This document shows positions 1-64,000 of a DNA stretch of 64,000 nt, in pieces. This stretch comes from Tribonema minus (Eukaryota; Sar; Xanthophyceae; Tribonematales; Tribonemataceae). A program made the position numbers and the translations under genes. Under the pieces are notes generated by a model that ran no database searches, had not been told where the DNA came from, and saw only the letters and a list, made by a program, of their open reading frames with translations. The stretch lies in assembly GCA_017506865.1 (NCBI GenBank), contig JAFCMP010000007.1:310001-374000 (forward strand), given 5' to 3'. Every line of letters starts with the position of its first letter. Within the stretch, counting starts at the first letter, position 1.

Positions 1-362
1 GCGCAGTTGTGGAGATGGCTCGATCAGAACTTGAAGTATCATGAAGAAGAAAAATTGTCAACATTCTGATGGGTCGGATCGCACTCTTGAAGTTGAACAC
101 TGTGGATCATCACATTCAGCAGGGCTCAGTCATGAAGCAGGGCTTCAGTCATGAAGCAGATGCTCTTGTGTCTCATCGAGGAGTAGTGTAAGGCTCTTTG
201 AGTCCACACGTTGCCACATGATTGCAAGAGCGTGTGCTCAACATTGACAGGTGATCAATATTTGAGTAACAATGTGATTCACTCTGACGCAAGCAACAAC
301 AGGCAATTCTGTTCAGAGCTGCAACAGCAAACTGCTCTTAGCGGGGTACGGCCACATCTCAC

Positions 363-1582
363 CTTCTCTCCTTGCCTCACCACCCCTAGCACCTCCACCA
401 CGCCCTCCGGCCTCCCCCAGCTGCTGGCAGTTTGCGGCACCCACCCCCTGTTCACGAGGATCGCTGTACCGTCTTGCCGCCGCAGCGGAGTGTAGACAAA
501 GTACCCCTGGGGGTTGGTCGCCATTCCTCCGGCGCCCGGCCCTTTTGTGCTCTCCTGCGACTTCGGCGCTGCCCGCGGCCCTGGGTCGTGAGAATGTGTG
601 AGGTAGAGGTGCATGTGAGGCAGTTTTGGCTATCTGGGTGAGAAAGTGTGACCAGAAAGTGCGCATCCTTTTATGGTACAGTTGGAAGTGTCCTGTCTTA
701 ACAAATGCAGGGTCAGCGGCGTCGTAGGCTAGTTGAACTGAGCAGGAAGAGCTTCAATAGAAGCGCACCATGTGTCACCAAGTCATCGCAAAGGTGCTTG
801 GATGAGATCCGCATGATTTGTGTTCCCCCTCTTTGGTGAGTAAGCTGTGGTGCGCATGTGGCCTACTTCTGCATCTTTGATAATGGGAAATGCGTTGTTT
901 GGCCTGCATGATTTCAAGGAAGCAACTGCTGGTGAACTGCAAGCGGCTAGTGAGGGCTGCAGCCTTGTTGTCTGCCATTGCCAAGGCACAAAGCCGAGTG
1001 AGGCCAATGATAAATCATGTCACAAAATTGCTAACAGTGCTTCAGGCTGTCACTGCCAATAGCTGATCTATGCCGAAGGCACGACGCCGGCTAGAGTCAA
1101 TGTAATAATATGTCACAAGATTACAAGCAGTATTTCAGGCTCTAACTGCCAATAGCTGATCCATGGCGAGGCAAGGCATTTGCCTGGTTTCACAGCCAAA
1201 ATTTCTTCTTACCTACAAGCACCTCCTTGCTGTGGTCAAACACTCCTCTCGCGCGCACTCTTGTCCCCACCAGCGTCGATCCCTCTCTGCTCACATCCTT
1301 TTGGGTTGCATCGCTAGGTAGGTCCGTGGGTTCAGAGCTGAGCTGCTTTTGACTCTGTTCGACCAAATCGACCTTCCACTGATAGCGAAAGGCCTGCCAT
1401 GTACCGAGTCCCACTGTGCTGCCGACGAGGGCCGCAAATAACGCTATGCCTGCGCCTCTGCCGCTCCTACTGGACGCCTGCTTGGCCGCAGCTGCCGCTG
1501 GTGAGGCAGAGGCAGCTCGAGATAGTCGAAGTATAGTCCGATGATGGTGTCTGCAGAGTTGTAACCTGCCTCTCGCTAGCAT
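363..1582 (-). CDS. SURF1: SURF1/Shy1-like cytochrome c oxidase assembly factor (partial, 2 exons seen)
   Basis: SURF1 proteins sit in the inner mitochondrial membrane and assist assembly of cytochrome c oxidase. Exon 1 is 1582-1213 and exon 2 is 580-363 on the minus strand. I chose the ATG at 1582 because it opens an arginine-rich, serine/alanine-rich presequence (MLARGRLQL...) followed by a hydrophobic helix ending in the family hallmark GLGTWQ and then RYQWK. The splice (GTAG|GTAAGA to CCAG|GGCCGC) joins in phase to give VLVGPR, a SURF1 signature, followed by GYFVYTPL and VNRGWVP. Exon 2 ends at GAGAAG|GTGAGA. The C-terminal part, with the second membrane helix, was not found between 1 and 362 and probably lies beyond the window edge. 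The gene is divergent from the C69 peptidase gene, with 251 bp between start codons. Family assignment is strong; the 3' end is unresolved. Confidence 0.88.
1000..1190. repeat. Two-copy tandem repeat in SURF1 intron 1
   Basis: A unit of about 95 bp at roughly 1005-1070 is repeated with divergence at 1098-1165. Both copies contain a 'ATGTCACAA...TTCAGGCT...ACTGCCAATAGCTGAT' backbone. The array lies just inside the donor of SURF1 exon 1 (1212 on the minus strand). I see no coding potential in the rest of the intron (581-1212). Confidence 0.7.
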
Positions 1583-1833
1583 CGTTTGGAAATGTCGTGT
1601 TTCGCTCTTCTCAAGTCTCAGCGCCTTCTCCTGGGTGCTCTGTGTCGCGTGTATGGTGTGTTCTGCCAATTACTGATCTGAATCATGTTGGATCTTTCGC
1701 GAGATCGCACTCTTGAAGTTTGTCTCCACTCAACGTGCGGTACAGCGAAGACGGGCGGCAGCAGCGGGAGAGAGGCAGGTAGAGCTGTGCAGCCGCGTGG
1801 AGCAGTGCCTCCGGCGCCAGCTGGGTGTGCACA
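1583..1833. promoter_or_regulatory. Shared intergenic region between SURF1 and the C69 dipeptidase
   Basis: Only 251 bp separate the divergent start codons at 1582 (-) and 1834 (+). The interval must hold both 5' UTRs and both core promoters unless a 5' non-coding exon lies elsewhere. I see no clear TATA box. Call rests on gene arrangement only. Confidence 0.45.
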
Positions 1834-4800
1834 ATGCAGCTCGTGCTCGTACTGGGAGCAGCTCTCGGAGCCGTGAACCTGCTGCAAAGCAGCGAGGCGG
1901 CATGCACCTCCATTGCAGTGGGCAAGCTGGCCTCGTCGGATGGGTCCACCATGGCGACGCACAATGCGGACTGTCTCGACTGCGATTTCAGGCTTGGCAA
2001 GGTGCCAGCGGCGGACTGGCCTGAAGGATCCATGAGGCCGATCATGAAGTACCGAGCGCAGTACCCTCGCACAGGCAAGCTGACTGAATGGGCACCTCAC
2101 TTCATGATTATATACCACTTTTTGTGACCGAGGTGCTGATTGAGGCATGCTGCGAGACGCTTTGTGGCGACAGAGCACAGACGTACAGCATCACCGCTCG
2201 AGGTGGGGGGAAGGTCGTCGCAGATGCCCACACACCTAAGTAATCACATTCAATAAATATTCAATAATATTATAGATTGAAGAATTTTTCTCAGTGCAGT
2301 CGCAGTGGCCATTGCAGCAGAAACGGCTTTCTCAGATGTCAGGTTTCCAGACAAGCAGTTCTGTGAGATGCTTATGCTTGAACGAGGTGCATGCGGTAGT
2401 GCCAACACACTCGAATAATTAGCAGTTCTTTAAAATGATGAATTTCTGCAGTTGAGCTGAGGATGCAATCATCTTTTGCTCTTGTAACTATTGCAGCATT
2501 CATGCCAATCCAGCACACACAGAGCGCGCTCTTAAAAGCGGCGAATGGCTTCGACCAGTGCACATCAATTCAGCCATACGATATATGCAGCTGATTGCCA
2601 GCCAACGGACTGTCTGACAATCATAACTATAAGTCACATTTCAGCGGCGGCCGACGGGGACATTTCCTGTCGGCATTGCCTTTTGTAACCGACAAATCAT
2701 TGACTCACAAATGGACCTGAGCGCTTCAGGCCCTGCTTTGTGTACGTTTGTGTACGTCAGCACTGCCTTATGTAAACGGCAGATTGTAAGTCGGTGTAAT
2801 TTGGCACTGCCTTGTGTCAATGGCACATCGACCAGGCCCTTCGTTGTGTAAGGTGTGTACACTTGCATCAGGCACAGACAGTCATGGTTGCTCTAAAGAC
2901 TGCCTGGAGCCACATGCTGTAATGCCTAGTTCACTGGCATAGCGGAGACTAGCAAGCATGGACACCCTCGCCCCCCGAAGCACTGTGCATACGTGAAGGG
3001 GCAAGGAAAGTGCACTCTTGTATAATCAATACTGACGGTGATGTGTTTCATCCCGCTTACGCAGCGCTGACAATGCCTGCTGTCACTGACTACTCCGACT
3101 TTGTCATGCATTACATTGTATGATGCATTACATTAAGTAGAGCTGCTAAAGGGACTACCAGTCCGAGCAATGACTGAAACCATGTAGACAGTGGTTTGTG
3201 GACATGATGCGAGCTTAGGGTCGAGTTAGGGTTAACCCTAACTCTAACCCTAACCCTAACCCTAAGAAGGCAGGCCAATATGTCTGCCCATGGCATCTGA
3301 TCCTGGGCGAGCAAATGGCGAGCCCACCCCTTTACACATTCTATAGGCTTGCTCGCGAGTACAGGGATCAATCAGCGCGAATACATCTGCATGCATTACC
3401 CATCAGGGGCTCAATCACATGTGCTTTGAACCCCAAACTGCAGCATTGCTCGACAATTGCGGCCAACGGCCGCGGCTGAAGTTCGCAGGCAGCTGAGCCG
3501 CTGCCTCAACGCTCACCCCCTATCACAAGGGGTATGTATATAAATGGGAACGATTCATGAATCGTGGCGTTCTAGGTGACAAGGTGTGGTGAGCCGCCAG
3601 TGCCTTCCACCAATGACCCTGTATGTGCATCAGAAGTATGCCTCACCTGTATTCTTTTGATGTATGTGACAGCACACACACGTATGTGCGCATGAGGCCA
3701 TGCCGCCCTTGCTGCAGCAACAAATGGCGCTCGCAGAGTGACCCTCGACCGTCAGTTTTGACTGAGCGTTGCTGTATCGCATGAGCACTGCAGTCCATTG
3801 CTGCTGCAGATGCACTCGCAGAGTGACGCGTGACTTGCAGATGCACTCGCAGAGTGGCGCGTGACCCTCGGCGTTCAGATTTGACGGAGCCTTGTGCATC
3901 ACCTGAGCACTGCAGTCCATTGCTACTGCAGACTCGCTCGCAGAGTGATGTGTGACCCTCGGCCGTCAATCTTGACTGAGCCTTGTGCATCGCCTGAGCA
4001 CTGCAGCCCATTGCTGCTGCAGCAGACGCGCTCGCAGAGTGACGCGTGACCCTCGGCCGTCAGTCTTGACAGAGCCTTCTGCATCGGCTGAGCACTGCAG
4101 TCCATTGCTGCTGCAGCAGACGCGCTCGCAGAGTGACGCGTGACCCTCGGCCGTCAGTTTCGACTGAGCGTTGTGCACCGCTCGAGCACTGCAGTCCATT
4201 GCCGCAGCAGCTCGCAGTGTGATGTGTGACCCTGGGCCGTCAGTTTTGACTGAGCGTTGTGCATCATCTGAGCGCTGCAGTCACGGAGGACCGCGGCTCA
4301 ACATGGACGGCGGACAACCTGGACGCGAACCTGCCGCAGCGCGCGGTGTGGGCCAATCAGAGCTGGCAGGACGCCATGATCATCGATTACATACCGCAGG
4401 TATGCGCTCTATCGTTGTCAGTGCATGATCATTGTTGTTCACCTGTTGTAGCGGCGTTGGGTGTGGCGCGCAGTGTGGGCCAATCATAGCTGGCAGGACG
4501 CCATGATCATTGACTACATACCGCAGGTATGCACTCTATCATAGTTACTTCATCATGCTCAGTAACATTGTTGTTTACCTGTTGTAGCAGCGGGGTGGTG
4601 TGTTGGTTCTGGTCCGTTGTACCGGTCGAGCGAGAGTCAGACTCTGTTGCTGTGCTCAGCATGAGCACGTCCACGCTGGCACAAGGCTAGAAGATGTCAT
4701 TGGTGATGTATCTAGGCCCTCTGGGGGGCCAATTCCTGCAAGTGTTGCACAAAGTAAAGTTACATGAGCCATTGCATAATATTCCTGACACGGCAGATCA

Positions 4801-7800
4801 GGGCTTGTGTGGCGGAGAACACCACGAGGCGCATAGTGTACTGCAGTCGCACTGCTCGCAGTGAACTGTGTGCTGATAATGTACTCTGCGTCGACGCCAG
4901 CTGCAAGCGCAATCCTAGTGTGGATGGGATGGCATGTCGCCTCATATGCCTGTCACTCTGCCAGCTCAGTTTACAGCCTTGCAAATTTGAACATCAAGAA
5001 GTAGAGGCTGCCACTCTGGCCTTGACGTGGCTTGTGTGGGAGAAGCACGATGCATGCACTGATGTACCACCCACACCCTGACTCTCTGCTGCGAATGAAC
5101 AATAACCAAATGAGGCTGCCGAGACCTTCTACTTTTGATGGAGTCTGCTGCTCCTTTCTGATTGCATCAACATTGTTATCTGTCTGATCTGCCAGAGTAG
5201 CATTAACCATTGGACAATGATGTGGCCATCGTTGGCTACAGTGATTCACCCAGCATGGCGCCTGGTGCTGCTTCAGCTCTTGGTCAGCTGTGCTGAGCAA
5301 TGCTGACTTCTGCACTCATACAAAATCTGATGCGTTGTGATACGGCAGGTTCTGCACACTTTTGCCAGCATTGAGGGGCTGTATGGCGTGATCAATGAGA
5401 AGCAAGTGGGGATTGGGGAGTCTACGTGCGGGAGCCGCTTCTTTGCGGGACCGATAGGCGATGACTGCACCATGTGAGCCCTGAAAACTCATTGTTTACG
5501 TGTAGTTCACACGTAGTTCACACTGCATACTCTCCGAAAGACGCATGAGAGCCATGAGAATGCATGCATGCCTCCAGAAGACACGCTGCGGTATGCATCT
5601 TGGAAGGTATCAGCTATTGGACTCCTTCAGATTAGGGTCCATAGGCGACGACTGAACCATGTGAGACATGAATTATGTCCTTCACACTGCATACCTGAGA
5701 ACCATGAAAACCTATACCTTTGAAGTATTTCATTCTTGAGGTGTATGCCTCAGGAGGACACTGGGGCGTGTATGAGGGTATCAGCTGTTACATTCCTTCA
5801 GGTAAGGATTAGGGCTAGGTTTGTGCCAACCCTAAGATCTATACTGTAGAGTCCCACCATGTAGAGCAGGCTAGTCACAACCCTGAAGCCTGTCATTTCC
5901 TTGGAGTCCGTCATCAGACCCCATACGCAACGTCTGTCGTCGTTCGCAGCCACAGTCACCAACTCCCTGTCTGGTACACAAATCTGTTTGCATGGCCACC
6001 AACGGTGAGATGCATACACTGCATCAGTATGTGCCTCTGAAACTCACCGGCGCGCAAAGCATGTGGTGACACTCTAATGGTGGACTCCCAGCCCTGGTCA
6101 ATGCAGCCATCAGCATTGCGTGACTGAGCCCGTTGTTGAGCTGCAGCGCTGGTCCTGTCCTAGGGTTAGGGTCAGGTTAGGGTTGGAATTAGGGTTAGGG
6201 GTTAGGATTAGGGTTAGGTTAGCATGCGCGATTATTGACATTATCAGCATCAAAACCAATAGCAGCAGCGGCAGCAGCAGCTGAGCATCACTACCAGCAC
6301 CAGCACCAGTGCTGGGCGCTGCAACACGCGCAGCGCCTTGCCTGAGACCTGAAGTTCCCGGACGCTGTTGCAACGTGCACCAGTACTTGAATATTTTGCA
6401 CGCACTGCTTGACACTCAGGTCCCTTGTGCTGCGTACCAATTCGTCAGTCAGTAACCTCAGATGCGCACCTGCTGCACCCACTCTGAGATCTCTGGGAGA
6501 TGCAAAGAAGGTAGTGACCTGCATCCTCAACGCTACTGATATTGCAACCCCTGTGACAGCTACATAGTACATTACTAAAGCGTGCCTATTTGTCACCAGT
6601 GATTGGACTTCTGATCCTGCGAAACTGTACCACTTGAAAGTTAGCCAGATTTTGCACTATACTTGGCAGTCACGATGACTGCTGTCACTTGTGGCTACAG
6701 CAGTCTTCCCCAGATATAAATTGTGCCTACATTGTCCCATGCTGCGCAGGGCTAGGGTTGAGGTACGGATTCGGGTTAAGGTCAGGGTTAGTGTTAGGGT
6801 TTCTGCTTCATTGTGTTATTTCACAGCTGTGTACATACATTACGGGTCACCACAAAATGCGCCCCCACCGCAACAGTGAAGCCATCCACCAAAATTTCAC
6901 TGTAATTGCAACTTCATCTTCAACTCGAGCTTGAGCTCCACGTGAAGCACCACCAACCATACCACATTTGGGGCTGCTGTAAGTTCACCGTCCGGTTTTC
7001 CTCCACCGAACGCAATCTCTATCCGTGGCCTTAAACGTGAGATACATACACACGGTGCAATGAGTGCGCTAAAACGACGAACGCGCCTGTCATAACAGCC
7101 TTCAAGTGATTGATTTGTCTGATTTGTGGCTCTCACCCTGCCTGCAACCCCACTTTCAAACCATTTGCGACAAGAATATCACTGCACCACTGCTCAACGC
7201 CCCCTTGCACCACTGTTACTGTGCGCCCCCCCGACGCCCCCCTCCTGTCACCCTCAGGCTGCCTGCAGCCCCTCTTGCAACAGAAAATAACATTGCAGCA
7301 GCGCTCAACACCGTTGCACCCCTCCGCAGGCACGCCACCATCAATTGAAGGTCGGAAATATGAGCTGCATCGCCACAGTGCGCGCCAGCACCGCACAATG
7401 CTACCGTACCATCAAGCATCGCGCAAATCACCATCTGACTGTCACTCTGACTACGCACACCGGAAATCATGCAGCAGAGCTCAATGCCCATTGGACTGTT
7501 ATTGCCCCTCCCCCCACCCCCCCCACACACCCCCAAACCCCCTACAGGTGCACGGCCAAGATTGAGATCTCGGAACTGAGCCGCATCGCCATGGAGCGAG
7601 CCAGCAGCGCGCGCGAGGCCATCCAAATAATGGGCGACATGGCCGTCGAACTCGGCTTCTACGGCTCAGAGTGGGACCCCACGGATCTGTTCACGTACCT
7701 CGAGGCGGGAGAGTCACTGACGGTTACGGACCCAGATGAAGTTTGGATCTTCCACATCAGCTCCGATGACACGGCGACGAGCGCGGTGTGGGTCGCGCAG

Positions 7801-10800
7801 CGCGTGCCGGATGGGCACGTGAGCGTGGTTGCCAATCAGTTTATCATCCGCGCGGTGGATCCTGAGGCGTCGCCTGATGACATGATGTTCAGCGCAAATC
7901 TCTGGGATGTGGCGCAACGCGCGGGGCTGTGGGACCCTGAGGTGAGCGCTGCTGCGGCGGCCCTGATTCAAACCCTAACTCTAACCCTCGCAGCGGCATA
8001 ACCCTAGATCTAGGGTGATGATAGGGTACAGGTGTCACGCAGTAGCATCAGGGCTAGTATTAGGGTTAGGTAATGTTACAAATGTGAACCTGTGGGATGT
8101 GGCGCAGCGCGCGGGGCTGTGGAACCCTGAGGTGAGCGTTGCTGTTGTGGCGTAACCCTAGATCTAGGTCACGGTAGGGTACAGGTGTCACGCAGTAGGG
8201 ATAGGGTTCGGGTTAGGGTTAGGTAATTTTTACCAGTTTCTCATTCGCGCGGTGGATCCCGCTGCGTTGCCCGATGATATATGTTCAGTGCGAATCTGTG
8301 GGACGTTGCGCAGCGCGCGGGGCTGTGGGACCCTGAGGTGAGCGCTGCTGCGGCGGCCCTAATCCTAACCCTAACTCTAACCCTCGCAGCGGCATAACCC
8401 TATATCTAGGTTATGACAGGGTACAGGTGTCACGCAGTATGGTTTAGGGTTAGGGTTAGGGTAGGTAATGCGATGTGTTTGCAAAGAGACGTAAGATGAG
8501 CAGCTGCGGAGTTCATCACTTGCTGTCTGGCACAGGCCAAGAGGATTAGGCATGCGGGTGCAGCAGGAGTTAGGGTTAGGGTGAGGGTGAGGTTTGGTAC
8601 AGTGGCAAGACAAGAGAGCGTGCCCGCTAAACCAAACAATTGCCGTGTGAGCCCTTACATATTGTCATGTCAGGCACCTGAAGCCCTAAGGTTAGGGCTG
8701 GGCAGAGCACGCTCAGCAACTGCCTGAGCGTGGCAGCGTTAAGCATCCGTGAGCCGTAGACCCGGTGCTGCGATGCTCACCAACAGCCTCATACATGAAT
8801 TCATGCATGAATTGCGCAGCGTACCGGGCAGTGAACCCGTGTGGCATGACCAGTCGCGTCTGTGTGTGCTGTAAAGGCCGGGGTCGAGACTGGCAGCATC
8901 TACCTCTACCCCTAGCCCTTACCCTAATCCTAGGTTACTCGGCCTCGCTACATGTTTTCTGCGGCGGACGCTCTCGGCGCTAGTCTCACCATGATTCACT
9001 GCCCAATGATCATGATAATGCAAACCTGACCATGCAAATGCACGCAGAACCTTTGGGGCGCATCTGCGATTTATTCCGGACACTGACTGCCCTACATATG
9101 CCTGCTCTGCCCACTGCGCGTCGTTCGCTCTCGGTTCTCACACGCCGTCTGCGCACCTCCACCTCAGTACGCTCATTCATCACCTCCCCCTCACGTGCCT
9201 TTGTCATTGCCTTTGTCATCGACCGGTCGCCGCTCAACGCGTTTATTCGTCACCCCCCGCCTGCCCCCCCCCCCCCCCTTTTGCAGCACTACATACTGTC
9301 GCCCCCCCCCCCAGCAGCAGGGGATGCTGGACTCCACTGAGGCGTTTGCAGTGTGCCCGAAGGACCACCTCAATTCGGTCATTCTTCACCTCCCCCCAAC
9401 ACGCATTTGTCATCGCCCCCAAACTACCCCCCCCTGCAGCAAGGGATGCTGGACTTCACCAAGGCGTCAACGCATTCATCCGCCCCCCCCTGCCTGTCAC
9501 CCCCCAACTGCCCCCTCCCCCCCCCCCTCCCCCCTGCAGCAAGGGATGCTGGACTTCACCGAGGCGTTTGCAGTGCGCCCCAAGGACCAGCCGCACTACG
9601 CGTATTCCACGCGGCGCGTGTGGCGCGTTCTCGACATGGCCGCGCCATCGCTCAACCTGTCCCCCTACGTGGACACCATGGGGGATGGATTGCCCTTCTC
9701 CGTCGCGCCGGACGCGCCGCTGTCGCCGCGCGCGGTGCTTGCGATGGCACGCGACCACTATGAGGGGACGCCCTTTGATCTGAGCAAGGGGCTTGCTGCA
9801 GGGCCGTACGGAGATGTGGACAGGTATATACGCAGGGTGCACCGTGTTGTTCATGTTGGTTCGTTGTGTTCTTGAAAATTGCACGATGTGTTATTGCGTG
9901 CGGTGCTTGCGATGGCGCGCGGTCACTATGAGGGGACGCCGTTTGATCTCAGCAAGGGGCTAGCGGCAAGGCTATATGGGGATGTGTACAGGGCTGCAAG
10001 CTCCATCATGTCAATGAAAGTATGTTCCTTGAGGTATGGAAGTTGAGGTATTGAAGTTAGAGATGCGAGACGTGCTGGCGGGGTGCGCCATGACCATGAG
10101 GGGACGCCGTTGGACCTCAGCAAGGGGGCGACTTCGAAACATTGTAGTTGATGTACATCCTTCATGTAGAAGTACTACTTTGAAGTATATGTTTGTGCAA
10201 TCCATGTACGCACCGCTCATAAACGCTAATCACCATGAGGGGACGCCGTTTCGACCCCAGCAAGGGGCCGACGACGGGGGTCGTGAAAGACCTAGGCGAG
10301 TAAACTTGTGCATGCACTTTGAATCATCATGTACTTGATGCACCTTCTTTGTGTGCTAAGTAGATGTGTGTGCAATTCGTATAGAAGTATGCACTATGCT
10401 CACAAACACTGCATAACTGCATAACCCAACAGGTATGACCCCGGACGTCAGCGGACGGCTCCATCACTGGCGCGGATGTGCTGGAGGCTGGCTACTTGGA
10501 CCGCTATGCTTACCTAAAGTATTTTGAAGCAATTGTGCATGAGCTGTGGACAAACATCATTGACCGCTCACAAAGAGCCTCACTCTCCATCAATCCTTCA
10601 GATATGACCCCGGAACGTCAGCAGACGGCTCCATCACCGGAGCGGAGGCCCTCGAAGCGGGCTACTTTGAGCGCTCCATCGGCCTCTTCCGCACCGCCTA
10701 CAGCGTCGTCACGCAGTCACGCCGCGCACTACCCGACGCGGTGGGGGCACTGGTCTGGGTGGCGCAGTACAAGGGCAGCGCCAGTACCTACGTACCCATG

Positions 10801-13582
10801 TACGTGGCGGCAGACGACGTGCCGGCTGCGTATCGCTGTGGCTCGCTCTTTGCGTACACCAAGGTGAGCAAGCGGGTGTGTGTGTGTGTGGGGGGGGGGG
10901 GGCTTCAATGCTGGGGGGAAATTTGTGTTTTCGGCAGGATTGTCTGCTGTCTGCTGTGTTGTAGATAGTGGTCGGTGTGACAGCGCACGCGTATTGCTGC
11001 GGTTCGCTCTTTGCGTACACCAAGGTGAGCCCGAAGGGTGTGGGGGGGGGGGGGGGGGGGGGGGGGGGATCGATGCTGGGGGAAGCATGTGTTGCTGCAC
11101 GGTCCTGCTGTCTGCAGTGATGTAGATGGTGGGCGGTGTTGAATAAACGCCCTGCGCATGTAGTGGTTCGATGTGGTACTACGGTTGACGACTGCACAGC
11201 TTGCAGCAGTTCTCTCGAAGTTTCTGTAGCACCCAATATATGAAGTCACTGACTATGTACTAGGCAGTGGTGGCCTTGGACCAAAGGAGGGTCAGGTCTG
11301 GGCAGCGCGCGCACTTGATGATGCTCTGCCTGAGCAATGCTGCAAAGCGCATGCTGTGCACACCAGCATGAACGAGATCTGTCGGTGTGACTGCAAGAAT
11401 ACAGCACGCTGCTATACAAAGTACAGAAGCCTTGGCAAGGAGATGATCGTGTAAGATTGTACGGACAGGCTGAAGGGCACTTTTCTGCACCAAAGATGAT
11501 GGTGTGCTGTTAGCGCACCGCTGCGTGCAGCCTTCAAGTTACACTGCTGATCACAGCACGCATCACTGAGTTCAGACATCCATATGTGCTGTTTCATTGC
11601 CATCAGCACAGTGGACAATTGGAATGCCAATCACTGCATGTGCGGACGCTTGCCATTCTACAGCGTGCCCATCCTGCGTCTGAATGACACACAGCGTCAC
11701 AGACTCTGTAACTGCCATCCTGACCCTTGCCCTGCCGGCCATCCAAACCACAAACCAAGCCCCTGGTGATTGCTCTTGATGACCACAAGCGTTATTCAAA
11801 CACTCTTGGCAGCCGATGATCAAGTACTCGCATCACGCCGGCCGCGTGTGCATCAACTTCAAGTTGCGCTCATCACAAATCTGCAACTGTGACGCCGCGA
11901 CCCTTTGCCTTCCGCTCAGCCGCTCGCGGCAGATCGAGCCCCAACCCAGACAACGACAGCAGTATCGCTCCCAGAAACTATAACTTGCCTCCATGAAAGC
12001 CTCTTCTAGCACTGGTGTCCTCACATGATCAGCCAGGCCGACTCTCACATGATGAGTGAGGGCAACTCAGCCTCAGACTCTCAGACCTATCACCCCCCGC
12101 GCCGTCACTTGCTCCCGTGACTGCAGGACGCCGCCTACTGGGCCTTCAGCACGGTGGGCAACTGGATGTCAAAGTACCGCAAGTACTCGCACCCTGACGT
12201 GGCCGCGCTGCAGGACGAGCTCGAGGCGGCGCTCTTTAGTGCTCAACCTGATGTCGAGGGCCGCGCCGCCGACATGATTCAGGTAGAAATACTTTGAAGT
12301 ACTAACTTCAATTTTGAACCCTGAAGTCATCGACATGATCAAGGTAACCCTTAACCCTCACGGTACACCCTTGACCCAAAGCCCCTGCTTTCATCAGTGC
12401 TCAACCTGATGTCGAGGGTCGCGCCGCCGAGATGATTAAGGTAGTAATACGCACTCCAAACCGCTAATCCTCAAACACCTCACAAAGCGCCGTCCGTGGG
12501 CATGATTAAGGTAGTAATACTCACCTCAAACCCCTAACCCTAAGACCCGATTTTGATCAGTGCTCAACCTAATGTCGAGGGCCGCGCCGCCGACATGATC
12601 GAGGTAACCAACTCCCCTTACCCTAAAACCCCTATTTTCATAGTGAAGGTGTTCAGTTTGATCAGTGCTCAACCTGATGTCGAGGGTCGCGCCGCCGACA
12701 CAATGAAGGTGAACTACCATGCAAAGCAAACTATAAACCCCTGACCCTAGAATCCTGTTTTCATCAATGCTAGCCCTAACCCTGACCCCCGTCTGTCATC
12801 AGCGCTCAACCTGATGTCAAGAGCCCCACTGCCAGCATGATCTAAGTCACTCTAAGTAGCCCCGAAGCCCTAACCCTAAACCTCTGCTTTTATCAGTGCT
12901 CAACCTGTGGTGTCGAGAGCCGCACCGCCAGCATGATTAAGGAACCCCTAGCCCTGTACCCTAATAAATTAAAGTCAGTTTGTAGCCAGCGTGTCATCAT
13001 GTAGCCAGCGTGTTCGCATCGAAGGCGTTCACTCAATAGACTGTGCTTACCCCTGGTTCATTGTCGACAAGTTACTTTTGATGAGTTCACGACCGCCAGA
13101 CGCTTGTGCATTCTACATGATACATGCGATGAGACAATGTAGTGCTGACGCGCAATGACATGATCAACGGGCCTGATGACATACATGTTGACCAGTGACC
13201 GTGGTCAAGCGGTCACAGTATCTCAGCCTGTTCTACAACCATTTCGGTCAATGTAGGCGAGGGACCCTTCAGGGCGCGAGCCTTCTTAGGTATTTCGGCG
13301 CGCGCGCGATTCTGGCCTAGCAATTCACTTTGGGCTTGCCAGTTTTTGCAAAGCCATTCACCACTCCCAGCGGGAACACCCTGGAAGCCTCGAGCTTATT
13401 CTGGCGCTGGCTCTCCAGCGCGTAGGGCGCAGCTGCACAGGCGGCGCTGAGCGCGTGCAGCGTATCGACGCCTGGCACGTATTGTACGGCCACGCTTCAC
13501 GGCCTGCAGGGCGCGCTCATCATCTCACCACTTTTCCACCTCACGGTAGTGAAGTTGTGCGTAACAGCTTTGAAGTTGCAGA

Positions 13583-13619
<37 letters not shown>

Positions 13620-15307
13620 TTATGATGTGCCTGGCGTAGGAACAGCACCGTCTAGCGGAAAGGCAGAATTAACGCTCGCCGCGTTTACGTATTTTCATGA
13701 ACACCAGATTCACGCACTCTAGAGACGTTTGCAAACTTTTGCAGAGGTAGAGCGACGGTCTCTGACCCGCTTTGAGCGCAGCTTACACCTGTTGGTCCAC
13801 ATGCAGTACATAGGGTTCCCTCGCCCCCTACCTCCGGAGGTATAAGGGAGGGGCCCTCCTTGTGTGCGTTCTTTACCAATAGAAAACCTCAGGAAATTCA
13901 TAATACACACAAGGTGTTGACAGATTTGCACACACCACTGCGCCGACAGCCACTTTGACCCACACACAAAACATGGCCTGCAAAACATGCCATGTTAAAG
14001 CTCATTTGGAAAGCACTTGCTGGCCCATCTCGCAGGAGGGAAAGACGGAGGATGCCCTGTCCCTTCTCACCGAAACGGTCAACGCCGCAGCGCAGCGCGC
14101 GGTGAACGCCTTTCACGCGCTCTTTGAGACCTTCCTGGCCAGGTATCACGATGGCTACATCATGAAGACGCCAGAGGCGGAGACCATACAGGTGAGGAAT
14201 GTGGCAGTTCACAGGGTGAAGTTGAGGTTGAGGTGATTGCCACGCACTCTTTGAGACCTTCTTGGCCAGATATCATGATGGCTACATCATGAAGACGCCA
14301 GAGGCGGAGACAAAACAGGTGCGGAATCTGGCACGTCACATCATGAAGTTGAGGTAGAAGTGAGGTTGAAGATGGCCCGAGCTTGAAGTTGCATGGTGTG
14401 GCAGCATGGGATTGGCACTGCGAGGCAGCCAACGTGGCCTGGTCAGGTACCGCAGCAGCCACATCAAGGTGGAAGCAGAAACCCGCAGTTACAACACTGA
14501 TGAGCAGCGCTAATGACTTTGCCGCTGCATCACATCGCTCCGCGTTGCCAGAGCACACTGCTGCAAGGCCACGCGGGCACTCTGACAACCTGCAAATCTC
14601 ATTGCGGCACCATGGCAAGCTGCGCCGACGCCGTTCACTGATTCCGCGACCCGCCACCACCTACTTCAACTTCAACACGTGCGCAGATGACCAAGATCTT
14701 CTACCCCAAGGCGTGGCTCCAGGCGGTGGGCTACTACCAGACGCGCCTGGTCGACGCCGTAGCGACGTCCATCGTAGACAGCGCCGGCGCCTACGACGAC
14801 CTCGCCAAGGCCGAGATTGCCCTGGTGCAGGCGCAGGTGGCGCTGGAGGCGACCATGGACTACGCCATGGCGGAGTACTCCAAGGCGCGTGCGGAATACT
14901 TGAAGATCAGCGCGTCGCACATCGACCCGCCCGACCCTGCGGCGCTGCCCGGCGCCGGCGACGGCGACGCTGACGATGTCGGTGACAGCGGCGACGATGC
15001 AACAGCTGCGGCGGAGAAGAAAAAGATGGGGAAGAAGCACGGCAAGAAGGGGCGCCATGACACCGCCACTGCCGACGCGAAACTGGCGCGCCTCGAGGCG
15101 TATGATGAGGTCGTGCGCGGCAGCGTGGGCGCGTCGCTGGCGGCGCTGCCGGCGGCGGCGGCGGCGCAGCAGCAGCAGCAGCGGGGCGGTGGCTCTCTGA
15201 TGTCGCTGGTGGTGGCACTGGTTGGGGTGGTGTGCGGGGGGCTGGGGCTGCTGGCGGGGCAGCGCGTTGCGCGGGGGCGGCACGGGTACAGCTCTGTACT
15301 CGGCTAG
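1834..15307 (+). CDS. Peptidase family C69 (secreted or membrane-anchored dipeptidase), nine exons
   Basis: C69 enzymes are N-terminal-nucleophile cysteine peptidases that cleave dipeptides. Exons: 1834-2074, 4281-4399, 5349-5473, 7548-7941, 9540-9823, 10602-10863, 12127-12282, 14036-14191, 14687-15307; phases agree and the total is 785 codons plus stop. A signal peptide (MQLVLVLGAALGAV...) precedes Cys24 in ACTSIAVGK, the expected nucleophile exposed by processing, followed by ASSDGST. Later family blocks are IEGLYGVINE, GESTCGS, ISELSRIAMERA, EVWIFHI, WVAQRVPDGH, GLWDPE, TRRVWRVLD, HYEGTPFDLS, YVPMYVA, YWAFSTVGNW and YHDGYI. The last exon adds a helical, charged, low-complexity tail of about 200 residues and a hydrophobic segment (SLMSLVVALVGVV...), suggesting a membrane anchor. 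Intron 1 appears to use a GC donor (CAG|GCAAGC). Most introns carry junction copies. The ATG at 1834 is the first in frame before the signal peptide. Confidence 0.9.
3223..3265. repeat. Interstitial telomere-like tract with head-to-head palindrome
   Basis: A TTAGGG block meets a CCCTAA block head to head, forming a perfect palindrome at 3223-3244, and continues as about four CCCTAA repeats to 3265. It lies inside the first intron of the C69 gene. Confidence 0.85.
3690..4280 (+). repeat. Six-unit tandem array ending at the acceptor of C69 exon 2
   Basis: Units of about 87-123 bp start near 3710, 3779, 3902, 3993, 4087 and 4181. Each holds 'GAGCACTGCAGTCCATTGC', 'CGCTCGCAGAGTGA', 'GTGACCCTCGGCCGTCAG' and 'GACTGAGC.TTGTGCAT'. 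The next junction, 'TGAGCGCTGCAG' at 4269-4280, is the exon 2 acceptor, so each unit carries a CTGCAG acceptor-like sequence. The remainder of intron 1 (2075-3690) shows no coding signal. Confidence 0.85.
4345..4590 (+). repeat. Echo of C69 exon 2 end plus donor
   Basis: The 3' part of exon 2 with its donor and about 60 bp of intron (4345-4460) is repeated at about 4466-4590. The copy keeps the 'ATACCGCAGGTATGC' donor and an open frame with few substitutions (for example AAT CAG becomes AAT CAT). Confidence 0.85.
5474..5800 (+). repeat. Echo of C69 exon 3 donor and flanking intron
   Basis: The end of exon 3 (ATAGGCGATGACTGCACCAT|GTGAG) recurs at about 5640-5664 as a diverged copy with TGA in place of TGC, which would terminate the frame. 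Downstream intron blocks (CACACTGCATAC..., CC..GAAGACAC) are duplicated with it. Confidence 0.75.
6150..6800. repeat. Telomere-like TTAGGG tracts in C69 intron 3
   Basis: Degenerate TTAGGG repeats lie at about 6157-6223 and again at 6747-6800. I found no coding sequence in the rest of this 2.1-kb intron (5474-7547). A C-rich stretch at 7500-7540 precedes the exon 4 acceptor. Confidence 0.75.
7942..8600 (+). repeat. Two echoes of C69 exon 4 end, mixed with TTAGGG/CCCTAA tracts
   Basis: The end of exon 4 with its donor (GGACCCTGAG|GTGAGCG) recurs at about 8083-8137 and, as a longer copy, at about 8226-8362. The longer copy reaches about 110 bp into the exon and has a small indel at GATGATATATGTTC that breaks the frame. 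Each unit also carries a nearby telomere-like tract and a 'CGCAGCGGCATAACCCTA' or related block. Confidence 0.88.
9300..9480 (+). repeat. Two echoes of the C69 exon 5 acceptor
   Basis: The acceptor and first codons of exon 5 (CAG|CAAGGGATGCTGGACTTC) are preceded by diverged copies at about 9308-9370 and 9433-9475. Each follows its own poly-C polypyrimidine tract. Confidence 0.88.
9895..10280 (+). repeat. Three echoes of the C69 exon 5 end
   Basis: The exon 5 segment encoding HYEGTPFDLS recurs at about 9899-9993, 10090-10137 and 10230-10277, with increasing loss at the edges. The first copy retains the 'GATGTG.ACAGG' junction region; the later copies have lost the reading frame. Confidence 0.85.
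10425..10525 (+). repeat. Echo of the C69 exon 6 acceptor
   Basis: A copy of the exon 6 start (AG|GTATGACCCCGGACGTCAGC) lies about 170 bp upstream of the working acceptor at 10602. A one-base loss early in the copy shifts its frame relative to exon 6. Confidence 0.85.
10985..11068 (+). repeat. Echo of C69 exon 6 donor followed by a 27-base poly-G run
   Basis: The exon 6 end (TTTGCGTACACCAAG|GTGAGC) recurs at about 10990-11030, and poly-G follows at 11042-11068. The original donor is also followed by a G run (about 10889-10901). The rest of intron 6 (11069-12126) shows no coding signal. Confidence 0.85.
12390..12950 (+). repeat. Five to six echoes of the C69 exon 7 end
   Basis: The exon 7 end (GTGCTCAACCTGATGTCGAG...CCGCCGACATGATTCAG|GTAG) recurs at about 12396-12445, 12558-12608, 12662-12712, 12800-12845 and 12895-12945, with a truncated copy near 12490-12520. 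Several copies keep a donor-like 'AAGGTA' or 'GAGGTA'. CCCTAA-like spacers separate them. Confidence 0.9.
12951..14035. other. Rest of C69 intron 7, with a 32-base poly-C run
   Basis: No gene is visible here. A pure C run occupies 13584-13615. Such a run is unstable in replication and sequencing, so its exact length is doubtful. Confidence 0.7.
14235..14330 (+). repeat. Echo of C69 exon 8 end
   Basis: The exon 8 segment encoding HALFETFLARYHDGYIMKTPEAE and its donor is repeated about 100 bp downstream with few changes, including CAG|GTGCGG in place of CAG|GTGAGG. Confidence 0.9.
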
Positions 15308-16031
15308 GGTTCAGCGCTGTACTCCGCATGTGGCTGCGTGTGACGCGCCGGGGTAGAGGGTAGTACGTGTGGGTTGCCCCCTTGCAGGGGGGGTGCACTA
15401 TGCACATGGTAGCATGGTAGCATGCTGCACCTTTAATCACCACCGAAGGCGCCGTGCCGGTGGTTTTTGTACGCGCAGAGACGCCCATTTGAGAGGTCGC
15501 CTCTGCTCACGGCGGACCATGGGTTAGAGTCAGGAACAAAGCGCAGTTGTAGCAGAAGTGCCCGATTTTGCCTTCGCGGTCACAAGGTGCTTAAGAGAGG
15601 TTTTGGCGCGGCGCAAATGAACGCTGCGCTCTGGCCGTTCGACTATGTCGAGTCGACTGCCTCCTCCTGTCGCACACCACAGCGCATGCAACTGCCATGT
15701 AAATATCATTTGCTTTCCATCAACTCAGGCATGTGTTCCGTATTTCCAGGTGCTTTCTCTCTCGGCACCAGCAATACTCGCTCACCCGCCAAATCAACAG
15801 CAGAGCTACCAGCAGCTTTACCACACTCACTTGCACTGACATGTAGGCGGGCATTATTTCTGCAGGACACCCCCTGTGCAATAGGGTGCTTCTCTCCTGA
15901 CACCATCAATAATCATTTATCCCCTTCTCGCATCAACAGCAGTGCAATCATCAGCTTTGCCACACTCACTTGCACTGACAGGCGCATCCTTTTTTTGCGA
16001 TCACTCCACTCCCCACCCACCCTCCCACCCA

Positions 16032-16062
<31 letters not shown>

Positions 16063-16221
16063 TACTTTTCAGACTTTGCCGTTTCTTTGCCGTAACCGCC
16101 GATTTTGGGGGCACTAAATCGCCTCCAGAAGATAAAAGAGATCAGCAGCAACATGAAGCTCTAATGAGCGCTGTAGCAAGCGGGAGGACCTCCATGCAGT
16201 AGCTAAGCCCTCCCTGCAGCT
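15308..16221. other. Intergenic, C69 to RhoGAP
   Basis: No convincing gene is seen. The stretch holds a (CA)n microsatellite at about 16031-16058. It should contain the C69 3' UTR and the RhoGAP promoter. Confidence 0.6.
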
Positions 16222-19200
16222 ATGGCCTCGTCACGCCGCAGCTCTTCGAGCTCCCCAGCCGGGGCACGAAGAGAGTCAATTGGGGAGGCGGCACTGCCGC
16301 TGCCTCCTTTGAATCCACCTTGCGTCTCGAGTCTGTGCATGGCGCTGCGCTACCTCTCGGAGACGGCGCTAGGGGAGGAGGGACTATACAGGAAATGCGG
16401 CCTAGCCTCTACGGTGGACTCGCTGTCGAACATGATGGTGAAAGGACTTCTGGACCAGCAGCATCTTGAGGAAGCCAACGACCCTCACGCTGTCGCTGGC
16501 GCCATTAAACAGTAAGTGGCGACTCCAGATCATGGTGCACAGCGCAATAAGCGCACGCCACACAAGTGTGTGCTGAGGCCGCAAGCAAGCTCTACTGCGA
16601 CCTCAAGTGTGCAGATCAGGAGCCTTGCTTCGACTCTTCCTGCAACAAAACCAAATGGTTCTGAAAGCGTGTGTGATGCTCTGTGCATGGCACATAGCTG
16701 CTTCACAAGCTCAAAGAGCTGGACTGTAAGGATCCAGCTCCCTTGATTGGGGGCATCGAGTGAAGGTCGCATGCCGAGATTTTGGTTCTCACACTCGTAC
16801 ATGCGCTCCTCGAGGCGCATTCATGCGACACACTGACTTCTCGCAGACACAGCAACAGCCTTGTGCCTATCAGTACAGTCAGCTCCCAAGTCGTCTTGCC
16901 CCAAGCACCAATTTCTGTCCTCAGCTCTCCAACCCTGCACACAAACCGCCATTGCACTCTCAAACGACACCCAACCACCACCCACTGACGCCATTCGCCC
17001 CTGTGTGGCGCCCTCTCCACTTAGGTGCCTGCGCCTGCACCAACCCGTCGTGCCCTACGAGCACTGGGACGCCTTTGTGACCGCCGCCGACCGCGACGTC
17101 GGCGCCCTGCGCGCGCGCCTGCCGCCGCTCAACCGTGCGCTCCTGGCAACGCTCCTTGAGCACGCAGTTGAAGTTGCGGACAACGCGGCCGTCAACCGCA
17201 TGGGCGCGGAGGCGCTCGCGCGCACGCTCGGCACCAACGTCGCGCGCGCGGGCGAGAGCGACGGCGTGCAGGACGTCATGAAGCGGCACGCGCTGTTCGT
17301 CACGCTGCTGGGCGCGTGGCGCGACGCGGGCCGCGCGTTCGAGGGCGCGCTCAGCGGCGGCGGTGGCAGCAGCGGCGGCGGCTGCGGCGGCGGCGGCGGC
17401 ATGCACAAGAGCGAGAGCCTGCTGCACATCGCCGGCGGCGGCGGCGATGCGGACGCGCTGAGCGTCGACAACAGCGATGGCGATGACAGCGATGCTCAGC
17501 AGGGAGGAGGCAGCAGCACTCCGCCGCAGCCGCGGCTCTCCTGCGACAACGCGGCTTCGGCGGCGCTGCCGCCGCGCGACGAGTTCTCCGCGTCCGCGCG
17601 CCACTCCCTCTTCGGTCGCGCGCGCCACAGCCTCAGCGGCGGCGGCAGCAGCAGACACGCGCCGCGCGGCAGCGGCAGCGGCGGCAATGCCGGTGACAGC
17701 GGCGGCGGCGGCGGTCTTGGCAGGACGGGGCACAACGCGGGCAGCAGCAGGCATGCCCCACGCGGCAGCGACAACAGCGGCGATGGGAGCTCCGGCAGCG
17801 GCAGCCCAGGTGCGGACGGCAGCCACCACGGCAGCGCTCTCGGGAGGACGGGCCATGGGTTTGGCGGCAGCAGCCGGCACACGCCGCGCGGCTGCGGCAA
17901 CAGCGGCGACGGCGGCGGCGGTGCTGCTGCTTCTCACCATCACGGACACACGCGGACGTGGCTGCACATGATGACGCGCTCGAAGAGCCCTGCTAGCTCC
18001 GACGGCGTGGCGCTTGAGTCCACAAACCCTAGCCCTAGCCCCAGTCCAAGCCCTAGTCACCACGGGCGCGCGGGGGAGGGGGGGGGCGACGACGCACCGC
18101 TGTCCCCACGCTCACACCTGTCGCTGCGGGGTCCTTCGAAAGCCGCGGCGGTCCTGGGCATCACGCTGGTGGATGCCAGCAGCGGCGGCACCGGCAGCAG
18201 CAGCAGGAGCGAGTCGCTTCATGCCAGGGCGCTCGACCGGTCGCCGCAGCAGTCGCAGCACGGCAGGGCGGCGGCAGCGGCAGCAGCGCACGGGGACGAA
18301 TGGGGGGACATGCCGCCACCCGCGCGCCTCGACATCTTCCAGTGCGACAACCCGCTATCGCGGCCACCCGGCAGCGCCAGCGGTCACAGGGGCGCGGAGC
18401 GTGACGGCGGCGGCGGCGGCGCCGGCAGCAGCGGCGGCGCGCAGTGCGATGCCGCAGCGGCGGCGGCGCACCAGCGGCGCGTCTCCGTGTCGGCGCCGCC
18501 GTCGCCGGCGCGCGGCGCCATGGCGCTGCTGCGGTCGCTGGGTGGTCACCACCACCACCATCACACGGTGTCGCACGCAGCGTCGCCGCCGCTGCGGCAG
18601 CAGCAGCGCTCAGGCAGCGTGCGCCTGCGCCGCGGCACCGCCGACGACACCGCCTCCATCGGCTACTCCACGCACGAGTTCAACGCCATAGACGAGGCGG
18701 GCGATGACAGCGGCGGCGGCGGCAGCGGCAAGAAGCACGCGCTGCACGGCAGCAGCAGCAGCGGCGGCAGCAGCGCCGCGCAGACGGCGTCGCCCAGCAG
18801 CAGCGCCCACGTGGCGCCGCGCCGCAGCAGCGGCGGCAGCACCAGCAGCGGCGGCGGCGGCGGCGGCGGCGGCGCGCCGGCAGCAGCGGCGGCGCAGGTG
18901 GCGGCGCTGCAGGCGGAGGCAAGCGCGCTGCGCGGCGCGCTGGCGGCGGAGCGCGCGTCACGGCTCAGCTGCGAGGCAGCGCTCGACGAGATGCGGCAAC
19001 GGCGCGTGCGCGAGGGGGAGGAGTGGCGGGGGTGCGTCGCGGAGGCGGCGGCGCGCGCGGCGGACATGGCGCGCGAGCTTGTGGCGCGGGAGGCGCGCGC
19101 GGTCATCAGCGCTCAGGAGCGGCTGATTCAGTCCCTGCAGGTGAGCGTGTGTGGCGTGTAGGAACTTCAAATCAAGTATGAAACAATGCAATATGAGGCA

Positions 19201-21482
19201 ATGCGAAGGCGCGCCAAGAGCGGCTCATCCAGTCCCTGCAGGTGAGCTGGCGGTGGTAGTGTGTAGGTACTTCAAGAGTGAAGTTGGAGGCAGAGCTAAG
19301 GCGCGCCAGGTGATGGTTGAGGGGTCGTCAGAGATATGCTGGGTGTGGTGAGTTGAGTGCCAGCGACATTGTGCGATGAAGGCATTTGTGGTGTGCAGCT
19401 CTCAGGCTGGCTACGAATCTGACATTTGTTTGATGTCTGCAAGGTTCATGTTGAGAGGTGCAGAGGTGTGTGCAGAAGCTTTGCGCAAGTGTGTGCATGG
19501 AGAATCATACAGTTTGCTTGAGGGGTGGTGGCAGCGGTGGTTGTGTTGCAGTGGAACTGAACAGGAAAGAGCGCGGCGGCAGCAGCAGATTCCATGCAAA
19601 GCTCGGCGCATCAACAAACAGAAGAACGATGCTCGCACTTTGATCATCACCGCGTTGATGATGTGAGGGTAAATTGGGGTGGGGAACCATACTTGAACGT
19701 AGGCACTACTGGCATTTAAGCAAGCAATGTTGTCATTGACAGCCATCCCAGTGTGTCTGTGGCTCTCGTGCCACGGCATCAGTAGTGCATGGCATCAGTA
19801 GTGCATCATTTGCGAACAAACACAAACTCTTGACTGTGCTGACCGATACTGCCAAGCGAGCAGGAGCGCGTTGACCCCGACGATGCTCAGTCTAACCCTA
19901 ACCCTAACCCTAAGTTTTCCAGCATATGCAACGCCCATCTAACGCCTACCACTGTGTTGCACTGCTGCCGCAGGCGGAGGTAGAGATGCCTGACCAATAA
20001 TGCACAGCGAGGAGCTCGTTGACATCGATGATGCTCAGTCTAACCCTAACTCTAACCCTAAGTTTTCCAGCATATGCAGCGTTCAACTAAAGCCTACCAC
20101 CGTGTTCCACTGCTGCTGCAGGCGAAGGTAGATATGACTGATCAATACTGCAAAGGGAGGACCGAGTTGCCCATGATGATGCTAAGTCTGAACTCTGCCA
20201 GCGTTTGCATTTTTCGAAGTTGCATTTTTCGAAGTTTCAAACTTTGCACCGCCCATCCAACACCATCAACGTCCTTGGAGTGCTGCTGCGGGCGGAGGTA
20301 GAGATGCCTGACCAGTAATGCAAAGCGATGAAACTTTTGCCCTTGGTTGCTAAGTCTGACTTTAACCCTAACCTTAGGTTGTCCAGTGATTGCAACACCC
20401 ACCTTACCCTGACCCTAGCCCTAACCCTAACCCTAACCCCTAACCCTCACTCCAGAGCCGACCATCGTCTTCGACTGCTGCTGCAGGCGGAGGTAGAGAT
20501 GACCGGCAGGGCCAGAGACATTGCTCAGCTTACGCATCCATGCACGCCGCCGACCATTTCCCCATGGTCAACGCAACCCATTGACATAATGTCAGGCGCG
20601 CACCACCTCGCGGCAGCACAAAAACAGCAGCAACACCCGTTCTTCGACGTCGCCGTCGCCGCTGCCGCCACTACAACCGGCGCTGCCACCGCTACCGCAA
20701 CAGCCGGCACGAGCGCTGCTTCCCGCTACGCTGCTGAAACCGCCAGCGGCGGGTGGTTTGCAGGGCTTTCAAATTCGAATGTGGACACTGTGCCAGTGGC
20801 GCTGCTGCTGCAGCAGCGGCGGCGGCGCTCGTCCTTCAGCGGCACTGCCGCCGCCGCCGCCGCCGCGCTCGCGGTGGACGCCCTGACGCGCGACGCACTG
20901 GTGGCGCAGGCGGCACTGGACCGCGCACTCATGCAGCAGCGCGACACGAGCCGCCAAATACAGGCGCAGCTGGAGCGGTCGCGCGGAGCGCTGCTCGCGC
21001 TGCCGCTGTTTGCTGTGGCGCCGCCGCCAATGGAAGAAGGGGACAAGGGTACCCCCTTGCTCCCCGCGAGTGACGCCCCCTCACGGTCCGCTGTGGGTCA
21101 CAAGGCGGCAGTGCTCAGCGGCGGCTCGGCCGCTTCTAGCCCTGGCAACTTGAAGCAGCAGCAGCAGCTGCTGCCGCCGCCGCAGCAGCGGCAGCAGCAG
21201 CAGCAGCAGCAGCGGCATCGGCACGTGGCGACCATGGCCTGCGATGGCGAGCGTGGCCCTCTTCACCAGCTGCCGTCGCGGCAGTCGCACCGGCGCGCCA
21301 AGGGGGGTACGCTGGCGGCCCCCGCCGCGCCTCCCGACGTCATGCTAGAAGTTGGGGATTTGGCACAGGAGGGGGGGGGCGGCGGGGGGGGGTATGAGGC
21401 GCAGAGCCCGCTGCTGAGGGCGTGGCTTGCGGAGCATGGGACCAAGGCGCAGGAGCAGCACGCGTACCACCACCAGCAGTAG
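16222..21482 (+). CDS. RhoGAP-domain protein with low-complexity and coiled-coil regions, three exons
   Basis: RhoGAP domains stimulate GTP hydrolysis by Rho-family GTPases. Exons: 16222-16511, 17025-19140, 20487-21482 (1133 codons, phases consistent). Exon 1 encodes the first half of the domain, including the arginine finger (Arg57) in EEGLYRKCG. The AAACA|GTAAGT to TTAG|GTGCC splice restores KQCLRLHQPVVPYEHWDAF, then NRALLATLL and NRMGAEALARTLG, typical of the second half. After the domain come several hundred residues rich in Gly, Ser, Ala and His (17340-18890), then a coiled coil (AALQAEASALRGALAAE...) ending at LIQSLQ. Exon 3 continues with AEVEM, an alanine/glutamine-rich stretch and another short coil. 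Intron 2 carries copies of both of its junctions. The domain call is firm; the Rho partner is unknown. Confidence 0.88.
19141..20486 (+). repeat. RhoGAP intron 2 with one donor echo and three acceptor echoes
   Basis: The donor junction (CAGTCCCTGCAG|GTGAGC) recurs at about 19208-19246. The acceptor junction (CTGCTGCTGCAG|GCGGAGGTAGAGATG) is preceded by diverged copies near 19965-19990, 20107-20135 and 20280-20310; the one at 20280 has lost the AG. Each acceptor unit also carries a CCCTAA tract (19889-19915, 20038-20066, 20360-20450) and a 'TTTTCCAGCATATGCA' or related block. Confidence 0.88.
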
Positions 21483-24400
21483 CGCTGCGGCGGCCTATGT
21501 ATGGTGGCGGCAGCGGCGGTGCGGGCAGCGCCGCTGCCGCCAATTGCGTGAATGCCCATGAGAGTAGCCGCTGCTTGCGCTGTCTGGGTTTGGCAGCATT
21601 GAGCATTATTTGCCTCGGTAATGTGCTGGCGTTTGGCGCAGGTGCTGCAGCCCAGATGCTTCCGAGCATGAACCTGCCATTATTTAAACACTTTGAACGC
21701 ACTCACCTGCTGATCACTGATACGAGTTGTCCTGCTCGCACAGATGCATGCTGATAATGTTGCAATGACAACCTTCACTGTTTTTTACCAGTTGCGATTT
21801 GATGCTGATCTCTGGTTGTGCACTGCATACAATGGTTCATGATGCATTCAACGTCAAATGCTGCCACTGAAGATGATTGCAAGCCCTTATGGCAACTGGT
21901 TTTATGCAATGCAGACTAATTGTAATCTAGGTGGCGCTGCGGGCACAGTTGATGAATCCACCATCAAGGTTCTCTTTGATTTTTGTTGGTGAAACAGTCA
22001 AGGGTACTGTGCTCTTTCAAGTTGCAAGTGGAACTTAGCTGTGTGTGCACGAGACGCTGAAACTAGACAGGTGCAACATCAAGACGCGGCATGAATGATG
22101 AATCCCCAATGATGACCACCTCCCGATGCAGCATTTCTCAAGTTGTCCAAGCTCGGCACAAAATTTCAACTTGACAGTCACGATCACAAATATGTTAGTT
22201 CAGATTCAACAAGCTGACTTGGAGTTGGACATGATGCGCTGGCAAGCAATGGGTACTTTCTACTTACAATTGTCCAGCGTTCATCACAACCAGGTAAGTT
22301 TCCCACAGTTCTTGGCGTGCAACAAGCCATTGTCGAGCAGCATAAGGACGGTCACTTCAAGAGACTTGTGTAAAGAATGGTCTGGTGCCCTATCGTGAGA
22401 TGCTGGCGCCAAGAAAAGTAGTCAACCATGCTTGAAGCCATTAATTCACGTGTACTGCCTAGTCCACTTCAGCTTCACCGCCTGTCAAGTGCCCCTGCCA
22501 TCTGACTTTCTGATCAGCAGACAGTACAAGCGGTCTGTAGAGTGAAATCTGCAACGATGGGCAAAGGCGAAGGGACGATGCCACCAACACTCACTGCTGT
22601 CATGATGCTATAGAGGGTACTATTTGAAGACGGCAGGTGCAAAAGGATTTGTGCAGCAGCTGCTACTCAGCGAGCTGGACACATCCGCCCCGCTGCAAGC
22701 GTTTCAGCCCCCTGTGTCCATCACGACAGGCAATCCATCAACTTTTCAGGCAGTGACCCAATGGGAGCACATGGACTCGGAGGGCATACATGAGAGCACT
22801 TGGTCCATCCTTTCACTCTGCAACTACGATAAACTTGCACTTGAGGCATATCAGCACATGTGCACGAGGCCCTCACTTGCGCCGGCCTCGAGCGATGCCG
22901 GCGGTTTGGCACTTAAGTGCAGCCCCACTGCATGCAAGCTAAATCCGTACTGTATCCCAAAGCACGGATGCCGACTACATATGCAACCATTGTCGTCATT
23001 TCCTGCAAGTGAGCCATGGTCCGCTCCGCATGCGCTTAGACTTTTGTCGGGTCACAGCATTTGTGGCTGCGCGTGTACTGCGCTTGTGATGTACTGAGGG
23101 CGCAAAGAAGCCCAGATGATCCATGTACCAAAAAGATGTTCATAGCTGTATTATATGAGACAAAACGTTATACAAAGCCTTCAATACCATCAAGCTTTGT
23201 TGCCCCGGCTTCAGCCTCGTGCATCAATAGTAGCTGTCTACCCTCCAATACCACTTGAAAGGCTGTCAACAGTAGCTGTCTACCCTTCAACACACCGCTT
23301 GAATGGCTGCCTGACTATGCCTTATTTTTTAAAAAAGCGCATAGCTGGCAGCGCACATGTATCCAAATGCAAGGACAGCTGCTGAGGGGCTGCTGAATGC
23401 TGCAAGTGATCAAGGAGTCGCAGTGCAGTTGCTCAGCTATACACCTCCAGTGAGTGGTTGCCTCACTGATACCGCAAAAACATCATGCCGCTGAGTGGCT
23501 GCTGAATGCTGCAACAATCAAGGAATCGCAGTCCAGCTGCACAAATAAACCTCGAGGTAGCGAGTGGCTGCCTCACCGATACCGCACACACATCAGCACC
23601 GGCTCTGGAGCTGCGGCGGCATTTCAAAGATTTATTCTCGGCCCAAACTTCAACAAGATCGCAGGCAGCGCAGCACTGCGCTGCATATCTTGATCAACCG
23701 CAGGCTGCCAACAGGACAACAGGCGCACACGTCTACTGCGATTATAGCCATGGCGATCGCAGATCCCTCCCCCGTGATGACGTAGGCAGTTTATGCACAG
23801 GGTGCGCGGGGTCGGCAGCAGCCGCGAAGTCACGGGGCAAGCCGTGAGGGTTTGCCGTGCCTATCTGGATCGATCGCGAGCATGTACTGAAGGAGAGGGT
23901 TAGGGCTGTGGAGGACGGGACTTGCGCCAACGGTCGCTGACATCACCACTCTGCAGCTGTCTTCACGGTGGGAGTTTTGCAGGTTCCGGTGATCGGGTTC
24001 ACTTGCCCCTGGGGCATAGAGGACTCTGAAAAGTGTAGCTGGCACCACACCTAGTAAATGTTCATTGCGCTGCACAGGGTCACGCGCACATCGACTCCGC
24101 GCCGGCCTGGAGGCTTGATCAAAGGTCGGGCTCCGCGAAGGGGTCGTGAGACTCGCCGATCGTAAAATTTGGCTAAAAAAAAAATTGGCTGTTGTCTGGC
24201 AACAACCAGCAAAGAGCGCGTGTTGGACGCTGTGCAAGGACGCTGTGCAAGGACACTCAGGGGTGGGGGCTGCTAGGAGAGGGGAGGGAGAGCTGTATCG
24301 ATAGCGCAACTGGTGAGCTTTCATTTCAACCTTGACTGCGCAGTGACGCCGTCGCGCGAGTTTGATGGTGCGAGGACGCAGGCGCAGTTGCGCAGGCAAT

Positions 24401-25633
24401 GCAACGAGCACTTACTTGTATGCGCTGCAAAATTTTCACGGCACGCGCCTACGCCGCGAAGAAGACGGCCGCGAGCTATGCGATCTTGCGGGCTTCACTC
24501 ACTCTTCACTCGCCTCTGTAGTCTGCGGTGCCAGCGCGTAGCAATGTATCATTTGCTGACGCTGCAGAGTTTGCAGTGCATGCGATAAAGCAGCAGCGCG
24601 CGCATTGCATTGCGCGGCGCTGCTCGTTGCCTGCGGCTCGTGGTGCGTGAGTTGCGGGTGCTCGCTCCTGCGCATCTATGGCTCACGTTGGGCTTGGCGG
24701 CGGCAGCTATCAATTGCATGTTGACGGGTGCATGCAGTGCATCTCTGCTGCACGCGCCGGTAATAACCGCTCCACCCCGCGTGAGAGCCACTTTCGTACA
24801 AGTCGTCAGCTTCGCCTTGAGGCAACGCCTGTTTGCTTAACATCACCACACCTAGCAAGTGCTATATGTGGTGCAACGCAGCAGCGGCAGCCAACGGCAT
24901 AAGTGTGTAGTGCGGGGCCTCTACGCTGCGTCACCGACCCTTTTAGCAAGAGCGCCAATGGGCCTCGTGGCAGTGATTGACTTCTAAAGCAATTCAAAAC
25001 ACGACAACAGCTTCTAACGTTGTGCTACGCGTTGTGCCACTCGTTTCGTGTGGTGGCGTGTTTCGTGAGAATGAGTTCAAGCACTGTTGGTGCGAGGTCT
25101 GTGAGCGTTGACGCGCCCGATTGCATGCTCGCAGTGCAGTGGTGTGTGTGTGTGCATGCCACAGCAGCCAACCTCAGTCGCCTGAGGGTATTCGATTCAT
25201 GACCACCTCAACACCTGCCACGGCACGGCTGTTGCTCTACACTGGCTGCTGCTCTGATGATCTGCTGCTCTGATGGTTGTGCACTGAGCAAGATCACTGC
25301 TGCATTCTCCGTCGTTGCCTCAGGCTGCACTCTGGAGGTGCGTGCATCACACGATCACACCATGGCCACGCCAATCAAACGGTGAGAACAACATGCGCTT
25401 TGACTCAAGCCTTTGAGAGCCAGACCTTGAACTCAGAACGTACTTGCAATGCAGCAGCTACTTGACGCTTTTCGTGATCCTCTCAGCATGCCTGAATCTA
25501 ATGTGCTGCAGCTGCCCAGGTCATCTATATGGAGCTACATCCCATTCTGATCGCGGCGCATTCATGCACTGCAGTAGTCACTCATTCAGTCATGGATTCA
25601 CTCAATGCATTCAATTGTGCACTTTTGCCGCAG
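21483..25633. other. About 4.1 kb without a supported gene
   Basis: Lower-GC sequence with only short or non-canonical open frames. One 157-codon frame at 22624-23097 (+) contains 'CKLNPYCIPKHG', a cysteine pattern faintly like the start of some USP48-type ubiquitin hydrolases, but no catalytic motif follows. Small direct repeats of the type 'GAGTGGCTGC...GAATCGCAGT' occur at 23390-23590. The 3' UTR of the RhoGAP gene probably lies at the left. Confidence 0.5.
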
Positions 25634-27294
25634 ATACAACTATGAGCGGTCCGCCTACCGGTGGCTGCTTGCGCGACATCCCAAACAGTTCGAGGCACGA
25701 GGAGTGACATCAACAGTTCTAGAAAGAGCGCCTGCAGCACGGAAAGCCTTCTGGTGTTCTGGGTGGCCCGGCGCAAACTACTTGATCAGGTGCATAGAGA
25801 GCCTCTATGTGTGTAAACTTCAAATACAAACTTCAAGTGCAGTTGCTGCCATATATGTGGATTCCTCTTAGGAGACAGTGCGGCAAACACGCGCTCAAAC
25901 TTTGATCGCCGCGTCCTCGCGGTGTTGGCAGTTTCAAGGGTCTGTCATTGTGTCTAATGTACAGCAACTCGTCGGCAAGAACTTGTTAAAGTAGTAACTT
26001 CACTTCAACAATGACCGTGCAGTGTGTCAGTGCCTCGGCGACATCGCTCAAGCTTGCGCCCCCAGTGGTGACCGGCACACACATTGCGCTTTTTGCTGTT
26101 CCCTCAACCATGCGCTCTATCTATCCGCAGCCCCCTCTCAATACACAGCCCCATTTGCCCCCGCAAGCCTTCACGACATTGCTCACCACTGCCCATGCCC
26201 TCCCTTCTTGCGACGCGTCGCGCGCGCGCGCTGCAGATGCACCAAGGGCACTGCTCAGTCCTCGCAGACTCCGTGCGCATGCGCCTTCAGGCGGCAGCGA
26301 TTTCACTTGTGAACGCGCAACGACACGCCGCCATGCCACCCCCCGCACTCACCCCCCCCCTTCCCCCCAAACCGCCTTTCGCGCACGCCGCAGATGCGTC
26401 GAGGGCCGCTACGAGCGCACCATCTTCTTTGACAACATCATCAACCGCGGCCTGCAGCTGTCCACGCGCTTCGCGTACCCGCACCTCACCACCGCCGAGA
26501 GCGAAACCCTCCAGATCTGCCAGAGCGGCTCCAAGTACTACCTGGCGTACTTCGTTGAGATCGACGGGGAGTGCCCGGGGGACGACTTGGGGGGCGCCGC
26601 GGGGGGGTTTGGGGGGGGCGCGCACAGCGACATGCAGCGGCAGCTGTGGCGCACCATCAGCAGCCACATCGTGCCGGAGATTCAGGGCGCGTCGGCGCAG
26701 CGCTCCATCACGGTGACCAAGGCCGTCAAGCGCCTCGGCGGCGGCGCGCGCACCATCACGCAGATCGTCATCGAGATAGACAACGGCGGCGGCGGCAGCG
26801 AGCAGCAGCAGCAGCTGAGCGAGGAGGACGCCGCCGCTGCGCTGCCGCCGCTGCCGTCCTTCGCCGCCGCCACCGCAATGACCTTCGCCGCGCCGCAAGG
26901 CCTCGCGATGACGGCGCTTGATGCGGCGCCGTGCGAGGTGCCGCTATCGCCCGACCATACCTACGGCATCTCGTTCAATCCGCTCGCGCCGCTGGCGGCC
27001 GCGGCGACGACGAAGAATGAGGCATGGGACATGGACGCTGCCTCGGTAGCGTCGGCCTTTGGTGTCACATCCGCCAGCAGCGGCAGCAGCAGCGGCGGCA
27101 ACGGCAGCAGCGCCAGCTTCGGGCGGTGTCGCGACGCGCCGTCGCTGGACGACATGCCGTGTAGCAAGCGCGCGCGGCTGGGGCTGAGCGCTGCCGCGGC
27201 GGAGGCGCACGCGGAGCTGTGCCACGCGCTGGGCTTCTCCGACACCAAGCTGCTCGACGACGTCGACGTGGACATACTGTCGAGCCTCTTCTAG
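25634..27294 (+). CDS. Unrecognised protein, two exons seen, possibly nuclear
   Basis: I do not recognise the family. Exon A (about 25634-25789) encodes YNYERSAYRWLLARHPKQFE and ends ATCAG|GTGCAT. Exon B (26394-27294) begins CGCAG|A and joins in phase to give LIRCVEGRYERTIFFDN. Exon B continues with NRGLQLSTRFAYPHL, SGSKYYLAYFVEIDGE, WRTISSHIVPEIQG and KAVKRLGGG, then a Gly/Ser-rich and glutamine-rich linker. A basic KRARLGLS patch precedes an acidic/hydrophobic end (DDVDVDILSSLF). The basic patch and the acidic tail would suit a transcription regulator, but that is inference. A further upstream exon with the start codon is likely, because exon A begins mid-codon. Polypyrimidine C runs precede exon B. 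Confidence 0.55.
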
Positions 27295-29599
27295 AGGCGC
27301 GCGCTGCCGCTCCCGCCGCCATAGCGCACAGCGCTTGCGCGCGAGCGTTGTCACCGGAGTTCAAGCGCTGGTCGCACCTCCAGAACCCTATGTAGTGTTG
27401 TTAGGGCTGGCCGGTGCTACCGCCGCGCCCCCGGGGATTGCGCGCGTGCACATTCGACTGCCGAATGAATCCGCGGGAGCGAGATCTCAAATTCAGGAGG
27501 GGGGCAGTGCCGCAGAGGCAGCAGCAGCAGCAGCAGCAGCAGCGCTCACCCTCCTAACAGCCCCCCCGCCCCCCGCCCCCCCCCGTGAATCCCCTTTTCT
27601 AGACCGCGCACCAGGAGGGCAGATGTTGTCGTGTTCTGCCCTCGGCCTCCCACAGACACAGGGGTGTGTGGTAGCTAGCGTAGGGTTAGGGTTAGCTAAA
27701 CCTAACTTTAACCCTAACTCTAAGCTGCCTGCCTGCTTGCTGTGCGAGTGCGAGCGCCCGTAACCCCCCCCCCCCCCCAACTGCCACCTTTCCAAGACCC
27801 CCTTGGCCCCCCGTACAGGGGCCACGGGGGCTCTCGAGGACAGTATGAGCACTGACTTGTGAGCGCGCGGTCGAGCGCTGCCAAGTCGTTACCTACGTTA
27901 CCACGAATGAACGCTAGTTTCGGTTCCCGCCCCGGGGGCAGGTTTCTTCGCGAGCGCGCGCGCGAGAGAGAGAGAGAGAGCCGATGCAGTCCGTGTATTA
28001 TATACAGGTCACACTGGTGTTGACACAAGACGACAATGACGACGAAGGCAATGACACGCGAGAGGGTCGGGCAACGAAAGGTAACCTTTCCATGCGACGA
28101 GGGCCGCGCGGCTGCCCTGCGCATGCGCTAGAAACACAGCTACGACCCCGCCCCGCTTTCCCCCGTTGCTGTGCCTCCGAATACAATCCATAGGTGTTTT
28201 TTCCGTCAGAAACGCTGAGTGCACGCTCTTTCAGACAACTTCTGCGTGCTTGTCCTCTGAGCCTGCGTGCGCGCCTTGTCTCAGATGGCATGCTGAATCT
28301 GTTTGCACAACACAGGTAGTCCATGCTTCCGCTGTCTTGATGCTGTGATGCACATCGTTAGCGCACCCTTGAAGTTGCATTACATGAAGGCTTCTGAGCA
28401 ATGTCCCAAGCTGCCAGGTAAATTCATACATACCGCAAGCGACCGCGGGCAGCCAAGAGTCGCAGCCTTCCGGTGACTGAAACTGGTTCATTATTGCGTC
28501 AAGTCGAGCAAACTGTCCATGCTTCGTGCTGAACATGGCGAGAGAGAACAAGACCTCCGATATCCACTGATCAGCTGGTATTGACAAGGTACTGCAAATG
28601 GTGGCCGCTCCTGTATGCATTCGTCCCAGTTCCTGTATGCATAGTCACAACGTGCTTGCCCAATGCAAGCTTGGCTTGTGTACGCATCGCAGCCGCTCCT
28701 GAGGCACCAGTGTCAGGATGCTTGCTTTGGATTTGTGCTGGGTGATACAGCAACGCTCCAAGAGCGACATGGTTCAGCAGATCACTGTCTTGTTCAGCAC
28801 AGCTTGATTGAAACCAGACGAGTTGTGCACAGTGCATGGCCCTTTGTAACGGGATTCGCAACCATTGAATGGGCGGCGGAGGAGATGGCAATGCTCAGTA
28901 AGCAAGCAATCTGAAGGCAGGACTGACTGGCTGGCCAGTCGAGGGGGCAGATGCCATGGTGTGGCGGGAGCAACTGTGCATGCAGTACTGGACGCCACGT
29001 CCGTTGGAGGTTTCCAACAGTGAAACTACACGACACAAGATATACGTTGATGTCGACAGCAACCTTGACATCGATCACCTCGGGTGTCTCATGCGTGCGC
29101 CGCGCGCGACAATCGATCATGGCATGCGTGGTTGAGCACTGTGTTGTGTGATGGCAACAGCGCTCAGCACGCAACTCTCGATCACGCACACAAGCGCAGC
29201 AATACAAAGCACACACCAGACACCATAAGACTTGAAGCAAAGCAGAGCACGCCCCATCGTGGCATAGTTCATCTTTGTGCACACAAAAACTGTGTGCATG
29301 GCTTTATCACACGCAGATGCAACGTACAACGACGTACCGCACAGCACCGTGGAAGTACGATCGCCACCTTCCGCCACGTACAAAACTGATGGCAGGTGCG
29401 CGTGACGCTCATAGAGGGACAGGTGCTAGGGGGACACCCAATGGGAGGGGGGGGAAGGGGGGGGGGGGGGGGAGCGGGGGAGTGCATGGATCCACAGGGG
29501 AGAGGAACTACCAGGGACGGTACAAGCGGAAACCACAAGAGGTCTAATAGCAGAAACCATGCGCGCGGCGTCGTACGACACACTGCACGCTACGCAGCG
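27295..29599. other. Convergent intergenic region
   Basis: No gene is seen. It holds a TTAGGG/CCCTAA tract at 27678-27722, a poly-C run near 27764-27779, a (GA)n run at about 27963-27980, and a poly-G run near 29458-29472 shortly before the end of the RING gene on the other strand. Confidence 0.6.
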
Positions 29600-31978
29600 C
29601 TACACTGGCGAAGCCTCTGGCGCAGCGGCCGCCGCTGGCTGCTGCTGCGCGCCCGCCGCCGCTGCTGCTGCTGCTGCTGCGGCCGCTGCTGCTAGTGCTG
29701 CTGCTGGTGCTGCTTGATGATGGCCTGTGGCTCGTTGTCTTCTGGCCTGCAGCCACCCCCTCAGCGCCCCCCGCAGGTCCTGCACCGTGTGCGTCTGTGC
29801 CACTTCGTAGAAGCACTCGCGCAGCGGCTGCGCCGCGATGCGCAATGCGCGCCTGCGCAAGTGTGCACGTGGAGCGTCACTTCACAGCGTCAGTGCTCAG
29901 TGCGTGTTGTGGAGCATCACATCATTACACAGCGTAGCCGCGATGCGCAACGCACGCCTGCGCAGGTGTGTGAGGAGCGTCACTTCACAGCGTCAGTGCT
30001 CAGTGTGCACGTTGAGCGTCACTCCACAGCGCCATACAGTACTGAACCTGATGACGTGCATTGGTTGCTTGAGCGCATTCAACAGATGGTGCAGGCGTGG
30101 TGCCTCCCGACAAATTTAGGCAATGCTCACAAGCAGTAGCAAGTGCCATGCAACACCGCTTGCACACCGCATACTGCAGCCTGACTGGTACCAGCCAGTG
30201 TGCTGAGCGTTGCTACGTAGAGGGTAGGTAGGTATCGTACCGACATGCGGCCAGGTTGTTGCTAGGCAGTGTACTGAGCGTTGCTACGCAGAGGGTAGGT
30301 AGGTACGTACCTGCATGTCCACGGCTCCGCAGGCTCGTGCACGGGCTGCTTGCACAGCGGGCAGACGCCCTTTGTGGCAAGCCAAGTGTCCAGGCATGCC
30401 TGCAGAGAGACACACAAAGTGCTGCAACTCAGCAAACATCTATACAATAGGTGGTGAACAATTCTCTTTTAAAAGAGGCAAGCGTATAGCTCATGTAGCT
30501 TGAACGATCACAATGCACGTTGATGAGATCGACGCACTGATGGGCTGTGCGGCGCATGCTGTACTCGTGTGCACAACACGGCGACCTGCTCATCCCACCT
30601 AGTCAAGCGTGCAGCACACCAGCTCGAAAAGAACATCACCCGGTGATGCCGGCAGTGGCAGTTACAACACCGCACCTCCCTCTCGCACACACACAACGAA
30701 TGTGCATGCATGTCACTCACACACGAATGCATATGGCACTAAGTATCATTCCACTCGGTTCGCAACCTGCCCGCAGTCGCCGCCCCCCTCTCCCCCACCA
30801 CCAGCCCGCAGCGCACAGCCCACAGCACGGCCCCTTGCTGAGCGCTGAGCACCTGCTGCTGAGCTGCCTTAAGCTACCGCTGAGCACTGCTCAAATGCTG
30901 CAGAGCGCTGCTTTTGTTTACCCCCGCCACCCCCCCCACCCCCGACCCCCCCGCCCCTCGATGCTCACCGCTGCCGCTGCATCACCACCAGCTGAGCGCG
31001 TAAATTCGATTGTCGCAACAATTGGTGGCTCAGACAGCACCAGCAGCACCCTGAAGTCAGCTGAGCCCGCAAGTTCGTTTGTCGCAAGCATTGGTGGCTC
31101 AGACAGCACCAGCAGCACCCTGGAGTATACGCTGAGCACTGCTGCTGCGGCTGCTCGCTGCTGCTCACCTGGTGGTAGCGGTGGTTGCAGTGCGGCACCA
31201 CGCGCAGCATCTCCCCGCTCTCAAACCCGCACAGGCACACCGCGCAGATGGCGTCGCCATCCACATCCCGCGCCTCTTCTAGAGCCGCGGGCGATGACTT
31301 GACCGCCTTTATCTCCCCTTCCGCCGTCGATGCTGCCGCCGCCGCCGCCGGTGTTGCACCGGCGCAGCGCGCAGCGCCGCCGCAACAGACGCCCCCCTGT
31401 TCAGGGGTACCCGGCGTAGCGCAACACACGCCCCCTTCATCACCAGGGGTCATCGCTACAGAGGGGTGTTGAGCACTGCTGCAAGAGACCCCCTGCCCTC
31501 GGTCGGGCGTCCCCCCCCTCGGAGGGGGACACTTGGCGGCCTTGAAGGGCTCCAGGGGCAGCGAGTCTATGGCAGCCTTCGTCAGCGCGTGCTCGCCGCT
31601 GCGGCGCCGCTCCGCAGCGGCGGCGTAGTTCTGGCGCGCCTGCGCGAGCTTGCGCGAGACGCACACCAGCACCGCGAACGCGAGGATCGAGTACAGGCTC
31701 CCCAGCAGAACGTTCTTCAACAGGGAGTGTTCCTTGTGTTCCTGCGCGGGAGAGTCATCGGAGTCGTCGCCGTGCCCCCCCCCTGGCTGGTAGTGTTCGG
31801 GTTGAAGTTCGGCGGCGGACGGGCTCTGCAGATGCCGCGCGGCCGCTGCTGCTGCTGCATTTATGCTGGCAGTTACACTGGCAGTTACGGTGTGCGCGAC
31901 GCATGCTGCCAGGAGGGCCCTGGTCGCGACAGACGTGCGGGGGGGGGGGGGGGAATGAGTGCGAGAGATACGTGTCAA
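29600..31978 (-). CDS. Membrane-anchored RING-H2 zinc finger protein (putative E3 ubiquitin ligase), at least three exons
   Basis: Exons on the minus strand: from about 31978 to 31169, 30399-30311, 29852-29600; the phases join cleanly. The frame has a hydrophobic N-terminal stretch (ATRALLAACVAHTVTASV), a transmembrane segment (LLGSLYSILAFAVLVCV), a cytoplasmic low-complexity region, and a RING-H2 split by intron 1: CAVCLCGFESGE...PHCNHRYHQ in exon 1, then ACLDTW...CPLCKQP in exon 2. All eight zinc ligands (C-C-C-H-H-C-C-C) are present. Exon 3 encodes LRECFYEVAQTHTVQDL and a poly-Ala/Gln tail. The general form is that of ATL-type ligases. The start is unresolved: the frame at 31978 opens with TTG and stays open upstream, so the real ATG probably lies in an upstream exon. 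Confidence 0.85.
29828..30310 (-). repeat. RING gene intron 2 with an acceptor echo and a donor echo
   Basis: The exon 3 acceptor region (plus-strand 29828-29862) recurs at about 29935-29972, each followed by 'GAGCGTCACTTCACAGCGTC'. At the other end the exon 2 donor region (plus-strand 'AGAGGGTAGGTAGGTACGTAC') has a copy at about 30195-30250 in which the donor is degraded. Confidence 0.82.
31000..31140. repeat. Two-copy tandem repeat in RING intron 1
   Basis: A unit of about 67 bp containing 'TTGGTGGCTCAGACAGCACC' occurs twice, at about 31003-31068 and 31069-31135, just inside the exon 1 donor. A C-rich tract lies at 30920-30955. Confidence 0.85.
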
Positions 31979-33958
31979 AGTTAGGTCTGCAGTGAGCGGT
32001 GTGCACGCGTGCGAGGAACGAAGCGGTAGGGCTAGGAGTAGATATGTAAAGGCGAATCTGCAGCAGGATCGAAATGTCGTGCAGTTTTGCTCGGGGTTGA
32101 GGTGTGTATCGCTGGTCAGCGGTGCGTGCGCTCGAGCGCCAGCCCAGGTGCGGTCTGGGGGTAGGTTGGGGCTTGAAGAAATGGCAGCTTCTATGTACTG
32201 CTACGGTGTGTGCCGTACAATCGACTGAAGTTTAGATCGACACAGTGATTCAGCTGATAGGGGATAGGCGATGTGCTCAAGGAACTGGATGTACGATGCT
32301 CAAAAGTGTACAAAGTGTTCAGACGCTGTACAGAGGCTGTGCTGTGCTGAGGGGAGACAGCAGTGAGTGGCAGCAGTGGCTAGCGATAAGAATCAGGGGT
32401 CCTTTGACAGGAAGGGGGGGTCTATGGAGCGGGTGCGCAGGAAGGAAGTGCGTCCACTGGCAGGTGCGGCTGGCACTAGCCCCACACCAATTGCCAGGCA
32501 CACGGCCGTGATCAGTTCCTGGTGACGAACAGTGGGCTCTCTAAACCCGGGGAGTAATGTTCAATCAGGGGGTGGGCCTACTGTAGTGGGGGCTGCGCAG
32601 TAAAAGGCACTTGTGTGTCCAGGTTTGGCTGGCACAAGCCCCAGGCCAACTGCCAGACACGCCATCCCAAGCGGTTTCTTGCGGCAGACAGTGGGCTCTC
32701 TGCACCTTTGGTGCGGCGTACGATGCATATGTGTTGCGAGCAAGTGCCGAGCAGCAGACACATTGGCCGCTATTACAGCGGCGCAAGCGCACACCAATGG
32801 CACACAGACGCGGCGCCTTGCAGACGACCTTGCGGGTATTTCAGGTTTGCTGGGCGGTGCAGGTAGCCGCAAATCTGCTGTGCTGCTCAGAAAGACTTGT
32901 AGCGCTTTGTTTCATGATGCACTGCCGCTGGGGTGTGTGTACGGGGTGCAGTATGTCAGTACACCATATCGCAGCAAGACCCAATATGAGCGCTGCAGCT
33001 GCTGATGGTGCTGCTGCTGCTAATGGTGCTGATAGCGCTGCCAATTGGTGCTGGTACTTCATAGCGTGCGTGTAGCGCAAGTGCCCAGCACATATACCCT
33101 GGGGCTTGCAGAGTCCCACGCTCAACTTGCAGGGCCATCAGACGCCCAATACGCTAAACCCAAGAACAGCATGGCAGATACGTCATAATAATGGTAGGGT
33201 TGATCGAACATGGACACAATAGCTTGATTTGCAAGGTGAAACTCATGGATTTCGGGATCTTTCAAGTGCACCACCGGATTAAGCTACAAAGCACCTTTGC
33301 AACTCATCGATAAATCTCACAGTAAGTGTAGTGAGTGAGGGACACGCCCACATAAGACAAAGGCGTTGTGCCGCGCCGCTGTATTGAGTCTGATACTTGC
33401 TTGCACACAGTATATACGCCGCCAACACACACATCTACTTTCAACTTCAAGCGCGGCCGATGTGAACTAGATCTCGCCTGGCAAGCATGGTCCTGCGCGC
33501 CAGTTGTCCCTGTCCTTCTCTCCAAGACGCCGCGATCTGCACAGACACTGGCTGCTCCGTTGCGCAAGTCTCAACCGTACTCACGATGCACGCCTTTGCC
33601 CAATCAATCGAGGGCCTACTCTTGAAGTTGACAGTGAACTTCCTTTCGGGCATCGTTGATTGGGGATAGGCTCTGACACAAAACGTGCAGGACTTTTTGC
33701 AGGAATTAGGGGCATTCTCGGAGCAAAAAAGGAAATAAGGAATTGTCTCTTAAATGCTGTTCATGTGCTCCAATCTGTCTTCTGAGTGGTGCATCTGATA
33801 GCACTCACCGAGCTGCATCCAATGCACCACTCCCCAGTAGAATCTGAAGGGTTGAAGTCTTAGGGCCAGGTCCAGCCCTAGCTACGCACAGTTGAATTTT
33901 CGCGCAAAAAAGTTTGAACTTGCGTTGAGAAAGGTTTTGCAACGACAAAGTAAAGACG

Positions 33959-34078
33959 ATGTGCTGGAGCGGCCCCTGTGGCGGCTGCGGCACGCTGCTG
34001 GAAGGTTCGCACCATGGCTGCGAAGGGTGCGGTAACGCCATGCACGCATTTTGCTTGAACTTGAACTTAGCTGCTTGA
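33959..34078 (+). CDS. Short Cys/His-rich open frame, zinc-finger-like
   Basis: An ATG at 33959 opens 39 codons with the pattern C-x2-C-x10-C-x2-C-x4-H-x2-C (CGGCGTLLEG...HGCEGCGNAMHAFC). Such spacing suits a zinc-binding treble-clef or PHD-like half. It may be a lone exon or a fragment of a degraded element. It lies about 330 bp upstream of the first ankyrin-like gene in a low-GC patch. I cannot name a family. Confidence 0.3.
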   Translation: MCWSGPCGGCGTLLEGSHHGCEGCGNAMHAFCLNLNLAA

Positions 34079-34367
34079 AGTTAGTTGCTTGTTAACGTTT
34101 CAAAGTTTTGTCTGCCGCTTGTGTTTGTACACCTCTACCTGCTAGAGTGTTGCCTGCTGCGGCAATATTGACTAGGGCTGTGCTGTCTAATTGTCAACAG
34201 ACCACTGTGGCAACTTTTATCATTGATGCACGAGCACCAGGGGGCTGGTGGGGGGCGCCTTTTCACTGAAAGGAAAAAAGGATATTTTTCAGGAAATAAG
34301 CGACTTTTGGGGAGGAAACCAAAAAGGAATTAGGCCAGAAATAAAAACGTTTTGTGTCAAATACTGA

Positions 34368-34398
34368 GAGCTCCCTCCCCAAATTGGGGAGGGAGCTC
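34368..34398. repeat. Perfect inverted repeat just upstream of ankyrin-like copy 1
   Basis: Arms of 13 bp (GAGCTCCCTCCCC and its complement) flank a 5-base AAATT loop at 34381-34385, and a third partial copy of the arm follows to about 34410. The ATG of copy 1 is at 34413, so the hairpin would fall in its 5' UTR or promoter. Confidence 0.85.
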
Positions 34399-34412
34399 CC
34401 TCCCCAATTTGT

Positions 34413-35916
34413 ATGGTAGCACCTAATGCTGAGCTCCAACAACGGGCGGCGCAACGGGCAGCGCAGCACGAGCTGCACGTACGATGCGTGCTGGAGTCTC
34501 AGTTGGTGCAATTGACGAAGCTGCCGTGGCTCATCTCGTCCACTGCCCAACAACAACCGGCTTTGTCTGCCCAAGGTGACCAGTCACTTCTGACTTGCAC
34601 GCATGTGTAGCGTGCACTCAAGCATCCTGAACGATGCACGCGCCTTGGTGTCTGTGCTGACCGGCCTCATCAACTGTTTATTCCTCAGATCTTCAGAGCG
34701 CTGCGGTGCAGCTAGGAGCGGTGCAAGCCCAGACGCATGGGCTGCGAGCTGCAGTCGATCAGCTGTCTCCGGCAACATTCGGCGCGCACGCCCTTTCTTT
34801 CGGAGTCACGCTGCTGGAACAACGGATGCAGGCAACCGCTGATTTGTGCCAGCACCAGCAGCACCACTGGCAGCGTCCACACATTGACCCACCATCCCCC
34901 GCTGCCGCCGTATTCAGCAACAGGTACACTTGCAAGGCAATTCTGGCCTGTCTAGGACGAGGCTACTGGTTCTTCCTCGCCGGTACAAGTAAGACGCTGC
35001 GCGGCACGTACATGGCCACTTTGGCGGAAGGGTGCAACGGCGAGTGGCTGTGCAAGACGTCGGTCTACGCTGCCTCGCTCTCCCTGTCAGCTTTTGACCT
35101 GGCGTGCAGGAGCGGGCTGAGCCACAGCGACGCGCTCAAGTGCGCAACCGCTGGCAACGCCATTGTCGAGACGGGGAATGACGAGCTGGTGCTCCGCGCA
35201 CTCGATGCCGGCATGGCGGTCAGCGAGGCGATGCTGGTCAGGGCAGCGTCGTGCTGCGGCGTAGTGCCGCTGCATGCGCTTTGCGATCATTTCAGCAGCG
35301 TTGAACACTCGCGTGTCAGCGCCAAGTACTGCTTGATCAAGCTAGGAGTGGCAGCTGTCGCCTCGCCGCACTTGCGCGACATCCTGCTCTGGCTGTCGCC
35401 TCAGCCCAGGGAATTTTTTGAGACGCCCAGCACACACTACGCTCAGAAGCGGCTGTGGCCCATGTGGTTCGCACTTGCCCTGTGTGCAAGAGCCGCACGC
35501 CTCGGCCGACTCGACGCGCTCCAGTGGCTGCTTCGCGAAGGCAGCAGGCTTTCGGGAGTGCCGATGATCGAAGCGACTACGACGTCGACATGGAGTGCGT
35601 GTACCTCTACAACATGTGCTACGAAAGGAGCGTGGAGGATGCCGACCGGCACACGACCGAGCTCAACATCCTTGACACGGCGGCCAGCCGAGGCCATCAG
35701 CACATAGTTGCGTACCTCCGCTCTCAGGCCCACGCGTACACAAAGCACACAGCACTTGAAGCGGCTTTCCGGGGGCACTTTGCCTTGCTCAAGTGGCTGC
35801 ACATGCAAGCCGACTGCCCGTTTGAGGTGCCTGAAGTCGTCAGGGTCACAATGATGAGTAAAACAGCATCTCCAGAACAGCTGGCATGGCTGCTGGAGCT
35901 CCAAGGGCAGTCTTAG
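34413..35916 (+). pseudogene. Ankyrin-like repeat protein, copy 1, with a frameshift
   Basis: Exon 1 is 34413-34575 and exon 2 starts at 34689 (CTCAG|ATCTTC), parallel to copy 2 at 37158. Exon 2 reads in one frame through GYWFFLAGTSKTLRGTYM to LQWLLREGSR near 35545, but similarity to copy 2 then continues in another frame (from about 35545, ILDTAASRGHQHIVAYLRS to LAWLLELQ) up to the stop at 35916. The break lies at about 35530-35570. Either copy 1 is a recent pseudogene, or a small base error or unrecognised intron is present. The conserved segments are helix-loop-helix blocks of ankyrin type (FDLACRSG, ARAARLGRLDALQWLL, AASRGHQHIVAYL, AFRGHFALLKWL). Confidence 0.75.
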
Positions 35917-37157
35917 CCGCTTTCTTGTCAGTGAACAGGGTCAATTGATTGCAGAAGGCGGCATTGAGGGGAACCGTAGCACACATTGCTCAGCTGGTGT
36001 GCACGGAGCAGCTCACGTGTGACACACTAGCACACGTAGAGCACCGTCAGTGAACTGTGAGGGCGGCATGCAGCGTGCATGTACCTAGGGATATCTGCCC
36101 ATTTACGTGACTTCTAGCAGGCTTTGGCTACACATCAATCCTGGGCTGCTGCGCTGACGTGGCGTTTTCCAACACCATGTGCACGCCCTGTCCCTGTGCC
36201 TCGCAGCAGTTGGACCTCGGCACGTGGGCAATATCAACATTTGAGCAATGCTCCTCTAGTAGAGTAGTTGCTTAAGTGCTTTATTATAAAGCAGGTGTCT
36301 AGACACATGGCGCTGCTGCTGCTGCTGCTGCTGCTGCTGCAGGGTCTCCACGATTTTTTTGTGTGTGCTGCACTCTCAGACTGCTGCTCAGGTGTACTGC
36401 CATCTCTGACCCACTTATAGCCATTGTGAAGCTCACAAAATGTCACCAGGCGCATTTGCGCCTTTGCAGTACTTGTTCTTGTGCAGATGCATGCAAATGG
36501 CATGCATCACAGAGGGCGCGGTTGCGCAGCTATAGTATACATACTCATTGGGTGCACCGTGCCATCCTTGACAGTCTGTTCCATGCACGCAAGCGCAAAT
36601 GGGGCATTCGTAGCTGCACACACGTCTTCTACTCACTGACGTGGCGCCCTAGCTCCGCACAATGTGATGTCCTGCATTCTGCCTCTGATCGAAATGCCAC
36701 GTGGCTTGAACCTTTTTCGCCTTGCTGGCACAAGACAAATACCTTCAACACAGAGGTACCATAATACTGAAGGCCACCATGCGCCCAATTTACCCAGAGA
36801 ATGACTGCTGTGAAGGCGAGCTCCGCGTCAAAGACAAGTTTGAGTTGACAAAAGGCACCATGCAGAGGCCGCCATCTATGCCAGCACCGTGAGATGCGCT
36901 GGCAACTCTTTGCCCTTCATGTCAGTATTCTTTTGATGTCTGGAATTGACGCGCATGGGAACATGCATGTGCAGGCAGCACCGTGACATGGTGCCGTTGC
37001 ATGGTGCATGGTGCCGTTGCATTGTGTGTAATCAAGCGAAAGGCCCAGCGGGGAAAATCGGGGGGGGGGGGCTAAAAGAGAGGTGCCCGTGGGCCGTGGG
37101 GGGGGGGGAGGGGGGGGACAGGGACCCACTCTCGTGCGAGTGATCATTCCTGCTAAC
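35917..37157. other. Spacer between the two ankyrin-like paralogues
   Basis: No gene seen. It contains a (CTG)n run at about 36312-36341, and two poly-G runs close upstream of copy 2 (near 37061-37070 and 37100-37118). Confidence 0.6.
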
Positions 37158-38705
37158 ATGGCGCGCACCCAGTCTATTGTTGCTAGGGTAAAGCAGCCCC
37201 CGCCAACGGCAGCTGAGATTGCAGCAGCTGAAGCTGCCAAGCTCAAGAAACGGGCGGAGGAGCACGAGCAGCATGTACGATGCGTGCTGGAGTCGCAGCT
37301 GGTGCGTTTGACGAAGCTGCCGTGGCTCATCTCACCCACTGCCCGAGGGCCGGCGTTGTCTGCTCAAGGTGATTGAACATGATCTGCATGCAAACTTAGA
37401 AGGTCCTTACGCACCCTGAACGATGCACGCGCCTGTGCTGACGGCCTCATTACTGCGTTTTATTCCTCAGATCATCAGAGCGCTGCGGTGCAGCTAGGAG
37501 CCGTGCAAGCCCGGACGCATGGGCTGCGAGCTGCGGTGGATCAGCTAGTCGAGACGCTGTCGCCTGCGCCCTTCGGCCTGCATGCTCTTGCTGTAGGAGT
37601 CACGCTGCTGGAACAACGGGTTCAGGCAACTGCCGAGTTGTGCCAGCAACAGCACCAGCAGCGCCCCCGCATCGAACCACCCTGGCCAGCCGCTGCCGTC
37701 TTCAGCAACAGTACTGACTGCAAGAGGATACTGGCTTGCTTAGGACGAGGATACTGGCTCTTTGTCGCCGGCACAAGCCAGACGCTGCGCGGTACGTACA
37801 TGGCCGTGGTGGCGGAAGCCTGCGACAGCAAGTGGCTGTGCAAGACGTCGGTGTACGCTGCGGCGCACTCCGTTTCGGCATTTGATTTCGCTTGTCAGAA
37901 CGGACTGAGCGGCAGCGACGAGCTCAAGCGCTCAAAGGTCGGCAAGACCATTGTCGAGACGGGGAACGCTGAGCTGACGTCTCGCGCACTGGACGCGGGC
38001 ATGGCGGTCGACGAGGCGATGCTGGCAGCGGCAGCGGCGTGGTGCGACGTTGTTCAGCTGCACAAGCTGTGTCGTCGCTCGGGACGCATTCATACCCACG
38101 GCAAACACGCGCTCAACTGGTGCAAAGTAGCGGTGGCGGCCGTGGCCTCGGCTCACTGGCGCGACATCCTCGTGTGGCTCTCGCAGCAGACGATGCGATG
38201 CAGTCGGTACGGAAACCCATGGCCTGCATGGCTCACCGCTGGCCTGTGCGCGAGAGCTGCGAGTCTCGGCCGGCTCGACGTGCTCCAGTGGCTGCTGCGC
38301 ACGTGCAGCGCGCTCTTCATAGACGTCAAGACAGATGTAACGTACGGCAGCCTCAACTTGAAGGATCAGAAGCTTGAGGAGGTATTCAGCATGTGTTTCA
38401 AGGACAGCGCGGCGGATAGCGACGGTTACGTGAGGATTCTCAGTGTCCTCGACACAGCGGCCAGCAGAGGCCACCAGCACATAGTCGAGTACCTCCGCTC
38501 CCAGGCCCACGCGTACACAGAGCACACAGCGCCCGAAGCAGCGTTGAGGGGGCACTTTACCTTGCTCAAGTGGCTACGCGCGCAGTCCGACTGCCCATTT
38601 GATGTCTCTGAGGTTGTGCGGTGCACAATGATGTGCAAAACGGCCGTGCCAGAACAGCTGGCATGGCTGTTGGAACTTCAGGAGCAGTCTCGGTCTGCTG
38701 TTTGA
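37158..38705 (+). CDS. Ankyrin-like repeat protein, copy 2 (intact), two exons
   Basis: Exons 37158-37368 and 37471-38705 give 481 codons in one frame. The ATG at 37158 opens a basic, helical N-terminus (AEIAAAEAAKLKKRAEEHEQH) followed by VRCVLESQLVRLTKLPWLIS. Exon 2 has a coiled region (GLRAAVDQLVETL), then RILACLGRGYWLFVAGTSQTLRGTYM, a helical block that in stramenopile proteins of this type precedes ankyrin-like repeats. Repeats follow: FDFACQNGLSG, ALDAGMAVDEAML, ARAASLGRLDVLQWLLR, DTAASRGHQHIVEYLRS, AALRGHFTLLKWLRAQ, PEQLAWLLELQ. Such repeats serve protein binding; the target is unknown. It is a tandem paralogue of 34413-35916 and shares its intron position. The DNA repeat-family resemblance is from memory. 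Confidence 0.8.
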
Positions 38706-40000
38706 ACAGCGCCATGCAGACGGCATTAAGCGGAGTCCACAGTCCCTCGGCTAGATCAGCAGCTATCCAATGTATGACAAGGTAGCAGGCACTAAGGGTT
38801 TTGTTGACACCTTGAGTGAGGCCTGGTTGATACGTGCAGGCATGTCGCTTATAGTATGCGCGGCAACATCATATCAATCATGCTGAGCCAACGCGACATA
38901 GTAGATTTCCCCTACACAGATGCCTATGTGCACCCTCAAACGCAGTGCGGAGGATGCACAGGACATGGCACGTAATGACATGATGATTTTGGACGTTCTC
39001 GTGTGACTGTAAGCGCGCTGTCATAAAATGGCTTTGAGGTACGTGCCACAGATGTCCAGTTACACTGTGCTGTTGTGCTGCTTGCTTGTGTTGCCCGTTG
39101 GTGATGCGAATACGTCACAAGAACTTGCTTCTGCTTGTTCACATGATTGCTGAGCAATGACGACACTGTTGAGCAATGCTACCACATGTTGCAGTCAGCT
39201 TCTGCTTGATGCACCATAGCTGCAGTTGACCTGCTACAAAACTCACATGGCTGCATGTTGCTGCCAGTTGCCAAGTTGAAGTTGCATTGGCGCGGTGCCC
39301 ACACTGCATGTCCAACCAGCACGAGCTGAACTTGTTGTTTGTCATATCAACTGTTTGACTTGCACCTCTTCTCGTGCCGGCCACAAACCCATTTTGCTGC
39401 ACAAATGGTAAGCGAACAATGCTAAACCCTGTGTCAAACAATCAATGCTTACCTGCGTCCTCCTGCGGAGCAATGCTGTTGTCATTTGCTGGCAGTTTTT
39501 TATTTATAAACACAGTGAGACCTTCCAAACAACACCAATGAACTGTGATCCTGGCGCTTCCACTTTGTCTTCAGTGCAAGCACACAGAGCCAATCACATG
39601 CTGACATGCGGTCAGGGCTGCAGGTACAAGGGTGGAGACTTGGGTTAGGTTTCATGCACGGCATGCCACGGCGATGATACAAACATCGTATCGAGAACGC
39701 GATGCACGTTCAAGCCCTGTCTGAGATTCACTTCAACCACAGCGTACACGCAGAGGGGTGTGTGACATTTGCCTCAATGCCACTTCTACATCATTGTGAT
39801 ACGACGCATTGACGCACACGCCGCCTGTACAACTATAGACACCGATCCGTGGTGACACCCGGCAGCGCCGGCTCACGCCTCGCGACTTTTGACGGGCCGT
39901 TCCGCCGCCCTGGCACTTCTGCCGGGCCCTTCCGCCGCCTGCGGATTCGCCAGGCGCTTCCTGAGTGCCGCCACCCGCTTCTCCACCTTGCTGTCCGAAC
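38706..40000. other. Intergenic region after the ankyrin pair, with a repeat at its right end
   Basis: No gene seen up to 39880. From 39885 to 40000 lies a diverged copy of the C-terminal coding region of the RRM gene: 'GCGCTTCCTGAG.GCCGCCA.CCGCTTCTCCA' and 'CTTCTGCCGGGCCCTTCCGCCGCC' recur at 40020-40165. Confidence 0.6.
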
Positions 40001-41931
40001 TCACGCCTTGCGGGTTTTGCCGGGCCGATCCGCCGCCCTGGCACTTCTGCCGGGCCCTTCCGCCGCCCTGACACTTCTGCCGGTCCCTTCCGCCGCCTGC
40101 GGATTCGCGAGGCGCTTCCTGAGCGCCGCCAGCCGCTTCTCCAGCTTGCTGTCCGAGCTCACATCCTCCTTGGCTGCGGCGTCCCTTTCCCTGGCCAGAT
40201 CTATCTGAGATGCTCCGTCCGCATTGCTCAGCCCGCCGTCTGCCGGTGTGACTGCGCCGATGACTGTGGGGACGTTGCCGCCGCTGCCGTCAGAGCTGGC
40301 GTGCCGCACCGCGAGCGTCCTGCCAAATAGCTTCCTGAGCGGTGTGGCAAATGCATGTATGCACGTGTGCGCGCATGAGTGTTTTCAAGAGGTGTGTTGT
40401 CATTGCGCAGCGTCTGTAATCACACCCTGGTAGCACGATCCTTGAATGCATGATGGGTGGCAGCATGTCATTCATCTGACACATCAAGTGCTGGATGCAA
40501 CAATTTGGGCTGTATGGACACATGTACAAGCATTGGCCAGCGTGCAGACATCAAGTTCACAGCGTGTACTTGCATGTCGGACTTTGAGATGGCACAGAAA
40601 TAAGGTAGATCCACGCACTGTTGACTTGTGTGTGCCTTGCTGATGAGGTGAACAGTGCTGTTGCGGTGCAGCCGCACTACGTGCTGCAGAAATTGCAACA
40701 GCGGCGACAGTACCACAGACTAAGTGCCGTCACCATCACTAGGTGAGTCGGCAGGGACACTTCTACAGAAACTTCCCTCAGCCCAGTGCTCAGCATGTAT
40801 GAACTCAGCGCGCCAGGTGTGTCTGTATCACACGCCACAAACCGTGGAGCAAGGCAAGCGGTGGTGTGCAACGTACTGCATGGCAAGGGAGGGGGGTGTC
40901 CTGGCATCAGGCAAACACAATGTTGTTGTGGCGCATGGCGTGGGTGACACTACTGCGCACTGCGCCTAGATCAGTGCGCAGCTCCGCTTTGCGACATGTC
41001 ATGACCCCACAATCACCTGGACAGCGCCTGCCAGATGCACGAAAGACACGCTGGCATCAGTTGGCTGTGTCCTCATGGACAAGGGCGGGTTAATACAGAC
41101 GGAGTGTGTGTCACGGTTTCACTGGTGCTTCTACACTCTTCAAGCTCTCGGCAACAGCATTGCGAATGTGGCATGAGCTGAAAGCGCAGCTTGCTGACTG
41201 ACTCACAAAAATGTGATACTATTGACCCACAAATATGTGGTGAGCAGCATGCTTTCACAAGGGGCTTTCGTCTCTTTGTTGGCATTGTTGCTGCTCCCAA
41301 TGTTGTTGATGTGCTGCCATTCGCATGATCAAATTATGGCACAGTCAAAAACCTTGAATGTTGTGCTGCGCGCAACAGCGATTGTACGTGAACAAGTTTA
41401 AAAAGATGACAAACATCGTTTTTGCGCATACCTGCCGTCCAGAGCTTCAATGGCTGCTGCTGCATCCTCAGCAGTGGCAAGAGACACGAAAGCAAATCCC
41501 CGTGGCTGCCCTCTCGATGGTCCGGCTCGATGATACACCAGCTCGGCTTTCAGCACTTTGCTGTGCGCCTGAAAGACCTTTATCAGAACGTTATCGTTGA
41601 CGCGCGACCTGTCCAGATTGCCCACGAACAGCCTCACACCCCTGCGAAAACAAAAGCAGTTGTGAAGTTGATTGAGAGCTGCTTCTGCAACTGGCTTCCA
41701 CCACAGCTGATGTCGTCATCAAGACTGTAGTGCCTGGACTGTAGGCGACGGGTATCAGAGGTGCATACACGTCTGATGGCACGGCCCATGCCGCATGCCA
41801 GACCAAGTTGGGTTGTTTGAAATGATCACAGCTCGCACGTACCCTGCTGGCGCTTTGGACTTGTCTCCCGATGGCGCCGCTGCCTCGATCGCCTCCGAGC
41901 TTTCCTCTTCTCTAGGTCGCTTCATGGCCAT
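40001..41931 (-). CDS. RBM18-like RRM RNA-binding protein, three exons
   Basis: Exons on the minus strand: 41931-41843, 41641-41432, 40319-40001; together 205 codons. Exon 1 starts MAMKRPREEES (a second ATG lies two codons on). Exon 2 carries one RRM with RNP2 (RLFVGNL) and RNP1 (RGFAFVSL), and the spacing and GPSRGQPRG loop resemble RBM18. The GGCAG|GTATGC to TTGGCAG|GACGC splice gives ALDGRTLAVRHA, completing the last strand of the RRM. The C-terminus is a charged helix (SKLEKRLAALRKRLANPQ) then a short repeat (AAEGTGRSVRAAEGPGRS) produced by tandem duplication at the DNA level. RRM proteins bind single-stranded RNA; the target is unknown. Divergent from PSMA3, with 139 bp between starts. 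Confidence 0.82.
40320..41431. other. Intron 2 of the RRM gene
   Basis: A 1.1-kb intron with no coding signal on either strand that I can support. Boundaries are GT-AG on the minus strand. Confidence 0.65.
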
Positions 41932-42070
41932 GCCTGATCAGCGTCGTCGAGGCAACAACTGCACTTTTCTAAGTCCAACTTCAACTTTCACTTCCTGTCG
42001 AGGGTATGTAGGTAGCCAGGGCTGGAGCTCTGTAGAGAACTGACAGTAGACACACACGGGCCGCTGCAGT
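41932..42070. promoter_or_regulatory. Compact divergent promoter, RRM gene and PSMA3
   Basis: The 139-bp interval separates opposite start codons and must serve as promoter and 5' UTR for both genes unless further non-coding exons exist. An 'CCAACTTCAACTTTCACTTC' stretch lies near its middle. Call rests on arrangement. Confidence 0.5.
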
Positions 42071-44227
42071 ATGAGCTCTACGGGCGCTGGGGTAAGTAAT
42101 CACGATCCTGGGCGATATCTGATAACATTGGCATCATCTGCCGACTTGCAGTGCCTGTGTGCTGTTCAACACACTGATGTGATCTTTTTTGGAAACTTCA
42201 CGTCGTGCATCGATAGTTGCCCTTTGTGTCTGTTTGCAAGATATCGTAAGCTAGACAGTGCAGTACCGTGTGCATCAGCTGATGCATATGTTTCTCGAGT
42301 CGTAGCTGTAATACTGCTTCTTGGCACCCATATCAGGTTTGTCAAATCTTCGCCGTTCTGTTGCTTGTGCTGTACGCTCATGCCTGTGCTTCTGTGCTGT
42401 CTCTGTTGCTGCTGCTGCAGTACGACCTGTCGGCAACAACATTCTCCCCCGATGGAAAAATCTTTCAAGTAGAGTATGCCACTAAGGCAGTGGAGAACAG
42501 CGGCACAGCTATCGGCATCAAGTGTAAGGACGGCATCCTGTTGGCGGTCGAAAAGCTGCTTTTGAGCAAGCTGCTGGTGCCAGGCACCAACAAGCGCGTG
42601 CACCACGTGACGCCCCGCATCGGCGTCGCCGTCACAGGCCTCACAGCGGACACGCGGCAGATTGTGAACCGCGCCCGTGATGAGGCCGCCAACTACAAGG
42701 AGTCGTACGGAGACTACATCAGCCCCAAACTGCTGACGGAGAGGGTCAGCAACTACGTGCACTACTTCACCATGCACGGCAGCCTGCGGCCCTTCGGCGC
42801 GAGCACGCTCATCGCCGGCTATGACGATGAGACCAAGGAGGCGCAGCTGCACATGGTGGAGCCCTCGGGGGTGAGCTACCGGTACTTTGGGTGCGCGGTG
42901 GGCAAGGGGCGGCAGGGGGCGAAAACGGAGATCGAGAAGCTCAAGGTCATGGAGGTGGGTGGACGCGACGGTCGTGGCTCTCTCTCTCTCTTTCTCTGTA
43001 CTGGCTTGCTGTATAGCTTCGTTGTGTTTCTCTCTCTCGTACTGGCTTGCTGTGTTGTATTGGGGCACACCGAATCTGCGAGTAGCTAGAGCAAGTTCAG
43101 CGTGACCAGATGCAACGGGAACGCAGGGCTATTTGCACCAATGTGCCTTCCAACATGTGCTCGCTCTTGACAGTCAACGGCTTATATCATTGGCGGAGTG
43201 TCCAGCGCAGGCAATGCCAGGGCTCATCTGTGTCCGACATTCTGGATGGGCATCTGTGCTCAAACGCTGAGTGCTGATACCCTCTGCAGCTTTTGCTGCC
43301 AATGAGTCTATCAGGCTGTCATGCCAGCTGCAGGCCCTCTGCGACATAACTCATCACCATTGTGCGAGCTTGCAGCCACTGTCAATGGTTTGCTGCGCCA
43401 AGTTGAGAACTTGCTGTCAATGGAGAGTGGTTGTTGCGCTCTTTCGTATTCACCAGCACAGCTGCACAACTGGCGTCTTCTCCAACACTTCTTCTGGATT
43501 CGTAGCTATTGTCATCACCACATGCCACATCATGAGTACATAGCGCCTCAGCAACTGACACGCCACCCCCATATACGTTCAATCGCTCCAGCCACTAGTG
43601 TACACCCGATCATCAGCTCCTGAATGGAGTCACTTCAGCATCAGACGAGTGACGGTTTGGCGCGCTCAGTTGGATATCACTACTAGGCCATGTGTGGTTG
43701 CTTGAACGTTTGGCGTGCGCCTGTCCAGTGGTATCTGCCAGTGCTGTTCAGTCCCCACACCATCCATAGCACAGCATTTGAACCGCACAGAACTGATTGC
43801 GCCAGCATCCTGGTTTTCTACATGCCAAGTGGCTCCTGTGCGGCGTCGATTGCGCGCGATAAGCACTTCCACACACAGTGCTCGTCATGGAGCAGCGTGC
43901 CGCGCTGCTCCGCCACGCCTTCGGGAATCATTTTGTAAGCACCTTGGTGTTCTGGCTCAAGTCATTTGTATGTTAAAGAAATAAGTGACATCATGGTATG
44001 CGTGTGTGCGCGTGCAGATGACGTGCCGCGTCGCCATGAAGCACGTCGCCAAGATCCTCCACGTCCTCCACGACGAGGCCAAGGACAAGCCGTTTGAGAT
44101 AGAGATGTCGTGGGTGTGCGAGGAATCCGGCTTCAAGCACGCCATGATCGACACGCAGCTCATCAAGGACGCCGAAAAATGGGCCAAGGAGTCGATTGAG
44201 GCGGATGAAATGGATGATGACGAGTAG
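42071..44227 (+). CDS. PSMA3: 20S proteasome subunit alpha-7 (PSMA3 type), three exons
   Basis: Alpha subunits form the outer rings of the 20S proteasome and gate its entrance. Exons 42071-42091, 42421-42954 and 44018-44227 give 254 codons, the usual length. The first exon is only seven codons (MSSTGAG), then YDLSATTFSPDG and QVEYATKAVENSGTAIGIKCKDG follow, the alpha-subunit N-terminal signature in PSMA3 form. VEPSGVSYRYFGCAVGKGRQGAKTEIEKL matches PSMA3 rather than other alpha subunits. Exon 3 starts MTCRVAMKHVAKILHVLHDE and ends in the acidic tail EADEMDDDE, the subtype's usual C-terminus. No catalytic threonine is expected in alpha subunits. Junctions are canonical. Very confident. Confidence 0.96.
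42955..44017. other. PSMA3 intron 2
   Basis: No coding signal. A block containing (CT)n and 'GTACTGGCTTGCTGT' is tandemly duplicated at 42978-43055, just inside the donor. Unlike other introns here, the copy does not include exon sequence. Intron 1 (42092-42420) is also empty. Confidence 0.7.
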
Positions 44228-44696
44228 TGGATAGCGCTTGGCCAAAGGATCGCCTCTGGGTCTTAGGGGGCCCTCTGTGTATTGAGACGGGGGGGGGGGG
44301 GGGGATTGGTGGCGAGCAGTTCTGCTTGCTGTCCATGTTGCACAAATATGACATCTGCCTGTGAGTTCAGGTTTGTCCAGGAGTCACTCGCCTCATTGTG
44401 CACTGCCGCCGCCTGTTTGTTGTCAGTTTTTCTTGCAACTAATCTGTGACAGTCGACATTCACAGTTCGAAGGTTCATTTTCATGAATGACAGGTCAAAT
44501 CACGTTCGTGAGTGTTACGTTTGCTGCATGCATGACTGTAGAATCTCCAGCAAAGCAGGCTAGAGCACGATGCTGCAGCTCCGCGCAGGCGAGCAGCGGG
44601 CCTGAGGCTTTCAAACTGGCCATAGCAACAATGCCGTTCTGGTTCTGCTCAGTGCAGCGCCAAGGATTCAGCTGAGAGTGAGAGGGCTGCGCACAT
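44228..44696. other. Intergenic, PSMA3 to ROCO
   Basis: No gene is visible. A 14-17 base poly-G run lies at about 44289-44304. Confidence 0.6.
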
Positions 44697-47600
44697 ATGG
44701 CAGCCGGAGCGCTGGCTGAGCTGCTGCAGCTCAGCAGCAAGACTCATTTCCTTGACCTCAGCGACAGGGTGGTGAAGGGGGAGGATGTGCGGGCGCTGGC
44801 GCGAGTTCTCACCGACCGCACCCACAATCTGACATCTCTGAACTTGTCCAATGTGAAGATCAACGCCGACGATGCCATGATCCTGGCGAAGGCGCTCGAG
44901 TTCAATATCTCTCTGAGGCACCTCAGTTTTGAGCACAACCCGCTGGGCTATGTGGGAGTGGCGGCACTGGCGGAGGCGGTCAAGCTGAACACATCGGTGA
45001 CAGCCTTTTCGCTGGCGGACACGGTGAGTGCGTTTGAGCATACTTGCTGCTTCATGCCCACGCCTCATGCAATATACTGCTAGTTTATGCAGTTGTGCGA
45101 TGCATGGTGTTGCAAGATGTGCAGGCGGGCTCTGGCGGCGCCCTTTTGGGAGCAACTGACAGTTGCCAGCAGGGCAACTTTGCTCAATGCGTGAGCAGCA
45201 CCACTTGCAGCAGGTGTGCTGACAGCCACAGCACCATGTGCACAGCGCGCTTGCACCGCTGAGCACAACAGAATCAATCAATTCAACGTTTCGCATCGCA
45301 TCCGTGCTTTTCACCTGCCGCGCAGCTGCTCAACGCCTCGGGCGCGGCGCTCATCGCCTCCGCCCTCTACACCAACGCCACCCTCACCTCGCTGCACATG
45401 GAGTCCAACCGCGTCGGCGCGGAGGGCGCGCGCCACCTCGCGCACGCCCTCGCCGTCAACCAGTCCCTGCGAGTTCTCGACATCGAAGGCAACGGCATCG
45501 GCGACGCCGGCGCTTTTTACCTCGCCCCCGCGCTCGCCGCCAACACGGCGCTCACGCGCCTCAACCTGCGGCACAACGGCATCGGCGCGGACGGCGCGGC
45601 AGCGCTCGGCGAGGCCCTCGGCGCCAACACCACGCTCCAGAGCCTGGCGCTGGCGCGGCTCGAGCTGTCGCTGCCGCTGCTGCGCGGCGCCGCCGCCTCC
45701 GCTGCCGCCGCCTCCAGCGGCATCGGCGCCGGCGTGGCGCCTCCCGCCGCGGCAGCGGTGCTGAGCCTCAGCAACAGCCCCCTCTCCGCGGAACTCGATT
45801 ATCCCGTGATAATGCCGCTGGTCGCGCGCAACGCCGCCGTCACACGCCTCGCGCTGGCGGGGGCGGGCCTCTGCGGCATCGCGCCGGACGGGCGCGGGCG
45901 CCGCGCGCTCACGGGCGCGCGTGCGCTCGCATGTGCGCTCGCCGCGCACGGCGCCGTCACCGCCCTCGACCTGCGCCGCAACTTCATCGACGACGCAGCG
46001 GTGGCAGTGCTCGCGGAGGGCGCGCGCGCGCTGCCGGCGCTGACGGCGCTCAACCTGTCGAGCAACGACATCCGCGCCGCCGGCGCTGCGGCGCTGTGCG
46101 CAGCCCTCTCCCCCGCCCTCACGGACCTGAATCTGGCCAACAATCCGGCGCTGGGCGCGGGCGGCGCTGCCGCTATTGGAGCGCTGCTGTTGGGCGGCGG
46201 CGGCAGCGGCGGCAGCGGCGGCGGCAGCAGCGGCGGCGGCGGCAGTGTTGCAACGCTCAACCTTAGCAACTGCGGGCTGGGGTCGGAGGGCGTCGCGGCG
46301 CTGGCGCGCGGCGTCGGCGGCAGCGCGGCGCTGGAGGTGCTCAACCTGGAGCACAACGCGGTGGGGCGCGCGGGCAAGGGGGCTCTGGGGGCAGCGCTCC
46401 TCGTAAGCAGGGTGTCGCGCCTTAAGGGTCTGGCCATGTGCGATGGGTGGTCCATCGTGCCGGGGCAGCGGGCGCTGGCGGTGAAGCCGGCGGCGGCGGC
46501 GGCGGCGGTGGCGGCGACGGATGAGGATGTCATGCTGCTGGCGGGTGCGGTGAGTGCGCGGCCGGAGGGGTTTTGGGTAGTGCTTTTGCCGCTGGCTGAA
46601 GGGTGCTGATGCACCAGGGCATGTAGGTAGATATCATTCACGAGCAGTGGACGTGGAATGATGTTTTGCAGTAAGGCATCAACGCTTATGGAGTGTGCCA
46701 GTTCGGCTCGTCACTGTCACTATACCCTGTCGCTGATCACAAGGTCAACAGCTGAACGGAGTGGCGTATCTAAGCGTTCTACTCAGCAAATTGCGTGCGC
46801 AGTCTCGTGCTGGTCTGCGTTACGGCGGCAACGCTGCTGGTCAGCAAAATCATGGAGGCTGAAGGTGTTGGCGGTCTGCGACCATTTATACGTTCAAGCA
46901 CACAAGTGGTACAGCGGTTGCTGGCAGTGGTGGCAATAACAGCGGGGGCGGTATTGGTTGCAGCGCACCGGAGGGGTCGCACTGCTGACAGGTGCAGTGG
47001 TAGAGTGACAGCAGCGGCAGGTAGGCATGTTGGTTGCAGCAGAGCCAGTGATGGGAGGGAGGTACAGCTGCTCACTGTCCCAATGACATGCTGCAGGCCA
47101 TCATGACAGCAGGCGTAACTGCTGGCGCTTGCTGGCTTGCACGTGATGCCAGATCAGCAGTCGCTATGATCTGGAACTGATTTATGGCAGTATCATCATA
47201 CAAGTCCCGATCTTACAGAAAGCGCGATGATGATGGTTAGTAGGTCAAGGTCAATAGCTGTGACATTCAAGCACCACTCGACCTAATCACAAGGCGTACA
47301 GCATGCACAGGGGAGAACCACTGCAGTCAGGTCCTAAACCAACGTTCTATACCAGACACTTCAGTTCCCAGTGATCACTGCTCGTGCTTCGCGCGCAGCC
47401 CATCGGGGTCCCAGGGAGAGTCACACACTGTCACTTGCCGCAACTTCAATTCCGATCCCTTGTAAATTGTACGTACACACAATCACTTTATGACAGTGTG
47501 TCATACACGCATGGACACGGTGACACCATGATGACAACAAGCCTCTCTTGCCGCTGCGCATGCAGATAACGCCGAACCGGTGGCTACGAACCGTGCAGCT

Positions 47601-50600
47601 CGACGGGTGGCCTTTGGGGCCAGTGGGAGTGTCACACCTTTGCGTGGCCTTGCAGCGAAGCCTTGGCATAGAGAGCGTGTCGCTGCAGCACTGCGCAATG
47701 GAGCCGGCATGCGCAAAGCCGCTGCTTGAGCTCATCAGAGACAAGCCCGGGGTGCGCGTGCTGTGCGATGTCGGTGAGTGAGTCACAGGCTTGAAGTCCA
47801 GTGAACTTCAAATGCTCATGGACGCAGTTGGCGTCTGGCTGGTGTCAGTAGCGTAGTGTGGAGGACGCCTGCGCATGCAACGCTTGCGTAGACTATGCGT
47901 GTCCTGTCAAGGACAGCTACGGCCACAAATGTATGCATGTATGCCGTGTTACGGTGCATGAGCCTTTCTGCACCTCCCTGCCTAAGGCATTTAAGCGCGC
48001 TGCACGCAGTACACTTTGCACGCGGCGGCCGTCGCCGCTGCAGTCTATACACACACCGCTGCAGCAACGGCAACACCTGTATGAAGTCTATACACGCACC
48101 GCCGCAGCACCGGCAACCGACGCATCCGACCCCCCTCCCGCCGCTGCTGAGCGCTGCCGCATCGCCCACCTGCCTCACCGCCCAGGCAACGCGCTCGGCG
48201 ACGACGCGGCGCGGCAGCTACAGGCGCTCAACGCCGCCAACGCGCAGGCCCTCGAGCCCGACTGGTCGCAGAGCGCGGTCGAAACCGCCGTAACCGTCCA
48301 CCTCCTCGGCGACGCTGGCGCCGGCAAGACGGCGCTGCGGCGCGCGCTGCAGCGCGGCTACTGGGAGTCGTACTTCACACAGAACGGGCAGGAGCGCGCG
48401 ACGGATCTCGGCGACGCGGAGGCCTCGGAGCGGACGCGCGGCGTGGCGATTGAGCGCTGGCAGCACGCGGGGGGTATGTATAGCCTCTGGGACCACGGCG
48501 GGCTGACGCCGGTGCAGACGCTGCTGAGCCACGGCGCCGCGTCGTGCGCGCACGCCGTGTACGTGGTGGTGGTCAGCCTCGCGCTGCCGCGCGCGCGGCA
48601 GCGCACGGCGCTGCGGCAGTGGCTGGGCGTCGTGGGCGCGTGCGCGCCGGCGCCGCCTTCTGCGGCAGCGCTGATTGTGGTGGGCAGCCGGGCGGATCAG
48701 CTCGGCGGGCTGGGGCAGGAGTACTTGGATAAGCTGTGGGAGGTGAGAGTCACCTGTTGCAGTCAATGTTACAACTGTGTCTTCAGATTATCGTGGGTAT
48801 CTCTTGCAGGGGCACTGGTGCTGGTGATAGCTCTGGCTATGCCACTGACGATTTACGGGGCATGAATGCTGTGAGCCATGCTGCCGCTTAACTGTGGTGC
48901 TTTTCACGCGTAAACGTGCGACGACCATGCGCTGGCAGCAGCAGCAGCAGCGCTCAGTCCTGTTGTATCCCCCCCCCCACACCCACGCGCGTGTTCCCCT
49001 GCTGTGCAGGGCGTCAGAGCAGAGGGCAGCAGCGGCGGCAGCAGCAAGCGGCGCGAGCTCCCCCCCCTGCGCGCCTGCATCGCGCTCGACAGCCGCAAGA
49101 GCCAGGCGCACGCCATGGGCCGCCTGCGCAGCGCCCTGACACAGGCGCGAGAGACCTTCAAACACGACGACCTGGCGCCGTCGCCGCGTCTCGCCGCGCA
49201 CGCGCTGGAGCTCGTGGCGCGGTGGCAGCGCTCAGGCACGGACCCCGACGCTTCCGCCGGCGACGGCGCGCAGCACACGGAGGCGCTGCCGTGGCCGGAG
49301 TTCCTGCGCGGGCTGCGGCGGGACCTGTGGCCGCGGCTGCCGGAGAGCGCCGCGCGCGACGTCGCGCGGACGCTGCACGCCACGGGTGCCGCGCTGTGGG
49401 CGGAGCGCTCTTCCGCCGGCGGCGGCGGCAGCGGCGGCGGCGGAGGCTGGGTGCTGCTGGCGCTGCCGCGGCTGCTGGGGGGGCTGACGGGGGAGCTGCT
49501 GCTGCGGACGCCGGCGAGGGCACGCGCGCGCGGGCTGCCGGTGGCGACGCTCAGCGATTTGGAGCAGCTCGCGGAGCGGTTCGCCGTGCGCACGCCGGTG
49601 GCGGTGCTCGCGCAGCTGCTGCAGGACCTGCAGATCGCAGCCGAGATCACCATTGGCGGCGCTGCTGCCGCTGCCCCCGCTGTGAGTGACGGTGCGCATG
49701 GCGCCGCGGCAGCAGGCGCTGCCGGTGGCGGCGGCGGCGATGGCGTACAGGGCGACGGCGCGCACAGTCGCGGCAGCAGCCGCAGCGGCAGCACGAGCAG
49801 CAGCAGCAGCAGCGCGTCGCACAGCAGCGCTCAGCCGCCTGACGCGCAGTCGCGCCCCTGCGCGGAGCGTCAGTTCCTCATTCCCGGCGCGCTGTACGAG
49901 GGCCCTCCGCTGCCGCCGGGCAAGCGCCCTGTGTGGGAAACGGGGGGGGGTCCTGCTGCAGAGGACCGGTATAAGCGAGCCACGGCAGCGCTGGCGCAGG
50001 CAGCGGACGAGGGGGGGCGGGTGGTGGCAGCGCGGCGGCTGAGGTTTGGCGGGGCGGGGGCGGGGATGGAGGCTGTGCCGGGGGCGTTTGCGCGCGTGCA
50101 GGCGGCGGTCGCGCAGCGCTACTGCGGGGGCGTGGTGCTGCCGGATGGGCTGCAGCTGGTGGCAGCGCTGGAGGGTATGCAGGTATGCATTACTTGATCG
50201 TTTATAAACAGCTGTGCATACTTCTGTTGTGCATGCCGGCGCATACCGCGTTTTGGCGCTGAAATAATTCGACGCATACACCAGGACAATGAGCAGCCTC
50301 CATTGCTGAGAGTTTGGTGCCCATGCAGGGCGCAAACATACATAGTCGGTGAGTGGTTGCTGCCGCTACGGCCTGCCACATGGGTACTTCAAGCTATGAT
50401 GGACGCGTGTCAGCAGTACATTCATTAAGCACTGACAGATTTGGCACCGATGCAAGGTGCAAATGTATAGAGTAGAGCTCAAAAGTACAGATCATGCCAC
50501 ATCAAGATGGCCACGTTAAAACGTGCGGTTGACAGCATGTGCATACTGACAAACCTATGCTTGCTTGGAGTGTTAACACACCCTGCCATCTGTATCTGCA

Positions 50601-52644
50601 CATCTTCAAGGTGTACGGGAATGTGTAGGGTTAGGTTAGGTCACCGTTAGGTTAGGGTTAAGGTTAGGGTTTGGCTCAGTCACGACACTTCAGACTCTGC
50701 GCTGAAGCCTGCAACTGTTCTAGATGACTTGAACTTATAGGTAAAGATAGACGTACATTTGCAGTACACGTGCCAAGTCAAGTTGCGCTTGAGACCCCTG
50801 CCCTAACCCTAATCCTAACCCTCAGGACACTCAATCAGACTGGCCTTTGTGTATAGTGTACTACATATAATCTTTAGCACTTCACATCAAGCGGTGCGCT
50901 TGTACGACTCTACCGCATAAGCGCAAGTGCACGTCTGCAGTACACTTAGTGCACGCGATCACTGCTGTCGCTCACGCAGGTGCTCCTTCAGTGGGCGCAC
51001 TCCGGCACCAGCAGCGCCGATGGCGACGAAGCAGGCGGCACCTTTGTAGACGTGGCGGTGGCGGCAGCGGACGCAGCGGCAGCGTTCAGCGAGCTCGGCG
51101 AACTGAAGCGCTGCATCGCAGCAGTGCTCGCACAGTTTGCGCGGCTCGCATGGACGGAGCACGTCGTCAGCAGCAGTGCCTTTGCAGCAGCGGCGCCGCC
51201 GCCGCCGCACCGCCGCGTGACGCTGCCGCTGCAGCACGTGCTCGCTGCTGCCGTTGCCGCCGACGCCGCCGGTGCTGCGATCGCATTCGGCGAAGGCGCT
51301 GACGCGGAGGAGGTGGCCGCTCGCGACCTCGTCTGCGAAGCCGACTTTGAAGTTCAGATCGACAGCAGCAGCGCCGCTGCAACAGCCCATCAGAACGGCC
51401 ACCACGCCCACAGCGACAGCGCCGACGCCGCTGCGTCCGGCGCTGTGCGCGCTGCGGCAGACGCCTTTCTCAAGAGGGGGGCAAAGGCGGCGATGCCCGG
51501 TGGCGGCGGCGGTGCCACCGCTGCAAATCCATTCTATTCTCCGCCCACACGGCGCACCAACCCATTTGCCGATACAGCAGTGGCGGCAGGCGGGCAGGCG
51601 CTCAATCCCTTCAGGGCGTCGCCGCCAGCGCCGCCGCCGCCTGCCGCCGCCGCCGTCGCGAGCGCCGTGGTGGAGTCGCTGCAGCTGCAGCACCGCGCTC
51701 TGTCGGATGGCTCACTCTCGGAACGCAACATCTCGTCGCCGCTGCGCGATGCCGATGGCGGAGGCGCCGGCGGCAGCAGCGGCGGTGGCGGCGGCGAAGC
51801 TATTGAGCCACGCGTGCCCCCCGCACACTCGCCGTCCAGCAGCGGCAGCAGCGCCGACAGCAGCAGCGGCGGCAGCTACGCACGCAGCGAGATCGAGCTG
51901 GTCAACGGCGCATCGCCGCCGCCGCCAGATGCCGCTGACCCCGCTGACGTCGCAGCGGCGGCAGCAGCGGCGGCAGCGGTGGCGGTGCGCATCGACGACG
52001 CCTTTTTATCTGAGCCCAGCATCATGTTCCGGCCGACGCTGGGCGCGCGCGTGCTCGATTACGGGCGGCCGCGGTTCGAGCTGCTGCTGCCGCGCCCCGG
52101 CGGCCTCAAACTTGCGCCCTACGACGCCGACGCAGGCGCCGCGGGGCAGGCGCTGCCGGCGACGCCGCCGCCGTCGCCGCTGCCGGCGGCGGCGATGACA
52201 GCGGCGGCGACAGCAGCGGCAGCAGTGCTGCGCGTGGCGCTCGTGACGGAGGTCCTGGACGATACGGTTGTTACAGGGTTCAACGTGGCGGGTACGGAGT
52301 CGCCGTTCTTTGCGGTGGGGGCAGTGGTGGCGGGGGTGTCGCGCGAGCCGTGGGGCGTCGCGCCGGGGGCGCTGCTGTCGTACAAGGAGGTCGTGGCAGC
52401 GCTCGACCCGGCGGCGCCGAGCACTGTCTACCCGCTATTTGTGCAGCTGACGGCGTGCCCGCCGGCGGCGGCGCATCACGCGCAGCACAGCGGGGAGGAG
52501 GGGCGGGGGGATGGCGGCAGCAGGACCCCCTCGAGGGGGGGGCAGCAGGGGCAGGTGGACAGGGGGGCGGGCGGGGGGGTGGGGTGGGGGGCGACGATGC
52601 CGCCGCTGCGGCTCGCACAGGTGACGCACCCGCAGTACAGTTGA
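44697..52644 (+). CDS. LRR-ROCO GTPase (LRR, Roc, COR) with possible PDZ-like C-terminus, six exons
   Basis: Exons: 44697-45023, 45326-46549, 47566-47773, 48186-48742, 49010-50182, 50980-52644, giving 1717 codons with every phase matching. Residues 1-590 are ribonuclease-inhibitor-type leucine-rich repeats (SLNLSNVKINADDAMILAKAL, LDIEGNGIGDAGA, LNLRHNGIGADGA). The Roc GTPase domain follows: P-loop GDAGAGKT at about 628-635, switch element RTRGV near 669-673, WDHGG in place of DxxG near 688-692, and VGSRADQL as the base-recognition motif. The next exons have COR features (LHATGAALWAE, GWVLLALPRLLGGL, FLIPGAL, VPGAFARVQAAV), interrupted by Ala/Ser/Gly-rich tracts. Near the C-terminus, FFAVGAVVAGVSREPWGVAPG looks PDZ-like. 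No kinase domain is present. ROCO proteins act as dimerising GTPases; its pathway is unknown. Confidence 0.87.
46550..47565. other. ROCO intron 2
   Basis: No supported coding sequence. An open frame at 46779-47106 on both strands has no recognisable content. Confidence 0.6.
48015..48130 (+). repeat. Short tandem repeat in ROCO intron 3, near the acceptor
   Basis: A unit of about 50 bp with 'CTATACAC.CACCGC.GCAGCA.CGGCAAC' occurs twice at about 48030-48120. It contains CTGCAG/CCGCAG acceptor-like sites upstream of the working acceptor at 48185. Confidence 0.65.
50183..50979. other. ROCO intron 5 with telomere-like tracts
   Basis: TTAGGG-type repeats at 50625-50672 and CCCTAA at 50797-50825 flank unremarkable sequence. 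A diverged repeat with 'TTTGG..CC.ATGCA.GG.GCAAA' is at about 50308-50335 and 50430-50470. No coding signal. Confidence 0.7.
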
Positions 52645-52986
52645 TGTTTGCTCAGAGGGTGGTGTGTGCAGCAGTTGTGCTTGGTCAACGACCGTGCCAT
52701 AGCACAAGCGCCGCATCGCCTGTCGTGTGCCTGTACCCTGAGCGCACCGCGCAGGCGCTCGTCTGCACCAGCAGGTCATCTCGCCACATGTGCCTACCCT
52801 CAACGCGACAGAACCGCCACGCGCACAACGCGCAGGTGCTCGTCGGCACGAACCGGAAGCGCGAGCGCGACCTCGCGGGCGACGTCATCTTACACCACGG
52901 CTGTGCAGCCATTGTCACACAACACTCTGCAGCGTTCCCACTCTCACCCTCCGCACTGTACACATTGCTCTGCACGCGGCGCGCAG
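52645..52986 (+). repeat. Intergenic region holding echoes of the hydrolase exon acceptor
   Basis: The exon beginning CGCAG|GTTCTCGTTGGCACGAAC at 52987 is preceded by a close copy at about 52828-52890 and a weaker one at about 52748-52785. The first exon of the hydrolase, with its start codon, should lie here but I could not identify it. Confidence 0.75.
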
Positions 52987-55900
52987 GTTCTCGTTGGCAC
53001 GAACCGCAAGCGCGAGCGCGACCTCGCGGGCGACGTCATCTACGGCCCCGACCTCGCCCCCGGCGGCGCGCCGCTGCAGTGGGCGCTGCTGAGCATCGCC
53101 TTCGCGGCAGCGCTCCCTGAGCTCGGCGGCGCCGCCATGTTTGTCGACACTGGCGAATACACACTAGTGGGCACGTACGTACTGACGGCGGCGGCGGCGG
53201 CGGCGCTGCTGCGCGGGCACCCTGCGCGGCGCGCGCTCGTCTACGTGCACGGCTTCAACAACTCGCTGACACATGCTGCGCGTACGGCGGGGCTGTTTGC
53301 GCGCGCGCTGCATTCGCCGCTCACGGTCCTGCTGAGCTGGCCCAGCGACCCGCAGCAGACGGGCCGCGGCTGGCTGCTGGAGAAGGTGCGCTAGCCCTAA
53401 CCCTATTTGTGCGCATTCGCGTGTGTGAATCAGCGCTTTCGGGGCGGCGGTGTGGCTGCTGGAGAAGGTGCGCTAGCCCTAACCCTAGTTGTGCGCATTT
53501 GCATTTGAGTCGGGCGCTTTCGGGGCGTTGGGGCAGGGGTTGTTTGGTAGGGTTTGTAGGGCACTCCTCAGCAGACATGTACCGCCGCCTTGCGCACACC
53601 TGCTGCCATCTGGACAGTACGTACTGCGCAGGTATGTAACCCGCAGCGGCACACGGCCCCTTGAGCGCATTGAGCTTGTGTCAACTAAGTAGATGCTAGG
53701 GCTGGGGCTGTCAAGGTTTCGGGTGGCTCACTGCTGCATGGCACGGGACGTTTGTGCATGCGCTGCTCTCAAAGCTGGTTGTTTCGCTGAGGTTGCTGCG
53801 CAACTTGCAGCAGAGGGCACAAGGTCTGCTTGATCGTGTGTCGGGATTGAGCATTGTTGCCTTCAAAGTTTGGGATTCCAGGCCCTAACCCTGACCCTGA
53901 CCCTAAGGGAGATTGCACGCAAGCGCACACGCCGGCCAGGGTATATACAGCATCCATTTAACAGGACGCAGCTGGGTGGGGTTTGAGTGAAGGGGAGGTC
54001 GCATGGTGGAGGTGCCATGATCTGCAGCAAGATGCCAGAGTGTATCTTTGCACAACAGCAAGTTTGCCTGAGAGGTCAGTTGAAAAAGGCTTACCAGGAC
54101 TGATGCTGCGGGTACAGTGCACCCCACCGCGCAGTCCTCGGTGACCGAGGTACGGGCGTATTGAGGTTGGGTTCAGGCACAGGCAACCCGGACTCCTGCC
54201 ATGTGGCAAACTTGACATTGCCGACAGTGCGGACCCCCACGTTATGCCCGCCCTGATGAGAATGTCCGTACTTCAACATCAACATTGCCACTGAAATATA
54301 ACTTCAACTTCACCGTCCCCCGCCGCCGCGCCGCGCCGCCAGGTCATGTCCGCCTACGAGCGCAGCTACACGCGCTGCGAGCACAACATGCACGCGTCGG
54401 TGCGGCCCTTCGTGCAGGCGGCGCTGTTCCTCGCGCGCATGCCGCAGGCCATAACGTGGAGCGCGCACAGCATGGGCTGCTACCTCCTGCTCAACGTCAT
54501 GGACAGGCTGCAGTACGAGAGCGGCAGCAGCGGGCTGAGCGCTGCTGACATCTTCAGCCGCGTCGTCCTCAGCGCGCCGGACGTGCCCACGTGGTGAGCG
54601 CAACTTTCTCTGCCTGTGAACAGCGCAACCGTGTGGCGCAGCGCTTGATGCAGCTCTCTCTCTGCCTATGAACAGCGCATAGTTGCAGTTGCTCCCTGTT
54701 TGAGTCGTCATTTTCAGGTGTGCAGCGGCGTCGTCCTCAGCGCGCCGGACGTGCCCACGTGGTGAGCGCTGCTGCTGCTGCTGCGCCACGCGATTGATGC
54801 AAGTTTCTCTGCCTATGAACAGCGCAGCTATGTGGCGCAGCGCTTGATGCAGCTCTCTTCGCCTATGGACCGCGCATAGTCGCAGTGTTGTCATTGTCTG
54901 CGTGATGAGCGCTGCCGCTGCGCCGTGCGCTTGAGGCAGCTCGATCCGCCGCCTATGAACAGCGTACACTTGCGGTTTTTGTGTGATCTGTACCTTGAAC
55001 AGTGCACAGTTCAGTGCCGTGTTGCACCACAACCCAACCCCCACGTGCCCTGAGCTGCATGAGCCTGTCTATATAGTTGCGGTGGTCGTCATTGTCAGAC
55101 GGTCACGGCAGCGAGCCATGTCAGTGCTCAGTAGGACCCAACCCCCACATGCACTGAGCTGCATGAGGGGTCTCGTTCTGCAGAGCTCGCTTACACACTG
55201 CCCCCTTCCCCCCCCTTCACAAGCCTCATGAGCGCTCTTGGTTAAAAATATTCAGATTGCTCACGCACTTGTCTTCCCCCCCCCCACCCCCCTCACCCCC
55301 TTCAGGTTCTTCACGTCGACTGTCGCCGCAGCAGCGAGCCGCGGCGTGCGCATCTGCCACTACTACCACCCCGATGACCAGGCCACAGAAGCCTCAAAAA
55401 AGCGCCGTGCGACAGAGGGGCCGTGTCCCGGCAATGCGGCAGTGCTCATAGCAGAGGGCGTTGAAACTGTTGACTGCAGCGGCGCGCGCAGCGCCAGCAT
55501 CGGCGCGAATGTGTCGCTGAACCACGACTACGGGCGCTGCGATGGGTACGTATTGTACTGGTGAAATAAGCTCGAAGTTGATATGTGTTGGTAATTGACG
55601 TCTAACGTCATGAGGTACGCTGCTAACCCTAACCCTAAGGTGATGGGACATATCGTTGAACCACGACCACGGGCGCTGCGACGGGTGCGTGGCTCGCTGT
55701 GTTGGTGCACCAAGCTCAAAGTTGATGTGTGTTGGTACTTGCCCCAGACTTGGGAAGGCGCGCTGTATAAGGTGATCGGACATCAAACTGGTGCCGCCGC
55801 ACTTGAGCGCTGCTGTTGCGCCAGCATTGGCGTGAATATGTCACGGAGCCACGACCACGGGCGCTGCGACGTTGACCTGCGCACCGCTAAGGCGCGCTGT

Positions 55901-56820
55901 GTGTGCTGATGTCTACACACGCTTCAATCAATTTCAAGTCTGCTGTTGCCGCCGCAATCCATGGCAGCGAGAGCGCAAGCGATCGGCATGAATGTGTCAC
56001 GGACTCACGACTATGGGCGCTGCGACCGGTACGTGGCGTCGCGCAACGCACACCTGAGGCGCGTTCTGCGTCGGGTGATTTCATACACAACTTGACGCTA
56101 ACTTCAATCTGAAGTGCGCTTTTGGTGACCCTGCTCCGAGAGGTGCCGTCCCGCCTAGAGCGCGGACACTCATGCAAGCTTGTGGCTGAACCCTGATCGC
56201 CATCGCTGCGATGGGTACGCGCAGCGTGTGCTGCGCATCACTCACGTTGACCACACGCACTGGAGGCTCGTTGCGCTGGCACCTTCTCATACGATAGATG
56301 AGTCATACCTGTAGAATCTGTCGAAGGGCTTCTCATCTCAAGTTTGCTGACGCTGCCCCACTTGCGGAGCTGTCATGCAACAATGTCATGCAACAATGCG
56401 AGCACGGCGCAATTGTAGCTACATATACTTGTGAGCACACTGGCAACAGGCACTGGGCGCGGTGTGCCACCCAGGCTCCATGCTGCAAACTGCATCCCGA
56501 GAGAGCGCCCCCTTTCTAAGGCACTGCGTTCCCTTTCTGAGGCACTGCCTTGGGCGCCCTTGCATCGGCTGAAAATTGCATCAGCTGAACGGCAGTGTTG
56601 GCATTTAACTTGGCTCTGATGCGACTTACTTCGCAGCATGTTGTGCAGTGTTTCTCATTTTTCAACCTGTTGTCGTGGTCTTCGCCGTCGCCACAGGTAC
56701 TGCCTGCTGGATCAGCGCGAGTTCCTGGAAGGCGAGCCGCCAGAGCAGCGCGTGCTCGACGCTGCCTCAGCCGGCGGCAGCGCTCCGCCGCAGTGGCGGC
56801 TCGTCACATCCAGGAAGTAG
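52987..56820 (+). CDS. DUF900-type alpha/beta hydrolase, four exons seen (5' end unresolved)
   Basis: Exons 52987-53385, 54343-54593, 55306-55545 and 56697-56820 give 337 codons with matching phases. The frame begins VLVGTNRKRERDLAGDV, close to the usual N-terminus, then RRALVYVHGFNNSLTHAARTA (oxyanion-side HGFNN motif) and LLSWPSD. Exon 2 has the nucleophile elbow ITWSAHSMGCYLLL with Ser in A-H-S-M-G, and VVLSAPDVPTW. Exon 3 has RICHYYHPDDQA, carrying the likely acid, and NVSLNHDYGRC with the likely catalytic His. Exon 4 ends the protein. The family is a COG4782-like serine hydrolase group of unknown substrate. Every intron carries echoes. The start codon is not found; a short upstream exon is likely within 52645-52986. 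Confidence 0.82.
53386..53560 (+). repeat. Echo of hydrolase exon 1 end and donor
   Basis: The junction TGGCTGCTGGAGAAG|GTGCGC with the following CCCTAACCCTA and TTGTGCGCATT is repeated at about 53450-53505. 'GCGCTTTCGGGGCG' occurs after each copy. Confidence 0.9.
53880..53907. repeat. CCCTAA/CCCTGA tract in hydrolase intron 1
   Basis: About four degenerate CCCTAA units. The rest of this intron (53560-54342) shows no coding signal. Confidence 0.75.
54594..54990 (+). repeat. Echoes in hydrolase intron 2
   Basis: The exon 2 end (GTCGTCCTCAGCGCGCC...CACGTG|GTGAGCGC) recurs at about 54728-54770. A following block, 'GCCTATGAACAGCGCA' with 'GCGCTTGATGCAGCTCTCT', occurs three to four times up to about 54965. 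Confidence 0.88.
55640..56225 (+). repeat. Four echoes of the hydrolase exon 3 end
   Basis: The exon 3 end with donor (AACCACGACTACGGGCGCTGCGATGG|GTACG) recurs at about 55655-55690, 55848-55875, 56003-56036 and 56185-56222. The copies diverge progressively and each is followed by related intron sequence ('GTACG.GGC' and 'AAGTTGATGTG' blocks). A CCCTAA tract lies at 55624-55640. Confidence 0.9.
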
Positions 56821-58779
56821 CAGCAGTGCTCAGCATGAGACCCGTAAGCGCAGCCGCGCAGCCGTGCTTTGCGGCACGTGGCAGCACCGCTGCGCTTGTA
56901 ATGCCGCTGCGCTTGTGGTGAGTGCTAGCTGCCAAGCTGGCTTAGTATGATGATGACGCAGCAGCAGCGGCGGCCGTGCAGCAGCAATGGCGCACCCCGG
57001 TGTGCTGCGGCGCATCTATGCAGCCAGCCAAGATCGCAACAACCCATTGTGCTGCGACGGATCTATGCAGCCAGCCAAGGTCGCAACGGCAATGCGTGCT
57101 GACGGCGAGCAGTCGCACAGCAAGCAGTGGCTCACAACGTTCCTCCCAGGGGGTGGCAGCGGCGGCGGCGGCAGTGCTGCCGCGATAGCGCAGCTACGCA
57201 CGCTGCAGGGCGCTGCGCGCAGCGCAGCCAACGCTTCTGCATTTCAGCGGCGGGAGACCGTGCCCTAGAGGAAGCGATGGTGTAACGGCCGGCGCCATCG
57301 CACCAGGTGTGCTGCCGCCGACGGCAGCAGAGATGTTGGCAGTATGTAGCAGTATCGATTGATGTGCTTGGCAAGCTGCATGCTCGGCGCCATTCGAGCC
57401 CTGTGCGGCTGCTGCTGCGCCCCGAAGCACCTCGCATGGAGAGGGGGACTGTTGGGATGCGTCGATAACATGTGCATTTTCGTGCGCGTCAGTATTTACA
57501 CAGCGGTGAGCGCAGGATGGTGCCCATGTGTGTAGACAGACGTACATATCCAGCGTTGTACACAGCGGACTGTACGTGAATTAGCACTTTTCCGCCTGGC
57601 AGTAAATAGCGCTATATCGCAGCGCGAAAGAGGAGCGCTGCGCCTGGAAGCGCGGCAATTTTGACACCATCACATGCGTTTCGGCGCGCACATAATCGCA
57701 TCACGCCTTCTCTCACCGCTCTTTGTTGTTCATGCACGTCTGATGGCAGTAGTCTTAATGGTCGTTTGTGAGAGCTGTTGTTTGTCTCCTTGTATGGCAC
57801 CGCAGCCCATGTGATAGCCGGTGACCAGTGTTGACACGCATGGCACATCCTTGCAGCAGTTGCTGCGCTGTTTGCAAGGGCATTTCGCAACGCAGCACAT
57901 GCATTATGCGATGTGCGTGCTCATATTACCATCTCAGCGCATTCGAATGTTTTGCATTGCATTCTGCAAGATCTGTCTTGTCAAATGCTGTGTGCGCCAA
58001 ATACCCATACAGCAGGACCATGCAGCCACGAAGCGCACAACACAAACTGACGGACACGGCAGCGCCGACTCACAGTGCAAGTGCTGCGTGCAGATGCAGT
58101 CAATGAGAGAGTCAGTCAGGGCTCTCGGCATGTAGGTCACATGTCAAACAGCAAGCGAGCAAGGGTAATGCAGGGCAGACACGTGATTTGGCAGCAGCAT
58201 TCACCAACATTCAATCGTTGGTACATTCATGTCGTGTTTACCGCCCTTCTTGTACCCTGACCCATCAATGAAGCCTCTTTATCGACAAACACCAGCAGGC
58301 AGCAGCGCCCAGCGCCTCTGATTAAACCACAGTTATGCGCTAAATAACAATGCTCTGTCTCATTCGACTACCAAACTTGGGCTGGCCGAAGGTGGGTTTG
58401 CAATTCTAGCCGCTGACCAATCCGTCAAGATGCACCAACACAAGTGTGCATCCTGCAGTGTAGTGATACGTTTACACCTGTGCGTTGTGCCAGTATGCCA
58501 ACCTTAAATATATAGGCTGCATTGCTCCTCATGCACTGATTGTCCGTACTGTAGAGCCTGCACATATGAGCCATACCGGGTGTACGCACAGCAGCGGTGT
58601 CGGCTCTCAAACCCCCCCTCCAAACCTTGTTGTGCCTGTGCACTGGCCCTCAGCCGAGCGTTGCCATGTGTACATCGATGCAATAGTGCTCAGGCGCTGG
58701 TTGAGGTGCCATCTCTCAGATACGAGCGCTGTGGACACTCATGCAGACGATGATGCTCAGGCTGAAGTTGAAGTGGTGC
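56821..58779. other. Intergenic, hydrolase to PhnB-like gene
   Basis: No supported gene. A 44-bp direct repeat containing 'ATCTATGCAGCCAGCCAAG' lies at about 56998-57085 within an open frame (56987-57268, +) that I do not recognise and do not call. 'GCTGAAGTTGAAGTGG' is repeated at 58759-58800, at the very end of the PhnB-like gene. Confidence 0.55.
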
Positions 58780-59280
58780 TCAGGCTGAAGTTGAAGTGGA
58801 AGTGGTGCCCGCGCGCGCCGCCTCTATCGCGGCGATGTCGATCTTCCCCATCTTCATCATGGCCTCCATGGCGCGCTTCGCAGCAGCCCTGTCGGGATCC
58901 GCCAGCGCCGCCGTCAGCATGCGCGGCACGATCTGCCACGACAGCCCCCAGCGATCCCTGCACCAGCTGCAGGCGCTCGCCGCGCCGCCGTTGCCGACGA
59001 TCGCGTCCCAGTAGCGGTCCGTCTCCTCCTGCGAGTCCGTGTAGACCTGGAAGGAAAAGGCCTCGTTGAACTTGAACTTGGGGCCGCCGTTGAGCCCCAC
59101 GCAGCGCAGGCCCAGGACGGTGAATTCGACGGTGAGGGCGTCGCCTAGGCGACCGTCGGGGAAGTCAGCGGGGGCGCGGTGAACGGAGTCGACGTGGCTG
59201 TCGGGGAAGGTGGCGGCGTAGAAGGTGGCGGCCTCTTCTGCGGTGCCGTCGAACCAGAGGCAGGGCACGATCTTGGACAT
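58780..59280 (-). CDS. PhnB/3-demethylubiquinone-methyltransferase-like protein of the VOC (glyoxalase) fold
   Basis: An uninterrupted frame of 166 codons. The ATG at 59280 opens MSKIVPCLWFDGTAEEAATFYAATFPDS, the classic start of PhnB-like domains, followed by VEFTVLGLRCVGLNGGP, FNEAFSFQVYTDSQEETDRYWDAI and RWGLSWQIVPRML. It ends with KRAMEAMMKMGKIDIAAIEAA, also usual in the family. Despite the old family name, these proteins are not methyltransferases; their substrates are mostly unknown. Codons upstream of this ATG are open, and an acceptor-like CAGCAG at about 59308 leaves room for a 5' exon. Lack of introns is unusual beside its neighbours. Confidence 0.88.
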   Translation of the reverse strand: MSKIVPCLWFDGTAEEAATFYAATFPDSHVDSVHRAPADFPDGRLGDALTVEFTVLGLRCVGLNGGPKFKFNEAFSFQVYTDSQEETDRYWDAIVGNGGAASACSWCRDRWGLSWQIVPRMLTAALADPDRAAAKRAMEAMMKMGKIDIAAIEAARAGTTSTSTSA

Positions 59281-60753
59281 GGTCAGCTTCGGGTGCCAGC
59301 GCCTGCTGATGAGAGAGGGGGGAGGGGGCAATTGTGTTTGAAGAGCTTGGCGTTTTCAGACGAGTCGTGGTGAGAAAGGCCCATTTTGGACCCGAGAGTG
59401 CGACAGTGCCCAGCGACAGAGCAGGGTATGATTCTCTATCGTCAAGTAAGCCAACGTAGGACAACGAGGCAATTCGCCGTGCAGCAAGAAAATTTTATCG
59501 GTCGAGTAGGGGTGGAGTAGGGGATTTGGCCCTCTCCACAGCATGTGAATACACATGTAAACACACAGCTGGACCACATGACAGCCCCTGTGACTTTGTG
59601 CTCTCATGTGTGTCTGCTGGTGATAAACAACTGCACACCTCTAGAGGACGTCGACTTGACACCAAAAAAGCAGGATTCAACGAGGATGGGCATCAAAGCC
59701 ATTAATTACACTTTGGGTGTGAGTAGCCTTGGATGCTTGTCTACTAAACGAGGAGCTGCACGCAAGCCACTCACACGCAGACGGCCTCTGGCGATGGTTC
59801 GCTTGGAGTATCACGCGCACCCACCCATGTATCATGCGCAGGCAAGGCAAGATCGCTTTTCAGCGATGCAGTACTTGGTTGCGAGTGATGCGTACCTTGT
59901 GCTAGCACGATGCCTGATGATGCAGTCAGTAGCCGCCTGCTGCGCAGTTGCGAGAGTGTTTGACGCCTCCTGCTCCGTGCAAGCGTGTGAGCACAGCGCG
60001 AAGGTAGACTTCGCGCTCTTTCGGAGGAGAGCGCCAAAGCCAAGTTTGCGAGAACGCACGACCTAGGGTCCTTCACAACCGCTAATGTGTCAACTACCTC
60101 AGGCAGGCAACTGGTAAGTGCTCATATCGCTCGCCAAGTGTATTTGCTTGTTCTGCACTTTAGCAGCACTAAGTGAGCGCGTGTAGTTCCCTCATGCCAC
60201 GCAGGCGTGCGGAGCGCGGTCACCTCATCCGGCTATGAGGACATGGCCGCGGTCTGATGCAAGTGCCATACAAGTGCCAGTACTGTAAAAGGAAGTGGAC
60301 TCAGCGACGTAGCTACCGTGGTGCAGAAGAGATCAGCTGTGGCCAACAGCAAGTTCTTTTCTTTTTTTTTTAAGTCGGCATATTTATTCTTCCCGCGCTC
60401 CGCAAACAACATGGTGGTGATGCAGATACAGTGCGAGCCTGTGCAGAGGGGCAATTTCGACAGAGTCGCTGCACCTTAACTAGAAGGATAGTTGCAGGAC
60501 ACACGTCTGCTGCTTCGGCACGTCTGATACAAATGCGGAGCCCGGCTCCACTGTCGCAAATAACTTTTTTCTGGAAGAAGCATAGCAAGCGTCATGCCAT
60601 GCCACGGGCCATGCCACGGGCAAAGCTCTCAGTGCTGCACAGCTTAAGTGCACCATCTGGCTGAGCTACTGCCTCGACGCAAATCTCCAAGCACAGTCGT
60701 CGCCGCTGCGGGTTCATATAAACCGGAGGCGTCCAGGGGCATCTGCATCAAAG
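59281..60753. other. Intergenic between divergent genes
   Basis: No supported gene; the open frames on both strands are short and lack recognisable content. It should contain promoters of the PhnB-like gene (-) and the acyltransferase-like gene (+). Confidence 0.55.
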
Positions 60754-63700
60754 ATGATGCGCGACACGAGCACAGACACGCGCGCTCCCTTTGAGAATGG
60801 CCACGCTGCTGAAGTCAACGCGCTGCCTGAGGGATCAAGCGCTGAATGGCGCGACGCTGAGGAAGGCACGTCCGATTCAAAACTTGATGTTGAAGCAGGA
60901 TTGCGGCAGCAGCTCGCCCTCACAAGGCTGAGCCAAGTCTTCAAAGGCGACAAGGATGCAGAGGCTGCGCGAGCGTTCCCGCCTTCACGCATTCACTGGG
61001 AGCGGCTGCAGTGGTGGCACGTCCCGCTGCTGTGTGCGTATGCGCCATTCGGTGTAGTCCTGGCCTTGCTTAGATTATTGGCTCTCGTCGTGGTGTTCAT
61101 CGTCTGGGCTGTGTTGGGGAAGGAGAAATTTGGTGGGCAGCGGCGGGTCAAGACGCTCAAGGCCATCTTCTGCTACAAAAGTGAGGTAAGACTGTGTGCG
61201 GCACTCGTTTCATGTTTTGTGAATCACAAAGCACTTCAAGTAATTGAAGTTGATAAAGATAGCAATTGATCGGGTGAAGCTCTGTCACGCAAGCACACTA
61301 GACAATGTTAAATTCGTGACAGCATTCAGTACACTGTATCGCAGAAGATGCTCACGCCAGTGGGCATAACTTCAAGCCTATAAGAGTTGCCCTTCAGTGA
61401 ACTCCAGCTCACTTGCCTGGCATAGTCGAGCATGTCATCGAGCCGCAGTGCTGTGCCAGTTGAACCATACAGTATGACATGATGTACATTCATACAACAA
61501 ATGTCATCTGCTGCCGCGGTGCCGGCGGCCTCCAGACAGTGTCACAACGGCGGATGCATCGACCATGTGCGCAGTGCTGGGACGCACAGGTGCCAATGGC
61601 ATTACATTTAATGGCGGTGCCCCGGCATCGAGGGCATCGGTAGCGCCGGCAGCAGCGTCCAAAGACTCTGAGGTGCAGCGCGTGCAGAAGCGCTGCCGGC
61701 GGCGGCGCCCAACACATTGCCCGCGTGCCAAACTTCAAGTTGAAGTAGTGTTGGCAATGGCAACCAACGACAAGGCATGTTGCATCAGTCTGTACCTTCG
61801 TCAGAGGTGATGGGGTCGCTGACAGCGTACACACACTTCGAGTTCTCTTAAGTTCTATCTGGGCTCCTGGACTGGGGTCCGCACAATCCTCCTTGACACG
61901 GTGGTGGGTGCGATGCAGCTTACCTGAGGGTTCAGGTTTAGGGTGAGGGTCAGGGTTTAGGGTTACTGACCTGAGCTTCTTTTGCCCCATTGCGTGGCCG
62001 TTGCGTGTTGCTCGCACCAGGCATGGTACAAGGACCCTCAGCGAGGCCTGGTGCCGTGGTCTCTTGCCACGGTTGTGTTACCCAAGGGCAAGGGCGTAAT
62101 TCTTGTGCCCGAGCACCATAATGGAGGCCACGGTAAGTGGTGGCAAGTTGCTGCCCTGTTCATGGTGCTCTGATATGCACAACAGTAATCACACTAGCCA
62201 TACAGCACGTGTAGACGAGCTTCACGAAGGTGCACATGTGTAACTCATGTTGGAGCTTGAGGGGGATTCGAGGCACTTTGTCCTACCTCAACGTTCAAGC
62301 TGTGACAGTTATAGCAGCGCGTGACGCGACTGCCAATCATGAAATGCAGCACCTCGTCACAGTGCGCCTTGAGGTCTTCAGTCAAGCAAATACCAGCTTT
62401 GGTCCATGATGCGTGCTGCCATTGGAACTTGATGTCATGGTGCTGCTGACTGCAACATGGAGGTGTTCAAAAGGACGGACGCTCAGCTTGGGTCAGTGAA
62501 TGTGTCAGTGCCGCAGCGCTTGTGACGTTTCGCAGGCTGTGCATTAGACTACTGACTACAACAATATTTCAACAACAACAAAAAAAAGCATAGCCCCCGC
62601 CAGGTCCTCGGAGTCAGCGCTCAGCCCATGTTATCATGACTTTGTACTTTGAAGCTCACTGGATCTTGAAGCGTTGTATGCGCAGAGAGTCAGCCGTGTC
62701 TCACAAACTGTGTGCAAGCATTCAATGTTCATCACCAAAGGACGCGAGTGAACTACGCTGCTGAGATCATGGTCAAGTCTGTGCAGCTGCTAGGACGTGC
62801 CTATGGCGCATGTCTCCTTGGAGGCCACTGGTATGGCATGCAGTACAAACCCTTCAGGAGGCTTGAGGGATCTCCAATTGCTCTTGCAGCTGCACTGGGG
62901 GTAGCAGCTACTGTCACAGTGCATCATAGGGTTAGCTAACCCTAACCCTATTCTGGCCCCAGGGCATCTACGCCCCCATGGTTGCCAATGGGCAAATTGA
63001 ATGCGCACTAAACAAGTCTTCCATTGCACTACTGCTAGACCTGGGCTCATGCAAATAAAGCTACACCGACAATGCCGTCGACGCTCAGTGACATTGCGTA
63101 TGTAACCGTCAAGGCTTATGCTACTGCAGTAGTAGTACTGGCTAGTGTGACACGTGCTGCGGCGCGGAACAGCACCCACAGCTGTTAACACGTTAGCACG
63201 TTTTATATGCTGACCGCTGCTGAGTGCAATCGCTGCCACTGACTGCTGGTGGCTCCAAAATCAACATGACATCACCCCTCGCACACAGCCTGCAGGTCTA
63301 TATCCCTACACCGATCTTGGAGCGTAGCCCACTGGCACTCCCCGCCGCTGCGTCGCACTGTCAGTACTTGGCTATCATAACGGAAGTCACTATGTGGCGC
63401 CGTTTGAGTTGTATGTAACATTCATCCCAGAGTTTTTGCCGCAGAAAACAGCAGCCATTGCCCAACATAGCAATAACCAATATCCTCTGCCCGCAGCCTT
63501 CCTATTACAGTGGCCTTGGCCATGGAGGTCAGCACTTTTTTGACTGGTATGTAACACGAGTCATGCACAGTTCTTGCTGCAGGCAACCGTGTCCATCGCC
63601 CAGCACAACAGCTACAACGCATGCACAGTTCCAACTCAGACTCCCTCTGCCCGCCGCTTTCCTGTCACAGAGGGCGTAGCTATGGAGGTCGGACCGGGCC

Positions 63701-64000
63701 CCCAGGGCTACGCCATGGCCTTCCTGACATAGACTAGGTCATTCAAACTATTTGCTGCAGGTAACAGTGACCATCGCCAAGCACAATTACAACAATTACA
63801 GATTTTTTCCACTTGCCGCCTTCGTATCACAGAGGCCTTAGCCATGGAGGTCGGACCGGGCCCCCAGGGCTACGCCATGACATTCCTGACTCACATCAAG
63901 GTCGCCACGTCGCGCGTCGCACAATTCGTGGGGCCCACGCACCTCGTGACGGTGCGCGGCCCCGTGACGCCGCGACTTGAAGATGCGGTTGAAGATTGGC
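60754..64000 (+). CDS. Membrane protein, possibly a glycerolipid (PlsC-type) acyltransferase, partial at right edge
   Basis: Exon 1 (60754-61185) starts MMRDTSTDTR and encodes a soluble N-terminus, then a hydrophobic stretch (HVPLLCAYAPFGVVLALLRLLALVVVFIVWAVLG). 'APFGVVLALLRL' resembles the 'PIGF.LA..R' stretch of plant-type glycerol-3-phosphate acyltransferases. A likely exon 2 (62021-62132, CACCAG|GCATGG to CCACG|GTAAGT) encodes AWYKDPQRGLVPWSL. A third exon starting at 63833 fits its phase and encodes EVGPGPQGYAMTFLTHIK, then VATSRVAQFVGPTHLVTVRGP, similar to the 'SRLSEI..P...VRLTRD' region of the same family. I did not find the NHx4D motif, so the enzyme call is tentative. The gene continues past the window end. 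Confidence 0.4.
61920..62952. repeat. Telomere-like tracts in the introns of the last gene
   Basis: Degenerate TTAGGG repeats at about 61930-61967, and a head-to-head TTAGGG/CCCTAA junction (GGGTTAGCTAACCCTAACCC) at about 62928-62951. The sequence between 62133 and 63430 has no coding segment that I can support. Confidence 0.7.
63425..63900 (+). repeat. Three-unit array of an acceptor and exon start
   Basis: The acceptor and start of the last exon (CAG|..GCC.TAGCCATGGAGGTC) occur three times, at about 63510-63536, 63668-63720 and 63831-63890. The units are 150-165 bp and share an upstream 'GCAG..AAC.GTG.CCATCGCC.A.CACAA' block. The third copy continues into a long open frame and is taken as the working exon; the second ends at a stop after GYAMAFLT. 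Confidence 0.85.

What the first reader, a model, noticed from the sequence alone, without database searches (positions are those of the whole stretch)
1834..63900. Splice-junction echoes: most introns carry degraded direct copies of their own exon-intron junctions
Seen directly in at least six genes (C69, RhoGAP, RING, DUF900 hydrolase, the right-end gene, and in weaker form others), on both strands. The copies span the junction: 20-130 bp of exon edge, the splice site and adjacent intron. Donor and acceptor sides are both affected, with one to six copies, and divergence differs between copies, implying repeated events at different times. Tandem duplication of AGGT-containing exon sequence is a known route to new introns. 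Here the pattern implies instead continual intron growth by local tandem duplication centred on splice junctions, perhaps aided by a break-prone site or by splicing-linked DNA damage (inference).
Basis: partly seen in the sequence, partly recalled or inferred. Interest (0 to 1): 0.9.

Follow-up and report, generated by a model that had tools for sequence, protein, structure and literature searches.

The report
Introns carrying copies of own junctions
In an alga related to the brown algae, many introns contain decayed tandem copies of the exon edge and splice site beside them; in two genes checked against mRNA-derived proteins none of the copies reaches the product, so introns here keep a record of local DNA duplication that splicing makes harmless.

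Summary
In 314 kb of this 158-Mb stramenopile genome, 65 of 176 predicted introns carry direct copies of their own exon edge (52 at the donor, 28 at the acceptor). Controls give 0-1%. Two genes, methionine synthase and the window's secernin, were checked against transcriptome-derived proteins 99.6% and 97% identical to them. There 24 of 32 introns carry echoes, no control matched, and no echo is in the transcript product. 'Most introns' holds for those two genes, not for the sample; echoes sit in 14 of 36 multi-exon predictions.

The copies are junction-spanning tandem duplications, median offset about 160 bp, and mostly drift as non-coding DNA. Local duplication also happens inside introns, but donor-spanning units are about 2.5 times commoner than uniform duplication predicts (24 against 9.5) and rare at stop-codon edges (3 of 46 against 52 of 154). 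Genes rich in echoes are rich in interstitial telomere repeats (Spearman 0.83, n=21). I read the echoes as scars of small tandem duplication during DNA-break repair, kept because splicing uses the outermost sites. Why junctions are favoured is not settled.

The parts
1834..2074 (+). secernin (peptidase C69) exon 1, GC donor
   Evidence: gene model; transcript protein P0241 collinear from residue 67; Pfam PF03577
3701..4282 (+). tandem array (offsets 123-488 bp, smallest 123) running up to the exon 2 acceptor
   Evidence: self-BLAST; sequence; not scored by the exon-edge rule
4281..4399 (+). secernin exon 2
4467..4526 (+). donor echo of exon 2, 93% over the exon part
   Evidence: unit 127 bp
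5349..5473 (+). secernin exon 3; weak donor echo about 188 bp downstream (62%)
7548..7941 (+). secernin exon 4
8087..8337 (+). two donor echoes of exon 4 (8087-8131, 8281-8337)
   Evidence: self-BLAST 7837-8075 vs 8234-8470 87.5%
9318..9467 (+). two acceptor echoes of exon 5 (9318-9372, 9440-9467)
9540..9823 (+). secernin exon 5
9932..9991 (+). donor echo of exon 5 (further partial copies near 10090-10132 and 10229-10272)
10434..10491 (+). acceptor echo of exon 6
10602..10863 (+). secernin exon 6
10989..11024 (+). donor echo of exon 6
   Evidence: unit 161 bp
12127..12282 (+). secernin exon 7
12391..12941 (+). five donor echoes of exon 7, all starting at the same exon point (e = 45 nt)
14036..14191 (+). 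secernin exon 8
14259..14318 (+). donor echo of exon 8, 92%
14687..15307 (+). secernin exon 9 with stop
   Evidence: start; end set by eye and the transcript tail
29832..30034 (-).
   Evidence: self-BLAST; below the strict rule
52742..52775 (+). acceptor echo upstream of predicted exon 52812-52883; that stretch is itself 95% like 52980-53041
55653..56025 (+). three donor echoes of the exon ending at 55545 (same gene)
63671..63728 (+). acceptor echo of the right-end gene exon starting at 63833

Best explanation
Each echo is the second (or later) copy of a short tandem duplication, typically 110-210 bp long, that ran from the last or first 25-105 nt of an exon across the splice site into the intron. 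Splicing keeps using the outermost sites: the most upstream donor and the most downstream acceptor. The inner copy is therefore removed with the intron, costs little, and drifts as non-coding DNA. Shown: local direct duplication, junction-spanning geometry, mostly drift, and absence from the transcript product in two genes. Also shown: an excess at donors over uniform duplication, and concentration in certain genes together with interstitial TTAGGG repeats. Inferred: the duplications are scars of repair of DNA breaks in introns, by fill-in of staggered ends and end joining. CST/Pol-alpha-primase fill-in is reported to make small tandem duplications at 3' overhangs, and telomere repeats are reported at repaired breaks. 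Inferred and least certain: that the breaks themselves favour exon-intron junctions. Selective survival of harmless junction-spanning units, and a higher rate in exon sequence whose internal duplications are purged, could produce part of the excess.
For: Direct 339 against inverted 7 within 700 bp. Exon edges match in own intron 54 of 164 donors and 29 of 166 acceptors, controls 0-1%. The intron part next to the echo is also homologous in 28 of 51 first donor echoes at z>3. Offsets: median 160 (donor) and 168 (acceptor) bp; interior families median 159, so one size class. Drift: 37 of 38 donor-echo indels and 25 of 27 acceptor-echo indels break the frame; donor-echo differences by codon position .10/.08/.20 fit a free echo plus synonymous change in the exon; splice dinucleotides decayed to GT 71 of 95, AG 40 of 48. 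Transcript products: MetH 1,223 residues with 5 differences and secernin residues 67-779, both collinear with the exons without echoes. In the checked introns 12 of 28 GT-bearing donor echoes score at least as high as the donor in use. Excess: 24 against 9.5 donor, 14 against 7.9 acceptor. Genes: heterogeneity chi2 48.5 against simulated mean 21; interior families 3.5 against 1.1 per 10 kb in echo-bearing and echo-free genes; ITS 1.81 against 0.19 per kb; echo-bearing introns hold ITS more often (29 of 65 against 19 of 111); a telomere hexamer lies within 40 nt upstream of 13 of 95 donor echoes, random 5.6 +/- 2.2. Telomere arrays (CCCTAA)n at 3 of 10 contig ends read.
Against: Telomere repeats are not enriched in gaps between copies (0.0044 against 0.0066 in the rest of introns, 33 gaps); before first echoes they occur in 6 of 51 against 3 of 51 at the end of the second copy and 3 of 51 in control introns, a small difference. 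Within echo-bearing genes echo and ITS do not associate significantly by intron (P 0.18). So the break-repair link is mainly at gene level, and some echo-free predictions look by eye like mobile-element genes. In 16 of 51 first echoes the intron part shows no homology (z<2), among them cases with a well-kept exon part, more than plain drift predicts. Among echoes with exon identity >=0.88 the donor codon-position pattern (39/16/115) looks partly coding, so a minority may be or have been exons. The hold-out rate was lower (2 of 12 each). Microhomology at breakpoints was not tested. No comparison with an echo-free relative was possible.
Confidence: 0.6

Rival explanations
1. Uniform neutral tandem duplication only. 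The genome duplicates 100-200 bp pieces at random; exon-internal events are purged, and junction-spanning ones survive and stay visible longer because the exon half is conserved. No junction preference exists.
For: Interior and intergenic duplications exist; interior offset median 159 bp equals that of echoes. Exon conservation lengthens visibility. The acceptor excess alone is modest (14 against 7.9, P 0.02), and the near-donor background is raised.
Against: A simulation with that visibility effect expects donor:acceptor:interior 0.23:0.23:1; seen 52:27:43 = 1.21:0.63:1. With exons masked, so that only intron-intron similarity counts, donor-touching families are 24 against 9.5 expected (P 1e-5). 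Donor exon parts are shorter than uniform breakpoints give (mean 55 against 75 nt; 2% against 24% above 100 nt). Stop-codon edges, which have the same half-conserved design, show 3 of 46.
Confidence: 0.25
2. Junction-directed duplication (a sharper form of the best explanation, not exclusive of it). Transcription or splicing places nicks or breaks near exon-intron borders, so tandem duplication is initiated there.
For: Donor excess, short exon parts, concentration in particular genes and few echoes at stop edges, telomere repeats in the same genes.
Against: More than half of the families touch no junction (43 of 81); no break, nick or R-loop data; the near-donor background is itself raised.
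Confidence: 0.3
3. Functional exons: the echoes are alternative or duplicated exons under selection.
For: 71 of 95 donor echoes keep GT; about ten echoes were called exons by the gene finder (my reading of 23 similar adjacent exon pairs); coding-like codon pattern in the best-conserved class.
Against: Donor echoes rarely have an acceptor at their left edge (AG directly at the edge in 6 of 95, some of whose rows are misaligned). Frame-breaking indels are 62 of 65. Transcript products of two genes contain none.
Confidence: 0.07
4. Introner-like or other mobile elements, or an assembly artefact.
For: Many introns affected at once.
Against: Echoes are private to their junction: donor edges occur in 0 of 608 other introns of the same gene, and donor and acceptor edges in 0 of 32 foreign introns each. 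Most copies differ from the exon by several to about 24 percent and by indels, which assembly duplication would not give.
Confidence: 0.02

Closest known systems
[quoted passage not shown] potato RdRp case PMC4974935, abstract and results section read; review PMC3443670, passages read)
   Same: Short tandem genomic duplication inside a gene; in the potato case the unit spans an intron-exon boundary.
   Different: Here the duplication lengthens an existing intron instead of making a new one, is found in a large share of introns of some genes, and in the two checked genes the product is unchanged.
Small tandem duplications by CST-guided Pol alpha-primase fill-in and end joining (PMC8355091, abstract and passages read)
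   Same: Direct, local tandem duplications, attributed there to fill-in of complementary overhangs.
   Different: The paper works with induced breaks in mammalian cells; here no break, overhang or enzyme has been shown, and units sit preferentially at splice junctions.
Interstitial telomeric sequences inserted at repaired breaks (PMC2246262, listing and outline only)
   Same: Short TTAGGG repeats of the organism's own telomere type inside genes.
   Different: Here they are concentrated in introns of echo-rich genes; insertion was not shown by an empty orthologous site.
Introner elements (PMC9860276, listing only)
   Same: Mass effect on introns of one genome.
   Different: No dispersed family was seen; copies are private to one junction in the genes tested.

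Membership tests
[quoted passage not shown]
   339 direct against 7 inverted; spacer homology in 28 of 51
[quoted passage not shown]
   in MetH and secernin the transcript product uses the existing outer junctions; other genes not checked
Small tandem duplication by CST/Pol alpha fill-in | Direct tandem duplication of short units | tested here: met
Small tandem duplication by CST/Pol alpha fill-in | Formed at breaks with complementary 3' overhangs, CST dependent | not testable with these tools
   needs break mapping and mutants
Interstitial telomeric sequences | Repeat unit equals the organism's telomere repeat | tested here: met
   (CCCTAA)n at 3 of 10 contig ends read; intron 8-mers 1.35 per kb against 0.07 shuffled
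Interstitial telomeric sequences | Inserted at a break, shown by an empty orthologous site | not testable with these tools
   no second genome of the lineage was available
Introner elements | Similar sequence shared among introns of different genes or positions | tested here: not met
   donor edges 0 of 608 other introns of the same gene; donor and acceptor edges 0 of 32 foreign introns each
Alternative or mutually exclusive exon duplication | Copy has its own acceptor and is included in mRNA | tested here: not met
   AG directly at the left edge in 6 of 95 (some rows misaligned); absent from two transcript products; other isoforms not seen

The most novel reading that the evidence does not exclude
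Exon-intron junctions, donors above all, are hotspots of DNA breakage in transcribed genes of this alga. The breaks are healed by telomere-type end processing, with fill-in giving tandem duplications and telomerase leaving TTAGGG scars. Introns here grow by repair scars centred on their own splice sites, and splice-site choice by position (outermost wins among near-identical sites) is what makes this tolerable.
Probability: 0.2. Interest if true: 0.88.

Novelty: new variant of a known kind. Interest (0 to 1): 0.68.

Why it matters
Introns keep a readable record of local duplication with a built-in clock: one copy held as an exon, the other free to drift. That lets duplication rate, size and site preference be measured gene by gene. 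Each affected intron is also a natural experiment on splice-site choice: several nearly identical donors or acceptors lie in tandem, and in the 24 echo-bearing introns checked the outermost is the one in the transcript product, even when an echo site scores as well or better (donor 12 of 28, acceptor 6 of 15). If junctions are true hotspots, it would tie transcription or splicing to DNA breakage and give a concrete route by which introns lengthen.

Tried and rejected
Echo as mini-exon: rejected by left edges. Telomere repeats as the joint between copies: not supported by the gap test. A sharp fall of identity at the splice site in an ungapped profile first suggested exon-only copying; gapped alignment showed intron homology in 28 of 51, so I dropped that reading as a general one. 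A line that splits interior families by echo status is wrong (a dictionary filled itself) and is not used. Some rows list a later copy aligned to an earlier one; one search replaces its unit sizes. The search for telomere repeats in the genome found nothing because simple repeats are skipped. Ten paper searches were answered; one more request was rejected for a character. Of the ten, six were aimed at the pattern itself (39, 48, 50, 51, 82, 83). I saw titles and abstract starts of capped lists, and none reported genome-wide junction echoes.
Full report
What was examined. The window is bases 310001-374000 of contig C7 of a 158.18-Mb, 554-contig assembly. Its proteasome alpha subunit is 71% identical to Chrysoparadoxa and 70% to Scytosiphon, so the organism is a stramenopile near the brown-algal lineage; the species stayed unnamed. 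Besides the window I read 250 kb from contigs C1-C5, ten contig ends and 30 kb of C6 as a hold-out.

Gene models. I wrote a two-strand hidden Markov gene finder and trained it on long open reading frames and then on its own calls. It called all nine secernin exons that I had read by eye. It gives 176 introns with both exons in view. It can fuse neighbours (secernin with the following gene, methionine synthase with a preceding one). One exon of methionine synthase was missed and was added from the transcript product, and its last two predicted exons do not match that product.

The echoes are real. At score 18 or more, the last 40 nt of an exon match its own downstream intron in 54 of 164 cases and the first 40 nt match the upstream intron in 29 of 166. 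Reverse complements gave 1 of 164 and 0 of 166, foreign introns 0 of 163 and 1 of 165, exon-interior probes 0 of 81 and 1 of 81. With a stricter 60-nt rule there are 95 donor echoes in 52 introns and 48 acceptor echoes in 28, 65 introns in all. The C6 hold-out, with fixed parameters, gave 2 of 12 donors, 2 of 12 acceptors and no reverse-complement match.

Transcript check. Protein searches returned transcriptome-derived proteins from what is probably the same or a very close organism. Methionine synthase P0145 matches 1,223 predicted residues with 5 differences; one 32-residue exon had been missed by the gene finder. Secernin P0241 matches residues 67-779 with 22 substitutions and three single-residue gaps, the gaps all after residue 667. 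Both run collinear through the exon junctions of these stretches. In these 32 introns there are 21 donor and 11 acceptor cases, 24 introns in all, against 0 of 32 reverse-complement donor, 0 of 32 reverse-complement acceptor, 0 of 32 foreign for each side, 0 of 29 exon-interior and 0 of 608 other-intron controls. No echo is in either product. These are assembled proteins, so minor isoforms remain unseen. Methionine synthase also aligns along most of its length with a solved methionine synthase (9ssp).

Anatomy. First donor units have an exon part of median 45 nt (25-105) and an offset of median 160 bp; first acceptor units 45 nt (24-93) and 168 bp. The intron part is homologous too in 28 of 51 (z>3), not visibly so in 16 (z<2). 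In 16 of 26 multi-copy donor arrays and 5 of 10 acceptor arrays the copies share one exon point, which suggests expansion of one first duplication. Exon parts are shorter than uniform breakpoints predict (donor mean 55 against 75 nt, acceptor 48 against 75). Of 23 similar adjacent exon pairs I read about ten as echoes that the gene finder called exons, with exon parts of 48-105 nt; one other pair aligns over 143 nt but away from the exon ends. So missed long echoes do not easily explain the short exon parts.

Fate of the copies. Donor-echo differences from the exon are .10.08 and .20 at the three codon positions (acceptor .09.08.16), and 62 of 65 indels break the frame. That fits a free copy facing a conserved exon. 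Against this, donor echoes of 0.88 identity or more show 39, 16 and 115 differences at the three positions, which looks partly coding; a minority may be or have been exons. In the checked introns 28 of 38 donor echoes keep GT and 12 of those 28 score at least as high as the donor in use; 15 of 15 acceptor echoes keep AG and 6 score at least as high. The outermost sites are the ones in the product.

Is the junction special? Local direct repeats also occur inside introns and, more rarely, between genes. A simulation of uniform duplication, including the longer visibility of exon-anchored copies, expects donor:acceptor:interior of 0.23:0.23:1; seen 1.21:0.63:1. With exons and echo exon-parts masked, 24 of 81 families touch the donor against 9.5 expected (P 1e-5) and 14 the acceptor against 7.9 (P 0.02). 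Families are denser near donors generally (24 start in 47 kb between 9 and 300 bp), which by my arithmetic lowers the donor excess to about 1.5-2 fold. Stop-codon edges show 3 of 46 and start edges 4 of 45, against 52 of 154 donors and 27 of 156 acceptors under one rule. So there is a preference, moderate in size. Selection and a higher rate in exon sequence are not excluded as its cause.

Gene level and telomere repeats. Echoes lie in 14 of 36 multi-exon predictions, donor echoes more unevenly than binomial over 21 genes with three or more introns (chi2 48.5, simulated mean 21.0, maximum of 5000 runs 51.1). Interior duplications follow the same genes (3.5 against 1.1 per 10 kb). TTAGGG-type 8-mers reach 1.35 per kb of intron, 0.37 between genes, 0.05 in exons, 0.07 in shuffled introns; 1.81 in echo-bearing and 0.19 in echo-free genes. 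Over the 21 genes, echo rate and repeat density correlate (Spearman 0.83). TTAGGG is the telomere repeat, since 3 of 10 contig ends read are (CCCTAA)n. A telomere hexamer lies within 40 nt before 13 of 95 donor echoes against 5.6 +/- 2.2 at random. But repeats are not concentrated in the 33 clear gaps between copies and, inside echo-bearing genes, do not significantly track echoes by intron. Some echo-free predictions look by eye like mobile elements, which inflates the contrast.

Mechanism. I favour break repair. Fill-in of complementary 3' overhangs by CST and Pol alpha-primase followed by end joining makes small tandem duplications (PMC8355091, abstract and passages), and telomere repeats are reported at repaired breaks in mammals (PMC2246262, listing and outline). 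Neither has been shown here. Tandem duplication is a known source of new introns (PMC3443670, passages), and one potato case spans an intron-exon boundary (PMC4974935, abstract and results section). In the capped lists of ten answered paper searches, six of them aimed at the pattern, I saw no report of it.

Noticed in passing
window 34453-35913 and 37249-38690: Tandem duplication, 73% identical over 1.5 kb, inside predicted coding stretches.
   Followed up: no
window 39872-40162: Tandem repeats (offsets 128 and 158 bp) in the predicted coding end of a minus-strand gene, about 92% identical.
   Followed up: no
   Followed up: partly
window 12280-12282 (secernin exon 7 last codon): The genome has Gln where the transcript product has Lys (Q527K); three of the five echoes of this exon end have AAG (Lys) at the matching place, as if echoes keep an older state. 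Read by eye.
   Followed up: partly
sample of 176 introns: Six introns begin with GC instead of GT, among them secernin intron 1.
   Followed up: no
G000:C4:500001-550000: This 50-kb stretch has no echo-bearing prediction and few telomere repeats (7 hexamers); some of its predicted proteins look by eye like mobile-element genes.
   Followed up: no
echo-bearing and echo-free genes: Echo-bearing genes have higher third-position GC (0.86 against 0.76, P 0.003), and introns with donor echoes start with lower GC (0.48 against 0.55).
   Followed up: no
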